This document shows, piece after piece, positions 1 to 52,568 of a stretch of 52,568 nt of DNA (positions within the stretch are counted from its first letter, which is position 1; every line of letters starts with the position of its first letter). The position numbers and the translations under genes are program-made. A model generated the notes under the pieces. That model worked only from the letters and a program-made list of their open reading frames with translations, was not told the DNA's origin and did not search any database. The DNA comes from Bacteroidetes bacterium QS_8_68_28 (GTDB lineage: Bacteria; Bacteroidota; Rhodothermia; Rhodothermales; Salinibacteraceae), in the NCBI GenBank assembly GCA_003022485.1, contig PXTS01000034.1:13250-65817 (forward strand). The letters run 5' to 3'.

Positions 1-312
1 TTCGCGGCCCTCTTCGAGAATCGTGCGGTAGATCAGACCGGGGTTGTCGCGGTGGCGCCCCAGCACCGAGGGCGTGGCCACGAGCACGTCCATCGCCACC
101 TTCCGCCGGTCGGTGCCCTCGGGCACAACGACCAGCAGGTCGAGGTCGCTTTCAGGCTCCGCTTCGCACCGCGCCCGCGAGCCGAACAGGAGAATGCGCA
201 AGGGCTGTACCGCCGCCACGATGTCGCGCACGAAGCGCTTGACGACGGCGTCGTCGGGCAACGCGTCGCCGGTAGGCGCGCCGGGCCGCGTCTGCGTGGA
301 GGAGGAATCCAT
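1..312 (-). CDS. Nucleotidyltransferase domain protein, partial (runs off the window)
   Basis: The first 104 codons of a small nucleotidyltransferase, starting at an ATG and still open at the window edge. The protein carries the pol-beta-type signature LLFGSRARCEAEPESDLDLL: the GSxxR loop followed by the paired Asp residues (DLD) that bind metal and nucleotide. Proteins of this MNT/MntA type transfer nucleotides to a partner protein and are often the antitoxin half of a HEPN/MNT pair; the partner, if present, would lie outside the window. The gene starts 29 bp after the PAS gene stop on the same strand, so the two may share a transcript. The fold is clear; the target cannot be told. Confidence 0.8.
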   Translation of the reverse strand, partial: MDSSSTQTRPGAPTGDALPDDAVVKRFVRDIVAAVQPLRILLFGSRARCEAEPESDLDLLVVVPEGTDRRKVAMDVLVATPSVLGRHRDNPGLIYRTILEEGRE

Positions 313-341
313 CGGGACTGGGGGCGTTGCCGAAAAGCTGC

Positions 342-770
342 TCACGCCGCCTCAGCCTCGCGCCGGGCCGTCACGTCGCGCTGGATGGCCACGTAGTGCG
401 TCACCTCACCCTCCGCGTTCTCGACCGGGGCCACCTTCCACTCAATCCGAAATGCGGAGCCGTCCTTTTTGTAGTTGACCGTCTCGCCCTGGAACACCTT
501 GCCATCCTGGAGGTCCTGAGCCAGGCGGTCCAGCTCGTCCTGGTCGGTCTTGGGCCCTTGCATGAGGCCGGGCGTCTCGCCGAGGACCTCCTCCTCGGTG
601 TAGCCGGTCATTTCGGTGAAGGCGTCGTTGACGAAGATGATGGGCCCGTTGCCCGTCTCCTCGGCGGTCGTGACCATGATGGAGTTGAAGGCGTGCGAGG
701 CCGCCTCGAAAAAGAGGTCGCGCGCCACGTCGGCGTCGAGGTGGGAAAGCTCGTCAGGAAGCGTTGGCAT
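342..770 (-). CDS. Stand-alone LOV-like PAS domain protein
   Basis: A 142-residue protein made of one PAS domain and no output domain. I start it at the ATG giving MPTLPDEL; the upstream extension is Pro-rich and unconvincing. The domain resembles short LOV photoreceptors closely: MTGYTEEEVLG, a QGPKTD stretch, NYKKDG and an IQRDVT end. LOV domains bind flavin and form an adduct through a Cys in GRNCRFLQG. Here that stretch reads GETPGLMQG, so the Cys position is Pro67, and the Asn of the FWN motif is also missing (FRI). It is therefore either a Cys-less LOV-like sensor or an ordinary PAS domain binding another ligand or partner. It may be co-transcribed with the downstream nucleotidyltransferase. 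Confidence 0.8.
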   Translation of the reverse strand: MPTLPDELSHLDADVARDLFFEAASHAFNSIMVTTAEETGNGPIIFVNDAFTEMTGYTEEEVLGETPGLMQGPKTDQDELDRLAQDLQDGKVFQGETVNYKKDGSAFRIEWKVAPVENAEGEVTHYVAIQRDVTARREAEAA

Positions 771-970
771 GAGTACTGCTGGGGGAGGGGGAATAGGTGA
801 GTAGGTGACTGGGTAGCAGCCACGCGGCAATGGGGTTTCCCCTGGCGGGCGCGTTGCCTATTTCATTACACGACATTAGTAATTGTACTGGCTTTAGAGA
901 GGCGGCTGCTCCTCTCAAACCTGCAATCGAAAATCGCCAATCGCGCCCCGAGCGGAGCGAGGAAGTGCTC

Positions 971-1010
971 TTGACATTCAACACCGTTGCTTGACATTCA
1001 ACACCGTTGC
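971..1010. repeat. Perfect tandem duplication, 2 x 20 bp
   Basis: The unit TTGACATTCAACACCGTTGC occurs twice without a gap or mismatch. It lies 21 bp beyond the stop codon of the S9 peptidase gene, within the 261-bp interval between that gene and the PAS gene. No other gene was seen in the interval. Confidence 0.95.
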
Positions 1011-1031
1011 TGGGGTGAAAATCGCCGATCC

Positions 1032-3479
1032 CTACCGTCGCCCCTCCGCCGGCACGGCCTCGGCTTTCTCCTCGCCCGCCGCGATGGCCCCCTCCGGCGT
1101 GGCCAAGTTTTCCTGCACGAAGTCGGTCAGCATCGTGAAGAGGTGCAGGCGCGTCCCACCGCCGGCGATGCCGTGATCCTTGCCGGGGTAGACCATGTAC
1201 TCAAACTGCTTGCCGGCGTTCTGGAGCGCGGCGGCCATCTGCTGGCTGTTCTGGAAGTGCACGTTGTCATCGAAGTCCCCGTGCACCATCAGCAGGCGCT
1301 GCTCCTCCAAGTTTTCGGCGTAGTTGATCGGAGATCCCTCGTCGTAGCCTTCAGGGTTTTTCTGCGGCGTGGACATATAGCGCTCGGTGTAGATCGTGTC
1401 ATAAAAACGCCAGTCGGTGACGGGCGCCACGGCCATGCCCGCGTCGAAGATCTGCGGCCCCTGGTCTTTGAGCATCGAGAGGAGCGTCAGGTAGCCGCCG
1501 TAGCTCCATCCCCAGATGCCGATGCGTCCGCCGTCCACGAACGACTGGTCGGCAAAGTAGCGCGCGGCGGCCTGCTGGTCACGCGCCTCGGGGACGCCGA
1601 GTTGCCCGTAGGGCACGTTCTGGAAGGCCTTGCCGCGCCCGCCGGTGCCCCGGTTGTCTACGCTGGCGACGACCATGCCCAGTTCGTCGGCGAGGTATTT
1701 GTGCCACAGCTCGCGCGGTCCACCCCAGCGGTTCATGACCGTCTGTACGCCGGGCCCGCCGTAGATGTAGACGAGCATCGGATACTGCTCCGAGGCGTCG
1801 AAGTCGGTGGGCTTGACGAGGTAAGCGTTGAGCCGATAGTCCCCCGCGCCGGGCACCGTCGTAAACTCCGGCTCCGGGAGCGGGCCCATTTCGCCCAGAC
1901 GCCCGCGCAGTTCCTCGTTGCCTTCCAGCACTTTCAAGCGCTCCCCGCCCGGCGCGGCGTGGAGCGTCGTAATCGGCGGGGTGTCGGCGGCAGAGAAGTC
2001 GTCGATGAAGTAATCCTGCGACGGCGCCATGTTGACGCTGTGCGTGCCGCTACGCTCGGTAACGCGCGTGGCCTCACCGGCCGTGCTGAATGCTTCCGTC
2101 GAAAACGGCACGCGATACAGATGGCGCTCGATGGCGCTCTTCTTTGTGCCGGTCACATAGGCGCGCCCGTTCTCTTTGTCGATGCCGTGGAAGCCGGTTA
2201 CTTCCCACTCGCCGCCGGTGAGCGGGCGGAGGCGCTCGCCCGTGGCCGCGTCGTGCAAGTAAAGGTGGCGGTAGCCGCTGTTCTCGCTGGCGAATACGAA
2301 GTGGCCGGGGTCGCCGGCACCATCGTTCCCTGCGAGATAGTTGATCTTCGCCCCGCTCACGTCGATGTAGCTGTCCTCCTGCTCGGTGAGCACCGTCTCC
2401 ACATCCATGCTCTGCGGATCGCCGTAGAGCAGCCCGAGGCGGTTCTGGTCGCGGTTCAGGCGGAGCATCCAGACCCGTGCGCTACCGTCTACGTTTTCGA
2501 GCGGCGGCGTCCAGCCCATGCGGGCGATGTACTCGTAGCGTTCGTCATTCGAGGAGTAGTCGTCGCTCCACGTCTGCGTGTCGAAGTATTCGATGGCCGG
2601 GCGCTCCTCCCCGCCGACCGTGCTCATGTCGATCACGCCGACTTTGATCTCGCTGTTTTCTTCCCCAGCCTTCGGGTAGCGAAACTCCTTGTAGGTCGGG
2701 TAGCGCGTCTGGAAGTTCGTCAGCGAAAAGTCGCGCGTCTGGCTTTCGTCGAGCTTGAAAAACGCGATGCGGTTCCCGCTCGGGCTCCACCGAAAGCCGT
2801 CGCGCAGGCCGAACTCCTCTTCGTAAACCCAGTCGAAGGTGCCATTGATAATTTGTCCGTCCGCCCCGTCGAAGGTAAGTTGCGTTTCTTCGCCGGAGGA
2901 AAGATCCGTCACGAAGAGGTTGCGCTCGCGCACGAAGGCCACGCGATCGCCGCTGGGGCCGAACTTGGCGAACTTTTGGAACCCCTTTTCGCGCTCGGCA
3001 ATGGGCGTCAACTCGCCGCTCGACAGGTCGTAGCGATAGTAGTAGCCTTTCGTCTTGTAGCGCCAGACGCGCTCCGCATCGGTGAAGAGCAGGAGGCGCT
3101 CCTCGTCGGGGCCGTAGGCGTAGTCCTCGATCACGAGCGGATGGTCCACGCCCGGGGGCGTGAGCGTGGTGCCGTCGATGATCTGCTCGCGCTCGCCGGT
3201 CTGGAGGTTGCGGCGCACAAGATGCGTGACAGGCTGCTCCCGGCCGCCGACCTGCGCCTGCTCTGACTGGATGTAGGTGATGACGGCGCCTTCGTCGGCC
3301 CACGTTCCGCTCTGAAAGGAACTGGGGTAAAAAGCGCCGGAGGCGTGGATGTCCTTCAGCGTGAGGGGGGAGCCCTCGTCCTCCTCGGCCTGCTGCTGGG
3401 CCTGCGCGGGCGGCGCCAGCAGGAGCGCGCAGGCCAGAAACCAAGCGAACAGCGGGCGAGCGCGAGAAGGCGACGGCAT
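1032..3479 (-). CDS. S9 family prolyl oligopeptidase (dipeptidyl peptidase IV-like)
   Basis: An 815-residue exported peptidase. An N-terminal signal peptide (hydrophobic stretch about residues 8-27, ending PPAQAQ) is followed by a DPP-IV-type beta-propeller and a C-terminal alpha/beta-hydrolase domain. The catalytic Ser sits in GIWGWSYGGYL, the Asp in VHGDFDDNVHF and the His in PGKDHGIAGG, the usual S9 order. Family members remove dipeptides after Pro or Ala from peptides in the periplasm or outside the cell. Length and architecture match the S9B subfamily. It is transcribed away from the divergent porin gene, with about 130 bp between them for both promoters. Confidence 0.95.
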   Translation of the reverse strand: MPSPSRARPLFAWFLACALLLAPPAQAQQQAEEDEGSPLTLKDIHASGAFYPSSFQSGTWADEGAVITYIQSEQAQVGGREQPVTHLVRRNLQTGEREQIIDGTTLTPPGVDHPLVIEDYAYGPDEERLLLFTDAERVWRYKTKGYYYRYDLSSGELTPIAEREKGFQKFAKFGPSGDRVAFVRERNLFVTDLSSGEETQLTFDGADGQIINGTFDWVYEEEFGLRDGFRWSPSGNRIAFFKLDESQTRDFSLTNFQTRYPTYKEFRYPKAGEENSEIKVGVIDMSTVGGEERPAIEYFDTQTWSDDYSSNDERYEYIARMGWTPPLENVDGSARVWMLRLNRDQNRLGLLYGDPQSMDVETVLTEQEDSYIDVSGAKINYLAGNDGAGDPGHFVFASENSGYRHLYLHDAATGERLRPLTGGEWEVTGFHGIDKENGRAYVTGTKKSAIERHLYRVPFSTEAFSTAGEATRVTERSGTHSVNMAPSQDYFIDDFSAADTPPITTLHAAPGGERLKVLEGNEELRGRLGEMGPLPEPEFTTVPGAGDYRLNAYLVKPTDFDASEQYPMLVYIYGGPGVQTVMNRWGGPRELWHKYLADELGMVVASVDNRGTGGRGKAFQNVPYGQLGVPEARDQQAAARYFADQSFVDGGRIGIWGWSYGGYLTLLSMLKDQGPQIFDAGMAVAPVTDWRFYDTIYTERYMSTPQKNPEGYDEGSPINYAENLEEQRLLMVHGDFDDNVHFQNSQQMAAALQNAGKQFEYMVYPGKDHGIAGGGTRLHLFTMLTDFVQENLATPEGAIAAGEEKAEAVPAEGRR

Positions 3480-3610
3480 TCGGCGGGCGGGCGTCGGAGA
3501 GGCGAATACGACTCGACGGACGCATACCCGCCCGGTAGCGGCAAAGATCCGGCGAAACCGGTCGCCGCACGCGCTCCCGCCGCTTGCGCCCCCACCCCCA
3601 GCGCGCTATC

Positions 3611-4819
3611 ATGGAGGCCCCCTTGTGTTACCAAACCATTAATGCTTGTCTTCGTGTGTCCCGCGCTCGCCTCGCTCTTTTTGTTCTTTCGATCAGCGTG
3701 CTCCCGGTCGGCGCGTCCCTCGCCCACGCCCAGGAAACGACCGACGCCGAAGCGAAGCGCCCCGACGTGGAACTGACGCTCGGCGGGACGCTCCAGCCGC
3801 GCTTCAGCCACGGGCGCCTCGACTCCATGGACCCGGGCCCGGATCGCGAGCGCACCGGCTTCGGCCTGCGGCGGGCCCGGCTCCGCGCGACGGCTACGCT
3901 GGCCGAGCGCGCCGGAGCGTACTTCCAGCTCGGCGCGGCGGGCGCCTCCGTTCAGCTCCTCGACGCGGAGGTCTTCTTCGACGTGACCGACGCGCTTCGC
4001 CTGCGCGCGGGTCGCTTTACGGTCGCGCAGCCACGGGCCTTCCAGCTCACCTCGCACAAGCAGATCGACCTGACGGCCCGCGCAGCCATCGCCCGGCGCT
4101 GGGGCGACGGCGCGCTGGGCAACGCCGGGCGCGACTTCGGCCTGGAAGCGTTCTACGAAACGAACCGCTTCACTGCGCGCGCCGCCCTCCACAACGGCAA
4201 CGGCTCGTGGGACCGCGCCCTCGGCAACTACCGCGAAGACGAAGTGGGCGATCCCATCGGCGGCCTCCACACGCGCGGTGTGGCCGTCAGCGCCTACGGG
4301 GCGTGGCGGCCCGCCGCGCTGCCCCGCGTGGAGGCCGGCGGCTACGCCGGCTACAACGGCGCGCGCAACCGGGCCACGCTCCCGCCCGGCGGGGGCGCCT
4401 CGCCTCTGGAAGACGCCACGCGCCCCTACGCCGGCTACTCCGGCCACCTCTACTGGGGCCCTCGGCCCGGCAGCCAGCCGGTACGCCTCAAGGCCGACCT
4501 CATCGGCACACGCTACGGGGCGCTCTCGGGCGAGGGCACCGGCGACCTCAGCCAGCACGCCCTCGGTGCGTCGCTGCTGGGCGCGGTGGGCCTTTTCGAC
4601 CGAAGCGCGGAACTGCTCGCGCGCGCCGAGCGCTACGATCCGCGGCTCGACAGCGACGGCGACGCGACCGACTACCTCAGCGCCGGAGCGAGCCTGAGCC
4701 TCAGCGCCCTGCGAGGCCGCCCCTACGAGCGCCAGCGCCTCACCCTGAGCTACGCCACGCGCCTGGATGACGAACGAAACCCGCACCTCGCCGTGCTGCA
4801 GGCGCAGATCGTTTTTTGA
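3611..4819 (+). CDS. Phosphate-selective porin O/P-type outer-membrane protein
   Basis: About 402 residues with an N-terminal signal sequence (LALFVLSISVLPVGASLAHAQ) followed by a beta-barrel-like pattern of alternating residues. FGLRRARLRATATL, LDAEVFFDVTDALRLRAGRF and the later barrel strands resemble the OprO/OprP porin family, which forms outer-membrane channels for phosphate or other anions. The C-terminus ends in a hydrophobic, aromatic strand (LAVLQAQIVF), as outer-membrane proteins usually do. The start is uncertain: ATG at 3611 gives a longer leader, while a GTG at 3656 would give a neater signal peptide. Substrate specificity cannot be read from the sequence. Confidence 0.8.
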   Translation: MEAPLCYQTINACLRVSRARLALFVLSISVLPVGASLAHAQETTDAEAKRPDVELTLGGTLQPRFSHGRLDSMDPGPDRERTGFGLRRARLRATATLAERAGAYFQLGAAGASVQLLDAEVFFDVTDALRLRAGRFTVAQPRAFQLTSHKQIDLTARAAIARRWGDGALGNAGRDFGLEAFYETNRFTARAALHNGNGSWDRALGNYREDEVGDPIGGLHTRGVAVSAYGAWRPAALPRVEAGGYAGYNGARNRATLPPGGGASPLEDATRPYAGYSGHLYWGPRPGSQPVRLKADLIGTRYGALSGEGTGDLSQHALGASLLGAVGLFDRSAELLARAERYDPRLDSDGDATDYLSAGASLSLSALRGRPYERQRLTLSYATRLDDERNPHLAVLQAQIVF

Positions 4820-4919
4820 AGAGGACCCGTCGTCTACGGTCGGATCCACTTACGGTATCATCCTTGCATGGTTTGCTTCTGCCCCTTCCGCAGAAGTCTT
4901 TCCCCGCCGCCCTTGCGCT

Positions 4920-6188
4920 GTGCCCGCGACTGACACGTCCCCTCCCGCCGGCGACGCACTCGCCGACGACGCGCTCCTCACGCCCACCACGGCCACGGTG
5001 GACTTGAGCGCCGTGCGCCACAACGCGCGCCTCGTCCAGCAACGCGCCGCGCCGGCCGACCTGATGGCCGTCGTGAAGGCTGATGCCTACGGCCACGGTG
5101 CCATCCGTGTGGCGCGCGCGCTGCGCGCGGAAGGCGTCTCACACTTCGCCGTGGCGCGCGTGCCGGAGGCCCTCGAACTGCGCGCGGCGGGCATCGAGGC
5201 GCCCATCCAGGTCTTCGCGGCACCTTTGCCGGAGCACCTGCCTGCCTACGCGCGCCACCGGCTGGGCGTGACGGTCTCCTCCCCCGCCATTGCCGACGCG
5301 CTCGTCGAACTGGCGGCGGGGCGCGCCCCGAGCGCCGCCCCGATTCGCGCGCATGTCAAGGTGGAGACGGGCATGGAGCGCCTCGGGGAACCGCCCGAAG
5401 AGGCCGCCGCGACGGTTCGCCGTCTCGCTGGCACCGACGGCGTTGAGGTGGCGGGGCTGTGGACCCACTTCGCCGCCGCCGCCGACCCCGAGCAGGAAGC
5501 CTTCACACGCCGCCAGCTCGAGATCTTGCAGGAAGCCGCCGAAGCCGCCGGCCCGCTCCCGAACGGGCGCGTCCACGCGGCCAACACCCCTGCCACGATG
5601 CACTTCGAGGAAAGCTTCCGCGCGCTGGGTCCCACGTTCGTGCGATGCGGGCTCGCGCTCTACGGGCTCACCCTCTTCCCGCCGGCGGTGCGCGCCTCCC
5701 TGGACGGGGCGCAGCTTCGCCCGGCCATGCGCTTTTCCTCGAAAATTACGCACCTGAAAACCATCGAGGCAGGTGCGTCGGTTTCCTACGGGCGCGGCTG
5801 GACGGCCCCGGAGCGGGTGCGCCTGGCGACGGTGGGCTGCGGGTACGGCGACGGCTACGCGCGCATCCTTTCGGGCCGCGCGGAGGTGGGGGTCGCCGGG
5901 CAACGCTTCCCCGTCGTAGGTCGCATCTGCATGGACCTGATGATGGTGAACCTCGGCCCGCCGGCGGACGCCCCGCCCGCCGAGGTCGGTGACGAGGTGG
6001 TACTCTTCGGCCCCGGGGGCCCCCACGCGCAGGAAGTGGCTGACTGGAGCGAGACGATTCCCTACGAAGTGGCCACGCGCGTGACGACCCGCGTGCCTCG
6101 CCGCTACCCCGGTGAGGCGACCGCGACGGCAGCGGCGACCGCGCCTCGTGTGCCGGCCCACGCTTCGAGCAATGGGCACGCGGAGTGA
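4920..6188 (+). CDS. alr: Alanine racemase
   Basis: PLP-dependent racemase that makes D-alanine for peptidoglycan. The PLP lysine is in the family motif VVKADAYGHG (Lys53 with the start used here). GRICMDLMMVNLG and the YGDGYARIL region of the C-terminal domain are also typical. I chose the GTG at 4920 because the homology begins shortly after it; a longer reading frame reaches back into the porin gene but adds only low-complexity residues. With this start it has 422 residues, slightly long because of an Ala-rich tail of about 25 residues. It follows the porin by 100 bp. Confidence 0.93.
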   Translation: MPATDTSPPAGDALADDALLTPTTATVDLSAVRHNARLVQQRAAPADLMAVVKADAYGHGAIRVARALRAEGVSHFAVARVPEALELRAAGIEAPIQVFAAPLPEHLPAYARHRLGVTVSSPAIADALVELAAGRAPSAAPIRAHVKVETGMERLGEPPEEAAATVRRLAGTDGVEVAGLWTHFAAAADPEQEAFTRRQLEILQEAAEAAGPLPNGRVHAANTPATMHFEESFRALGPTFVRCGLALYGLTLFPPAVRASLDGAQLRPAMRFSSKITHLKTIEAGASVSYGRGWTAPERVRLATVGCGYGDGYARILSGRAEVGVAGQRFPVVGRICMDLMMVNLGPPADAPPAEVGDEVVLFGPGGPHAQEVADWSETIPYEVATRVTTRVPRRYPGEATATAAATAPRVPAHASSNGHAE

Positions 6189-6261
6189 GCACGTCCCGCG
6201 ATTTTACGGCAAAATGGCCCGGCATGGAACGACGGGCGCTCGTGCCCATTGCGCTTTACGA

Positions 6262-6269
6262 TATTTTTG
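6262..6269 (+). promoter_or_regulatory. Candidate Bacteroidetes-type -7 element
   Basis: TATTTTTG matches TAnnTTTG exactly and lies about 105 bp upstream of the response regulator start, in the 185-bp interval after alr. I see no clear TTG -33 element at the right distance, so this is a candidate only. Confidence 0.4.
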
Positions 6270-6373
6270 AGTGATCTTCTTACAGGAAGTTCTCCACTCA
6301 TTGAGCGGCGCGGCGCCCTCGCCGTGCGCGCTGCTGTTCCGTTTCTGCCTTCACCCAACCCCCCTTTCGTTCC

Positions 6374-7096
6374 ATGCCCACTCCCGCCGATCCCGCCGAC
6401 ATCAACGTCCTCGTTGTCGACGACGAAGAAGACGTCGTCGAAGTCGTCAGCCACTTTCTCCAGCAGGAAGGCTACAACGTGCTTCAGGCCTTCGACGGCG
6501 AAGAGGCCCTCCAGAAGGCCAACCCCGACGTCGACATCATTGTGCTCGACATCATGCTGCCGGGCCTGGACGGCTACGAGGTCTGCGAAAAGCTGCGCTC
6601 GCGCGTGGAGACCGAGCAGATCCCGATTATTTTCCTCAGCGCCAAGACTGAAGAGGAAGACCAGATTCAGGGCCTCATGATGGGTGGCGACGACTACCTG
6701 ACCAAGCCGGTGAGCCCGCAGATCGTGGTCGCCCACGTCAAGGCGGTGCTGCGCCGCAGCGGCGTGGAGGAGAGCAAGACCATCGAGATCAAAAACCTCA
6801 AGATTTTCGAGGACGAGTACCGCGCCACCCTGGGCGGCGAAGACCTGGGGCTGACGCTCACCGAGTTTGAGCTGTTGCGCTATCTGGTGCGTCACCCGCG
6901 CAAGGCCTTCACCCGCCAGCAGCTTTTGGAAACCATTTGGAAGGACGCCATGATGGTCACCGAGCGCACCGTAGACGCCCACATCAAAAATCTGCGCGAG
7001 AAGCTCGACGACTTCGCCAAGCACATCCAGACGGTGCGCGGTGTGGGCTACCGCTTCGTAGAAGAAGAAGAATCCTCTGCCGAGGCTTCTTCCTGA
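6374..7096 (+). CDS. OmpR/PhoB-family response regulator
   Basis: A 240-residue two-component regulator. The receiver domain has the acidic pair VVDDEED, the phosphoacceptor Asp59 (VLDIMLPGLDG) and the conserved Lys in DDYLTKPVS. A linker leads to a winged-helix DNA-binding domain (LTLTEFELLRYLVRHPRKAFTR region, ending in RGVGYRF). It is followed by the histidine kinase on the same strand, 143 bp downstream, its likely partner. The arrangement resembles PhoB/PhoR, but the regulon cannot be told from this window. Confidence 0.95.
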   Translation: MPTPADPADINVLVVDDEEDVVEVVSHFLQQEGYNVLQAFDGEEALQKANPDVDIIVLDIMLPGLDGYEVCEKLRSRVETEQIPIIFLSAKTEEEDQIQGLMMGGDDYLTKPVSPQIVVAHVKAVLRRSGVEESKTIEIKNLKIFEDEYRATLGGEDLGLTLTEFELLRYLVRHPRKAFTRQQLLETIWKDAMMVTERTVDAHIKNLREKLDDFAKHIQTVRGVGYRFVEEEESSAEASS

Positions 7097-7121
7097 GTGC
7101 GGGAGTTCCTGAATGCGGGAG
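7090..7121. repeat. Tandem duplication, 2 x 16 bp, covering the response regulator stop codon
   Basis: TTCCTGAGTGCGGGAG followed directly by TTCCTGAATGCGGGAG, one mismatch. The TGA stop of the response regulator (7094-7096) lies inside the first copy. Confidence 0.95.
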
Positions 7122-7239
7122 TTTTCGTACTACGAACATTTTCGCCCCGAGAACCCCCGTACCTCCGCACGCCCGCCCCCCTCTACTGGTCTCCAATCAG
7201 CATGGCGCCTGCGCCCCGGCACGGCGCTGAGGGAACCGC

Positions 7240-8700
7240 ATGGGTATCTTGCGAAGAATCCAACGCTGGGTCTTCCCGCCGCGCGCCTCGACGCAGACGT
7301 GGATGTTTCTGACGTTTGCGCTGTTCGTGGGGGTGGCCGTGGGGGCGGTAGGCCTCTATGCCGCGCTGGCGTTGCGCGGGCAGACGCGCACGGCGACTCA
7401 AGAGATGATGCTGGCGCAAGCGCAGCGCGTGGCCGCCCAGGTGGACCGGACCTCCAGCCCCGTTGAGCGCCGGCGCGTCGTCCGCCAGATCGAGCAGTTC
7501 GCGGACCTGGAAATCACCGTCGCTGACGCGGACACGGTGCGGGCCGGACGCCTGCCGCGCGGAGGGGCCGGCTCGCAAAACGCCGGCAGCCCGGCGCCGG
7601 GCGCACCGAGAAACGGCAGCGCGCGCTACACTGTGCGGGAGACCCCGGGCGGAGAAGAAATGTTCTTTCTCAGCCTCTACCGTCCAAACTCGAACTTGCT
7701 GGTGCGCGTGGGCCAGCCTGCCTCGCCGCTCTACGAGCTCGTGAAGCACCAACAGACGGTGCTGGTGGTGGGCATGGCCATGGCCCTGGCGCTGGCGCTG
7801 CTGGGCAGCTGGCTGGCGACCTACCAGATCGTGACGCCCCTCAAGCGCATTCGTAACTCGGCGCGCGCGGTGGGCCTCGGCCGCTTCGAGGGACAGATCG
7901 AGATCGACTCGCGCGCAGCGGAGTTCCAGGACCTGGCTGACAGCCTCAATCGCGCCTCCGACGCCTTCCGCGAAAAGATCGACGAGCTGGAGCGCGTGAC
8001 CCAGCTGCAGAAAGAGTTCATCGGCAACGTGAGCCACGAGGTGCGCAATCCCATCCACGCCATCGGCGGGTACCTCGAGGCACTCTCCTCGCCGGGCCTG
8101 CCCGAAAAGCAGCGCAAGAGCTACGCCGAGAAGGCCCTCGGCAACCTGCACCGCCTGCAGACGCTCTTCGACGACCTGATCGACATCGCGCAGCTCGAGT
8201 ACCGCGAAGACCTCGTCGAAGCGGAGACCTTCGACCTCCAGCACCTGATCGACGAAGTCAGCGACATGCTGCGGCCGAAGGCCGAGGAAAAGGGCCTGGC
8301 ACTCCAGACGCAAAACCCGCCCATCCACGTCCACGCCGACCGCTCGCGCATCCGCCAGGTGCTGACCAACCTGATCGACAACGCCCTCGCCTACACGCCG
8401 GAGGGTACCGTGCGCTGCCGCACACGAAAGCGCCTGGACAAGGTGCGCATCGAGGTCGTCGACACCGGCCAGGGCATCGACGAGGAGCACCTCGAGCGCA
8501 TCTTCGACCGCTTTTACCGCGCCGAGAGCCATCGCGCGCGCAAGAGCGGCGGCACGGGACTGGGCCTCTCCATCGTGCAGCAGATCTTGCAGGCGCACGG
8601 CGAGGAGATCTGCGTGGAGAGCACCAAGGGGCGCGGCACGCGCTTCTGGTTTGAGTTGCCGCACGAGGAGGCGCCGGAGCCCGTCCCCGAGGCGGCATGA
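7240..8700 (+). CDS. Membrane sensor histidine kinase (HAMP, HisKA, HATPase)
   Basis: A 486-residue kinase with two membrane segments (about residues 21-45 and 173-197) framing a periplasmic region of about 125 residues, then a HAMP linker. The phosphoacceptor is His266 in GNVSHEVRNPIHAI, a HisKA H-box with Val in place of the more usual Leu or Phe. The ATP-binding domain shows the N box (LTNLIDNALAYTPEG), the G1 box (DTGQGID) and the G2 box (GGTGLGLSIV). It should phosphorylate the upstream OmpR-type regulator. The periplasmic part contains a Gly/Ala/Pro-rich stretch and no sensor domain that I recognise. Confidence 0.95.
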   Translation: MGILRRIQRWVFPPRASTQTWMFLTFALFVGVAVGAVGLYAALALRGQTRTATQEMMLAQAQRVAAQVDRTSSPVERRRVVRQIEQFADLEITVADADTVRAGRLPRGGAGSQNAGSPAPGAPRNGSARYTVRETPGGEEMFFLSLYRPNSNLLVRVGQPASPLYELVKHQQTVLVVGMAMALALALLGSWLATYQIVTPLKRIRNSARAVGLGRFEGQIEIDSRAAEFQDLADSLNRASDAFREKIDELERVTQLQKEFIGNVSHEVRNPIHAIGGYLEALSSPGLPEKQRKSYAEKALGNLHRLQTLFDDLIDIAQLEYREDLVEAETFDLQHLIDEVSDMLRPKAEEKGLALQTQNPPIHVHADRSRIRQVLTNLIDNALAYTPEGTVRCRTRKRLDKVRIEVVDTGQGIDEEHLERIFDRFYRAESHRARKSGGTGLGLSIVQQILQAHGEEICVESTKGRGTRFWFELPHEEAPEPVPEAA

Positions 8701-8733
8701 AGCCCCACAGAAGCGGCATGAAGCCCCACAGAA
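8692..8733. repeat. Perfect tandem duplication, 2 x 21 bp, covering the kinase stop codon
   Basis: Two identical 21-bp copies, each beginning GCGGCATGAAGCCCC. The first contains the last two codons and the TGA stop (8698-8700) of the histidine kinase. Because the period is a multiple of three, the second copy repeats the stop in frame. Confidence 0.97.
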
Positions 8734-8859
8734 CGGGCCCGTCGGCACCACGCGCATAACTTTTGCGCGGCGCCCCCGTTGGGTTTGCACGCGCCTCTTC
8801 CCTGCTTTTCGGGGCGCGTTCCCCTCGCCGACGTATTCCCTTCTTCGACGCTTTCCCTC

Positions 8860-10632
8860 ATGACGCTGCGCCGCTTTCTCCCGCTTTTCGTCGCGCTGCT
8901 TCTGGCCGGCTCCGTCGCCGCCGGCTGCTCGACCTCGCGCGAGACCGCGCGGCCCAACCCGGCCCCGCCGCAAACGGAAGACGCCCCGCCGGCCGACACG
9001 CAAGAGCCCGTCCCGAGCGACCCGCCCGGCGAAGAGGATGCCGAGCCGGCGCCGAACGGAACCAAAGACGCGACGGCCCCCGGCCGGGCGCCCACCGACT
9101 GGCAGCATGCCAGCGCGGAGGACGGCGGCAGCTCCCTCGGCATCGGCACCGAACAGGCATACACCTTCCTCGAAGGACGCGCGCCTCAGGACACCGTCGT
9201 GGTGGCCGTCCTCGACAGCGGCGTGGATCCGGCTCACGAAGACCTCGACGACGTGCTCTGGACCAACGCCGACGAGGTGCCCGGCAACGACCGCGACGAC
9301 GACCAGAACGGCTACGTCGACGACGTGCACGGCTGGAACTTCCTCGGCAGCCCCGACGGTGAAAACGTCGAGCACGACACCTTCGAGGTCACGCGCCTCT
9401 ACGTCGAACTGCGCGCCCCCTACGAAGGCGCCGACCCCGACACCCTGACCGCTGCCGAGCGCGACACGTACCGCCGCTACCAGCGCATCAAAGCCGACTT
9501 CCAGAAGCAAAAGCAGAAGTTCGAGCAACGGTACGGCCAAGTTCAGCAGATCAACAGCTTTCTCGAGCAGGCGCGCCCGCTGCTCGAAGGCGCACTGGGA
9601 ACCGGCGCGCCCATCACGCGCGAGCGTCTCGGGAACCTGGGGGCCGGCGCCGGCTCGCGCGCTCGGCAAGCCGCCCGGCTCGTGGACAACCTCCTCCAGC
9701 AGACCGGCACCGTCGACTTGGCGACGCTGGCGGAGGACCTCGAAAAGGCCGAGGAGCAGCTTCACACGCGCGTCGAGTACAACTTCAACACCGACTATAA
9801 CCCGCGCCCCATCGTGGGCGACGACTACTCCGACGCCACCGAGCGCATCTACGGCAACCCCGACGTGAAAGGCCCCGACGCCGGGCACGGCACAGGCGTG
9901 GCCAGCCTCATCGCCGCCGAGCGCGGCAATGACCTCGGCATCCGCGGCGTGGCCGATGCGGTGAAAATCATGCCCGTGCGCGCCGTCCCCGGCGGCGACG
10001 AGCGCGACAAAGACGTGGCCAATGCCATCCGCTACGCCACCGCGAACGGCGCGGACATCATCAACATGAGTTTCGGCAAGGCCTACTCCCCGCGCAAGGA
10101 GGTCGTCGACGCCGCCGTCCAGCAGGCCGACTCGGCGGGCGTCCTCATGGTCCACGCCGCCGGCAACGACGGCACCGACGTGGACACGACCGACAGCTAC
10201 CCCTCCTCATACTACGCCGACGGCAGCGGCGCGGCCGAAAACTGGGTCGAGGTGGGCGCCTCCACCGCCGAGGGCGACAGCACGCTGGCCGCCTCTTTTT
10301 CCAACTACGGTGACGAGCGCGTGGACCTCTTCGCCCCGGGCGCCTCGATGCAGGTGGCGCGTCCCGGTGACGCCTACGGCCGCGCGCAGGGCACCAGCTT
10401 CGCCGCCCCGGTCGTCTCGGGCGTGGCCGCACTGGTGATGGCCTACTACCCGTCTCTCTCTGCCAACCAGGTCAAAAAGGCACTCCTTACCTCTACCACC
10501 GACTACGCAGGCACGATGGTGAAGCGCCCCGGTGGGGACGAGATGGTCCGCTTCGGTACCCTCTCACGCACCGGCGGCGTGGTGAATGCCCACGCGGCCC
10601 TCCGTGCAGCCGAACGGAGGGCCGAACGGTGA
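8860..10632 (+). CDS. S8 (subtilisin-like) serine protease, lipoprotein
   Basis: About 590 residues. The chosen ATG gives a lipoprotein signal (LLLAGSVAAGC) followed by a Pro/Glu-rich linker. Catalytic residues are in the canonical subtilase order: Asp in VAVLDSGVDPAHEDL, His in GHGTGVASLIAA, Ser in GTSFAAPVVSGVAAL. Between Asp and His is an insert much longer than in secreted subtilisins, roughly 200 residues including a charged helical stretch (KQKQKFEQRYGQVQQ). Bacterial S8 peptidases with such inserts are known. It probably acts on extracytoplasmic proteins, anchored by lipid. The two-component pair upstream is on the same strand but about 160 bp away. Confidence 0.92.
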   Translation: MTLRRFLPLFVALLLAGSVAAGCSTSRETARPNPAPPQTEDAPPADTQEPVPSDPPGEEDAEPAPNGTKDATAPGRAPTDWQHASAEDGGSSLGIGTEQAYTFLEGRAPQDTVVVAVLDSGVDPAHEDLDDVLWTNADEVPGNDRDDDQNGYVDDVHGWNFLGSPDGENVEHDTFEVTRLYVELRAPYEGADPDTLTAAERDTYRRYQRIKADFQKQKQKFEQRYGQVQQINSFLEQARPLLEGALGTGAPITRERLGNLGAGAGSRARQAARLVDNLLQQTGTVDLATLAEDLEKAEEQLHTRVEYNFNTDYNPRPIVGDDYSDATERIYGNPDVKGPDAGHGTGVASLIAAERGNDLGIRGVADAVKIMPVRAVPGGDERDKDVANAIRYATANGADIINMSFGKAYSPRKEVVDAAVQQADSAGVLMVHAAGNDGTDVDTTDSYPSSYYADGSGAAENWVEVGASTAEGDSTLAASFSNYGDERVDLFAPGASMQVARPGDAYGRAQGTSFAAPVVSGVAALVMAYYPSLSANQVKKALLTSTTDYAGTMVKRPGGDEMVRFGTLSRTGGVVNAHAALRAAERRAER

Positions 10633-10673
10633 TCCCGGCCTTTAGGACGATCCCGGCCTTTAGGACGATCCCG
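10631..10673. repeat. Tandem duplication, 2.4 x 18 bp, overlapping the S8 protease stop codon
   Basis: GATCCCGGCCTTTAGGAC twice perfectly, then a partial third copy (GATCCCG). The first two bases are the last two bases of the TGA stop codon (10630-10632). Confidence 0.97.
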
Positions 10674-11203
10674 ACGCCCGTTCCGCGTCGCAGGGACCCC
10701 TCAGCGGCGTGAGCCGGCGGAGGTCGGCTGCGTCGCCGTTTCTTTTTTGACGCTTGTTTTATACGTTGTTTTACACGTTGGAAATTCATTACCAGGCCGT
10801 TTAGCCATTCACCGAACAATCCTGTCAGATTGTGCCCTCCCGGACCGCGATCCGGCGCTGAGAGCGTAGCGACGAGTCGACAGGTCATGCCCGTGGGGCG
10901 AGTCCACTGCGGACCCGCACAAGCTCATTGGGACGGATCTCTTTCGGGAAGGTTGCCACCGTTCCTGTGAAGATCCCCCGCAAGGGGATGACATAAGACC
11001 CCTGCATCAAGTGCGGAATGACGGCTCGTTTTTTAGAGAATGACAGCCCGTTTTTTAGAGGTTGGCAGTCTGGAAAAGACTTTTCCGAGGAGCTTTTCCG
11101 AAAGGGTCCGGCGGTGAGAGGTGGTTTGAGCAGGCCCGGCACGTCTCTTTCTGCTCGTCGGCTCTTTTTCGATAGACAAACGGTTCACAACGACGTTCCC
11201 TTC
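10633..11203. other. 571-bp intergenic region, lower GC, two further tandem duplications
   Basis: No gene that I can support. The stretch is noticeably less GC-rich than its neighbours. It holds the end of the 18-bp repeat, a 2 x 12-bp repeat at 10757-10780 (TTTTATACGTTG, one mismatch) and a 2 x 22-bp repeat at 11016-11059 (two mismatches, each copy carrying CGTTTTTTAGA). A minus-strand frame at 10885-11142 is open but starts with GTG, spans the 22-bp repeat and resembles nothing I know. Promoter elements for the E1 gene are probably here, but none matches TAnnTTTG well. Confidence 0.6.
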
Positions 11204-13426
11204 ATGGAAGACCCCTCCGCCTCTCAGGAACAGGCCCAGAAAGACGTACAGGAAGCCTTCTCCGGCGAAGCCGACCCGCCCGAAAGCGTCGCCGCGAACG
11301 GCAGTTCCTCAAACGACCGACCCGCCATTGACGACCGCCCCGTCAGCTACGAGGGTGACCTGGAGATCGACTTTCGCGGGCCGCAGGACTTCGCCCCCGA
11401 CGCGCTACGGAGTGCCTTCCGCACGATGCTGCTCTCGCGGCGGCTCGACGAGAAGATGATGACGCTCCTCAAGCAGGGGCGCGGTTTCTTTCACATCGGC
11501 TGCGCGGGACACGAGGGCGCGCAGGCAGCGCTGGGGATGCACACGCGGCCCGGGCCCATTGATGAAAGCGGTTACGATCGCTTCTGCTTCTACTACCGCG
11601 ACCTGTGCATGGCCCTCTCCCTGGGAATGACCCCGAGGCAGGGCCTGCTGGCGCACCTCGCCAAGAAGGACGACCCCAATAGCGGCGGGCGCCAGATGCC
11701 CGAGCACTTCGGGCTGCGGGACCTCGGCGTGATGACGACCGCCTCGTCGGTCGGGGCGCAGTTTTTGCCGGCACTGGGCTTTGCCATGAAAATGCAACGC
11801 TCGGGCAGCTCCGGCGAAGGCGACAGTCCCTTCGTGTACTGCTCCTGCGGGGAAGGCGCCACCAGCCAGGGCGACTTCCATGAGGCCCTCAACTGGGCGG
11901 CGCGCGAGCAAGCGCCGGTCCTCTTTTTCATCCAAGACAACAAGTACGCCATCAGCGTGCCAGTGGAAGACCAAACTGCCGGCGGCACCCCCCACAAGCT
12001 GGCGCGCGGCTACGAGGGCCTCGCCCGCATGCGCGTGGACGGGACGGACTTTTTCCACATGCACGCTGCCGGCCGGGCTGCCATCGACCACCTCCGCTCG
12101 GGGAACGGCCCGGTCTGCCTCACCGCCGACCTCGTGCGCCTCTTCTCACACTCTTCCTCCGACGACCACAGCAAGTATAAGACCGACGCCGAGCTGGAGC
12201 AGGACCAGCAGGTCGATCCCATCGGGCGGATGCAGCACGAACTCGAGAAGGCAGGAATCTTCGGCGACCACGACGCCGAGAACATGCGCGAAGAGGTCCG
12301 CCGGCAGGTGGATGAGGCCGCCGAGTGGGCCAAAGCGCAGGACGATCCTGCTCCCGAGACGGCTGCCGACCACGTCTACTTCGAGGGCACTCTGGATCTG
12401 GACTTCGACGCGGGCGCCGTCGAGGAGACCGACGGCAACCTGATGGTGATGGTCGACGGCATCAACCAGGCGCACAAGGAAGAGATGCGCCGCGACGACC
12501 GCGTGATCGCCTACGGGGAAGACGTGGCCGGCAACAAAGGCGGCGTCTTCACTGCCACGCGCGGCCTGACCGACGAGTTTGGCGCGGACCGTTGCTTCAA
12601 CTCGCCTCTGGCGGAGGCCTCGATCGTCGGCACGGCGGTCGGACAGGCAGCCTCGGGCATGCGCCCGGTCGTCGAGATTCAGTTTGCCGACTACATCTGG
12701 CCGGCGATGCAGCAAATTCGCAACCAGGTGGCTCCGTTTCGCTACCGCTCGAACGGCCAGTGGAGCTGCCCGATGGTGATCCGCGTGCCGTGCGGGGGCT
12801 ACATCCACGGCGGCCTGTGCCACTCGCAGAACGTGGAGTCGATCTTCGGCCACACGCCGGGGCTGGTCGTCGTAATGCCCTCGACCGCCGCCGACGCGAA
12901 GGGGATGCTTAAGACGGCGATCCGTTCGGAAGACCCGGTGATGTTCCTGGAACACAAGGCGCTCTATCGCGCCGCGCCGGCGCGCACGGGCCGCCCCACC
13001 GACGACTACCTCGTGCCGCTCGGCGAGGCGCGCACCCACCGCGAGGGCGCGGACCTCTCAGTGGTCACTTACGGCATGATGGTGCACAAGGCCAACGAGG
13101 TCGCCAAGACGCTCTCGAGGGAAGACGACGCGGAGGTGGAGATCATCGACCTGCGCTCGATCACCCCGCTTGACACCGAAGCCGTGCTGGACTCGATCAA
13201 GAAGACGAACCGCGCGCTCGTTCTTTACGAAGACCACGAGCACATCGGCTTCGGCGCGGAGATCAGCGCGCAGATCGGCGACAAGGCGTTCGAGCACCTC
13301 GACGCGCCCATTCGCCGCCACGCGGGGGCGTTTACGCCCATCCCCTTCGCCGACCCGCTGGAGAGCGCGGTGCTGCCGTCGAACGAGGGCATCCTGGAGG
13401 CCGCACGCGAGGTGCTTTCGTACTGA
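11204..13426 (+). CDS. Fused 2-oxoacid dehydrogenase E1 (alpha + beta)
   Basis: A 740-residue fusion of both E1 subunits of a pyruvate or branched-chain 2-oxoacid dehydrogenase complex. After an acidic N-terminal extension of about 55 residues, the alpha half (about 60-390) has the thiamine diphosphate-binding region (CGEGATSQGDFHEALN to NKYAIS). The beta half (about 400-735) has GEDVAGNKGGVF, FADYIWPAMQQI and the C-terminal transketolase domain (ITPLDTEAV). The enzyme decarboxylates the 2-oxoacid and passes the acyl group to lipoylated E2. Fused E1 proteins are known in Bacteroidetes relatives. E2 and E3 are not in the window, though lipoyl synthase is at 47.0 kb. Pyruvate and branched-chain substrates cannot be told apart by eye. 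Confidence 0.93.
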   Translation: MEDPSASQEQAQKDVQEAFSGEADPPESVAANGSSSNDRPAIDDRPVSYEGDLEIDFRGPQDFAPDALRSAFRTMLLSRRLDEKMMTLLKQGRGFFHIGCAGHEGAQAALGMHTRPGPIDESGYDRFCFYYRDLCMALSLGMTPRQGLLAHLAKKDDPNSGGRQMPEHFGLRDLGVMTTASSVGAQFLPALGFAMKMQRSGSSGEGDSPFVYCSCGEGATSQGDFHEALNWAAREQAPVLFFIQDNKYAISVPVEDQTAGGTPHKLARGYEGLARMRVDGTDFFHMHAAGRAAIDHLRSGNGPVCLTADLVRLFSHSSSDDHSKYKTDAELEQDQQVDPIGRMQHELEKAGIFGDHDAENMREEVRRQVDEAAEWAKAQDDPAPETAADHVYFEGTLDLDFDAGAVEETDGNLMVMVDGINQAHKEEMRRDDRVIAYGEDVAGNKGGVFTATRGLTDEFGADRCFNSPLAEASIVGTAVGQAASGMRPVVEIQFADYIWPAMQQIRNQVAPFRYRSNGQWSCPMVIRVPCGGYIHGGLCHSQNVESIFGHTPGLVVVMPSTAADAKGMLKTAIRSEDPVMFLEHKALYRAAPARTGRPTDDYLVPLGEARTHREGADLSVVTYGMMVHKANEVAKTLSREDDAEVEIIDLRSITPLDTEAVLDSIKKTNRALVLYEDHEHIGFGAEISAQIGDKAFEHLDAPIRRHAGAFTPIPFADPLESAVLPSNEGILEAAREVLSY

Positions 13427-13455
13427 CGGCGGGCGTTCCAACAGCGGGCGTTCCG
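13426..13455. repeat. Tandem duplication, 2 x 15 bp, overlapping the E1 stop codon
   Basis: ACGGCGGGCGTTCCA then ACAGCGGGCGTTCCG, two mismatches. The first base is the last base of the TGA stop (13424-13426). It sits in the 146-bp convergent interval before the tonB gene end; no hairpin with a T-tract was seen there. Confidence 0.85.
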
Positions 13456-13572
13456 GGGGACGCCGAGGCCCATACGGCCGTGGCTTCCACTGGCTGCTTT
13501 CTATCAGCAGCGCGGACTTCGGAGAGCCGCTTTCTGGAAGCCCCGCCAGTAGGGTTCCGTCCGTGGGTCCCG

Positions 13573-14367
13573 TCAGTTCAGGCGGAAGGTAACGGGCTGG
13601 CTCATGCGCATCTTCACCGTCTCGCCGTTCTGGCGGGCAGGCGTGAATTTTTTCTCCTCAAGCGCCGCGACGGCGGCCTCGGCGAGCGCGTCGTGCGGAC
13701 TGCGCAACACCTGAATGTCTTGCGGGCGCCCGCTCTCGTCCACGATGAACTGGAGGATTACTTGGCCCTGGATGTTGGCTCGCCGGGCTTCCTTCGGGTA
13801 CTCGGGGTCGAGCCTGCCCTGCATCTGAGCGTTCTGGTCGGCCGTGCCTTTTTTGAACACCTTGTTCTTGGGCGGGCTCGGGTTCGGGCTGGGATTGGAG
13901 TTCGTCTGCGGAGCCGGTTCGCTGCTGGTCTGCCCCACGTCAGTATTCAGATCTTGGATGTCCACCGGCTCTGCGGAGGTCTCCGGTTCTTCTTGAACCT
14001 GCTCGTCGGGCACTTCTTGGCGCTGCTGGTTTTTTTGTACCTTCGGCTCGGGCTGGGGCTCCGGCTCGGGCTCGGGTTCGGGCGGCTCCGGCTCCGGCGG
14101 CGTGGGACGCACGTCACGCAGACGAATCTCGTCGCGCGCCTCGGCGGCCATGTCGTCTCCCGACTCGGGGTTGCCCCAGCTGAGGTTGAAGGCCAGAATG
14201 ACCAAGCACAGCGCGGCGATGATGGCCAGCTCGCGCCATATGAGCGTGTTCTTGGTGCGGTCCTCGCGCCGCTGCTCGCGCTTCTCCAGCGAGTTGGGCC
14301 CGCTTTTTTTGGTCGGCGTCTGCTGCTGCGAGCCGGCAGGAGACGAAGAAGCTTGCTCTTCGCTCAT
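13573..14367 (-). CDS. TonB-family energy transducer
   Basis: 264 residues: a charged cytoplasmic start, one membrane helix (about 46-64, ELAIIAALCLVILAFNLSW), a Pro-Glu-rich periplasmic spacer (PEPEPPEPEPEPEPQPEP) and a C-terminal TonB domain (YPKEARRANIQGQVILQFIV, then VLRSPHDALAEAAVAALEE). It couples proton-motive force from the inner membrane to outer-membrane TonB-dependent receptors, such as the one encoded at 34.8-37.2 kb. ExbB and ExbD genes are not in the window. The ATG at 14367 is the only sensible start. Confidence 0.93.
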   Translation of the reverse strand: MSEEQASSSPAGSQQQTPTKKSGPNSLEKREQRREDRTKNTLIWRELAIIAALCLVILAFNLSWGNPESGDDMAAEARDEIRLRDVRPTPPEPEPPEPEPEPEPQPEPKVQKNQQRQEVPDEQVQEEPETSAEPVDIQDLNTDVGQTSSEPAPQTNSNPSPNPSPPKNKVFKKGTADQNAQMQGRLDPEYPKEARRANIQGQVILQFIVDESGRPQDIQVLRSPHDALAEAAVAALEEKKFTPARQNGETVKMRMSQPVTFRLN

Positions 14368-14778
14368 ATCAGGTCGTGTCGGGAAAAGAAGAAAAGACGG
14401 CCTTTGTCGGTCAACGGCTTTTGTCGGTCAGAGGTCTCAGCAGTCAGACAGAAAATTTCGAAAGGGCGGGCCGTGTTCCCCAGTTGGCGCGCCTCAACTT
14501 CACCGTTCCTGCAACGTGGGCCCAACGGCTCTTTATCTGCTTTCACCCGGCTTTTCACGAGGCGTCGCGAACTGTGAATTCTCGCACGTCTTCTGCTCGC
14601 TCTCGGGGCGCTGGTGAGCGGGGGCGTCCCGTATGCGAGTGGGACGCATTGCCCACCGGTGAAACAGAACGTGGGAGCTGCGGTGCTGGTATGTTGTCCC
14701 GGGCGTCGGGTTCGTTCCTTGTGCCCGCAAACGCCCTACTTCGTGCCCGCAAACGCCCCAACACGCCCCCCGACCGAC
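14368..14778. other. 411-bp divergent intergenic region with two tandem duplications
   Basis: Lies between the starts of tonB (minus) and the DUF427 gene (plus). It contains an imperfect 17-bp tandem repeat at 14399-14432 (core TTTGTCGGTCA), just upstream of tonB. A second repeat of period 22 at 14718-14759 shares the core GTGCCCGCAAACGCCC and lies about 20 bp upstream of the DUF427 start. No gene, RNA or clear TAnnTTTG element was recognised. Confidence 0.6.
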
Positions 14779-15243
14779 ATGCCTGAAAGCGTCTGGGACT
14801 ACCCGCGCCCCCCGGCTCTCGAGCCCGACGAGCGGCGCGTGCGCGTCGTCTTCGCCGGCGAAACCGTCGCCGACACGACCGACGCGAAGCGCGTTCTGGA
14901 AACGAGCCACCCGCCCGTCTACTATCTCCCGCCGGGGGACGTGCGCACCGACGTGCTCGAAAAGGAAGCGCGCACTTCGCTCTGTGAGTTCAAGGGCCGC
15001 GCGGACTACTACACGCTACGCGCCGGGGGGCGCGTGGCCGAGCACGCCGCTTGGGCCTACGCCGACCCCGTGGACCGCTACGCCGCTCTCGCCGGGCACT
15101 TCGCCTTCTACCTCTCGAAGGTGGATGCCGGCTACGTTGGCGAAGAAGAGGCGCAGCCGCAGGAGGGCGACTTTTACGGCGGCTGGGTCACGGACGAGGT
15201 CGAGGGCCCCTTCAAGGGCGGCCCCGGTACGATGGGCTGGTGA
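14779..15243 (+). CDS. DUF427 domain protein
   Basis: 154 residues with the pattern of the DUF427 family: RVVFAGETVADTTDAKRVLETSHPPVYYLPPGDV near the start, LCEFKGRADYYTL in the middle and WAYADP. Family members are small cytoplasmic proteins found widely in bacteria and fungi; no reaction has been established to my knowledge. The ATG chosen gives MPESVWDYPRPP, a typical family N-terminus. The C-terminus is longer than the core domain and ends in an acidic tail (VTDEVEGPFKGGPGTMGW). It is convergent with the small lipoprotein gene downstream, with 45 bp between stops. Confidence 0.88.
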   Translation: MPESVWDYPRPPALEPDERRVRVVFAGETVADTTDAKRVLETSHPPVYYLPPGDVRTDVLEKEARTSLCEFKGRADYYTLRAGGRVAEHAAWAYADPVDRYAALAGHFAFYLSKVDAGYVGEEEAQPQEGDFYGGWVTDEVEGPFKGGPGTMGW

Positions 15244-15288
15244 GACGATTCTCGATTGGCGACTGGACGACCGCTATGCGGCGCGCGT

Positions 15289-15933
15289 TTACTGCGTAGG
15301 CTCTGACTGCGCAGGCGAACGCGGCGCGGCACGGCGCCCCGAAAACCCCAGCCCGCCTCTATCGAGCGACGTGTCGCGCACGGCGTGAAAGGCCCCCTCC
15401 ACATGCAACGCCTCCCCCTCCTCGCTGCCCTCGAAGAACGGCGCGAGGCGCGCGTCGATGCGCCCGGTAAGTGCCTCTTCGCTGGAGGACACCACCTCGA
15501 CCGTGCCGTCCTGTGGCTGGTAGGCCACGCCGCCCACCGTGGCGCTCACCGCGACGTTGGTGAGGCGGGTGGGAACGGCGGAGTACGTCCCCTCGCTCGG
15601 CCGGCCGCCGCTCAGGCGCTGGAGCTGGATTAGAGGTCGCGGCCCGCTTTCTCCTTCAGGAGCGAGGTTTACCACGAACGGCGACTCGGCCCCGCCGGGA
15701 ATCGGGACTTCCAACGAGTCGGCAAACCCGAGGTCAAAGGTGAAGAACCCCGCCTCGCCAGAAAGCGTCTCGTCCGCAGCCCCGTCGAGGGTCACGTCAA
15801 AGGTTCCTGGCGCAAGGTCTACCGGCTCGGGGCCGTCGTCTTCGACGTCGGAGTCGCAAGCGGGCGTGGCCAGAAGCAGGCCGGCTCCCATCAGCAACGC
15901 GAGCAGGCGGCGGGGCAGGCCATAGAGACGCAT
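15289..15933 (-). CDS. Hypothetical lipoprotein
   Basis: 214 residues. The N-terminus is a lipoprotein signal (LLALLMGAGLLLATPAC), after which the chain is acidic (DSDVEDDGPEP) and beta-rich, with evenly spaced Gly and Val. No family recognised. The pattern of short strands (GTFDVTLDGA, GFFTFDLGF, GGVAYQPQDGTVEVV) suggests a small beta-sandwich exposed at the cell envelope. An imperfect 15-bp period (CTGCGTAGGC then CTGCGCAGGC, about 15291-15315) lies across and beyond its 3' end. The start is the ATG giving MRLYGLPRR. Confidence 0.75.
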   Translation of the reverse strand: MRLYGLPRRLLALLMGAGLLLATPACDSDVEDDGPEPVDLAPGTFDVTLDGAADETLSGEAGFFTFDLGFADSLEVPIPGGAESPFVVNLAPEGESGPRPLIQLQRLSGGRPSEGTYSAVPTRLTNVAVSATVGGVAYQPQDGTVEVVSSSEEALTGRIDARLAPFFEGSEEGEALHVEGAFHAVRDTSLDRGGLGFSGRRAAPRSPAQSEPTQ

Positions 15934-16025
15934 GGCAACGCGGGGGCTTTCCAGGAAAAATTGCGCACGTTAATGCACGCTCCTGGCGCGCCCCCCGCAA
16001 GTCCGGCGCAAGCGTTCTTTTTTTT

Positions 16026-17252
16026 TCACGTCGCCGCCAGCGCCTGGTCGAGGTCCTCCCGCAAGTCATCGAGGGCTTCCACGCCCACCGAGAGGCGAAT
16101 CAGCGAATCGAGCAGACCGGCCTCGCGGCGCTTCTCGGCGGGGATGGAGGCGTGCGTCATCGAGGCGGGGTGCTCGATGAGGCTTTCCACGCCGCCGAGG
16201 CTCTCGGCCAGCTCGAAGACCTCGGTGCGCGCGATGAAAGACTGGGCCGCTTCGGCGCGGTCGTCGGCGAGCGCGAAGGAGACCATGCCGCCGAAACCGC
16301 TCATTTGCTTCTGGGCCGTCTCGTGGCCGGGGTCGCCGGGCAGGCCAGGGTAGCGCACGCGGCCGGTCTCAGGGTGATCCTCGAGGAACTCGGCGACGGC
16401 CTGCGCGCTCCGGCAGTGGCGTTCCATGCGCAGGTGCAGCGTCTTGGTGCCGCGCAGGGCCAGGAAGCAGTCCATCGGGCCCGGCGCGGCGCCAGCGCTC
16501 TTGAGCTGGAAGCGCAGCGTCTCCGCCCATTCGTCCGCGTCGGTGCAGACCGCGCCGAGGATGAGGTCGGAGTGGCCGCCGAGGTACTTCGTGCCGCTAT
16601 GCAGGACGAGGTCGGCCCCCAGATCGAGCGGCTGCTGGAGCGCAGGCGAGGCGAACGTGTTGTCGACGGCTACGTCGGCCCCGGCGTCGTGGGCGATTTC
16701 GGCCAGCCGCGCGATGTCGGAGACGCGCAGGAGCGGGTTGGTGGGCGTCTCCACCCAGAGCAGCTTCGTCTCGGGCCGCATGGCCGCCTCGGCGGCCTCC
16801 GGGTCCGTCAGGTCGGTGAAGGTGAAGTCCACGCCGTACGGCTCGTACACCTCCTGAAAGAGCCGAAAGGTGCCGCCGTAGAGGTCGTTGGTCGAGACGA
16901 CGTGGTCGCCGGGACGCAACCCGCCCTTGACGATGGCGTCGATGCCGGCCACCCCGCTGGAAAAGGCGATGCCGTGGACGGCCCCTTCGAGGGCGGCGAG
17001 GTTTCCCTCCAGCGCCGAGCGCGTCGGGTTCGAGACGCGCGAATATTCGTGGCCCTTGTGGTCGCCGGGCGCCGCCTGCGCGTAGGTGGAGGTCTGGTAG
17101 ATGGGCGTCATGATGGCCCCAGTGGCCGGGTCGGGCTGCTGGCCGGCGTGCACGCAGCGCGTGGCAAAGCGGCGGTCGCGGTCCTCGGCGGGGAAGCCCG
17201 GATCGTCCGCCGGGGTCTGTGGGGGCGTGGGAGCATCGGGCTCGACGGGCAT
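16026..17252 (-). CDS. Cystathionine gamma-synthase/lyase-family PLP enzyme
   Basis: 408 residues of the Cys/Met-metabolism PLP family. Diagnostic stretches are FATRCVHAGQQPDPATGAI, YSRVSNPTR, the SSGVAGIDA turn, WVETPTNPLL, VDNTFASPA and the PLP-binding lysine in LHSGTKYLGGH. Members act as cystathionine gamma-synthase, cystathionine gamma-lyase or methionine gamma-lyase in sulfur amino-acid metabolism; sequence alone does not decide among them here. I chose the ATG at 17252 because upstream residues (RSAADVCGRQASRR) look non-coding. An N-terminal extension of about 25 acidic, Pro-rich residues precedes the family core. Confidence 0.93.
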   Translation of the reverse strand: MPVEPDAPTPPQTPADDPGFPAEDRDRRFATRCVHAGQQPDPATGAIMTPIYQTSTYAQAAPGDHKGHEYSRVSNPTRSALEGNLAALEGAVHGIAFSSGVAGIDAIVKGGLRPGDHVVSTNDLYGGTFRLFQEVYEPYGVDFTFTDLTDPEAAEAAMRPETKLLWVETPTNPLLRVSDIARLAEIAHDAGADVAVDNTFASPALQQPLDLGADLVLHSGTKYLGGHSDLILGAVCTDADEWAETLRFQLKSAGAAPGPMDCFLALRGTKTLHLRMERHCRSAQAVAEFLEDHPETGRVRYPGLPGDPGHETAQKQMSGFGGMVSFALADDRAEAAQSFIARTEVFELAESLGGVESLIEHPASMTHASIPAEKRREAGLLDSLIRLSVGVEALDDLREDLDQALAAT

Positions 17253-17356
17253 AGGCGTTACAGTCTCGGGTTTCAGCGGGTCAGTTCGACGGGACGCCTG
17301 CCTGCCGCAAACGTCTGCAGCAGAGCGCGCTGCACCGGGCGTCCCGCCCATTCACG

Positions 17357-17393
17357 AAAAAAGGCCCGGCCTCCGCGCAGGGAGAGCCGAGCC
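17357..17393 (-). terminator. Rho-independent terminator after the TPR gene
   Basis: Read on the minus strand: a GC-rich stem GGCTCGGCT pairing with AGGCCGGGCC, then six T residues. It lies 53 bp beyond the TPR lipoprotein stop and before the PLP enzyme start, so it should separate the two transcripts. Confidence 0.7.
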
Positions 17394-17421
17394 CAATGTA
17401 TTCAGCCGACGCGTTCGCCCC

Positions 17422-17445
17422 ATACGCACAGCGATACGCACAGCG
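17422..17445. repeat. Perfect tandem duplication, 2 x 12 bp, abutting the TPR gene stop codon
   Basis: ATACGCACAGCG twice with no mismatch, ending at the base immediately next to the minus-strand stop codon (17446-17448). Confidence 0.95.
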
Positions 17446-18693
17446 CTACTGCTCGTCGCCGCTGTCTGGGAAGTTTGCGCACTGCTCAACCTGCTGCGCC
17501 TTCTCGCGCTGGTTGGTCTGCACGTACGCCGTGAAGAGCGGGCGGCAGATCTGCTCTTCGTTCAGGTTCGTGTCCGAAGCGTCCTGCTGGAGCTGCTGCC
17601 GCGCCGCCGTCAACGGGTCGATGGACTGCCGGAACAGCTCGGTGCGCCGCTCGGCCAGCTGGCTGATCTGCTGGTCGAGTTCTTGTATTTCCTGATCGGA
17701 AAGCTGTTCGCTCTGGGAGCTGCGCCGCTCGTCGAGCGTGCGGATGCTGTCGTTGACCGCAACGGCCTTGTTGCGGTAGGCCACGCCCAGGTTGAAATGC
17801 GCGTTAATATTGTCGGGATTGAGCTCTACCGCTCGCCGAAGCTGCTCGATGGCCGCGTCGAAGCGGTCGGCGTTGAGCAGCATTGAGCCGTAGTTGGCGC
17901 GGTAGGTCGCATTTTGCGGATTGGTCTGAATGGCCTCCTCGTAGGCGGTCATGGCCTGCTCGGTATTGCCGGCTCGCACGTAGGCGTTCAGCAGTTGCGA
18001 GCGGAGGTCGGCGTTTTCGGGGTACTGGTCGGTAGCGTCCTCCAGCAGGGAGATCGCGTCTTCGGTACGCTGCTGCTGGGCGTAGAGCTGCGCGAGCGTG
18101 TTGTACGTGGGCACCTCGACGTCGCCGATCTCAATGATGCGCTCGTAGGGGGCGATGGCCGCCTCGTAGTCGCCGGCGTTGATGTAGGAGTTGGCCGCCA
18201 GGCGAATGGCACGCACGGAGTCGGGCCGAATCTGCGAGGCGGCCTCGAAGTAGGAAGCAGCCTCACGGAACGTCTCGGGGTCGTCCAGCGAGTCGGCGCG
18301 GTTGTACGCCTGGGCCCCCCGGCCGAACTCCTGCTGGTAGGCCTGAATCAGGCGCAACTCGATGGCCTCCTGCATCCCCGGGTCGATCTCGATGGCCCGG
18401 TCGTAGGAACTGCGCATTTCACTAATCAACTCGGCGCGGCGCTCGGGGGCGTCCGCGTTCTGCGCCTGCTGGTAGAAAATGTTAGCCTTCAGGCGGTGCG
18501 CCTGGGCGTTCGTCGAGTCGGCTGCAATGGCCTTGTTGACGCTCTGGAGCGCCTGATCGTAGTTCTGGTTTTCGAGGGCGCTCTCCGCGTCGCTGATGTT
18601 GGGATTGCTGGATCCGCACCCGGTGGCGGCGACCAGAAGCAACCCGCTCATCAGCAAGGCGAAGAACGGACGGCGGCGAAGCGGCGTGGACAT
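17446..18693 (-). CDS. TPR-repeat lipoprotein
   Basis: 415 residues. A lipoprotein signal (FFALLMSGLLLVAATGC) is followed by about eight tetratricopeptide repeats from about residue 30 to 330, for example DQALQSVNKAIAADSTNAQA, ETFREAASYFEAASQIRPDS and DAAIEQLRRAVELNPDNINA. A coiled segment (about 335-370, SDQEIQELDQQISQLAERR) and a short tail follow. TPR arrays bind partner proteins; here probably as a scaffold at the inner face of the outer membrane or in the periplasm. No partner is suggested by the neighbours. The ATG at 18693 gives the complete lipoprotein signal; the longer upstream frame is not convincing. Confidence 0.88.
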   Translation of the reverse strand: MSTPLRRRPFFALLMSGLLLVAATGCGSSNPNISDAESALENQNYDQALQSVNKAIAADSTNAQAHRLKANIFYQQAQNADAPERRAELISEMRSSYDRAIEIDPGMQEAIELRLIQAYQQEFGRGAQAYNRADSLDDPETFREAASYFEAASQIRPDSVRAIRLAANSYINAGDYEAAIAPYERIIEIGDVEVPTYNTLAQLYAQQQRTEDAISLLEDATDQYPENADLRSQLLNAYVRAGNTEQAMTAYEEAIQTNPQNATYRANYGSMLLNADRFDAAIEQLRRAVELNPDNINAHFNLGVAYRNKAVAVNDSIRTLDERRSSQSEQLSDQEIQELDQQISQLAERRTELFRQSIDPLTAARQQLQQDASDTNLNEEQICRPLFTAYVQTNQREKAQQVEQCANFPDSGDEQ

Positions 18694-18976
18694 GGCAGAA
18701 AGATCGCGGTTGAGGAAGAAAAGCGACACGAAAAAAGCAAGCCGAGCGGGAACCCCCCAGCGCACTTTTTCAGACGCGAAAGAATGAGTGTGAACCTGAA
18801 AGGTGCGCACGGACAAAAAAGACGTAAGATCCGATGTTGCGCCGAAGGCGTGAAATGCAGGAAACGACTTCAGCCGCTCCTCCGCGTGCCGGTCCCGAAC
18901 TGGGCCGTCGGAGAAACTGCCTCGCGCGGCGCGCTTTGCAGAAAGCCGCTCCCTTTTTTCCCTGCTTCCGCCCGTC

Positions 18977-20047
18977 ATGCCTCCCCCCGAGCGCGCCGCC
19001 GCGCCGGGCGCCCCCGACGACGCCACCAACGGCGAGGTCCCCGAACGCCTCCCCGACAGCCTCCGCGCCCTCCTGGGCAGCCTCGTCGATTACGCCGGCT
19101 ACTTCCCCCCTGCCGATCTCTCGCTGCGCGAAGCCGTTCAGGACTACGCGCGCTACCGGCAAAAGGAGCACGCCTGGATGCTCTCGCGCTTCGTGATACC
19201 CATCGGTCTGCTCGCCGAGCTGGACGAATTCGCGCACCTCTTCGCTGAGGACGCCAATAGCGCGCGCGGCGAGGCCCCGCCCTACCGATTCAGCGTGCTG
19301 GGCACCGGCGGCGACACCGAAGAGGCTTTTCTCGATGCCTTTGCCGAAGACCTCGACGCGCTGGCCGCCTTCACTGCCCGCCGCCAGGGCCGCGCCGCCG
19401 CCGACATGATGGAGGTGCCGCTGCCAGCCGGGCTGCTGGAGGCGGGCAAAGGCGACCTCGAAACCTTCTTCGGCGTGGTGCACCGCCGCCTCGTGGCCGC
19501 CGGCACCGCGCGCCTCGACCTGTTTTACGAAATCCCTCTCGACGACGACGGCGTCGAGGCCGTCGCGCCGGCGGCCCGCGCCCTCGCCGCGCACAACGCC
19601 GGGCAGGAACGGCCGTTGCGCGCGGAGGCGAGCCTCAAGTTCCGCTGCGGCGGTGACACGGCGGCGGACGTCCCCGCCCCCGCCCACCTCGCACAGGCCA
19701 TCGCCGCCTGCCGCGACGCCGACACGCGCTTCAAGGCCACCGCCGGGCTGCACCACCCCGTGCGCCACCGCGACGACGACCTCGGCGTGCACCGCCACGG
19801 CTTTCTCAACGTCTTCGGGGCCGCCGTGCTGGCGGAGGCGCAGGGCCTGGGCCCCAAGGCCCTCCGCGAGGTCCTGCTCGAAGAAAATGCCGACCACTTC
19901 CGCTTCCGCCCGGACGCGCTGGCCTGGAAGGATCGCACCGCGCCCACGGTCGCCATCGAGCGCGCTCGCGAGCATCTGGCCGCCTCCTTCGGCAGTTGCA
20001 GCTTCGAGGACCCCGTGGCCGACCTGCGCGACCTGGGACTGCTTTGA
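18977..20047 (+). CDS. Unrecognised protein paired with fumarylacetoacetase
   Basis: 356 residues with no signal peptide or membrane segment, so probably cytoplasmic. I do not recognise a named family. Sequence that looks conserved includes LVDYAGYFPPADLSL near the start, FYEIPLDDD in the middle, SLKFRCGGDTAADVPAP, FKATAGLHHPVRH and HGFLNVFGAAVLAEA. The repeating alternation of strand-like and helix-like stretches, with charged loops at strand ends, would fit a TIM-barrel-like fold, but that is inference. It lies 148 bp upstream of fahA on the same strand, which suggests a role in aromatic amino-acid breakdown or in handling fumarylacetoacetate. Confidence 0.8.
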   Translation: MPPPERAAAPGAPDDATNGEVPERLPDSLRALLGSLVDYAGYFPPADLSLREAVQDYARYRQKEHAWMLSRFVIPIGLLAELDEFAHLFAEDANSARGEAPPYRFSVLGTGGDTEEAFLDAFAEDLDALAAFTARRQGRAAADMMEVPLPAGLLEAGKGDLETFFGVVHRRLVAAGTARLDLFYEIPLDDDGVEAVAPAARALAAHNAGQERPLRAEASLKFRCGGDTAADVPAPAHLAQAIAACRDADTRFKATAGLHHPVRHRDDDLGVHRHGFLNVFGAAVLAEAQGLGPKALREVLLEENADHFRFRPDALAWKDRTAPTVAIERAREHLAASFGSCSFEDPVADLRDLGLL

Positions 20048-20195
20048 CTTGGGAAGGGAGAGGGTTTGAAAGAATGTGAGGAAGGGGGGTCTCCACGCGC
20101 CCCTCTCTGGTCCAAACCTTCCCCCTCGGCGAGCGAAGTGAGCCACTGCCTCTTCTCCCCCGCTCCCCTATGAACCTCCACACCCACAACCCTAC

Positions 20196-21473
20196 ATGCC
20201 CACCGACCCGTCGCTTACCTCCTTCGTCGACGTTCCCGCCGGCTCGCACTTTCCCATACAGAACCTGCCCTACGGGGTCTTTCGCCCGCAGGAAGGCGTG
20301 ATGCCGCGCCCGGGCGTAGCCATTGGCCCGGAGGTGCTGGACCTCTCGGCGCTTCAGAGCCGCGCGCTCTTCGACCACCCGCAGATCGCCGAGCGGCATC
20401 CGTTCTCGGGACCCACGCTGAACACCTTCATGGCGATGGGGCCGGACGTGTGGCAGCACGTCCGTGAGCGCCTCACCGAGTTGCTCCAAGAAGGTAGCGA
20501 CCTCCACGAAGACGCGAACCTGCGGGAACGCGCGTTCTTCAACCGCGAGGACGTGGAGATGCTCCTGCCCGCCGAGATCGGCGACTACACCGACTTCTAC
20601 TGCTCCGAGGAGCACGCCACGAACGTCGGCACCATCTTTCGCGGCCCCGAGAACGCCCTCAACCCCAACTGGAAGCACCTGCCGGTGGGCTACCACGGGC
20701 GCGCCTCCAGCGTCGTCCCCAGCGGCACGCCCGTGCGCCGCCCCTGCGGCCAGACGCGCCCCGATGACGACGAACCGCCCGTCTTCGGCCCCACCAAGCT
20801 GCTGGACTTTGAGCTGGAGATGGGCTTCTTCGTAGGGCCGGGCAATCGCCTCGGCGAAAACATCCCCATCGACCGCGCCGCCGACCACATCTTCGGCATG
20901 GCGCTGGTGAACGACTGGAGCGCGCGCGACATCCAGGGCTGGGAGTACGTGCCGCTGGGCCCGTTCCTGGGCAAGAGCTTCGCCACGACCGTCTCGCCCT
21001 GGATCGTCTCGATGGCCGCGCTGGAGCCCTTCCGCCAGGCCGGCCCCGAGCAGGACCCCGAGCCGCTGGACTACCTGCACACCGACCGCGACGGGGCCTA
21101 CGACATTCACCTCGAAGCGTCGCTCACGCCCGCAGGCGGCACGGCGAAGACCATCTGCACGACGAACTTCGGCTACCTGTACTGGACGTTCCAGCAGCAG
21201 CTCGCGCACCACACCGTAGGCGGGTGCAACGTGCGGCCCGGCGACCTGATGGCCAGCGGCACGATCAGCGGCCCCGACCCCGGCAGCTACGGCAGCCTGC
21301 TGGAGCTGACGTGGCGCGGGGAAAACCCGATTCCCTTCGAGGCCGGCAGCGAGCGCACCTTCCTCGAAGACGGCGACTGCCTGACGCTGACCGGCTGGGC
21401 CGAGCACGACGACGGCTACCGCGTGGGCTTCGGCGAATGCACCGGTGAGGTACTGCCCGCGCAAGGGGGGTGA
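20196..21473 (+). CDS. fahA: Fumarylacetoacetase
   Basis: 425 residues, the length of the full two-domain enzyme. It hydrolyses fumarylacetoacetate to fumarate and acetoacetate, the last step of tyrosine (homogentisate) breakdown. Family hallmarks: NLPYGVF at the N-terminus, [16 protein letters not shown], the catalytic-site stretch [18 protein letters not shown], metal ligands around [12 protein letters not shown], and [19 protein letters not shown]. No homogentisate dioxygenase is visible nearby; the only candidate partner is the unrecognised gene just upstream. The ATG at 20196 gives the usual N-terminus. Confidence 0.96.
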
Positions 21474-21801
21474 AAGAGCCTTCGGCCTTCAGCCCCTCGG
21501 GGGGCCCCGAAAAGCTGAGTGCTGAGAAAAGCTGAGTGCTGACCGCTGAGATCCCTGCCAAAAATGCAGCGCCGCCCCGCTGCTGGCCGGTCACGCTGTC
21601 AGCGCGGCTGACGAGGCTGTCGCCAGGGGGCGTGCGGCGGGCTGACAACATTTGCAGACGCGCGTTGCAGACCCGTCCTTCTGGCAGAGGCGACGGCGGC
21701 GGCACGCGGATTGATCTATGGGACAGGCGCGACATGGCGGCGCGGCCACGACGCCGCGTTGCTTTCCTCTCTTCTCTTCACAAATCCACCCGCTATTCCT
21801 T
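21474..21801. other. 328-bp intergenic region with a perfect 17-bp tandem repeat
   Basis: Between fahA and hsp20. It contains GAAAAGCTGAGTGCTGA twice, perfectly, at 21509-21542, starting 36 bp past the fahA stop. No gene, T-tract terminator or clear promoter motif was recognised; the hsp20 promoter is presumably in the second half. Confidence 0.75.
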
Positions 21802-22260
21802 ATGGCTAACCTCACTCGACGCCGCTCCACCTTCGACGACATGCGACGCGAAATGGACCGTGTGCTCGAAAGCTTCGTTCCGCGCGCCACCGGCGACGCG
21901 ACCAGCACCGAGGGCGACGAGGCTGCCCGCCAGGCCGTCTGGTCCCCGCGCGTGGACGTGGCCGAGACCGAAGACGCCTACCAGGTGCACATGGACCTGC
22001 CGGGCCTCTCCTCCGGCGACATCGAAATCAACTACCACGACGGCACCCTCTCCGTCAGCGGAGAGCGGCAAATGGAGCACGCCGAGGACGGCACGAGCTT
22101 CTCGCGCATCGAACGGATGCACGGGCGCTTCTACCGCTCCTTCTCGCTCCCGCAGGCCGCCAACGCCGACGATATCGAGGCCAGCTTCGACAACGGCGTC
22201 CTCTCGATCAGCATTCCCAAGACGCCCGAGAGCCAGCCGCGCCGCATCGAGGTGGGCTGA
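21802..22260 (+). CDS. Small heat-shock protein, Hsp20 family
   Basis: 152 residues with an alpha-crystallin domain (about 40-145): SPRVDVAETEDAYQVHMDLP, ISYHDG-like strand (EINYHDGTLSVSGE), FSRIERMHGRFYRSFSLP, and the C-terminal strand GVLSISIPKTPE. The N-terminal arm has RRRSTFDDMRREMDRVL. These proteins are ATP-independent holdase chaperones that bind unfolding proteins. The ATG at 21802 is supported by the typical start MANLTRRRSTFDD. A strong terminator follows within about 70 bp, so it is probably transcribed alone. Confidence 0.95.
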   Translation: MANLTRRRSTFDDMRREMDRVLESFVPRATGDATSTEGDEAARQAVWSPRVDVAETEDAYQVHMDLPGLSSGDIEINYHDGTLSVSGERQMEHAEDGTSFSRIERMHGRFYRSFSLPQAANADDIEASFDNGVLSISIPKTPESQPRRIEVG

Positions 22261-22290
22261 GGCCGGCCTCTCGCTCTTTTTCGACGTCTG

Positions 22291-22334
22291 GCAACGCCCC
22301 GACCGGATTCGCCCCGGTCGGGCGTTGCTTTTTT
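22291..22334 (+). terminator. Strong rho-independent terminator after hsp20
   Basis: GCAACGCCCCGACCGG and CCGGTCGGGCGTTGC form a 15-bp stem with a single bulged C and a short loop, followed by TTTTTT. It starts 30 bp past the hsp20 stop. Confidence 0.93.
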
Positions 22335-22556
22335 GGGAACTACGCCGGGACCGCGGGCGATGGACGGCGGTTTTTCCTGGTGAGTGAACCGTCGTTTTTG
22401 CATTGCGGTGAAGTCAGAACGTCTCCCCAAGCGAGCGGCCCGAAGCAACAACGGACGGAAGACGATTAACCCTGTTTCAGTCCGAAGCCCCATCGCCTGT
22501 GCCCCGCTACCCGTCGTCATCCCGCCGACCTCCGTTCTGCTGGCCCCCCTCTCCAC

Positions 22557-23237
22557 ATGACCTCGCCCGACGCCGCCGGCGTTGCCACCGACTTTGCCGC
22601 GACGGGGCGCCGCCTGGAGCAACGCCTGGGCGGGCCGCTTCCCGGCTCTTCCGCTCAGGCGCGCACGGCCCCGAGCCCCCGCACCGCCGACTCGTCGCGG
22701 CTGTCCGTCGAGGGGCGTACCGACTGCCGGGAAGCCGGTGTGCTGGCGCTTCTCTTCCCCCAGGCGGAAGGCGCGGCGGAAGACGGGCGGCCCGTCCTGC
22801 TGCTCACCGAGCGCCGGGGCCACCTCGACGACCACGGCGGGCAGGTCTCTTTCCCCGGGGGGCAACGCGAGGCAGGCGAGGCGCTCGACGAGACGGCCCT
22901 GCGCGAAGCCCGGGAAGAAGTTGCCCTCGACCCGACGGGCGTGCGCCTGCTGGGGGCGCTCACGCCGCTCTACGTTCCACCCTCGCGCTTCTGCGTGCAT
23001 CCGTTCGTGGGCGTGGCGGGAGCGGCGCCGCCCCTTCACCCCGCCGATGCGGAAGTCGCCCGGCTCCTGCGCGTCCCGCTGGCGGACCTGCTGGCGCCGG
23101 GCGCGCTCACCTGCGAGCCGTGGACGCTACACGGCCGCACGGTGGACGTGCCGTTCTTCGACGTGGCGGGCGCCCCGCCCATCTGGGGCGCCACCTCGAT
23201 GATGCTGGCCGAGTTGCTGGCGGTTCTGGAAGACTGA
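22557..23237 (+). CDS. NUDIX hydrolase, CoA pyrophosphatase type
   Basis: 226 residues. The NUDIX box is complete (GGQREAGEALDETALREARE followed by EVAL), with the metal-binding REAREE glutamates. Just before it the CoA-type signature LLTERRGHLDDHGGQVSFPGG is present, as in enzymes that cut CoA and its derivatives to 4'-phosphopantetheine and 3',5'-ADP. An N-terminal extension of about 60 Ala-rich residues precedes the domain. The start at 22557 is the first ATG; an internal start is possible but there is no later Met before the domain. It is convergent with the PAS protein gene downstream. Confidence 0.92.
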   Translation: MTSPDAAGVATDFAATGRRLEQRLGGPLPGSSAQARTAPSPRTADSSRLSVEGRTDCREAGVLALLFPQAEGAAEDGRPVLLLTERRGHLDDHGGQVSFPGGQREAGEALDETALREAREEVALDPTGVRLLGALTPLYVPPSRFCVHPFVGVAGAAPPLHPADAEVARLLRVPLADLLAPGALTCEPWTLHGRTVDVPFFDVAGAPPIWGATSMMLAELLAVLED

Positions 23238-23246
23238 GCGGTCGGG

Positions 23247-23284
23247 GGTTGGTTGTTGGGGTCGCCAACGACTAATCACCAACC
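23247..23284. terminator. Inverted repeat between convergent genes
   Basis: GGTTGGT and ACCAACC form an outer stem, with GTTGG and CCAAC as an inner stem, in the 49-bp gap between the NUDIX and PAS gene ends. It lacks a T-tract, so a bidirectional terminator role is only possible. Confidence 0.35.
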
Positions 23285-23286
23285 GG

Positions 23287-23904
23287 CTACCCGGCCAGCT
23301 CGCGCCAGTAGACGAGGATGCCGCCGAGGCGGGGGTCGCGCAGGAAGTTCGAGGCCATCCCCTCCAGCCACAGCGACCCGCCGGAGGCAGTCTGGAACTC
23401 CAGGCGCCAGCAGTCGAACTTCTCCTCCGCGCGGGCCATGCGGGCGATGGCTTCTCGAACGCGCTCCCGCGACCCGTCGCACAAAAACGCCCGCAACGGC
23501 TTGCCGATGAACTCCTCGGCGTCGAAGCCCAGCAACCATTTGATCGGCGCGCTCTGATGGCGGACCACCCCTTCCCCGCTCAGTACGGCGACGACCTTCG
23601 AGGAGGTGCCGCTGAGATGCGGAATCAGCCGCCAGATCGGCTCCGACATTGAAGGAGCGGGCGTCTCGTCGTCGCCGCCCTCGCGCTCGTCGCCCCGCTC
23701 GGCGGACGGCCGGGGGGCCTCCTGGGAACCGCGCCGGGCCAGTTCGCGCTTCATCGCGCGCAACCCCCGACGCAGCCGCTCGACAGGGGCCGTCTTTCGG
23801 TCTCCCAGATGCCGCAGCGCGACGCGAAAGCGCCGCACGCTGCGCCGAAGCACACTCGTACGAAGACGGCTCATCTGTTCGGCATTCCACGAGTCGGTCA
23901 TCAT
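23287..23904 (-). CDS. PAS domain protein
   Basis: About 205 residues. The basic N-terminal part (RTSVLRRSVRRFRVALRHLG) looks helical. After an acidic linker comes one PAS domain (about 115-205): VVAVLSGEGVVRHQSAPIKWLLGF, EEFIGKPLRAFLCDGSRERV and LEFQTASGGSLWLEGMASNF. No output domain is present. I use the ATG at 23904 (MMTDSWNAEQM); a GTG at 24003 would place the start 4 bp from the upstream kinase stop. The gene follows the CheB-CheR-kinase gene and is probably in its operon, so it may be an accessory sensor or adaptor for that kinase. Confidence 0.75.
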   Translation of the reverse strand: MMTDSWNAEQMSRLRTSVLRRSVRRFRVALRHLGDRKTAPVERLRRGLRAMKRELARRGSQEAPRPSAERGDEREGGDDETPAPSMSEPIWRLIPHLSGTSSKVVAVLSGEGVVRHQSAPIKWLLGFDAEEFIGKPLRAFLCDGSRERVREAIARMARAEEKFDCWRLEFQTASGGSLWLEGMASNFLRDPRLGGILVYWRELAG

Positions 23905-24007
23905 GAGGGAGCGGGCCTTGCCAGAAGAGAGCGGGGCGCGGCGGGACGTTCTTATCATACCCATCGCGCCGCCCTTCGGCAATAGGAGGATCCGCTGATT
24001 CACGCCT

Positions 24008-27000
24008 CTACTCCGCGCCCGTCCTCGTCGGGACGGCGACCGTCACGCACGTGCCCTCACCCGGCGCGCTGTCCACCTCGAGGCGCCCGTCCAGCAGGCG
24101 CAGGCGCTCGCGCATCTCGGCGAGGCCGTAGCCGCTGGGGCCGTCGTCATCCAGGCGCTCGGGGGCGAAGCCGTCGCCCGCATCGCTGACCTGCACGATC
24201 ACGTCCGCTCCTTCGGTGCGGGCGTGGAGGCGGGCGCGGTCGACGTGCGCGTGCTTGACGACGTTGAACAACAACTCGCGCCCCGTGCGTAAGAGCAGCG
24301 CGCGCAGGTCGTGGTCGGGCACGGCGGGAGCCTCGCCTACGTCCGTCTCCACGGTGAGGGCGTAGCGCTCCTGCATGTGCTCGGCCAGCCAGCGCAGGAT
24401 GTCGCTCAGCTCCTCTTCGCGCAAGACCGACGGGCTGAGCTCGGCAGAAAGCGTGCGCGTCGTCTCGACGGATTCTTCCAGAATGGCTTCGAGTTGGTCA
24501 AGCATCTCGGCTTTTTCCTGCCGCACCGCGCCGGTCAGCGGCTCCCCCTCGGCGGGCAGGCCCCGGCGCAACTGGCGTACGGTCATCTCCGCGCCGTAGA
24601 TCTGCTGCTGGACCTCGTCGTGGAGGACCTGCCCGATGCGGCGGCGCTCGCGCTCCTCGGCCTGGACGAGCTGCGAGACGAGGCGGCGCACCTCGCGGGT
24701 GCGCTCGGCCACGCGCTCCTCGAGCTTTTCGTTGAGCCTGTTGAGCTCCTGTTCGCGCTCGCGGCGCTCGGTGTTGTCGCGCATCACCTTCGCAAAGCCG
24801 CGCAGGTCGCCGGTCGGATCGTAGAGCGCCGTCATCACGCCGCTGGCCCAGAAGCGCGAGCCGTCGGCGCGCACGTGCCAGCGCTCGTCGGCGGTCTGGC
24901 CCTCACGACGGGCCGCCTCCATCTCTTGCCGGGGAGCATCCTCGCCCCGGTCTTCCTCAGTGAAGATGAGCGCAGCCGGCCGCCCGACGATTTCGTCCTC
25001 GGCGTGGCCGAAGATCGCCTCGGCCCCCGCGCTCCAGGTGGAAATGCGGCCCTCCAGGTCGATCATGAAGATGGCGTATTCCTCCACGCCCTCCAGCAGG
25101 AGGCGGTAGCGCTCCTCGCTGCGGCGCAGCTCTGCCTCGGCCTCGCGGCGCTCGGTGATGTCCACAAAGCTCAAGACCACCCCGTCGATCTTGTCCTCGC
25201 GCGCGGTGCGGTAAGGGCGAATCTGCGCCAGAAAGTAGCGTCCCTCGTCGTTTTGCACCTCCTCCTCGATAGGCGCGAGCCGGTCCAGGACGCGCCGGGC
25301 GTCGTCGGTGAGCCCGTCGTAGTCGAAGCGCCGGGTGACGTGATCCAGCGGGCGGTTCCGGTCGCTCTCGATGATGTTGAACAGGTCCTTCGCGCGCGGC
25401 GTGAAGCGTTGCACGCGCAGGTCGCGGTCCAGAAAGACGGTGGCGATTTGCGTGGAGCGCAGCAGGTTTTGCAGATCACTGTTGAGTCGGCTGAGCTCTT
25501 CGTTTTTGTTCGTCAGCTCTTGGTTGACGGTCGTCAGCTCTTCGTTCATCGAGCGGAGCTCTTCTTTGGAAGTCTCCAGCTCCTCGGTGGTGGAGCGCAG
25601 TTCCTCGTTCATCGACTGCAGCTCCTCGTTGGAGGCGCGCAGTTCCTCCATCGAGGTTTCGTACTCCTGGACGGTGCCTTGCAACTCGCGGCGCGTCTGC
25701 CTGAGCTCCGTTTCGAGCTGCTCGATGATGTCGCCTGGGTGCCCTTCCGCCGGGACTTCCTCGGCAGGCGAAGGCGTCTCTTCGACGGGGGCCGTCGGTG
25801 CGGCGGAGCGGCCGTCCGTCTGCTCACCGGGCGGGGGGTCCTCATCGTCGGCGGGCTCGAAGCGCACCAGCGTGAAGGTGCTCTCCTCGACCGGGCGCGC
25901 GACGAGGCGCACGCGACGACGGCGCTCGTTCTGCTCCACTGGCACCGCGCGGCTGCGGACTTCGCGCTTCCCGCCCCGGACCTGGAAGAGCGCCGACCGC
26001 AGCGCCGCACGCAGCGCCGGGCGCACCATCTCGAGCACGTTGTGGGTGGGCGTGCCGTGCGCCACGCGCAGGTACGCGCCGGCCCCCTCGAAGACGTGCA
26101 CGACGTCGTTCTGGTCGTTGACCACCACGCCCGGCGGGGCATACTCCTCCAGCAGCTGCTCGCGCACCTCCTCGAAGCGGGACGGCTCGCGCCTCGGCGC
26201 CGCGCCGGTCGCCTGCTCTTCCGTCAGCTCCGCCCCGCGCTGCAGGAACGGCATGTCGCGGAACTGCGGCGGCTGCGCCACGTCCTCGCGCCGCCGGTAG
26301 ATGCGGTGGTCTTTGTTGAGGGGGCGAAAGAGGTCGCTCATGTCCTCGGCGCTCTCGGCGGAGCCGAGGAACAGGTAGCCGCCGGCCCGCAGGGCGTAGT
26401 GAAACACCTCGAAGATGCCTCGTTGCGCCTCGCGCTTGAGGTAGATCAAGAGGTTGCGGCACACCACCAGGTCCAGCCGCGAAAACGGCGGATCGCTCAT
26501 CAGATCGTGCTTGGCGAAGATGACCGACTCGCGGATGCGCCGCCGCACGCGATAGCCGCCGGACTCGTTCTCGAAGAAGCGTTCCAGGCGCTCGTCGGAG
26601 AGGTCCGCCGCGATATTGTCGGAGTAGTAGCCCGCGCGGGCGGTGTGGACGGCCTCCTCGCCGAGGTCGGTGGCGAAGACCTGGATCTCCGGCACCGGCT
26701 CGTTGCTGCTCTGCAGCGCGACGGCGTGCTCGTGAAGCAGGATGGCCAGCGAGTAGGCTTCCTCGCCGGTGGCGCAGCCGGCGGCCCACACGCGCACGGT
26801 GTCTCCGGCATCCTTTTCCGCGAAAAGCTCGGGGACGACCTCTTCGCGGAGCGTCTCGAAGGCCTCCTCGTCGCGGAAGAAGTTCGTGACGGTGATGAGC
26901 AGGTCCTTGAAGAGTTCCTTCGCCTCGCCCTCGTGCTCGCGCAGGTAGGCCAGGTAGTCGGGCAAGCCCTCGATCTGGTGCACCTGCATCCGCCGCCCGA

Positions 27001-27763
27001 TGCGGCGCAGCATGGTGGAGCGCTTGTAGTCGGAGAAGCCGTGCCCGAAGCGCGCACGGAGCTGGGCGAAGATCTGCGAGAGCACCTTCTCGTCGCTTTC
27101 GTCGAGGGCCTCGCCGTCCTCGGGAAGCTGGATTTTGGAAAGCGCGTCGCGGTAATCGACGAGCCGCTCGGCCAGCTCCGCGACTGGGGCCACCACGTCG
27201 ACCAGCCCGGCGCGCACGGCGCTGCGGGGCATGCCTTCGAACTCCGCCTCCTCGGGATCTTGGACGAGGGTGGCCCCGTCGCGCTCCTTGATGCGCTTCA
27301 GCCCCGTGGTGCCGCCGCTGCCGGTGCCGCTGAGGACCACGCCCACGGCGTTTCCGTCCTGGCTGTCGGCCAGGGAGCGAAAGAAGAGGTCGATGGGCGC
27401 GCGCTCGGCGCGGGAGGCGGTCATCTCGGTGAGGTGTAGCTTGCCGCCGCCGTCGATGATCATATCACGCCCGGGAGGGATGACGTAGACGCGGTCGGGC
27501 GCCAGTTCCATGCCGCCGTCGTTCTCGACGTGCGTCACCTCCATGGCGGTGGCGTCTTGCAGCAGACGGGGCAGCTCGCTCTCGCGGTCGGGGTCGAGGT
27601 GTTGCACGAGGACGAACGCCATGCCGGGGTCGTCGGGCAGGTGCTCGAGGAAGCTCTGGAAGGCTCCCAGCCCGCCGGCGGAGGCTCCGATCCCGACGAC
27701 GGGGAAGTCCAGGCGGTCGGGAGCGGCGTCCGTGTCGGCGTCGCGTTCGTCGTCAGCAGACAT
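24008..27763 (-). CDS. CheB-CheR-PAS-histidine kinase hybrid
   Basis: 1251 residues. Order: CheB methylesterase-like domain (about 20-200), CheR methyltransferase (about 215-490, SAM motif VWAAGCATGEEAYSLA), a long coiled coil rich in EEL/NEEL (about 700-790), two PAS domains (IATVFLDRDLRVQRFTPRA; YAIFMIDLEGRISTW), a HisKA_3 domain with the His in RRRIGQVLHDEVQQQ, and a HATPase domain (DAGDGFAPE; GYGLAEMRERL). The CheB Ser28 (GIGASAGG) and His55 (VQHLDP) are present, but the catalytic Asp position in the usual SGTGSDG motif is Gly150 (SGTGSGG). It lacks chemotaxis neighbours and probably signals to the NarL-type regulator encoded upstream. Start ATG 27763. Confidence 0.93.
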   Translation of the reverse strand: MSADDERDADTDAAPDRLDFPVVGIGASAGGLGAFQSFLEHLPDDPGMAFVLVQHLDPDRESELPRLLQDATAMEVTHVENDGGMELAPDRVYVIPPGRDMIIDGGGKLHLTEMTASRAERAPIDLFFRSLADSQDGNAVGVVLSGTGSGGTTGLKRIKERDGATLVQDPEEAEFEGMPRSAVRAGLVDVVAPVAELAERLVDYRDALSKIQLPEDGEALDESDEKVLSQIFAQLRARFGHGFSDYKRSTMLRRIGRRMQVHQIEGLPDYLAYLREHEGEAKELFKDLLITVTNFFRDEEAFETLREEVVPELFAEKDAGDTVRVWAAGCATGEEAYSLAILLHEHAVALQSSNEPVPEIQVFATDLGEEAVHTARAGYYSDNIAADLSDERLERFFENESGGYRVRRRIRESVIFAKHDLMSDPPFSRLDLVVCRNLLIYLKREAQRGIFEVFHYALRAGGYLFLGSAESAEDMSDLFRPLNKDHRIYRRREDVAQPPQFRDMPFLQRGAELTEEQATGAAPRREPSRFEEVREQLLEEYAPPGVVVNDQNDVVHVFEGAGAYLRVAHGTPTHNVLEMVRPALRAALRSALFQVRGGKREVRSRAVPVEQNERRRRVRLVARPVEESTFTLVRFEPADDEDPPPGEQTDGRSAAPTAPVEETPSPAEEVPAEGHPGDIIEQLETELRQTRRELQGTVQEYETSMEELRASNEELQSMNEELRSTTEELETSKEELRSMNEELTTVNQELTNKNEELSRLNSDLQNLLRSTQIATVFLDRDLRVQRFTPRAKDLFNIIESDRNRPLDHVTRRFDYDGLTDDARRVLDRLAPIEEEVQNDEGRYFLAQIRPYRTAREDKIDGVVLSFVDITERREAEAELRRSEERYRLLLEGVEEYAIFMIDLEGRISTWSAGAEAIFGHAEDEIVGRPAALIFTEEDRGEDAPRQEMEAARREGQTADERWHVRADGSRFWASGVMTALYDPTGDLRGFAKVMRDNTERREREQELNRLNEKLEERVAERTREVRRLVSQLVQAEERERRRIGQVLHDEVQQQIYGAEMTVRQLRRGLPAEGEPLTGAVRQEKAEMLDQLEAILEESVETTRTLSAELSPSVLREEELSDILRWLAEHMQERYALTVETDVGEAPAVPDHDLRALLLRTGRELLFNVVKHAHVDRARLHARTEGADVIVQVSDAGDGFAPERLDDDGPSGYGLAEMRERLRLLDGRLEVDSAPGEGTCVTVAVPTRTGAE

Positions 27764-27853
27764 GGCGAGGCGGGTTTTTGATTCGGCAGGACATCCCCAG
27801 CAGGGGCCGGCCCCCCCGTGCCGGCCCAATGGCGTCGCGTCGGGGCCGAGGGA

Positions 27854-27875
27854 GGGCAACCACGGGGGGTTGCCC
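27854..27875. repeat. GGGCAACC hairpin, resembling a dispersed bacterial repeat
   Basis: GGGCAACC, a 6-base loop, then GGTTGCCC: a perfect 8-bp stem in the leader region of the kinase gene. The sequence resembles a palindromic repeat I recall from many bacterial genomes (GGCAACC...GGTTGCCC). Its copy number here cannot be judged from one window. Confidence 0.6.
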
Positions 27876-27934
27876 GTACGGGGGCGCAAATGGCATCGGG
27901 CGCAAAATGGGCCAATGGGCAGGCGCCCATGCCA

Positions 27935-28060
27935 TCATGTTCGCCCCGCCGCCGCAGGGTTGTCGGCGAGGTAGCGGCGGATGCGTTCGAGATCCCGGCG
28001 ATAGTCGTAGCTTTGCAGCCGGATCGACTGGCGGTCGTTTTTTTCCGGGTCGTAGGCCAT
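27935..28060 (-). CDS. Small 41-residue ORF between regulator and kinase genes
   Basis: Starts at an ATG and encodes MAYDPEKNDRQSIRLQSYDY followed by RRDLERIRRYLADNPAAAGRT. The composition is protein-like: a charged amphipathic helix pattern (YDYRRDLERIRRYL) rather than the Arg/Ala/Pro-rich noise of shadow frames. It lies between the NarL-type regulator (105 bp upstream) and the kinase (172 bp downstream), on the same strand. No family recognised. Function unknown; it could be a small binding partner of either signalling protein. Confidence 0.5.
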   Translation of the reverse strand: MAYDPEKNDRQSIRLQSYDYRRDLERIRRYLADNPAAAGRT

Positions 28061-28164
28061 GGTCCCGGGCGACCTTGCACGTGGAAAATGCCTGCTCCGT
28101 TCTGAGAACCCCTGCCTCGGCCCGATGGTTCGAAGCGGCGTGCGCCAGACGTCGCGGCGCGCCG

Positions 28165-28881
28165 TCACGGTTCCTCCCCGCCGTGCTCCACGCGCCAGGC
28201 CACGGCGTAGCGCGTGAGCTCGGCAGAGTTTTCCAGCTCCAGCTTCCGGCGCAGATTGCGGCGGTGCGACTCGACGGTCTTGACGCTCACGTGCAGGCGC
28301 TCGGCGATGTGGCGCGGGGCAAACCCCCGGCTCACCAGCAGAAAGATCTCCAGCTCGCGGTCGGTGAGCCGGTCGAGGGGGCGAGCCGTCTCGCCGTCCT
28401 CACCGGGTCCGCCGTCCTCACCGGGCACCTCAGTGCGTAGGGAGTCCGCTTTGGGCGCCTCATCCGCGAGGCGCTCGCGGATCGCGTCGCTCACGTAGGT
28501 GCGCCCGGCCAGCACCTGGCGCATCGCATCGAGCAGCACTTCGTCGGGCACGCGCTTCATGACGTAGCCCCGCGCCCCGGCCGCCAGCGCGCGGGTCGCG
28601 TAAAGCGTCTCGTCATACATCGAGACAGTCAGCACCGGCAGGTTCGGGTATGTGTCGCGGAGCCGACGGATGAGGTCGAGCCCTCTCGCCCCTCCGTTGA
28701 GGGTCACGTCCATGAGCACCAGATCCGGCCCGGCCTCCCCGATGCGATCCAAGGCCTCGGCGGGCGTCTCGGCCTCGCCCGCGACAGTCAGGTCGTCTGG
28801 CTCGTCGACGAGCTGGCGAAAGCCGCGCCGCACGACGGGGTGGTCGTCCACGATGAAGACGCGACGAGGAGAGCGGGGCAT
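28165..28881 (-). CDS. NarL/FixJ-family response regulator
   Basis: 238 residues. The receiver domain has VFIVDDHPVVRRG, the phosphoacceptor Asp58 (LVLMDVTLNG) and the conserved Lys in GARGYVMKRVP. A Gly/Glu-rich linker (about 150-170) leads to a LuxR-type helix-turn-helix (LTDRELEIFLLVSRGFAPRH, then IAERLHVSVKTVESHRRNL). HisKA_3 kinases usually pair with NarL-type regulators, so the kinase downstream is its likely partner. The start is ATG 28881, giving the typical MPRSPRRVFIVDDH N-terminus. Confidence 0.95.
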   Translation of the reverse strand: MPRSPRRVFIVDDHPVVRRGFRQLVDEPDDLTVAGEAETPAEALDRIGEAGPDLVLMDVTLNGGARGLDLIRRLRDTYPNLPVLTVSMYDETLYATRALAAGARGYVMKRVPDEVLLDAMRQVLAGRTYVSDAIRERLADEAPKADSLRTEVPGEDGGPGEDGETARPLDRLTDRELEIFLLVSRGFAPRHIAERLHVSVKTVESHRRNLRRKLELENSAELTRYAVAWRVEHGGEEP

Positions 28882-29057
28882 GGTCACTTGAGGGGGGAGG
28901 GGAGGCCGCCGACCCGCTCCCGCGTTTTTCGATGGAGCGCACCGGCAGCGGTACCTGCTCCCGACATGATACCATTCGCTGCCCTCCGCGTCAACTTTTT
29001 TTCCCATTCGCCGGATTTCGGGGAAGAGCAGCGCCTTCCGCTCCCGGTACGCTCCCG

Positions 29058-29115
29058 CTTCCGGCACGCCCCGCTTCCGGCACGCCCCGTCGCGCCTGTT
29101 GCTCGCGCCTGTTGC
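29058..29115. repeat. Two different perfect tandem duplications back to back
   Basis: CTTCCGGCACGCCCCG twice (29058-29089), followed immediately by TCGCGCCTGTTGC twice (29090-29115). Both are perfect and their units are unrelated. They end 11 bp from the stop codon of sufE. A degenerate CGCTCCCG doublet precedes them. Confidence 0.95.
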
Positions 29116-29126
29116 GATGCCGGGGC

Positions 29127-29576
29127 TTACGCTTGGGCGGCCGTTTCGTCGCCGGCCTTGCGCGCGACCTCGCCGCGCAGGCGGCGGTAGATGGCCGCCA
29201 GCCCCTGGGTGCGCTGCATCCCCAGCAGGCCGCTCAGGCCCAGGCGGTCGAGCAGGTCGTCAGGGGCGGCGCGCACGTCGGCGGGCGTAGCCCCGTCGAA
29301 GGCTTCGTGGAGGATGGCCGTGAAGGCGCGCGCGGTGGGGGCGCTCTCGGGCACGTCGGCGTGGACGCGCACCGTCTGCGCGCCGTTTTGCTCGATCTCC
29401 GGCATCAGGAAAACCGGCGACTGGCACTCGTGGACCATCGCCATACCGGCATCGCGCATCTCGGCGTAGCGCTCCGGCAACGGCGGGAGCTTATCGGTGT
29501 ACTCCAGCAAAAGCTCCAGCCGCATGTCCGGCTCCATCATCTGGAAGGGCGCGGCGATGTCTTCGATGCTTCGCAC
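29127..29576 (-). CDS. SufE-family sulfur acceptor
   Basis: 149 residues with the SufE fold: RLELLLEYTDKLPPLPERY, then the sulfur-accepting Cys in VHECQSPVFL, and the C-terminal LGLSGLLGMQRTQGLAAIYR. SufE takes persulfide from a cysteine desulfurase and activates it for Fe-S cluster assembly. I chose the GTG at 29576 because the domain begins there; the longer GTG start at 29633 adds only a Pro/Thr-rich stretch made of short repeats. It follows the rhodanese gene on the same strand, fitting a shared sulfur-transfer role, although no SufS or SufBCD is visible. Confidence 0.9.
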   Translation of the reverse strand: MRSIEDIAAPFQMMEPDMRLELLLEYTDKLPPLPERYAEMRDAGMAMVHECQSPVFLMPEIEQNGAQTVRVHADVPESAPTARAFTAILHEAFDGATPADVRAAPDDLLDRLGLSGLLGMQRTQGLAAIYRRLRGEVARKAGDETAAQA

Positions 29577-29696
29577 AGTCGAGTGTGAGGGTGTGGGAGT
29601 GCGGGGGGGTTCACTGGCGGGCGCGGCTACCACCAGACGGCAACGCGCCTGCTGATTGGAAACGATCCAGCGAGCCGCAGGCGAGCAGACGACCCA

Positions 29697-29724
29697 TGAA
29701 CCGGTGAGCGTGAACCGGTGAGCG
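29697..29724. repeat. Perfect tandem duplication, 2 x 14 bp, next to the rhodanese stop codon
   Basis: TGAACCGGTGAGCG twice, ending 6 bp from the minus-strand stop codon of the rhodanese gene (29731-29733). Confidence 0.95.
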
Positions 29725-29730
29725 GGCGAT

Positions 29731-30597
29731 CTACGAACCTGCTTCGCCGGTTTCGATGGGAGCGCCGACGAGGTTGCCCCATTCGGTCCACGAGCCGTCG
29801 TAGTTTTTGACCTGATCGAAGCCCAGCAGGTACGTCAACACGAACCACGTGTGGCTGGAGCGCTCCCCAATGCGGCAGTAGGCGATGGTATCGTCTTGCG
29901 CGTTTAGCCCTTCCTCGTCCTCGTAGATCTCGGCCAGCTCGGCGGGGGGGCGGAAGGTGCCGTCCTCGTCGTTGGCCGCGCGGGCCCAGGGCACGTTGCG
30001 CGCGCCGGGGATGTGGCCAGGGCGCATCGCGCTTTCCTCCGGAAGGCCGGGAACGTGCGTAATCTCGCCCTTGAACTCCTCAGGGGAGCGCACGTCCACC
30101 ATCGGGCCGCCGCGTCGCATGTGCTCCTCGACTTCCTGACGGAAGGCGCGGATGGACGAGTCGGCGCTACCGGGTACGGGGTAGTCGGTTTCCGCGAAGT
30201 CGGGGGAGTCGGTGGTCATTTCGCGGCCTTCTTGCTCCCACTTTTTGCGCCCGCCGTCCATCACGGCGCAGTCGGCGTGGCCGTAGAGCTTGAAGACCCA
30301 GAAGGCGTAGCAGGCCCACCAGTTGTTCTTGTCTCCGTAGAAGACGACGTGCGTGTCCTCTTCGATCCCCATCCGCGAGCAAAGGGCCGCGAACTGCTCG
30401 GCATCGATGAAGTCGCGCACGGTGTCGTCCTGAAGGTCCTGCACCCAGTCCACGTTGACGGCATTGGGCAGGTGGCCGGTTTTGTAGAGGAGCACGTCTT
30501 CGTTGGCTTCGACGAAGCGCACGCGGTCGGTGTCGTCGAGGTGCTCGGCGGCCCAGTCGGTGGAGACGAGGACCTCGGGGTGGGCGTAGTCGGGCAT
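29731..30597 (-). CDS. Thiosulfate sulfurtransferase (two-domain rhodanese)
   Basis: 288 residues in two rhodanese domains. The N-terminal one is inactive in type ([35 protein letters not shown]); the C-terminal one has [23 protein letters not shown] and the active-site loop [11 protein letters not shown] with the catalytic Cys. The enzyme moves sulfane sulfur from thiosulfate to an acceptor such as cyanide or a protein thiol. It lacks a signal peptide and is probably cytoplasmic. The ATG gives [12 protein letters not shown], a typical start. Together with the downstream sufE gene it forms a small sulfur-transfer pair. Confidence 0.94.
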
Positions 30598-30974
30598 GGG
30601 ACTTGGGTGAGCGGTGAGTTCGTGAATGGTGAGTAGGAGCTCGATGCGTCGTGTCCGGATTGGCGTCGTGTCCGGATTGTTGAAGTCGCCGCGCAACGCA
30701 AAAAACGCAAAAAAGCCCTCCTCGGGGCGAGAAGGGCGCGGCGAATCGTCGGAAAGCGGCGAGGCCGTCAACGGGCCTGCGACCGCCGAGGGACCGCGCC
30801 CTTCGGCTTTCGGCAGCAACAGCAACACATCGTAGCGCGGGTGTGGCATTGCAGAAGGCACGCGACAATGGTGCGCGTCCGGCAGCGGAATGTTCCGCTC
30901 CGATGACAGATCGACGCAGCGTCTTTCCGTCAAATCATTGCCGGCCTCTCTACAGCCTGTTCGATGAGCAACCG
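30598..30974. other. 377-bp intergenic region upstream of the rhodanese gene
   Basis: Holds a perfect 17-bp tandem repeat (GCGTCGTGTCCGGATTG, 30646-30679) and a terminator (30700-30737). Read on the minus strand, a short open frame beginning at about 30849 encodes [14 protein letters not shown] with four consecutive Leu codons before the terminator stem. No convincing gene otherwise. Confidence 0.55.
30700..30737 (-). terminator. Rho-independent terminator, minus strand
   Basis: On the minus strand GCCCTTCTC and GAGGAGGGC form a stem (one mismatch), followed by TTTTTTGCGTTTTTTGCG. It lies about 240 bp beyond otsB and about 100 bp before the rhodanese start, so it could end the otsA-otsB transcript or act as a leader attenuator. 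Confidence 0.75.
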
Positions 30975-31742
30975 TCACGCCTCCTCCACGTACTGCCGCA
31001 GGTAGCCGGCTACCGCCGCCGGATTTTCCAGCCGGTAACGCGCCGCCGTCGCGCCCCCGCCGACGCGCACGGTGACGGCGCGGCCGTCGGCGGCTTCGTC
31101 GGCCAGTTCCTCGAAGGCATCCTCGTCGGTCGTGTCGTCGCCGAGGTAGACGGGCACGCGCCCGGGGTGCTCATCGACCACGCGGCGCACGGCAGTGCCT
31201 TTGGTGAGGCCCTGGGGACGCAGCTCGACGACCTTCTTGCCCCAGATGGCCGCCAACGTGGGGGGCATCCCCGAGGCCCAGTCGCGGAGCTGGGCGAGCA
31301 CCTCGTCCACGTCGGGCGCGGCGCGGTAGTGCACGGCGAAGGCGTGCCCCTTGTCTTCGACCTCGACCCCTTCGAGGGGCGGGAGCGCCCGGCGCATCCG
31401 AGCGAGCGCCTGCACCGCCTCCTCGGAGGCGAGGCTTTCGGCGCCGGCCCCCAGCACGCCCTCTTTCATTCCGTGCAACCCGATGGCCGGAAGCCGCAGG
31501 TCCAACAGTTCCGCCTTTTCAAAGAAGCTCTCCACGTCGGCCAGGTCCCGGCCCGTGACGATCCAGACGGGATGGCGCGCGGCCAGCTCGGGGAGCAGCG
31601 CCGGCACGTCCGGGTGGGGGTGCGCCTCGGTGGGGTCGTCCACGATGGGCGCGAGCGTGCCGTCGTAGTCGAGGAAAAACAGCGGCGCGTCGGCGGTCGG
31701 TACTCGTCCGCTCGCCTTCGGCTCGCTGGATCGTTTTTGCAT
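30975..31742 (-). CDS. otsB: Trehalose-6-phosphate phosphatase
   Basis: 255 residues of the HAD superfamily. It has the nucleophile motif [13 protein letters not shown], motif II around WIVTGRD, and motifs III/IV in [30 protein letters not shown]. It removes phosphate from trehalose 6-phosphate, the second step of trehalose synthesis. Trehalose serves as a compatible solute and stress protectant. The ATG at 31742 gives [11 protein letters not shown] before the domain. It lies 53 bp after otsA on the same strand, so the two form an operon. Confidence 0.95.
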
Positions 31743-31766
31743 AACCGGCGTGGCTGCTGGGTGAAA

Positions 31767-31804
31767 CACGAACAACGAACCCACGACCAACGACCTCACG
31801 AACC
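31767..31804. repeat. Decayed tandem repeat, period 15, across the otsA stop codon
   Basis: CACGAACAACGAACC, CACGACCAACGACCT and a partial CACGAACC follow one another. The minus-strand stop codon of otsA (31796-31798) lies where the second copy meets the third. Confidence 0.8.
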
Positions 31805-33181
31805 CTCGCGCCGGGCGGCCAGGCGGTCGAGGAAGTCGTCGGCCCACCGGTGGACGTTGAGATCGGCGACGGTGGACTTGAGCGCCCGGATGCGGTCGCG
31901 GCGCTCTTCGTCGGGCATCTCGATGGCGGTGCGGATGGCCTCCGCGAGGCCGCTCTGGTCGTAGGGGTTGACCTGAAGGGCCTCGGGAAGGAGGTACGCC
32001 GCGCCGGTGAGCTCCGACAGGATAATGACGCCCTGCTCGGTCGCGGCGGTGATGAACTCCTGCGTGACCAGGTTCATCCCGTCGCGCAGCGGCGTGATGA
32101 GCGCCACGTCGGCAGCGCGGTAAAAGGAGCACAGCTCCTCCTGAGTGTAGGTGCGGTAGCGGTAGTGCACCGGCACCCAGTAGTCCCCGGCAAACTGCCC
32201 GTTGATGCGCCCGACCGCCTCGTCGACCTCGCGCTTGAGCTGCTGGTAGCTCTCGACTTCCGTGCGGCTGGGGGTGGCTACCTGAAAGAGCGACACCTTG
32301 CCGTGGTAGTCCGGGTTTTCTTCGAGGAACTCCTCGAAGGCTTTCAGCCGCGAGAGCACGCCCTTCGTGTAGTCGAGCCGGTCGATGCCCACAACCAGGC
32401 TCTCCGCGCCAAACTCCTCGCGCACCTCCTCGGTCTCGCGCTTGACCTTGTCCGATTCGCTCATGCGCTCGAAGCGCCCCACCTCGATCCCGATGGGGTG
32501 CGCCTCGACGTGCACCTCGCGCCCCTTCCAGTGGATGATGCCTTCCGGCCGCTCGACCTCTGCGCCCAAGAGCACCTCGGCGCTTTCGACGAAGTTCTTG
32601 GCGTACTCTTCGACGTGAAAGCCGATCAGGTCGTTGCCCAGCATGCCGCGCAGAATCTTGCGCGCGCCCGGCAGGATGCGAAAGACCTCCATCGCCGGCC
32701 ACGGAATGTGCCAGAAGTGGCCCATCACGGCGTCGGGGTGCGCCTCGCGCACCAGCGCCGGCGCAAATGTCAGGTGGTAGTCCTGCATCCAGATCACGTC
32801 CCCCTCCTGGTACTCTTCATTCACCGCCTCGGCGAAGCGCTCGTTGACCTGGCGGTAGTGCTCGAAGAACTCGTCGCGCAGGTCGAGGTGCTGGACCATG
32901 TAGTGCGAGAGCGGCCAGAGCACACTGTTGGCCATGCCGTAGTAGTAGCCGTCGAGTTCCTCCTGGCTGAGCGGCACGCGGCGCACGCGGAAGTTGGGAT
33001 CCTCGGCAGGGTAGTCCTGCTGCTCGGGCAGGTCCGGCTCCTCCCCCATCGCCACCCAGGTGCCGCCTTGGTCGCTCAAGACGGGCAGCAGCGCCGTGGT
33101 GAGGCCGCCGACGGACGTGACCCAGTCGCCCTCCTCGGTGCGGCTGATGGGAGCGCGGTTGGCAACGACGGTAAGACGCAC
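31796..33181 (-). CDS. otsA: Trehalose-6-phosphate synthase (GT20)
   Basis: 461 residues, full length for GT20. It joins glucose from a nucleotide-sugar donor to glucose 6-phosphate. Motifs: VVANRAPISR and VGGLTTALLPVL at the N-terminus, VIWMQDYHLTFAP, FWHIPWPAMEVFRILPG, NDLIGFHVEEYAKNF, VVGIDRLDYTKGV, and the donor site TPLRDGMNLVTQEF. The stretch between ANRAPIS and the GG loop is as in OtsA enzymes. The ATG at 33181 (MRLTVVANRAP) is a typical start. The operon order is otsA then otsB. A paralogous reaction such as glucosylglycerol-phosphate synthesis cannot be wholly excluded, but the otsB partner argues for trehalose. Confidence 0.95.
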   Translation of the reverse strand: MRLTVVANRAPISRTEEGDWVTSVGGLTTALLPVLSDQGGTWVAMGEEPDLPEQQDYPAEDPNFRVRRVPLSQEELDGYYYGMANSVLWPLSHYMVQHLDLRDEFFEHYRQVNERFAEAVNEEYQEGDVIWMQDYHLTFAPALVREAHPDAVMGHFWHIPWPAMEVFRILPGARKILRGMLGNDLIGFHVEEYAKNFVESAEVLLGAEVERPEGIIHWKGREVHVEAHPIGIEVGRFERMSESDKVKRETEEVREEFGAESLVVGIDRLDYTKGVLSRLKAFEEFLEENPDYHGKVSLFQVATPSRTEVESYQQLKREVDEAVGRINGQFAGDYWVPVHYRYRTYTQEELCSFYRAADVALITPLRDGMNLVTQEFITAATEQGVIILSELTGAAYLLPEALQVNPYDQSGLAEAIRTAIEMPDEERRDRIRALKSTVADLNVHRWADDFLDRLAARREGS

Positions 33182-33669
33182 AGGACCGGCAGGGAAGCGG
33201 GTGAGAGACGGGTGACTGGTGGGGCGGTCCTACCTTTGCCCCGCGCCCAACGATTCGTGACGGCCCGCTCTCGGGCGTTACGAATGTGCAAGAGTTGCCG
33301 GGCACGTTTGTATACGCGCAGAAGGGGGGAAGTTTGGAGGCGGCGAAAGACTGACCCTTCACGGAGAATCTGCTGCCCGTGGCCGACGAGTCGTTCTCCA
33401 TGCGCGCGGCGGCTTGGCCGCCAGGCCCGTGCGGAAAGCTGGACGCGGCTGTAAGCTGGACGCGGCTGTAAGCTGGACGCGGCTGTGGGGCCTGGAAGTC
33501 CCCGCGCTCGGGCTCGTGGCGCTGGACGCGTGGATCCCTTTCGCCGTCGAAGGTAGCGGCCTGGATCGGCGTCTCGAACGTTTCCTTCTTCGGCCCCTGC
33601 GCCACCGTGTTCGCCGGCCAGCTCTGGGTAAAGGCGCGGCAACGCGCCGGGCGTCGTAGGCCTCTCCTC
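33182..33669. other. 488-bp intergenic region upstream of otsA, with a triple repeat
   Basis: Contains three perfect copies of AAGCTGGACGCGGCTGT (33436-33486). A plus-strand TACCTTTG (33231-33238) fits the TAnnTTTG motif but points away from otsA and has no -33 partner. Open frames here overlap the repeat and resemble no known protein. The otsA promoter should be in this region, but I cannot place it. Confidence 0.6.
33436..33486. repeat. Perfect tandem triplication, 3 x 17 bp
   Basis: AAGCTGGACGCGGCTGT three times without a mismatch, 255 bp upstream of the otsA start and 184 bp past the DUF4249 gene stop. Confidence 0.97.
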
Positions 33670-34629
33670 TTACAGCCCGCCGCTGTCACCGCGCGTCACC
33701 CGCAGCCGGTACGTCGCCCCCGCGTAGCTGCCGAAAAGGCCCGTCCCGCCCTCCACGCGCTCGATCACGTTGGGGATCGCTCCCGGCGAAAATGTCGAGC
33801 CCCCCTGCTGGACGTTCTGGGAGCGCACGAAGTCGTAGTAATTGTCCCCCAGGGCGCGGATGGCAATCTCATTGGGGCCATAGAAGTTGGCCACCAGCCA
33901 CGGAATGTCGATGGTCAGCGTGCCGCGCGGGCTGAGCTCGTAGTTCCCCCCGTTGATGACGGGCGACTCGGTGACGGCCAGCTCGTTAATCGAGACCTCC
34001 TCTCCCTCGGCGCGGTCGAGGATCCGGGCGGCCAGCGGCGTGAGGTTTTCGCGGGACGGCGCCAGGGCGGTCGTCGCGACGATGAAGCGGGCGCGGCGGC
34101 CCGGGTACTGGCTCTGCGTGAGCGTGGCGCGCAGCTCGTCCTGCCGCCACGTCAGCGTGTCGCCGCTCGTCTCCACGATGCCGAAGGTATCGGGCACAAC
34201 CGTCTCGGCGGTGACCTCTTCGGTGGCGATGCCATCGCCGGCGGGCGGGCGCACCGTCAGGCGGTAGCGGGCCAGCGGCTGGGCCACCCCGGCGCCTTCG
34301 GGGCGACTGGGGAGCTCGGCGGGCCGGTAGACGCCCGCGCTGTCGGCCCGCTCGACGTAGCCGACGGGCGGAGCGTCGTCCACGTCCACGCGGCGCACCT
34401 GCACCTCCGCGTTCGAGACGGCCTGCTTGTTGAATTCGTAGGTCGCCTCCACCGGCGCCGTGCGGCTCAGGCGTACCGGTGGCAGCGTGTCGGCGGCGCG
34501 CAGGTACGCCTCCACCACGTACTGCTTATCGACCCCCGCCGGCTGGTACGTGTCGCAGCCGGCGGCGACGAGCAGCACGGCGGCGCCCACGACGGGCGCG
34601 AGGAGCAACGCGAGAAGACGACATTTCAT
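33670..34629 (-). CDS. DUF4249 lipoprotein
   Basis: 319 residues with a lipoprotein signal (LLAPVVGAAVLLVAAGC) and the DUF4249 pattern: VDKQYVVEAYLRAADTLPPV, RLSRTAPVEATYEF, SNAEVQVRRVD, YRLTVRPP, and ALGDNYYDFVRSQNVQQGG near the C-terminus. Genes of this family follow TonB-dependent receptors in Bacteroidetes relatives, as here (166 bp after the receptor). The product is probably a surface or periplasmic partner of that receptor; its ligand is unknown. The ATG at 34629 gives the complete signal peptide. Confidence 0.9.
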   Translation of the reverse strand: MKCRLLALLLAPVVGAAVLLVAAGCDTYQPAGVDKQYVVEAYLRAADTLPPVRLSRTAPVEATYEFNKQAVSNAEVQVRRVDVDDAPPVGYVERADSAGVYRPAELPSRPEGAGVAQPLARYRLTVRPPAGDGIATEEVTAETVVPDTFGIVETSGDTLTWRQDELRATLTQSQYPGRRARFIVATTALAPSRENLTPLAARILDRAEGEEVSINELAVTESPVINGGNYELSPRGTLTIDIPWLVANFYGPNEIAIRALGDNYYDFVRSQNVQQGGSTFSPGAIPNVIERVEGGTGLFGSYAGATYRLRVTRGDSGGL

Positions 34630-34795
34630 GAACGCGGATTTCGTTGTTTGTGGATCGTTGTTCGTGTCTCGCCCGGCAGGCGCGTCCGTCGAGCGGGAAC
34701 GTCTCACGAACCAGCGAACGGAGTGAGCGAACGATCCCCCAGCGAGTGAGCACCGCAGAGGCATGACCTTCGGCCCCCGGAGGCGAGCGGACGCA

Positions 34796-37174
34796 CTAAA
34801 ATTCCACCGTCAGCGACACGTTGGGGAGCGGGACCGGGAGCTGGGGCACCTCCTCGCGCTCCACGTCGCCGTCTTCGCCGGTTTCGTAGAAGTAAAACCA
34901 GACGTTGCGCCGATCGTAGGCGTTGAGGAGTTGCACCTGGAACTCCGTCTCCAGCCCAAAGAGCGTGGCGAGGCGGCGCACGCCCACGTCCAGGCGGTGG
35001 TACGGCGGCAGGCGCGCCCCGTTGAACGGGCTGACCAGCGCGTCGCGCGTGGTTTCGCGTCCGGGGTCGTCGTAGAGCCTGAACTGCGACTGCGGCTTGG
35101 TGTACGGCTGGCCGGTGGCATAGGTGAACACGCCCGTCGCGCGCCACTTTTCGGCGAAGTCGTAATTGAGCACCGCCTTGAAGTCGTGGCGGCGGTCGTA
35201 CTTGGGCGGGTAGGCCCCGCCGAGCGCGTTGCGCGCGTTGACGGCCCCCAGTGACGAGCGTTTTGGGGCGTCCCCCGCGTTGATGAACGGAAAGCGCCGC
35301 CGCGTCTGCGCGTAGGTGTACGCCAGAAAGCCCGCGAGGCGCCCCTCGGTGCGCTCCAGCCTCGTCTCGATCCCGTAGGCGTAGCCGCGTCCGAACTGGA
35401 ACGCCTCGTCGTAGGGCAAGCCGGCAATGTCTTGAACGAACGGGTCGACCTCGAAGAGGTCGCGCATGGTGCGGTAGTAGCCCTCCACGTCCAGGCGCAG
35501 CGACGACGTTAAATCCACCTTCACCCCGCTCACCAGCTGGTCGCCGTAAGACGGCGGCACGCCCTGCCCGGCGGCGTACCACGTGTCGGCCCCGCTGAAG
35601 AAGGAACTCGTCTGGAGCGCGAGGTACTGGTTGTAGCGCCCGTAGCCGGCCTGCAGGCGCAGGCGCCCGTCCAGCGCAGCGGGGCGGTACTGCACCGCGA
35701 GGCGGGGCCCCAGGCGCAGGTGTTGCCCGCGCGTGTGGTAGGCTCCACGCAGCCCCGCCGTGACGCGCCACGCGCTCTCGTCCCCGCCACCGGGGCGCCA
35801 CGTGTCTTGCACGTAGGCCGAAAGGCGCCCCGTCTGCGTGGTGGGACTGAAGAGCACCTCGTCGTCGAGGCTCCGCTCCAGCGCAGTGGTGAAGTAGCTC
35901 CCGCGCAGCCCCACGCGCAGGGTGTGCGCGCCGATGGTCGTCTCCAGCGAAGCCGTGCCGGCGAGGTCCGTCAGCGTGTTGGCGCGGCGGAAGGTGTTGC
36001 CCGCCAGCTCGAAGGTCGGCTCGTTGAAGTAGCGCGAGGCGCTGGCGGTCACCTTCGAGAAAGTGCCCTCCTCCCACAGGTGGGTCCAGCCGAGCATGGC
36101 CGTGCGGTTGCCGTAGGGCGCCTCGACGCGCGCGTTTTCAAGGAAGGAAAAGTCGAGAGCGTCGGCCCCGGCGTAGGCGCTGATCTTGAGGCGGTCGCGC
36201 CGCGAGAGCCAGGTGTCCACCCGTGCGTTGAGGTCGTAGAAACGGAAGCTGTTGGGAATGCCCTCCACGTTCTGGTCGCGCAGCACGGCAAAGAGCGGTT
36301 CGAGCGTCGAGCGGCGCGCGGCCCCCATCCACGAGCCGGTGCGCGTCGAGTCTGCCGCCGAGAGCGCTCCGGGAAGGGGCCCGCCGGCGGCCACGCGCCC
36401 GGCCAAGAGTCCCAGGCTGGCCGTGCCGCGGATTTGCTCGCGGCTCCCGCGCCGGTTTTCCAGATCCACCACCGCGCCGAGGCGCCCGCCGTAGGAGGCC
36501 GGGTAGCCGCCCTTAAAGAGCCGCACATCGCCGATGGCGTCGGGGTTGAACGTGGAGAAAAAGCCGAAAAAGTGCGTCGGGTTGTAGACGGTCGTGGGGC
36601 CGAGGCGCACGAGCGTCTGGTCGGGGCTGCCGCCGCGAATGTAGAGGCCGCTCGAAAAGTCCGATGCCGCCTTGACGCCCGGCAGGAGCTGGAGCGCGCG
36701 AAAGACGTCCGGCTGAAAGGGGGTGGGCAGCCGCTCGATCTCGGCAGGGGTGATGCGCTCGACGCCGAGGGCGCGCTCGGCCTCCGCTTCGAGCTGCTCG
36801 TCGGTGACGGTCACGCGCTCGGCCTCGAGCCGCGAGGGAGCGAGGGAAAACGTGAGCCGGCGCGTCTCGCCTTCGCCCAGCGCCACCTGCTGCTCGGCGG
36901 TCTGGTAGCCGAGGTAGCTGGCGCGCACGGTGTATTCGCCCCCCGGCAGGTCCCCGATCTGGAAGCGCCCATCCTCGTCAGCGGCGGTGCCTCGACGCTG
37001 GTCGTTTCCTTCCACCAGCACGCTGGCGCCCGGGAGCGAAGCCCCCGACTCGGCATTGCGCACGACGCCGCGCACGGCGGCGCTGCCTTCAGACTGCGCG
37101 CGCGCACTCGCTCCTCCCAGCATGAGCAACGCGGCACAGCAAAGCGTGCACCAGCGGCGGGCGGCGCGCTTCAT
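34796..37174 (-). CDS. TonB-dependent outer-membrane receptor
   Basis: 792 residues. A signal peptide (CCAALLMLGGASARAQ) is followed by a carboxypeptidase-regulatory-like beta domain (about 25-110: VRGVVRNAESGASLPGASVLV). A plug domain follows (LPTPFQPDVFRALQLLPGVK, then YIRGGSPDQTLVRLG), and a 22-strand-type barrel follows that, ending in a Phe (VPLPNVSLTVEF). It imports an unknown ligand using energy from TonB. The adjacent DUF4249 gene suggests a two-part uptake system. The ATG at 37174 fits the signal peptide. Substrate cannot be inferred. Confidence 0.94.
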   Translation of the reverse strand: MKRAARRWCTLCCAALLMLGGASARAQSEGSAAVRGVVRNAESGASLPGASVLVEGNDQRRGTAADEDGRFQIGDLPGGEYTVRASYLGYQTAEQQVALGEGETRRLTFSLAPSRLEAERVTVTDEQLEAEAERALGVERITPAEIERLPTPFQPDVFRALQLLPGVKAASDFSSGLYIRGGSPDQTLVRLGPTTVYNPTHFFGFFSTFNPDAIGDVRLFKGGYPASYGGRLGAVVDLENRRGSREQIRGTASLGLLAGRVAAGGPLPGALSAADSTRTGSWMGAARRSTLEPLFAVLRDQNVEGIPNSFRFYDLNARVDTWLSRRDRLKISAYAGADALDFSFLENARVEAPYGNRTAMLGWTHLWEEGTFSKVTASASRYFNEPTFELAGNTFRRANTLTDLAGTASLETTIGAHTLRVGLRGSYFTTALERSLDDEVLFSPTTQTGRLSAYVQDTWRPGGGDESAWRVTAGLRGAYHTRGQHLRLGPRLAVQYRPAALDGRLRLQAGYGRYNQYLALQTSSFFSGADTWYAAGQGVPPSYGDQLVSGVKVDLTSSLRLDVEGYYRTMRDLFEVDPFVQDIAGLPYDEAFQFGRGYAYGIETRLERTEGRLAGFLAYTYAQTRRRFPFINAGDAPKRSSLGAVNARNALGGAYPPKYDRRHDFKAVLNYDFAEKWRATGVFTYATGQPYTKPQSQFRLYDDPGRETTRDALVSPFNGARLPPYHRLDVGVRRLATLFGLETEFQVQLLNAYDRRNVWFYFYETGEDGDVEREEVPQLPVPLPNVSLTVEF

Positions 37175-37303
37175 TCGCAGACAGGGGAGCACTTCATGCG
37201 AGCACGAACGACGGGTTTCCCCGAGAGGGGAAGACGGCGAGCGCGCGAAGAGGAGACTTCGCTCTTGCCAACCCCCGTCCCACCGTATTGGTTCGCTGGC
37301 GCG

Positions 37304-38236
37304 CTACTCCTCCACCAAGAACCGCCCGCGCGCCGGGTAGTCGGTAATCAGCCCGCTCGCGCCCAGCGCCTTCAACTCGCGCATCCGCGCCGGGTCGTTC
37401 ACCGTCCACGGGACCACCGGGAGGCCGCGCTCGGTGGCCTGTTGGATCATCGCTTCGTCCACCAGCCGGTGGTCGGGGCTGTACACATCGGGCGCGAAGC
37501 CGAGGGCCTCGACGTGCGCGGGCAGTGCGCCCTCGCGCTCCCGCCCTACCAAAAGCGCCAGCCGCCCGCCGAAGCCCATCCGGCGCGCCGCCCGAAGCGT
37601 GCGCGCGTCGAAGGACTGGATCATCGCGCGGCGCGTGAGGCCCGCTTCCGCGATGGTTTCGATGAGAAGGCGTGTAAACGTTTCAGGCGCAGGGTGAAAA
37701 CGCCCGTCCCAGACGGGCCGCGTCTTGGTCTCGATGTTGTAGAACGGGCGCGGGCGGCCCCCCGCGGCGGCCAGCGCCTCGGCCTCGCGGAGCACGTCGG
37801 CCAGGCGCGGCTTGGGGGCGGCCACCGGCTGCTGTTCAGGAAAGCCCGGTGCGCAGCGGCTGCCGCAATTGTAGCGGGCGATTTCGTCGTAGGTCATCTC
37901 GAAGAGCGCGTGCTTTTTCCCCTCGCCTTCGGGAATCACCGCGCCGCCGGGCTGGCGGCAGAGCGCCGGGCGCATCCACGGCTCGTGGCTGAGCACGATT
38001 TGCGAATCGGCCGTGACGGCGGCGTCCATCTCCAGCGTGACGGCCCCGGCGCGCAGGGCGTGCCGGAAGGCCGGCCGCGTGTTCTCGGGTCGCGCGCCGC
38101 GCGCGCCCCGGTGGCCCTGGAGGTCGAAGACGGGCGGTGCCGGCGCGCGGTCGGGGGGCGCCGGCTCGGAAGGGAACGGCATCACAGAGCAGGCCGAGAA
38201 TAGAAACGCGAGCAGCGCGGCTGTGGAGAAGCGCAC
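37304..38236 (-). CDS. Glycerophosphodiester phosphodiesterase, lipoprotein
   Basis: 310 residues. GDPD hallmarks: [16 protein letters not shown] (catalytic His-Arg and Glu), [19 protein letters not shown] (metal-binding Glu/Asp and His), and [19 protein letters not shown] followed by GLITDYPA. The enzyme cuts glycerophosphodiesters to glycerol 3-phosphate and an alcohol. I chose the GTG at 38236 because it gives a compact lipoprotein signal, [16 protein letters not shown]; the first ATG in the frame (MPFPSEP) would remove it. It follows the TonB receptor on the same strand in gene order but is transcribed before it, with about 130 bp between. Confidence 0.9.
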
Positions 38237-38382
38237 GAAAGAAACGGGCCTTCGAGCAGAATTGTGAACCTCCTGAGCGGGAGGCTCACGCGGCGGCCCT
38301 TCGGCGAGGGCGGGACCGCTTTTTACAAAGATAGCCCTGCGGCGCTCGCGCGTCCAGCGCGCTTTCGCGGCACGCCTCCACG

Positions 38383-38415
38383 TTTGCGTCGCATGGACGC
38401 GCGTCGTTACCTTTG
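38383..38415 (+). promoter_or_regulatory. Bacteroidetes-type promoter for gyrA
   Basis: TTTG at 38383-38386 (-33) and TACCTTTG at 38408-38415 (-7), 21 bp apart, match the TTTG / TAnnTTTG consensus. Transcription from it would give a leader of about 140 bases before the gyrA ATG. Confidence 0.65.
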
Positions 38416-38503
38416 GCCGACGGTAGTGATCCGCGCGCGTGCGCGGAAAAATCACGCGAAGGGCAAACCTTTTGCCGCGCCTCTTATTTTGAATCGAATG
38501 GCC

Positions 38504-38533
38504 GGGCCGGGCGCTCGCCAACGTGCCCGGCCC
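38504..38533 (+). promoter_or_regulatory. GC hairpin in the gyrA leader
   Basis: GGGCCGGGC and GCCCGGCCC form a perfect 9-bp stem around a 12-base loop, 30 bp before the gyrA start, followed by a pyrimidine-rich run (GTTCTTCTTCCCGCCC). It may affect translation or transcription elongation; it is not a standard terminator. Confidence 0.5.
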
Positions 38534-38563
38534 GTTCTTCTTCCCGCCCCCGCCCCGCCGACA

Positions 38564-41500
38564 ATGGAGCCTTCCGACAAACGCATCATCCCGGTCAACA
38601 TCGAGGAGGAGATGAAGTCCTCCTACATCGACTACTCGATGTCGGTGATCGTGAGCCGGGCCTTGCCAGACGCCCGCGACGGCCTCAAGCCTGTGCAACG
38701 GCGCATTCTCTACGCGATGGAGGACCTGGGGCTGGACCAGAGCGCCAACTACAAAAAGAGCGCTCGCATCGTGGGGGAGTGCTTCGTCGAAGGCACCCTC
38801 GTGTCGACCCCGCAGGGGCTGCGCCCCATCGAAGCCCTCGACGCCGGCGACGAAGTGTTCACGCAGAGCGGGGTGGAAACCGTCACCGAACGCTACGTCA
38901 TGCCCGAGCAGCCGCTCTTGGACGTGACGCTCGACAACGGAATGTCCAACGTCACCACGCCGGGGCAACTCCTCAAAGTGCTCACGCCCGATCTGGACTA
39001 CCAGTGGAAGCGTGCCGACGAGCTGGAGCCGGGCGACCACGTCGCCCTGCGCCAGGCGGCCTCGGAGCGCGAAGCGCTCGTTCAGCTCGGCGAAAATCAC
39101 GCGCTCACGCCGGGCCTCGCTTACGTTCTGGGCCTCTTCGTTTCCGACGGATGGATCAGCGGGCCGCACAACCGCATCGGCTGGGGGACCACTGACCGGA
39201 GACCCATCGAGAAGGTGCAGCGGGTGTTGCGCGAGGATTTCGACTACGAAACGACCCTCCACGAAAAGGAAGCGCCGGGGCAGAAAACGCTTCACTACTG
39301 CCGCGCGAGCCGGGCGGACGTAACGGGCCTGTTTGTGGAGCATTTCGACCTCGCCGGGAAAACCGCCGGCACGAAAGAGATTCCCGAACCCGTCCTGCGC
39401 TCGCCCCAGCACGTCGTGTACGCCTTCTTGAGCGGGCTGATCGACGGCGACGGCTCCGTCCACGCCACGCGAAATTGCGTGCACTACGGCAGTACATCCG
39501 AACGGCTCATCGAACAGCTCCACACGTTGCTGTTCTCGCTGGGCCTCAGCCCGCATCGCCTCACGCAGGAGCCGTCGTCCGGCTCCAAGGTGAACGGCCA
39601 CGTCGTGGAGGGAAATCATCCTCTCCATTCGCTGGAGGTCCGCTCGAAGGACTGCCTTTTTCTGGCTGAGAACCTCTCGCTCCAGGCCACGCGCAAGGCC
39701 GAGCGCCTCGACCGCCTCGGCAACGCCGAGAATCACAAGAAGCTCCAGGCGCACAACATTCCCCACGCCGGGCTGCACGTCTTCGGCGCCCTTTCGGAAG
39801 CGCATCTTGGCAGCGGCTGGTACGAAGACACTGACGGCAACAAGTTTCGGCAGGGCGTCAAGTACCCCGGCGGCACGAAGATCCGCTACCATGCCGACCT
39901 CCACGAGCAGGCACTGGGAAAAGGCCAGATCGTCAAGCTCGGGCTGTTGAAGAAGCTCGAACGCATCGGCCATCCGCTCGGCGAAAAACTGGGCCGCATG
40001 TTGCAGCAGGACGTGCAGTTTGCCGAGGTCGCCTCGGTCGAGCCCGCCGGCGAAGACGTGACCTACGACGTACAGGTCAGCGGCCCGCACGAATTTGTCG
40101 CGGGCGGCATGGTCGTGCATAACTGCCTGGGCAAGTATCACCCGCACGGCGACAGCGCCGTCTACGACGCGATGGTGCGCATGGCCCAGCCGTGGAGCCT
40201 GCGCTACCCGCTCGTCGACGGGCAGGGCAACTACGGCTCCCTCGACGGGGACGCCGCGGCGGCCATGCGCTACACCGAGGCGCGCATGGAGTCCGTCACC
40301 GAGGCGCTGCTCACCGACCTCGGCAAGGAAACGGTCGACTTCCGCGAAAATTTCGACGGCACCCTCGAGGAGCCGACCGTCCTGCCGGCGGGCTTCCCCA
40401 ACATGCTCGTCACCGGCGCCAGCGGGATCGCCGTGGGCATGGCCACAAAGATTCCGCCGCACAACCTCGGCGAAACCATCGACGCGGTCGTCGCCCGCAT
40501 CGAGGACCCCGAGGTCACGATCCCCGACCTCATGAAGCGTCTCCCCGCCCCGGACTTCCCGACCGGGGGGGTCATCTACGGCTACGGCGGCGTGCAGGAC
40601 GCCTACAAAACGGGGCGCGGCCGCGTGGTGATGCGCGCGAAAATGCACGAAGAGGAGCTGGACACCGGCCGCCAAGCGCTCATCGCCACCGAGCTGCCCT
40701 ACCAGGTCAACAAAAGCCGAATGCTCGAAAAGATCGCCGACCTGGTGCGCCAGGAGCGCGTCGAGGGCATCAACGGCCTCCGCGACGAGAGCGATCGCGA
40801 GGGCCTGCGCGTCGTGATCGAGCTGAAGCAGGGCGCGGTGCCGATGGTCGTCAAGAACAAGCTCTTCAAGCACTCGCACCTGCAGCAGACCTTCGGGGTC
40901 AACATGGTGGCGCTGGTGAACGGGCGCCCGCAGGTGCTCGACCTGCGCGAGGCCATCGACGTGTACGTCGAGCACCGCGAGGACGTGGTGCGGCGCCGCA
41001 CCGAGTACGAATTGCGCCAGGCCGAGGAGCGCGCCCACGTGCTCGAAGGGCTCACCCTCGCCCTCGACCACCTCGACGCGGTCATCACCGTTATTCGCCA
41101 CTCGCCGGACACCGGGACGGCCCGCGAAAATCTGATGGCCGGCACCTACCCCTCGGATCTCACCGAGGAAGACCTCGGCGAATTGGGCGTCCCGCTGGCG
41201 CCGCCCATCGACCAGCAGAGCGACGCGGGCCGTTCCGAATCGGGCGGCATCCAGCGACGCCTCGAGCTCGAAGAAGCAGAGGTCGGCAGCAACGGCGCCT
41301 CCGACGCCCCTGCCGAGGAGGGCGCCTGGCTCTCGCGCCGCCAGGCCGACGCGATCTTGAAGCTGCGCCTCTCGCGCCTGACGGGGCTGGAGCGCGACAA
41401 GATCGCCGGGGAGTACCGCGACATCATTCAGGAGATCGAGCGCCTGCGCGGCATCCTCGCCTCCCGCGAGCGGCGCCTGCAGATCATCAACGACGAATTG

Positions 41501-42628
41501 CTCGACGTAAAAGAGCAGTTCGACGACGAACGCCGCACCGAGATCGACTACACCGGCGGCGACTCGATCAACATGGAAGACCTGATCGACGACGAGCCGG
41601 TGGTGGTGACGGTGACGCACCAGGGCCTCTTGAAGCGCACGCCCATCACCGAGTACCGCGCGCAGGGGCGGGGCGGGCGCGGCGTTCGCGCCAGCGGCAC
41701 CCGCGAGGACGACTACGTCGAGCACCTCTTCACCAGCACCACGCACGACTGGCTGCTCTTCTTCACCGACCACGGGCAGTGCTACTGGCTGCGCGTCTAC
41801 GACATTCCCGAAGGAAGCCGCACCGCGAAGGGCCGCTCGATTCGCAACCTCATCCAGATCGCGCCGGACGACTCGCTGCGCGCCGTCCTCGCCATCGAGA
41901 AGGACGACTTCACCGACGAGGACTTCCTGAACAGCCACTACGTGCTGATGGCCACGCGCGGCGGCCAGGTCAAAAAGAGCACGCTCGAAGCGTTCTCGCG
42001 CCCGCGTGCCGACGGCATCATTGCCATCGAGACCACTGCGGACGACGAACTGCTGGAGGCCCACCTCACCAGCGGCGACGCCTGCGTAGTGATGGCCTCC
42101 TCGAGCGGCCACGCGATCCGCTTCGACGAAGAAGATGTGCGCCCGATGGGCCGCAAGGCGAGGGGCGTGCGCGGCATCCGGCTCACCGAGGGCGCCGAGG
42201 TCGTCGGCATGTTCACCTGCGGGGAAAGCGCCGCCGACGCGGTGCATCTCGCGGACGACCCGCACGTGCTCACCGTCGGCCAGAAGGGCTACGGCAAGCG
42301 CACGCCGCTCACGGACTACCGCCAGCAGGGACGCGGCGGCAAGGGCCTCGTCACGATGAACACGACCGACCGCACCGGCCCGCTGGTGACGGTGAAGGGC
42401 GTCACCGCCGAGGAAGACCTGATGGTCATCACCACCGCCGGCACGATGATCCGCACCGAGGTGGAGGGCATCTCCGCAATGGGGCGCAACACGCAGGGGG
42501 TCAAGGTCATCAACCTGCGCTCCGGCGACCGCATCGCCGACGTGACGCGCCTGGCCGACCCGGCGGAGCACAGCGGCGGGGCCGAGGAAGCGGAGGACCC
42601 CGCGCCCGCGACGAACGGGCAAACTTAG
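38564..42628 (+). CDS. gyrA: DNA gyrase subunit A, interrupted by an intein
   Basis: 1354-residue precursor; removing the 448-residue intein leaves a 906-residue GyrA. The N-terminal extein begins [20 protein letters not shown]; the C-terminal extein resumes [20 protein letters not shown]. The catalytic Tyr is in [10 protein letters not shown] (equivalent to E. coli Tyr122), and the quinolone-region Ser and Asp (E. coli 83 and 87) are both present. The C-terminal domain has a GyrA box ([10 protein letters not shown]) followed by beta-pinwheel blades. With GyrB it introduces negative supercoils. Start ATG 38564. The long upstream frame is not homologous. A 10-base doublet (GGGCTCGCCG, period 12) follows the stop. 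Confidence 0.97.
38780..40123 (+). mobile_element. GyrA intein with LAGLIDADG homing endonuclease (448 aa)
   Basis: The intein starts at Cys1 ([20 protein letters not shown], block A) and ends in GGMVVHN (block G, penultimate His and final Asn), with Cys as the first residue of the C-extein. Block F is [15 protein letters not shown]. Two endonuclease motifs, LGLFVSDG (Asp123) and LSGLIDGDG (Asp224), indicate an intact homing endonuclease. It is inserted between the residues equivalent to E. coli GyrA Asp72 and Val73, not at the mycobacterial Tyr130 site. The block B segment reads TTPGQLLKV: the usual TxxH His is Gln63. The reading frame is open throughout and gyrA is essential, so splicing must work. 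Confidence 0.95.
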
Positions 42629-42712
42629 AGGGCTCGCCGCGGGGCTCGCCGAAGGCCCCGAAGGAAAGAAAGGGCACTTCCCAAACGCGCCCTCAGAATC
42701 CTTCCCGCTCCC

Positions 42713-42752
42713 TCATGGGCACCAGCGCATTCTCATGGGTACCAGCGCATTC
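42713..42752. repeat. Tandem duplication, 2 x 20 bp, overlapping the metalloprotease stop codon
   Basis: TCATGGGCACCAGCGCATTC then the same with one C-to-T change. The last base is part of the minus-strand stop codon (42752-42754). Confidence 0.96.
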
Positions 42753-44506
42753 TACTGCACCACCACGACCGAGCGCGTCTCCAGGAAGTCCTCTCCCTTG
42801 ACGCGTACGTAGTAGACCCCGCTGGCGAGGCCGCCGGCCTCGACTGTGATCGTCGCCTGCCCGTCGTTGCCGGCGACAGCGAGCGAGCGCACGTGCCGCC
42901 CGCGCGCGTCGTAGAGCGCGGCGGTCGCGTTGGTCACGTCCGCGCCGCTATCTGACGAGGCGACCAGTCGCAGTTGGGTGCGCGACCGCGCGGGATTCGG
43001 AAAGGCTCCCGAAATCGAGAAGTCGCCCTCCGGCTCGACGATCTGGGTTTCGATGGTGGTAAGCAGCGCATCGTCGCCGCCGTTTCTGAACAGCTCCACG
43101 CGAAAGGTGTACCGCCCCGGCGTAGGCACATCCACGAGCACCTCGTAAGTTTGCTGCCCTCCCCCCTGCGCATCGACCGTAGCGACCGTCTCATACATGC
43201 CGCCGGCCCCGCAGTCTCCAAAGCAGCGCGAAATCACGAAGCGATCCACGTTCGCAACCGTGTTCGTAAATTCGAGGCGCACCTGGTCGCCCTTCCTTTC
43301 CGTCGTGACAGCCTCGGTGCTATCGATAGCCAAGTTCCCCTCAAGCACCCCGAGGGAGACCTGACAGGCGACGCCCAGTCTCCAGCCCATGTCGCCGAAG
43401 ATGCCGCAGGTGATACCGCCGGGGCTACGCGCGATCTCCCGCCGGCCAAACTTCGGGGTCATCAGCGCGTCGGGATCGTCTTCCGCGCCGGGGTACTCGT
43501 CTTCGTCGAGATGCGAATAGCTGGACCCCTCGTCCCACGTGTCGGGCGTAAAGAGCTCGGGGGCCGAGCTGCCGGAATCGCCTCGCTCGGGCGCCCCCAG
43601 CCGCGCCTGCTCCCCGTCGAAGAGCACCTGGTCGGTCAAGACGTCGCCGAGCGCGTCGCTGGGGTTGGGATAGACCTCTTCGTTGAGCAGCGACGTGCCG
43701 TCGGGATCTTCGGTGAATACGTCGTAGATGACCGGGAAGTCATCCTCACCGAGGCCGATGCTGCCCGTCCCGTCTTCCACATCCGCCGAGCCGAGAAAGC
43801 CGAGCCCGTGCCCCAGCTCGTGCAGCACGACGGTCGTAAAGTGAAACTGGTCGGGCTGCGCGTTTTGCGCGTCTTCCCCGTAGAACCAGTCGAAATCGCT
43901 GTTGAAGCTGGCAAAGATATCGGCCCCGCCGTCGTTGTCCGGGTCGTTGTCAGCGAGGGAGAGGTCCTGCCCGGCCAGCGCGTCGGCCAGCGCGGTCGGG
44001 TAGAAGGTGTTCTCTTCCGGGGCGCTCGGGAAGTCGCGGTAGAAAAGACTCGGCCCCGCCGAGCCGAGGACGTTTTCTTCTTCAAACGATCTAAAGTTGG
44101 CATCCACCACAACCGGTTGGCTCGATTCGATGTGCCGCGCCCAGATGTCCACCGCGCGCTGAAACGCCTGACGCGCCTGCTCCGTGAACCCGGTGTAGTT
44201 GACGGTAATGTTAGCCGTTGCACGGGGATCGTTCGCGGTCGTGGTGGACACGGTCGGCCCCTCGGCCTCGTTGCGCGGCCCGGCCGGCGGGCGCCGCGCG
44301 GCGCGCAGCTGGCGGCGCGTGGCCGGGGAGAGCGCCCGGGGCGAGACGGCGCGCGCCGTGCCGTCGCCGGTAGCCACCAGCACGCAGGGAATCGGCGCTT
44401 CAACGGCTGTCATCGTCTGCGCGCTCGCGCCCGCTCCCCCGGCCAGCGAAAACACCAGCATGAACAGAAGCGCGCGGTAGGCCGGAAGGCGTTCGGGCAA
44501 GGCCAT
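42752..44506 (-). CDS. Secreted zinc metalloprotease with T9SS sorting domain
   Basis: 584 residues. A signal peptide (LLFMLVFSLAGGAGASAQ) and a propeptide-like region precede the metalloprotease domain. Its zinc site is HELGHGLGFLGS (His229, Glu230, His233, then GxxG), a metzincin-type motif, although I cannot place the third His with certainty. After a middle beta domain (about 410-490) a C-terminal type A T9SS sorting domain follows: FSISGAFPNPARSRTQLRL, ALYDARGRHVRSL and a final GVYYVRVKGEDFLETRSVVV. It is expected to cross the outer membrane by the type IX system and be attached or released outside. Substrate unknown. It is convergent with gyrA. Confidence 0.88.
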   Translation of the reverse strand: MALPERLPAYRALLFMLVFSLAGGAGASAQTMTAVEAPIPCVLVATGDGTARAVSPRALSPATRRQLRAARRPPAGPRNEAEGPTVSTTTANDPRATANITVNYTGFTEQARQAFQRAVDIWARHIESSQPVVVDANFRSFEEENVLGSAGPSLFYRDFPSAPEENTFYPTALADALAGQDLSLADNDPDNDGGADIFASFNSDFDWFYGEDAQNAQPDQFHFTTVVLHELGHGLGFLGSADVEDGTGSIGLGEDDFPVIYDVFTEDPDGTSLLNEEVYPNPSDALGDVLTDQVLFDGEQARLGAPERGDSGSSAPELFTPDTWDEGSSYSHLDEDEYPGAEDDPDALMTPKFGRREIARSPGGITCGIFGDMGWRLGVACQVSLGVLEGNLAIDSTEAVTTERKGDQVRLEFTNTVANVDRFVISRCFGDCGAGGMYETVATVDAQGGGQQTYEVLVDVPTPGRYTFRVELFRNGGDDALLTTIETQIVEPEGDFSISGAFPNPARSRTQLRLVASSDSGADVTNATAALYDARGRHVRSLAVAGNDGQATITVEAGGLASGVYYVRVKGEDFLETRSVVVVQ

Positions 44507-44649
44507 CGAAATGGGACGAAAGCGAGCAGACAGAGAAGTCCGAGAGCGAGCCTCCTTTTTATGAAGATAAACCGGGAGCCGAATGAAATCAACGCCTCGT
44601 GAACCGTCCCTCGGGGAATGCCGGAGGCGCGTCGACAGCCGCTTGCTTG

Positions 44650-46062
44650 CTACTGGCTCATCTGCCTGAGCGCGCGGCGCAGGGCGGCCAGGCCCTTGTC
44701 GATCTCGCCCTGGGCGATCGTGAGCGGCGGGCGAAAGCGAATCGTGCGCACCCCGCAGCCCAGGAGCACGACCCCTTCCTCGAAGCAGAGATCTTTGAGG
44801 TGGTCGCGGTGCTCGGGGCTGGGCATGTCGAAGGCGCACATGAGGCCGCGCCCGCGCGGGTTTGTCACCGCCTCGTGCTCCTCAGCGAGCGCGCGCACCT
44901 CCGCCAGCAGGTGATCGCCCACCTGCGCCGCGTGGCCGACGAGCTCCTCCTCCTCGATGATTTCGAGGATGCGGTCGAAGCGCACCATGTCTACGATGTT
45001 GCCGCCCCAGGTGGAGTTGATGCGGCTGGGCACCTCGAAGACGTGGTCGTCCACCTCGTCGAGCTTTTCCCCCGCCAGCACGCCGCAGACCTGCGCCTTC
45101 TTGCCGAAGGCCAGGAGATCCGGGCGCACGCCCAGCGCCTGGTGCGCCCAGAATTCGCCCGTGATGCCGACGCCGCTCTGCACCTCGTCGAAAACCAGCA
45201 GGGCGTCGTGCTGGTGCGCCAGCTCCTTGAGCGCTTTCAGAAACTGCGGGCGGAAGTGGTTGTCCCCCCCCTCCCCCTGAATGGGCTCGCAGATGACGGC
45301 GGCGATCTGGTCTTTTCGCTCGTGGAAGTAGCGCTCGGCCTGGCGCAACGCCTCCTCCTCGCGGGCGGCCACGCGCTCGGTCTCGGCTTCATCCACAGGG
45401 AAGCGGAGCGCCGGGTTGGCTACGCGCGGCCAGTCGAAGGTCGGGAAGTGCTTCGTCTTGGCCGGGTCGGCGGTGTTGGTGAGGCTGAGCGTGTAGCCGG
45501 TGCGCCCGTGAAAGGCCTGGTCGAGGTGGAGCACCTGGTGGCCGACCTCGCGGCGGTAGCCTTTCTGGTAGTTTTTGCGCACCTTCCAGTCGAAGGCCGC
45601 CTTCAGGCAATTCTCCACCGCCAGCGCCCCCCCGCTTATGAAGAAGGCATACGGCAGATAGTCGGGAATTCCCACGCGGCTGAAGGTCTTCACGAAACGC
45701 CCCAGCAGCGGGGTGCGCACGTCCGAGTTCGTTATCTTGTTGACGGCGGCGCTCCAGAGGCGCTCTTTGAAGTTCGCGCCCGCCTGGTCGCCGGCCAGCT
45801 TGGGATGGTTCATGCCCAGCGGGCTGGAGGCGTAAAAGCCGAAGAGGTCGATGTACGTCTCGCCGGTGCGCTGGTCGACGAGCGTGGTGCCGCGGCTCTC
45901 CTCCATGTCCAGAATGAGCGGCATCATGCCCTCCGTCAGCAGGTGCCGGTCGAGGGTCTCTTCGGCGCGGCGCGCGGCCTCGGCACGTCCGGCGCGGGGC
46001 GCGTCGTGGAGCGACGCGTTGCCGGTCGAGCCGTTCTGCTGGGGAGCCTCCTTCGTTTTCAT
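44650..46062 (-). CDS. lat: L-lysine 6-aminotransferase
   Basis: 470 residues, class III aminotransferase. It matches L-lysine 6-transaminases: LYIDLFGFYASSPLGMNHP-type N-terminal region (TYIDLFGFYASSPLGMNHPK), AAVNKITNSDVRT, FISGGALAVENCLKAAFDWK, AFHGRTGYTLSLTNT, VFDEVQSGVG, and the PLP lysine in LLAFGKKAQVCG. It moves the epsilon-amino group of lysine to 2-oxoglutarate, giving aminoadipate semialdehyde. No aminoadipate semialdehyde dehydrogenase or beta-lactam or ectoine gene lies nearby, so the pathway is open. The ATG gives MKTKEAPQQNGS; the upstream frame is Arg-rich noise. Confidence 0.93.
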   Translation of the reverse strand: MKTKEAPQQNGSTGNASLHDAPRAGRAEAARRAEETLDRHLLTEGMMPLILDMEESRGTTLVDQRTGETYIDLFGFYASSPLGMNHPKLAGDQAGANFKERLWSAAVNKITNSDVRTPLLGRFVKTFSRVGIPDYLPYAFFISGGALAVENCLKAAFDWKVRKNYQKGYRREVGHQVLHLDQAFHGRTGYTLSLTNTADPAKTKHFPTFDWPRVANPALRFPVDEAETERVAAREEEALRQAERYFHERKDQIAAVICEPIQGEGGDNHFRPQFLKALKELAHQHDALLVFDEVQSGVGITGEFWAHQALGVRPDLLAFGKKAQVCGVLAGEKLDEVDDHVFEVPSRINSTWGGNIVDMVRFDRILEIIEEEELVGHAAQVGDHLLAEVRALAEEHEAVTNPRGRGLMCAFDMPSPEHRDHLKDLCFEEGVVLLGCGVRTIRFRPPLTIAQGEIDKGLAALRRALRQMSQ

Positions 46063-46115
46063 GGGTCGTGTGGAAATGCCGGCATAGAAAAAAGAGAGAA
46101 GGCGGTGGCCCGTTG

Positions 46116-46502
46116 CTACGCCGCTGCGTCCACCGGGTCCGCGAAGTCCTCTTCGCAAACGTTTTCTCCCTCCGCCACGGCTTCGCGGTCCACCTCGTCG
46201 AACACGTGCGCGAGGAGGTCGTCGTCGACCAAGTCGGCCACGCACATTTCGACCGTTTGCTGGTCGAGCGAAGCGACGATGCACATGTCTTCGACCCAGA
46301 AGTAGCGCCCCCCGCCGTGCTCTCCTGTTCGCGCGTGGCGGGCCATGCGCTCGCGGAGATACGACGGTGTCAGGAAGGTAGCGACGTACTCGCGGCCGTC
46401 TTCAAGACGCACGTACACGTCCGCGAAGTCGTTCTCGGGATCGGCTACGGGGCCGAAAACATCGACCACGTAGGCTTCGGTTTTTGCAGGTTCAATGTCC
46501 AT
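46116..46502 (-). CDS. Acidic protein of unknown function, possible toxin partner
   Basis: 128 residues, strongly acidic at the C-terminus (LVDDDLLAHVFDEVDREAVA). I recognise the general pattern DVYVRLEDGREYVATFLTPS and GRYFWVEDMCIVASLDQQTV from a widespread uncharacterised bacterial family but know no function. Its ATG overlaps the end of the RelE-like gene by 11 bp, so the two are translated together. The order (RelE-like protein first, acidic protein second) and the charge difference would suit a toxin with its neutraliser, but this is inference. Confidence 0.75.
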   Translation of the reverse strand: MDIEPAKTEAYVVDVFGPVADPENDFADVYVRLEDGREYVATFLTPSYLRERMARHARTGEHGGGRYFWVEDMCIVASLDQQTVEMCVADLVDDDLLAHVFDEVDREAVAEGENVCEEDFADPVDAAA

Positions 46503-46824
46503 AAATTCGCCTCAGCCTGCTGATGACCTGTCGTTGATTGCTCTTGTTAGAATATGCAACGACTTGGATGGTCCCGCCGATCCGACGAAAGTAGACCCTC
46601 GCTCCGCTACGCGACCGCGCTTCGAGGATGTCGCCAAAAATATTTTTCGTCCCAATGCCCGGATCGAGGTTGCCCTTTCTGATGCGCTCGATCAACCGGT
46701 TCGCGTCGCTGCGCAATCTTGCGTTGCCCTCGAACGTTTTCGAGGCCAGCTTCAGCAACCGCCCATCTTGCTTCACGCTCGAGCGAACGCGGAACGTATA
46801 TTCATTATCGTCAGGGAAGGCCAA
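46492..46824 (-). CDS. RelE/ParE-like small basic protein
   Basis: 110 residues, basic. The core (FEGNARLRSDANRLIERIRK, GNLDPGIGTKNIF, EARSRSGARVYFRRIGG, then VISRLRRIYGH) resembles the RelE/ParE-like fold of small mRNA-cleaving or gyrase-inhibiting toxins. A TTG at 46824 is the start that includes the EYTFRV strand; there is no ATG in the frame, and a later GTG would remove this strand. The gene is less GC-rich than its neighbours, which suggests transfer. It overlaps the acidic gene downstream by 11 bp. Confidence 0.75.
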   Translation of the reverse strand: MAFPDDNEYTFRVRSSVKQDGRLLKLASKTFEGNARLRSDANRLIERIRKGNLDPGIGTKNIFGDILEARSRSGARVYFRRIGGTIQVVAYSNKSNQRQVISRLRRIYGH

Positions 46825-47033
46825 CGTGTCGCTCCGTCGTTTCGATGTGCGGGAAACGTGGCCAAGACGTTCTTGCTATACTCATTGTAGGATTCGTACC
46901 CGCCGGCCCCATCGCGGGTTCGGCAACGCATGGCCGCGGCCCCGAGCCGCCAGCAGGAACGGGCCCCTGCTCCTTTCGTACCCGATGGACCCGCACGACG
47001 AGGCCTTTTCTTTACTTCCTCGCCCCCGAGCGA

Positions 47034-48053
47034 ATGCCTGACGCCGACCCCCACGCCGAGCCGAAAGCCCCCGGCGACATCGAACTCAAGAAAGCCCCGC
47101 AAGAGCCGCTCGCCCCCAGCAGCGACGGCCAGTCCGGCGATGGGGCCGCCGGCGGTGGACTGGAAGGAATGATCGACCTCCCGGTCGTGAAGAACCAGAA
47201 CAAAAACCGCCGCGGCCAGCGGCCCGAGTGGTTGCGCGTGAAGCTGCCCTACGGCGAGACCTACAAAAACGTCCTCGACACCGTTGAGGAACACGACCTG
47301 CACACCGTCTGCCAGAGCGCGCAGTGCCCCAACATGGGCGAGTGCTGGTCGAAGGGCACGGCCACGTTCATGATCCTGGGCGACGTGTGCACGCGCTCCT
47401 GCGGCTTCTGCGCCGTCAAAACGGGCCGCCCCGAGGAGGCGGGCCTGGACTGGGACGAGCCGCGCCGCGTGGCGAAGGCCGCTGCCAAGATGGACCTCAG
47501 CCACGCCGTCATCACCAGCGTCAACCGGGATGAGCGAGAGGACGGCGGCGCGCCGATCTTCGCGGAGGTCATTCGCAAGATCCGCGAGAAGCAGCCCGGC
47601 TGCACCGTCGAAGTTCTCACGCCCGACTTTCGCGGCATCGAGAGCGCCATCGAGACCGTCTTCGAGGCGGAGCCGGATCTCTTCAACCACAACGTCGAGA
47701 CGGTTCCGCGCCTCTATCGCCGCGTGCGTCCGCAGGCCGACTACGAACGCTCCCTGCGCGTCCTCGAAATGGCCAAGGACGCGGGCCTGCGCACCAAGAG
47801 CGGCATCATGGTGGGCCTCGGCGAGGAGCGCGACGAGGTACTCCAGATCATGGACGACTTCGTGGAGATCGGCCTCGACGTAATGACCATCGGGCAGTAC
47901 CTCCAGCCCAGCGAGATGCACCTGCCGGTGGAGAGCTTCGTGCCCCCGGAGATATTCGACTGGTACAAGGAAGTCGGCGAGGACAAGGGGCTCGACCACG
48001 TCGAGTCGAGCCCACTCACGCGCTCCAGCTACCACGCCGAGGAGCACGTTTGA
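47034..48053 (+). CDS. lipA: Lipoyl synthase
   Basis: 339 residues. It has both Fe-S cysteine sets: CQSAQCPNMGECW (auxiliary cluster) and CTRSCGFCAV (radical SAM cluster), plus SVNRDEREDGGA and the C-terminal YHAEEHV. The enzyme inserts two sulfur atoms into octanoyl groups on E2 and H proteins to make lipoate, the cofactor used by 2-oxoacid dehydrogenases such as the one whose E1 is at 11.2 kb. An unusual N-terminal extension of about 45 acidic and Ala-rich residues precedes the core. The ATG at 47034 is the first in frame after the toxin-like gene, which is divergent. Confidence 0.96.
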   Translation: MPDADPHAEPKAPGDIELKKAPQEPLAPSSDGQSGDGAAGGGLEGMIDLPVVKNQNKNRRGQRPEWLRVKLPYGETYKNVLDTVEEHDLHTVCQSAQCPNMGECWSKGTATFMILGDVCTRSCGFCAVKTGRPEEAGLDWDEPRRVAKAAAKMDLSHAVITSVNRDEREDGGAPIFAEVIRKIREKQPGCTVEVLTPDFRGIESAIETVFEAEPDLFNHNVETVPRLYRRVRPQADYERSLRVLEMAKDAGLRTKSGIMVGLGEERDEVLQIMDDFVEIGLDVMTIGQYLQPSEMHLPVESFVPPEIFDWYKEVGEDKGLDHVESSPLTRSSYHAEEHV

Positions 48054-48123
48054 TTGGAAGTTGGAAATTGACAATGGGTTCTCGGAGAACGTCTGGCTGG
48101 CGGGTTTCCCCCTCGCTCCTCCG

Positions 48124-48174
48124 GTAGCCCGAGGTGGTCGGTAGCCCGAGGTGGTCGATAGCCCGAAGTGGTCA
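48124..48174. repeat. Tandem array, 3 x 17 bp, with increasing divergence
   Basis: GTAGCCCGAGGTGGTCG, an identical second copy, and a third with three changes (ATAGCCCGAAGTGGTCA). A 7-bp periodic stretch follows the lipA stop (48052-48072: GATTGGA, AGTTGGA, AATTGAC). A loosely inverted version (TCAATCACCAGTTTTCAATC) lies just before the DUF4385 start, so the array is bracketed by degenerate inverted repeats. Confidence 0.92.
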
Positions 48175-48208
48175 ATTGCAAATTCTCAATCACCAGTTTT
48201 CAATCGAA

Positions 48209-48667
48209 GTGGCTGGCGAGTATGACCTCAACTTCCGCGAGCACCCCGAGGCGTTTCGCTTCCAGCATGGAGAGCAGGGCGTCTTCAAGGTCGAGCCGTA
48301 CAAGAGCGAAATCCTCCCGAACTGGCAGTACAAGGACGAATCTGCTGCCGAGGAATCGTCCGCCGCGATCTGGGAGCAGTTCATAGACTACCGCGCGGCG
48401 GAGGACTTCGTGGGGATGGACATGGCGCGCAAGTACCTCCAAATGGGCTTCACCCGCGCGATGCGCTACGCCAAGTACCCCGGCGGCCGGAAGTACGATG
48501 ACGACGGCCACGAAAACGAGCCCCAGACCTGGGCCGACGAGGAGAAACGCGAAGCCGCCGTCGTCTTCAAGTCAACGCTCGACGCGGCCAAAGACGACGA
48601 CACGTACCAGCGCCTGCGCGAGCGCCACAAGCGAGAGGTCTACGACCCCGACGCCAGCCCGATGTAG
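48209..48667 (+). CDS. DUF4385 protein
   Basis: 152 residues with a strongly conserved pattern: EYDLNFREHPEAFRFQHGEQ, GVFKVEPYKSEILPNWQYKD, FVGMDMARKYLQMGFTRAMR, YAKYPGGRKY. This matches the DUF4385 family, whose members are of unknown function; phage and bacterial members are known to me. I chose the GTG at 48209 because homology begins at once after it; the ATG at 48134 would place the tandem repeat inside the protein. No signal peptide or membrane segment. Confidence 0.85.
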   Translation: MAGEYDLNFREHPEAFRFQHGEQGVFKVEPYKSEILPNWQYKDESAAEESSAAIWEQFIDYRAAEDFVGMDMARKYLQMGFTRAMRYAKYPGGRKYDDDGHENEPQTWADEEKREAAVVFKSTLDAAKDDDTYQRLRERHKREVYDPDASPM

Positions 48668-48686
48668 GCGCCGGGGGCGCGGTTTC

Positions 48687-48753
48687 GGGGGTGGCGTTCG
48701 GGGGGTGGCGTTCTTCGCCAGACTGACGAACCGACGAACTGACGAACCGACGA
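48687..48753. repeat. Two tandem duplications between convergent genes
   Basis: GGGGGTGGCGTTC twice (48687-48713, the second copy with one extra G), then ACTGACGAACCGACGA twice perfectly (48722-48753). An 8-bp doublet (AACTTTCT, AACTTTCC) follows. They fill most of the 99-bp gap between the DUF4385 and hydrolase genes. Confidence 0.95.
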
Positions 48754-48766
48754 ACCTTCCAACTTT

Positions 48767-49423
48767 CTAACTTTCCGACCTGCGACGTTCAACCAGCCGT
48801 GCGAGCGTGTTGTCGTCGAGGCGGTGGCCGCCCTCGAAGCGCAATACGTCGTACGCCACGTCCGCCTCGTCGAGGCGCTTGCGTTGCGCCCCCATCCGCT
48901 GGGGCGGGACGTAGGCATCCTGCATGCCGGCCACGAGCGTCAGTTCGGGGCCGGCCAATGCAGCGGGCGTTACGTCGGGCGGGACGGCGCCGGCCCAGAG
49001 CGTGAGCGACTGGACGGAGTCGTCCCGCCCCAGCCGGCGGGCGGCCCAGCGCGCGGCGGTGGCGGCGCCCTGCGAGAAGCCCAGCACGTGCAGGGGCAAA
49101 GGGCGTTCTCCGAAAAGACGCTCCACCAGTGCATCAAGGTAGGCGAGGTAGTCGGCGATCTCGGCTTCGCGGTGCGCGCGGGTCATCCAGGAGGCCCCCA
49201 CCCGGCCGCGCGTGCCTTCTGGGTAGAAGCGGGAGAGCGCTTCCGGCGCGACGACGCAGCTGCCCGCCTCGACGACGGCCGCGAACTGCGCGGCGAAATC
49301 GTCGGCGCGCTGCCCGTAGCCGTGCAACACGACCCACGCGGCGCGCGCCTCGCCGGGCGGCGGGCCGGCGGTGTAGTAGCGCGCCGTGCGCCGAACGCGG
49401 AGCGTGTCTTCACGCAACTCCAT
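48767..49423 (-). CDS. Alpha/beta hydrolase (phospholipase/carboxylesterase family)
   Basis: 218 residues. The fold is that of small bacterial carboxylesterases/phospholipases: AWVVLHGYGQRADDFAAQF with the oxyanion loop, nucleophile Ser in HVLGFSQGAATAARWA, Asp in GMQDAYVPP and His in EGGHRLDD. Family members hydrolyse small esters or acyl-thioesters; substrate unknown. The ATG giving MELREDTLRV is the best start: an ATG 12 bp upstream would place the start inside a tandem repeat. No signal peptide, so probably cytoplasmic. Confidence 0.9.
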   Translation of the reverse strand: MELREDTLRVRRTARYYTAGPPPGEARAAWVVLHGYGQRADDFAAQFAAVVEAGSCVVAPEALSRFYPEGTRGRVGASWMTRAHREAEIADYLAYLDALVERLFGERPLPLHVLGFSQGAATAARWAARRLGRDDSVQSLTLWAGAVPPDVTPAALAGPELTLVAGMQDAYVPPQRMGAQRKRLDEADVAYDVLRFEGGHRLDDNTLARLVERRRSES

Positions 49424-49424
49424 G

Positions 49425-49459
49425 CACGACGGCATTTTCGAAACACGACGGCATTTTCG
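49425..49459. repeat. Tandem duplication, period 19, at the hydrolase 5' end
   Basis: CACGACGGCATTTTCG occurs twice, separated by AAA, directly upstream of the hydrolase start codon. A second, looser repeat of CGACGCTTCGC follows at about 49488-49520. Confidence 0.9.
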
Positions 49460-49696
49460 CAAAGAGAAACGGAGGCAAACCCGCAGCGACGCTTCGCCCC
49501 GCAAGAAAGCGACGCTTCGCAAGAAGATGCCATTTGAGAGACGCCGCTACGCGACCTCTGGGCAGCGGCTGTAACATCTTTGAACGAAGCCGCCCCGACT
49601 CTGAACGCCTGCGGCCCGCCCGGGTTTTGCCCTCCGAGGCTTGCCGGGCGGACTGCCCTCCCACCGACGTACCATCACCCCGTCACGCCCTTCCCC

Positions 49697-50056
49697 ATGC
49701 CCATCGTCAACCTCACCAACGTAACCGTCCGCCTCATTCCCGAGGACTACGACGAGAGCACCGATGTGGACGAAGCCATCTATGAAACTTTTGAGCCGTC
49801 GGACCGCCAGATCGAGGTCCAGACGCGCGGCGAGGAACATGAGGTGGACGGCGTGCCCATCGAGGTGACGTACGTGACCGGTGCCGACGGCCTGCCCGCG
49901 CCGGAAGACGGCATGTATTACATTGTCCCGCAGCCGGTGGCCAAGGTGTCGCAGCGCGCCGACCTCCTCACGCCCGACACCGGCCCCTCGGCCGTGCGCG
50001 ACGAGCGGGGCAAGGTCTACGCCTGTCGTCGCCTCTTCAGCGTGGTCGAGAAGTGA
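49697..50056 (+). CDS. Conserved hypothetical protein of a phage-associated family
   Basis: 119 residues. The pattern MPIVNLTNVTVRLI at the start, IEVTYVTGADGLPAPEDGMYYIV in the middle and a final segment DLLTPDTGPSAVRDERGKVY, then ACRRLFS, resembles a small family I know from phages and bacterial genomes. Its members usually begin KIVNLTPH; no function is established to my knowledge. Composition is acidic, and there is no signal or membrane segment. The ATG at 49697 gives the family start. About 270 bp of repeat-rich DNA lie upstream. Confidence 0.75.
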   Translation: MPIVNLTNVTVRLIPEDYDESTDVDEAIYETFEPSDRQIEVQTRGEEHEVDGVPIEVTYVTGADGLPAPEDGMYYIVPQPVAKVSQRADLLTPDTGPSAVRDERGKVYACRRLFSVVEK

Positions 50057-50148
50057 AAGGAAGTAGGGGGAGATCGTGGATGGTGGAGCCCCGTTGGCAG
50101 CCGGTCCGCTTCGTGCCCTGATACGCCTCCTTTGCGAGCGCAGCGAGC

Positions 50149-50718
50149 CTACGCTTCTTCCTGCGGGGCCGCGCGGTACTCCTCCAGGTACGTCATCGCA
50201 CCGGAGGGGTCGTCGGCAAGGTGGTAGAGCTCCCCGTGCTGTCGGCGGGCGAAGTCCTGGTCGTAGAGCTGCTCGAAAAAGCGGATCAGCGCGTCGTAGA
50301 AGCCGCCGGTGTTGACCAGCACGAGCGCCTTGCGGTGGTAGCCGAGCTGCTTGAGCGTGAGCACCTCCATGAATTCCTCGAGCGTGCCGAAGCCGCCGGG
50401 CAGGGCCACGAAGGCATCCGCGCGGCTGTACATCTCGGCCTTGCGCTCCTGCATCGTCCCGGTAACGACCATCTCGTCGGCCACATCGTAGGCCACGCCC
50501 TCTTTGTCACGCAACGCCTCGGGGATGACGCCGACGACACTGCCGCCCTGTTCGTGAACCGCTTCGGCGAGGCGCCCCATCAGGCCCACCTGCCCCCCGC
50601 CGTAGACCAGGCGGTGGCGCCCCTCGGCGAGCGCGCGGCCCATCGTCTCGGCCACCTCGAAGTAATCGTCGTCAATGTCGCTGCTGGAGGAGCAGTAGAC
50701 GCAAACCGTGTCGCTCAT
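50149..50718 (-). CDS. LOG-family protein (TIGR00730)
   Basis: 189 residues of the Lonely Guy family. It has VCVYCSSSSDIDDDYF at the N-terminus, LVYGGGQVGLMG, and the catalytic/binding motif LPGGFGTLEEFMEVLT. LOG enzymes release free cytokinin bases from riboside monophosphates in plants, and bacterial members are nucleoside-monophosphate phosphoribohydrolases; the physiological substrate in this organism is unknown. The ATG at 50718 gives MSDTVCVYCSSS. The gene lies 100 bp downstream of the NUDIX pseudogene on the same strand. Confidence 0.93.
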   Translation of the reverse strand: MSDTVCVYCSSSSDIDDDYFEVAETMGRALAEGRHRLVYGGGQVGLMGRLAEAVHEQGGSVVGVIPEALRDKEGVAYDVADEMVVTGTMQERKAEMYSRADAFVALPGGFGTLEEFMEVLTLKQLGYHRKALVLVNTGGFYDALIRFFEQLYDQDFARRQHGELYHLADDPSGAMTYLEEYRAAPQEEA

Positions 50719-50818
50719 GCGGTGGGGGAATGTTGGGAGGGCGCAGAGGGGGCCTTGCGCACGCTCCAAGCCGGTGCACGCTGCTGACCGGCACGCACTG
50801 CGACTCGCTTGAATGAGG

Positions 50819-51347
50819 CTACGCCTGCGTGCCGAACGGGGCTTCGCCGCGCTGGGAGAGCGCCTCGGGGTGGGTTTCAACGTACTGATCCAGGAGGTGA
50901 AAGGCAACCACCACGAGCGCATGCTGGATGCGACCGTCTCGCACGAGCCGGCCTCGCTCGGAGAGCGCGACGCGTTCGACCTCCAGCTCTTCCGCCCCGT
51001 CGGGCGCCGGGGTGCACTCCTGCTACGCGCTGGCGGCCAAAAACGGGTGGCAAGCGTTGCTCTGAATCGCAGGGTTGGGGTCCACCGCGCCGAGCGGGAT
51101 CACCTCACGGGCCGTGCAGCCGGCGGGGATTTCGAGCGTCACCGCCTCGGTGCCGGGGCGGTACTGGCGCACGCAGGCGAGGTTGCCGCCGGGCGTGACG
51201 GGCACGACGTTCCCTCGATCGGGCGCTTCGAGGACGAAGAAGTCGTGCGCCCGGCCGCTCTGCGGGGAGCGGGTGCGCCGGCACCGCACGCTGAACACGC
51301 GAAAAGTCGCTCTCCTCACGTTCCCCAATCGTCGTCCAAGATCGCAT
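50819..51347 (-). pseudogene. Decayed NUDIX hydrolase (ADP-ribose pyrophosphatase type)
   Basis: Pieces of one NUDIX protein can be read: SWTTIGEREESDFSR (one frame), then SGRAHDFFVLEAPDRGNVVP and RQYRPGTEAVTLEIPAG (next frame). CTAREVIPLGAVDPNPAIQS follows directly, and after an in-frame TAG (51023-51025) EELEVERVALSERGRLVRDG and HALVVVAFHLLDQYVE continue to a stop at 50819. Three lesions are visible: a frameshift near 51297-51306, loss of the whole NUDIX box (about 22 residues) at 51118/51119 where EIPAG joins CTAREV in frame, and the internal stop. The catalytic glutamates are gone, so the product cannot be active. Confidence 0.88.
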
Positions 51348-51401
51348 GGGCGCTCGGTAGGCGTTCGGGAACGGGTGCCCCCTCTCTTGCTCTACTTAAC
51401 C

Positions 51402-51527
51402 TTACGCGAGCGCGAAGAACAGGATCGCCAGAAGCAGGCCGTAGACGACGATCCACGGCACCGCGCGCCTCCAGAACGACGGGTTCGACGGCGGCGGGGC
51501 GTCGCGCTGGGGGGGGAGTTCGGGCAT
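51402..51527 (-). CDS. Small single-pass membrane protein
   Basis: 41 residues: a Pro-rich polar start (MPELPPQRDAPPPSNPSFW) and one membrane helix (AVPWIVVYGLLLAILFFALA) ending at the stop codon. The composition is that of a real small membrane protein rather than a shadow frame. No family recognised; function unknown. It lies just upstream of the NUDIX pseudogene on the same strand. Confidence 0.65.
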   Translation of the reverse strand: MPELPPQRDAPPPSNPSFWRRAVPWIVVYGLLLAILFFALA

Positions 51528-51656
51528 GACGCGAGGACCTCGGGGCAAGGGAAGCCGGCTATGCACCTCATTGAGCCGCCAGAAGCGCCGTGAAGGTAAC
51601 GCGCTCTCCGGCAGCATCGAATGAAAATGCCTCGAAGCCCGCCTCCAGCACGGCTG

Positions 51657-52214
51657 CTAGCCCCCTGCTGCTTCGCGTGCCCGTCGCGCCTGGCGCAGGT
51701 GGCGGCGCTGGTGCTGGAGCGTGCCCTCCAGCCACCCGCCGGCGCTGAGGCGCACGAAGCGGCTGGCCGGCGAGGCGACCCGCACAGCGGACCAGTCGCG
51801 CCCCGCAGCGGCGTCGGCGCAGGCGGCGAGGTCGTCCTGAAGCGCCGCGAACGCGCGCAGCGTGCGCTCCGGGTCGAGCGTTTCATCGGAGGGACGGTAC
51901 GCGCCGGGCGACGGCATCGTGAGCCAGTGATGCGGCTGCACAGCCCAGACGAACAGACGGTCGCGCAGGCCCAGGCGCGGTTCGGCGCCCGGCGCGGCGG
52001 CGGGGGCTGCTGCGAGGGCCGTTTCGAGCAACGCCACGAGCGGCTGCCCCGCTTCGAGGAGGTGGTCGAGACACTGCCCGACGGACCACGCGCCCTCGGT
52101 CGGCGCGCGGTTGAACGACCCGGACGAGCGACCGGCCGCAAGCGTTTCAGCCTCGCGCTCGCAGGCGCGGAACGCCTCCTGCCAGCGGTCCGGACGCGGG
52201 TCGGCGCGGCTCAC
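51657..52214 (-). CDS. DinB-family protein
   Basis: About 185 residues. The four-helix DinB pattern is visible: APTEGAWSVGQCLDHLLEAG (first metal His), HWLTMPSPGAYRPSD, and the C-terminal LEGTLQHQRRHLRQARR with two His residues. Family members are metal-binding proteins, some acting as thiol transferases, often stress-linked; no substrate can be assigned. I chose the GTG at 52214 (MSRADPRPDRWQEAF); the longer frame from 52379 overlaps the next gene and looks non-coding. Confidence 0.82.
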   Translation of the reverse strand: MSRADPRPDRWQEAFRACEREAETLAAGRSSGSFNRAPTEGAWSVGQCLDHLLEAGQPLVALLETALAAAPAAAPGAEPRLGLRDRLFVWAVQPHHWLTMPSPGAYRPSDETLDPERTLRAFAALQDDLAACADAAAGRDWSAVRVASPASRFVRLSAGGWLEGTLQHQRRHLRQARRAREAAGG

Positions 52215-52285
52215 AGGGCGTCGAGGAGAAACAAAAGAGCCTTCGGCGACAGAACACTCCGTATGCCCGACTGAACCATTCTCGA

Positions 52286-52555
52286 TCAGGCGTTTATCCC
52301 GGCCGGCTTTTCGTCGGAAGCGTGTCGGATGGGGCGCACTTGGTCGGGATGGAGATTCACGTGGCGATACTCGGGCCAATCTTCCTCCTCGCGGTCGCGG
52401 CGAAACTCGACGGTGTACCCATCCGGCCCGGTATATCCGCCGACGCCGTGACGGTACACCATCACCACCAGTCCTTCGTCTCCCGCTTGCAACTCTTCTT
52501 CGGACAGGTCTTCGGTAAGGACCACACGGTCCATCTCGTCAAGCAGGGGGGCCAT
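52286..52555 (-). CDS. DUF4926 protein
   Basis: 89 residues. PLLDEMDRVVLTEDLSEEEL, a GDEGLVVMVY strand and GYTVEFRRD fit the small DUF4926 family, in which an SH3-like beta barrel is expected. Such proteins are often encoded beside toxin-antitoxin or DUF6883 genes, but the upstream side here is cut by the window edge. The C-terminus carries an acidic and charged extension (EEEDWPEYRHVNLHPDQVRP). The ATG at 52555 is used; a GTG 9 bp upstream is possible. Confidence 0.8.
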   Translation of the reverse strand: MAPLLDEMDRVVLTEDLSEEELQAGDEGLVVMVYRHGVGGYTGPDGYTVEFRRDREEEDWPEYRHVNLHPDQVRPIRHASDEKPAGINA

Positions 52556-52568
52556 GCGAAGCACCTCA

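Follow-up and report, generated by a model that had tools for sequence, protein, structure and literature searches.

Short tandem duplications with a unit of about 16 bp are real and genome-wide in the Bacteroidetes bacterium from which this DNA comes, are enriched in its genus, are mutational in origin and have been filtered by selection. Judging from the bases that flank them, the ends of these arrays carry a signature, 5'-CNNN^T, that resembles the cleavage context of type IA topoisomerases, and such a signature at duplication ends is new here.

The window, that is the whole stretch of DNA analysed, comprises 52,568 nt of contig PXTS01000034.1 (G000:C36:13250-65817) and belongs to a draft genome (G000) of 1.81 Mb in 88 contigs, 62% complete. 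We compared it with two further species of the same genus (G001 and G002) and with members of the family and order, using one genome per species, the completeness of the three congeneric genomes being 56-62%. Among the best named matches to one protein of the window are metagenome bins of Bacteroidetes and Rhodothermia, the top one coming from a bin labelled GSL. Arrays were searched for with our own ungapped scan (period at least 10, identity at least 90%) and also with TRF. Because genes were called with our own codon-model script, stops are surer than starts.

By scanning the window we found 21 arrays, 16-17 of which lie in the intergenic share of about 17%. The initial annotation had listed some twenty short tandem repeats with unrelated unit sequences; both statements hold, since the listed arrays were recovered by TRF and by our scan (Table 1) and their units differ from array to array. 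The repeat at 13426-13455 (E1) is weaker, with two 15-bp copies that are 13/15 identical by eye. In the E1 ORF itself, relatives match only from about base 208 onward.

Table 1. Tandem arrays of the window, with neighbouring genes and congener copy numbers.
Position	Unit and copies	Match	Neighbourhood and congeners
970..1014	20 bp x2		17 bp from S9 peptidase stop (gene on - strand)
7090..7123	16 bp x2	1 mismatch	overlaps response regulator stop; about one copy in congener G002
8692..8733	21 bp x2	exact	overlaps histidine kinase stop
10631..10675	18 bp x2.4	exact	at S8 protease stop
10754..10780	12 bp x2.2	11/12	
11016..11060	22 bp x2	20/22	upstream of conserved E1 gene start
14397..14430	17 bp x2	1 mismatch	
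17420..17449	12 bp x2.3		overlaps TPR gene stop
21509..21543	17 bp x2	exact	
29038..29090	16 bp x3.2		upstream half of double array near sufE stop
29090..29116	13 bp x2	exact	abuts the 16-bp-unit array 29038..29090 (sufE)
29695..29726	14 bp x2		4 bp from rhodanese gene stop
30646..30680	17 bp x2	exact	near uncertain start of rhodanese gene
31767..31803	15 bp x2.5	81%	near otsA stop; simple ACGAACC-like sequence
33434..33487	17 bp x3	exact	one copy in G001, same site
42712..42754	20 bp x2	1 mismatch	overlaps metalloprotease stop
48122..48173	17 bp x3		about one copy in G001
48687..48714	14 bp x2	13/14	
49425..49462	19 bp x2	18/19	

Two further observations concern the repeats of the window. First, the arrays at 31767-31803 and 48722-48756, together with two elsewhere (L139:7638 and L124:122), are built of similar ACGAACC / ACGACCAACGAA words and may represent a separate low-complexity or dispersed intergenic element. 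Second, a degenerate 21-bp (42-bp) in-frame repeat lies at 25494-25654 within a 1293-aa reading frame.

Abundance, unit length and reading frame

The arrays extend far beyond the window: with a period of at least 12 and at least 90% identity, 1.07 Mb of G000 holds 190 intergenic arrays in 180.5 kb, or 1.05 per kb. Chance was excluded by comparison with Markov-shuffled intergenic DNA, in which a mean of 0.2 arrays was found against 118 observed (624 kb of G000, period at least 12), and 0.0 against 53 for exact arrays in the same 624 kb. Between genes, tandem duplications reach about 500 times the frequency seen in shuffled intergenic DNA. Unit length has a single peak (16.4 +/- 2.7 bp, almost none above 22 bp), and exact two-copy repeats scanned over periods 4-60 likewise gave one peak at 14-17 bp and ended at 21 bp, except for one at 26 bp. 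The 14-17 bp class dominates; units of 4-9 bp were only modestly above chance, those below 10 bp being hard to separate from it. Two copies were present in 173 of 188 intergenic arrays and one mismatch or more between copies was common. Exact arrays mostly had 0-2 matching bases beyond the two units, which is near chance, with a small tail of arrays having more than chance predicts. We also noticed that the units are AT-richer than intergenic DNA as a whole (GC 0.565 vs 0.634).

Genes carry arrays as well. The initial annotation had placed all repeats between genes or at gene edges and had noticed none inside genes; the former describes most arrays of the window, but genome-wide neither holds, since we found 153 arrays in about 890 kb of coding DNA (within the 1.07 Mb of G000), mostly in frame. 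The period was a multiple of 3 in 139 of these (91%) and in 63 of the 190 intergenic arrays. In-frame coding arrays numbered 137 against 17.7 expected by codon shuffling, with only 8 others, and the same excess was seen in G001 (32 vs 3.7) and G002 (30 vs 2.7); outside the genus, codon shuffling revealed no in-frame excess in G009 (3 vs 2) or G026 (3 vs 1.7). Per kb, frame-shifting arrays were about 45 times rarer in genes than between them and in-frame arrays about 2 times rarer. Genes are therefore not spared by the duplications but frame-filtered by selection.

Frame-shifting arrays were then counted across lineages. Per 100 kb, there were 13.0 in G000, 5.9 in G001 and 7.9 in G002, compared with 1.0 in G009, 1.0 in G005, 0 in G026 and 5.0 in G031; a set of loci mainly belonging to other phyla, 1.2 Mb in all, gave 1.75. 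Among the lineages compared, the duplication process is thus strongest in this genus. The G031 value corresponds to 5 frame-shifting arrays in 100 kb (L186-L190) of a complete genome from another family of the same order, and this raised density may point to more than one origin of the process. The densest locus outside the genus was L032, from a related, uncultured Bacteroidetes bin (ERR2683635_bin.17), where 13.4 kb contained 5 frame-shifting arrays.

Alignment between congeners succeeded at few sites, and most arrays had no alignable congener site. At several of the aligned sites the congener has fewer copies, namely about one at 48122 and at 7090, and one in G001 against three in G000 at 33434. 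One array (L124:122) is common to G000 and G002 at 99% identity.

Base context of array ends and origin of the duplications

For the analysis of end context, we used arrays with unambiguous ends, those made of precisely two units with no match beyond them, and read the flanks towards the unit from either side, counting both ends. Over 160 ends of G000, C was present at -4 with a frequency of 0.531 (background 31%) and T at +1 with a frequency of 0.325 (background 18%), corresponding for periods of at least 12 to z values of 5.9 and 5.0, respectively. Among 1000 random samples of intergenic sites, none exceeded 0.4375 for C at -4 or 0.269 for T at +1, and no position had a z above 4.5. As the C at -4 was noticed post hoc in G000, the independent tests are those on G001 and G002 and on the coding arrays. 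First, G001 and G002 together had C at -4 in 0.50 and T at +1 in 0.30 of 46 ends. Second, in-frame coding arrays had C at -4 in 32/68 (one-sided P 0.02), and the T at +1 enrichment was not repeated in them (12/68). The C at -4 had no transcription-strand bias (17 sense vs 13 antisense), G at +3/+4 inside the unit was weak and uneven between the two ends, and A was not enriched at unit ends. In outgroups, 7/18 ends had C at -4, a number of ends too small for power.

We lean towards the view that the arrays are scars of a genome-wide process of nicking, extension and rejoining, filtered by selection, in which the nick is most likely made by TopA. Such a process would begin with a single-strand break at 5'-CNNN^T, for which DNA topoisomerase I, a type IA enzyme, is the most likely agent. 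From the free 3'-OH, synthesis of about 10-22 nt would follow, in one version by strand displacement at a single nick and in the other by filling in between staggered nicks, which requires two nicks on opposite strands; rejoining of the ends would then leave a head-to-tail copy. The one-nick and two-nick models fitted nearly equally (log-likelihood -210.4 vs -211.5). Selection would purge copies that cause a frameshift or fall on the start side of genes, and those in spacers, those at stop codons and, inside genes, those in frame would survive. Type IA topoisomerases keep hold of the 5' end while the 3'-OH remains free, which would suit both extension and rejoining. We infer TopA as the nicking enzyme from the sequence context and from a precedent in E. 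coli, and likewise infer the extension and rejoining steps and any cause of the high count in this genus.

The nicking model with TopA would account for the excess over shuffles, the single-peaked unit length, the frame filter, the AT-rich units and the CNNN^T ends repeated in G001 and G002, and it agrees with the preference of type IA enzymes for C at -4 and with the duplications made by the E. coli topA R168C mutant. It fits less well in other respects: the preference for C at -4 is partial (53%), T at +1 is absent from the coding arrays, the tail of arrays with extra matching bases could be explained by slippage, and the peak near 16 bp is left without explanation. Also, the TopA found here has no known mutator change, and T stands at +1 instead of at -1 (T^A) as for E. 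coli TopoI (PMC9352719). The stronger proposal, that a topoisomerase I without known mutator change is a standing source of new DNA in a natural lineage, leaving hundreds of CNNN^-stamped duplications of about 16 bp per genome, is put forward as tentative.

The lack of a known mutator change in TopA and the T at +1, together with the fact that context alone cannot name an enzyme, would also suit a nick made by another enzyme favouring C at -4 and T at +1, such as a repair endonuclease, a relaxase-like nickase or an activity of flap or primer processing. We regard this as rather unlikely, since to our knowledge type IA topoisomerase is the only candidate with a preference for C at -4, and we know of no bacterial mutator other than topA that makes such duplications. 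Replication slippage of the ordinary kind, or VNTR dynamics, possibly helped by weak mismatch repair, must act on arrays once formed and could underlie the three or four copies seen in 15/188 arrays and the extra matching bases of some. As the origin of the arrays it is improbable: slippage would favour short units rather than those of 14-17 bp, most arrays have two copies, the extra matching bases of most exact arrays are near chance, and CNNN^T ends are not predicted by it.

Position in spacers and stop codons

The enrichment at stop codons, which had drawn attention to these repeats, is real when compared with random placement in the same spacers: 30 arrays overlap a stop against 18.2 +/- 3.7 expected, and 77 lie within 40 bp of one against 55.5 +/- 4.7. 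Density reached 1.7-2.6 arrays per kb in the first 60 bp after stops compared with about 1.0 farther off. By spacer type it was highest in convergent spacers (1.51 per kb), lower in tandem ones (1.26) and lowest in divergent ones (0.64). In convergent stop-stop spacers, however, arrays were not pulled towards the stop (their mean relative distance was 0.23 where a uniform spread gives 0.25, n=21), so that the initial inference from the enrichment did not stand. In stop-start spacers, arrays were skewed away from the start (mean relative distance 0.39, uniform 0.5, n=118). Taken together, the unbiased convergent spacers and the avoided start side indicate that the enrichment at stop codons is for the most part a consequence of arrays keeping away from the start side of spacers, with its promoters and leaders, although the first 60 bp after stops still stand out.

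Two explanations had been offered initially: an unusual local duplication process with products surviving only outside genes, or a functional role at transcript ends. Our data favour the former, with 'mainly' in place of 'only', given that the duplications are genome-wide, lineage-enriched and frame-filtered and have an end signature of their own. That the arrays are selected elements at transcript ends, acting as terminators or in RNA stability, would be in line with the density within 60 bp after stops, but we rejected this function and consider it very improbable: besides the unbiased convergent spacers, flanking stems are absent (complementarity, P 0.91), the units are unrelated, and few arrays are common to congeners at alignable sites. 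Moreover, the in-frame arrays inside genes and the avoidance of starts argue for a duplication process filtered by selection and not for a transcript-end element. As for assembly artefacts from overlapping contig ends left unmerged, for which only the 88 contigs of the draft speak, they would not respect reading frames or start regions, would not yield diverged copies or CNNN^T ends in three separate genomes and would cluster at gaps, near which (within 200 bp of a contig end or N) we found 10/340 arrays in zones making up 2.8% of bases, so that the chance of such an origin is negligible.

TopA, Ku and comparison with known systems

The TopA of G000 and G001 aligns overall along bacterial TopoI structures and keeps the equivalents of R168, R169, R173 and Y177, including the residues that read the C at -4; topA of G002 was seen only as an end fragment and thus stands outside the R168 comparison. 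A substitution of the R168 type was therefore rejected for G000 and G001. Four other changes, K148G, D314A, S423A and D647N (L314 ORF numbering), are common to TopA of G000 and G001 (L314 and L322), at sites conserved in 28-29 of 29 other family or order sequences. At the topA start of G000 (L314, G000:C14), an 18-bp unit with an ATG (GAGAAGTACCCCATGAAC) occurs three times in frame and once in G001, and this triple unit may alter translation initiation of the suspected enzyme. Ku (PF02735) was not found in the 25 family genomes searched (G000-G024), several of which are 98-99% complete and G000-G002 56-62%. End joining by Ku was rejected on that basis, and the ends would have to be rejoined in some other way, perhaps by the topoisomerase.

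Both topoisomerase I and reverse gyrase cut preferentially where a C lies four bases to the 5' side (PMC7587558), and E. coli TopoI in vivo needs C at -4 within AT-rich sequence and cuts T^A (PMC9352719). The array ends are similar in their C four bases 5' of the inferred cut and their AT-rich surroundings, and differ in having T after that position.

Among other repeat systems, the tandem repeats of Borgs (PMC9879509) are likewise scattered, independently formed and fast evolving, with ORF units divisible by three. However, Borg units are perfect, frequently present in high copy number, enriched in A and extrachromosomal, whereas the arrays described here are chromosomal, mostly in two copies, often mismatched and have CNNN^T ends. 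Marine Beggiatoaceae also have abundant intergenic direct repeats, the TAACTGA repeats, but these share one heptamer (PMC4679880) while each unit here is different.

With regard to the proposed mechanism, there is a likeness to TOP2 duplications, found in yeast top2-FY,RG and as the human ID17 signature with TOP2A K743N, for which a topoisomerase cut, fill-in and rejoining duplicate the overhang (PMC11477040). Those duplications are 2-4 bp long, come from a type II enzyme and need NHEJ, in contrast to about 16 bp in genomes where Ku was not found. If our reading is true, the arrays would amount to a mutational signature left by a topoisomerase in a natural bacterial lineage, a counterpart of the TOP2 signature of yeast and tumours.

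With regard to the product, the process appears to work like the topA duplication mutator, by analogy with E. coli topA R168C, without being that allele. This laboratory mutant with impaired relaxation acquires de novo tandem duplications of 2-19 bp, mostly independent of pre-existing repeats; its authors detected no motif and did not settle on a mechanism (Bachar et al. 2019, PMC6954433). In both cases, the products are head-to-tail copies of short, previously unrepeated sequence, an origin seen here in the single copy of G001 at 33434 and at the topA start and in the few extra matching bases, and the size ranges seem to overlap (about 10-22 bp here, peak near 16). Unlike in the mutator, the R168 equivalent is intact, the genus is a natural one and the ends are CNNN^T. 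If true, an essential housekeeping enzyme would be a natural mutagen that goes on making new repeats, lengthening spacers and adding 4-7 residues to proteins. The origin of tandem repeats from unrepeated DNA was called unknown in the duplication-mutator study (PMC6954433); in a natural genus that offers hundreds of such events, a well-defined distribution of sizes and a signature at the cut sites, it can be put to a direct test.

Follow-up and report, generated by a model that had tools for sequence, protein, structure and literature searches.

The stretch of DNA analysed here (52,568 nucleotides, hereafter the window) carries an open reading frame (ORF) with an ATG start, encoding a protein of 356 amino acids, which is located directly upstream of the fumarylacetoacetase gene fahA, as the original prediction had it (Table 1). 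Both this protein and its unnamed family are referred to as X. The two genes lie on the same strand, separated by a gap of about 148-149 bp, and the fahA of the window encodes a genuine fumarylacetoacetase (FAH). Divergent from X is an ORF for a TPR-repeat protein, a homolog of which flanks the X-fahA pair in the loci of many relatives, and beyond fahA a 1293-aa ORF has, by eye, the look of a large fused chemotaxis-type sensor (CheB/CheR/PAS/histidine kinase). The nearest named match of the window is the MAG Bacteroidetes bacterium QS_9_68_14. In a genome of the same genus, fahA is spread over two overlapping frames (L002/L003, G001:C44:3219-4425), reflecting either a frameshift or an assembly error. 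It had also been stated that the other genes of tyrosine breakdown are not nearby. This is correct for the window, within which none of HPPD, HmgA and MaiA is encoded, but not for the genome as a whole (G000, 62% complete), in which an hmgA-hppD pair is found on another contig (G000:C5).

Table 1. Positions in the window of X, its residues of interest and the genes around it
Feature	Position	Strand	Evidence
TPR-repeat protein ORF	17446-18804	-	
X, 356-aa ORF, ATG start	18977..20047	+	ORF call; homologs; fahA linkage
R223 codon	19643..19645	+	Arg in 68/69 intact X (1 gap), 0/6 decayed copies
K253 codon	19733..19735	+	Lys in 69/69 intact X, 6/6 decayed copies
H259-H260 codons, GLHH motif	19751..19756	+	H259 in 68/69 intact X, 0/6 decayed copies
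C341 codon, S[FY]GSCSF motif, proposed nucleophile	19997..19999	+	Cys in 69/69 intact X, 0/6 decayed copies
fahA, fumarylacetoacetase (FAH)	20196..21473	+	TIGR01266 E 8.2e-185; PF01557/PF09298
1293-aa ORF, sensor-like	24008-27889	-	by eye

X had been described as an unrecognised protein, and the searches bear this out, since no family in Pfam, NCBIfam or PDB matched it at E ≤ 10. A profile built from 25 X rows, as well as the 25 members used singly, gave chance-level matches only against the same three collections, the members touching just five Pfam families with best E values of 0.08 to 0.16. Neither the MaiA profile (TIGR01262) nor the FAA_hydrolase domain PF01557, which the neighbouring fahA carries, matched X. 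Homologs were found in Bacteroidota, Bacillota, Actinomycetota and one cyanobacterium, and none in viral contigs. As homologs are present in 42 of 60 relatives and in other phyla, X is not a chance ORF, and the two motifs that first drew attention to it are both present and conserved across the family alignment.

The distribution of X follows that of FAH closely. FAH scored over the cut-off in 46 of the 60 relatives, 41 of which also contain X; five have FAH alone, and a single genome (G024) has X alone. All 41 relatives with both X and FAH encode HPPD over the cut-off, and 27 of them encode HmgA. With adjacency defined as X immediately preceding fahA in the same orientation (gap ≤600), the pair was adjacent in 37 of these 41 relatives. 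Across a sample of 198 genomes from the phylum, X was present in 30 and FAH in 75, including all 30 X genomes; adjacency was observed in 17 of the 30, while X lay approximately 3 kb from fahA in five. The exceptions include G033, where X is found by hppD-hmgA and not by fahA, and G122, where an intact X is located apart from fahA. In G024, neither FAH nor HPPD scored over the cut-off, and X is altered at two near-invariant sites (H259Q and N278S).

The same linkage recurs on plasmids of other phyla. Two plasmid searches listed 24 records of X, from Streptomyces (11), Priestia (6), Pseudonocardia (2), Rhodococcus (2), and Nonomuraea, Tsukamurella and Kovacikia (one each), with no Pseudomonadota genera among them. 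FAH is encoded directly downstream of X in all 12 of the neighbourhoods examined, and in 10 of these 12, spanning three phyla, hmgA adjoins X or lies near it. The gene order is hppD-X-fahA-hisC-hmgA in Priestia, an order also seen with a permease gene after hmgA (hppD-X-fahA-hisC-hmgA-permease), hmgA-X-fahA in Pseudonocardia and Rhodococcus, hppD-hmgA-X-fahA in Tsukamurella, and hmgA-X-fahA followed by CoA transferase A/B in Streptomyces Alt3. A 4-bp overlap between X and fahA is present in six of the ten annotated plasmid neighbourhoods that were measured. Conservation of the neighbourhood with fahA and hmgA, which had been proposed as a check and whose absence would have spoken against the original idea, is found both within and outside the phylum. 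By its co-occurrence and linkage with fahA, hppD and hmgA, X belongs to the homogentisate-pathway gene set, and it almost certainly has a role in the homogentisate branch of tyrosine/phenylalanine breakdown.

The homogentisate route of tyrosine breakdown employs HPPD, HmgA, a maleylacetoacetate isomerase and FAH, the textbook isomerase being a glutathione enzyme. In Sphingobium, the corresponding operon reads phhA-hppD-hmgA-fahA-maiA. MaiA (TIGR01262) did not score over the cut-off in any of the 60 relatives, where a single sub-threshold match was seen (G011), nor in any of the 198 phylum genomes; as a control for the search, it scored over the cut-off in one of 14 control genomes. MaiA had been expected in the Bacteroidota lacking X, an expectation ruled out by the count of 0/198. 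Judged by these profiles, the step without its usual enzyme in these bacteria is that of maleylacetoacetate isomerase. The earlier suggestion that the association with fahA is specific and could reflect a step that is missing or carried out in another way is supported by this absence together with the conserved linkage. Among the best 60 of 119 plasmid FAH rows, X was adjacent in at least eight and MaiA in at least 15, the latter judged from 60 of 231 MaiA matches listed, and both were adjacent in none of those listed.

HmgA required separate treatment, since TIGR01015 under-scores the type found in these genomes and gave no match over the cut-off. HmgA was counted in 35 of the 60 relatives, and a purpose-made profile returned the same 35. 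Of the 14 relatives with X and FAH but without HmgA, 12 belong to one genus, g8 (G009, G013, G015, G017-G026; loci L141, L142, L144, L146), in which hppD, X and fahA are kept (in G024, X only). No hmgA was found by two profiles in the listed genomes of this genus, and in the slot syntenic with hmgA-hppD of G005, hmgA is absent from G009, G017, G020 and G023, with hppD remaining. Possible explanations are that g8 has an unrecognised homogentisate-cleaving enzyme or that X and FAH have another use there.

Conservation within X was assessed on 69 intact rows, which were taken from fetched loci after identical and contained sequences had been dropped and which include close relatives. Six residues are invariant in this set (C341, K253, G257, D38, E146 and E185), and K221 is present in 68 of the 69 rows (one gap) and H260 in 67. 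These rows can be set against decayed copies of X, defined by the loss of C341, R223, G257 and H259, which occur in six genomes of one Bacteroidota family, f18 (G100, G130, G178, G188, G192 and G236; loci L087, L088, L089, L093, L102 and L103). In the decayed copies, C341 is replaced by T or S, R223 by N, D, E or K, and H259 by N or I, while K221, K253 and E146 are retained. The residues lost seem, from the alignment, to be those expected of an active site. All the same, the decayed copies keep full-length frames of 321-326 aa, more in keeping with a newly acquired function than with pseudogenes, and they may have taken on a new role.

In the four genomes with a gene-called X locus, the decayed X occupies the ancestral slot without fahA. 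In all six genomes, fahA instead adjoins c15, a long flavin-reductase-like protein (PF01613), and the c15-fahA locus of G188 also holds hmgA and hppD. In the FAH tree, the two of these FAHs that were included (G188 and G236) fall within a c15-type clade of other Bacteroidota (100/100), away from the native FAH of f18. The arrangement of c15 beside fahA-hmgA recurs in Bacteroidota lacking X (L083:6721-7629, L075:4223-5119, L101 and others), and in the G144 locus, which lacks X, fahA has an acetoacetate-CoA ligase nearby. Among the 75 genomes encoding FAH, long c15 was present in one of 24 with an intact X (G122), in all six with a decayed X and in 36 of 45 without X; the contrast between 1/24 with intact X and 42/51 others is significant in Fisher's test when kinship is ignored (p 4.7e-11). 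Matches to c15 on plasmids were all partial, with coverage staying below 80% of its length. Once a foreign fahA-c15 operon has been gained, X seems to be dispensable, and this gain, together with the near-exclusion of intact X, makes c15 a candidate for the role proposed for X. It may be a further maleylacetoacetate isomerase or some other enzyme of the pathway, and since 11 genomes in which no FAH scored over the cut-off carry long c15 as well, it may do more than this step. The isomerase step can evidently be met in other ways too, as both X and long c15 are absent from 9 of the 75 genomes with FAH, and Nocardia farcinica, whose record is not among the X matches, has hmgA-fahA with no X in the neighbourhood.

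Structure prediction, which had been proposed as a further check, gave a general impression only. The AF2 model of X, built from two sequences (the window and L002), is weak, with a pLDDT of 47.9 and a pTM of 0.46. A Foldseek search with this model returned nothing at E ≤ 0.001, though TIM-barrel enzymes ranked high in the list, and VIA-align gave a best Z of 9.1 (rmsd 5.7, 223 aligned), with numerous unrelated barrels at Z 8 to 9. The chains listed are ones which we take to be barrels, mostly from their names. A TIM-barrel fold for X is therefore suggested by the model only tentatively.

Taken from its gene context, X is probably a non-homologous maleylacetoacetate isomerase, standing in for MaiA where the latter is absent. 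It would convert 4-maleylacetoacetate, the product of HmgA, into 4-fumarylacetoacetate, the substrate of FAH. It is quite possible, if slightly short of an even chance, that isomerisation proceeds via a cysteine of its own. The basic residues R223, K221/K253 and H259/H260 would bind the carboxylate and the diketone, C341 would attack the cis double bond, rotation about this bond would follow within the resulting adduct, and elimination would release the trans isomer. X would need no low-molecular-weight thiol, with C341 doing what the thiol of glutathione does for MaiA. Cyanobacteria have glutathione, and the bacillithiol gene BshC was present in 58 of the 60 relatives. Mycothiol is found in Actinomycetes and bacillithiol in Firmicutes, according to PMC4360819. 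Since X spans lineages with different thiols, a built-in cysteine is favoured over a shared thiol cofactor. A wider picture is more tentative: X could found a new enzyme family, possibly of TIM barrels, that isomerises maleylacetoacetate by means of a built-in cysteine without any thiol cofactor, c15 could be a third solution to this step, evolved independently in other Bacteroidota, and horizontal swaps between X and c15 could leave the displaced X losing its active site.

Three other roles for X were considered. It could catalyse a different reaction of the same pathway, whether as an additional hydrolase or as an enzyme resembling an aldolase, with maleylacetoacetate or side products (succinylacetoacetate, for example) for substrates. 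The two conserved lysines, K221 and K253, and the tentative likeness to TIM barrels, the listed chains of which include deoxyribose-phosphate aldolases, would fit such chemistry. It is nevertheless unlikely, as FAH is present in 41 of the 42 relatives with X, leaving a second C-C hydrolase without an obvious need, and as annotation points to the isomerase as the missing step; moreover, precisely these lysines are kept in decayed X, whereas C341, R223 and H259 are gone.

If X were no enzyme in its own right but served FAH as a partner, chaperone or activator, this would account for the tight adjacency of the two genes, their 4-bp overlaps and the decay of X where the native fahA has been replaced. 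Against this stand the enzyme-like invariant residues of X, including a cysteine, an arginine and two lysines, and genus g40, which has the native FAH type without X. The FAH of Kovacikia, which is linked to X, and that of Sphingobium, which is linked to MaiA, are sisters in the FAH tree (97/90), so the association of X is not confined to a single type of FAH, and the placement of X in G033 and G122, away from fahA, also speaks against a partner; we consider this role quite improbable. Finally, X might act on something else and merely be carried along with fahA, for instance in the genomes without HmgA, which make up 14 of the 41 relatives with X and FAH. The presence of HPPD in all 41, and of hmgA next to or near X in 10 of the 12 plasmid neighbourhoods examined, from three phyla, renders this very unlikely indeed. 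The isomerase role proposed for X would address a gap, given that MaiA is lacking from all 198 sampled Bacteroidota genomes although 75 have FAH. In four phyla, X supplies a candidate for the gene that is wanting, and C341 a defined residue to target; if the role is true, it would let a widespread hypothetical protein be named correctly.

Among known enzymes, the deoxyribose-phosphate aldolases and other TIM barrels share with X the tentative fold likeness (Z 8 to 9, from the low-confidence model), but no significant sequence or Foldseek match. The closest functional counterpart would be MaiA/HmgC, a zeta-class glutathione transferase (TIGR01262), as X is likewise placed between HmgA and FAH, in the operon and, as proposed, in the pathway, and the two are mutually exclusive among the plasmid rows listed. 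They have no sequence similarity, and while MaiA uses glutathione, X has its own invariant cysteine and occurs with other thiols. The zeta-class enzyme is described as acting when GSH is present (PMC10950700). In the literature searched, most subscription papers being outside its scope, no report of a glutathione-independent maleylacetoacetate isomerase was found. Rhodococcus ruber Chol-4 grows on homogentisate, and the legend of its homogentisate cluster gives hmgA and hmgB and no isomerase, whereas the text says hmgABC (PMC6498646).

The proposed action of X resembles that of the mycothiol-dependent maleylpyruvate isomerase, which likewise uses a thiol for cis-trans isomerisation, on an analogous product of ring cleavage. 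That enzyme serves the gentisate pathway, and X also occurs outside mycothiol producers. The maleylpyruvate isomerase is DinB-like, and X is not in this family, as it has no Pfam match at E ≤ 10; nor is this family among the five touched by the 25 members. Non-GST isomerases are thus known, the mycothiol-dependent enzyme being reported from the gentisate pathway of Corynebacterium and Rhodococcus (PMC6498646, PMC3937715). Within the Bacteroidota, the nearest parallel is c15, which belongs to an unrelated family, is found in the same kind of operon as X and nearly excludes intact X.
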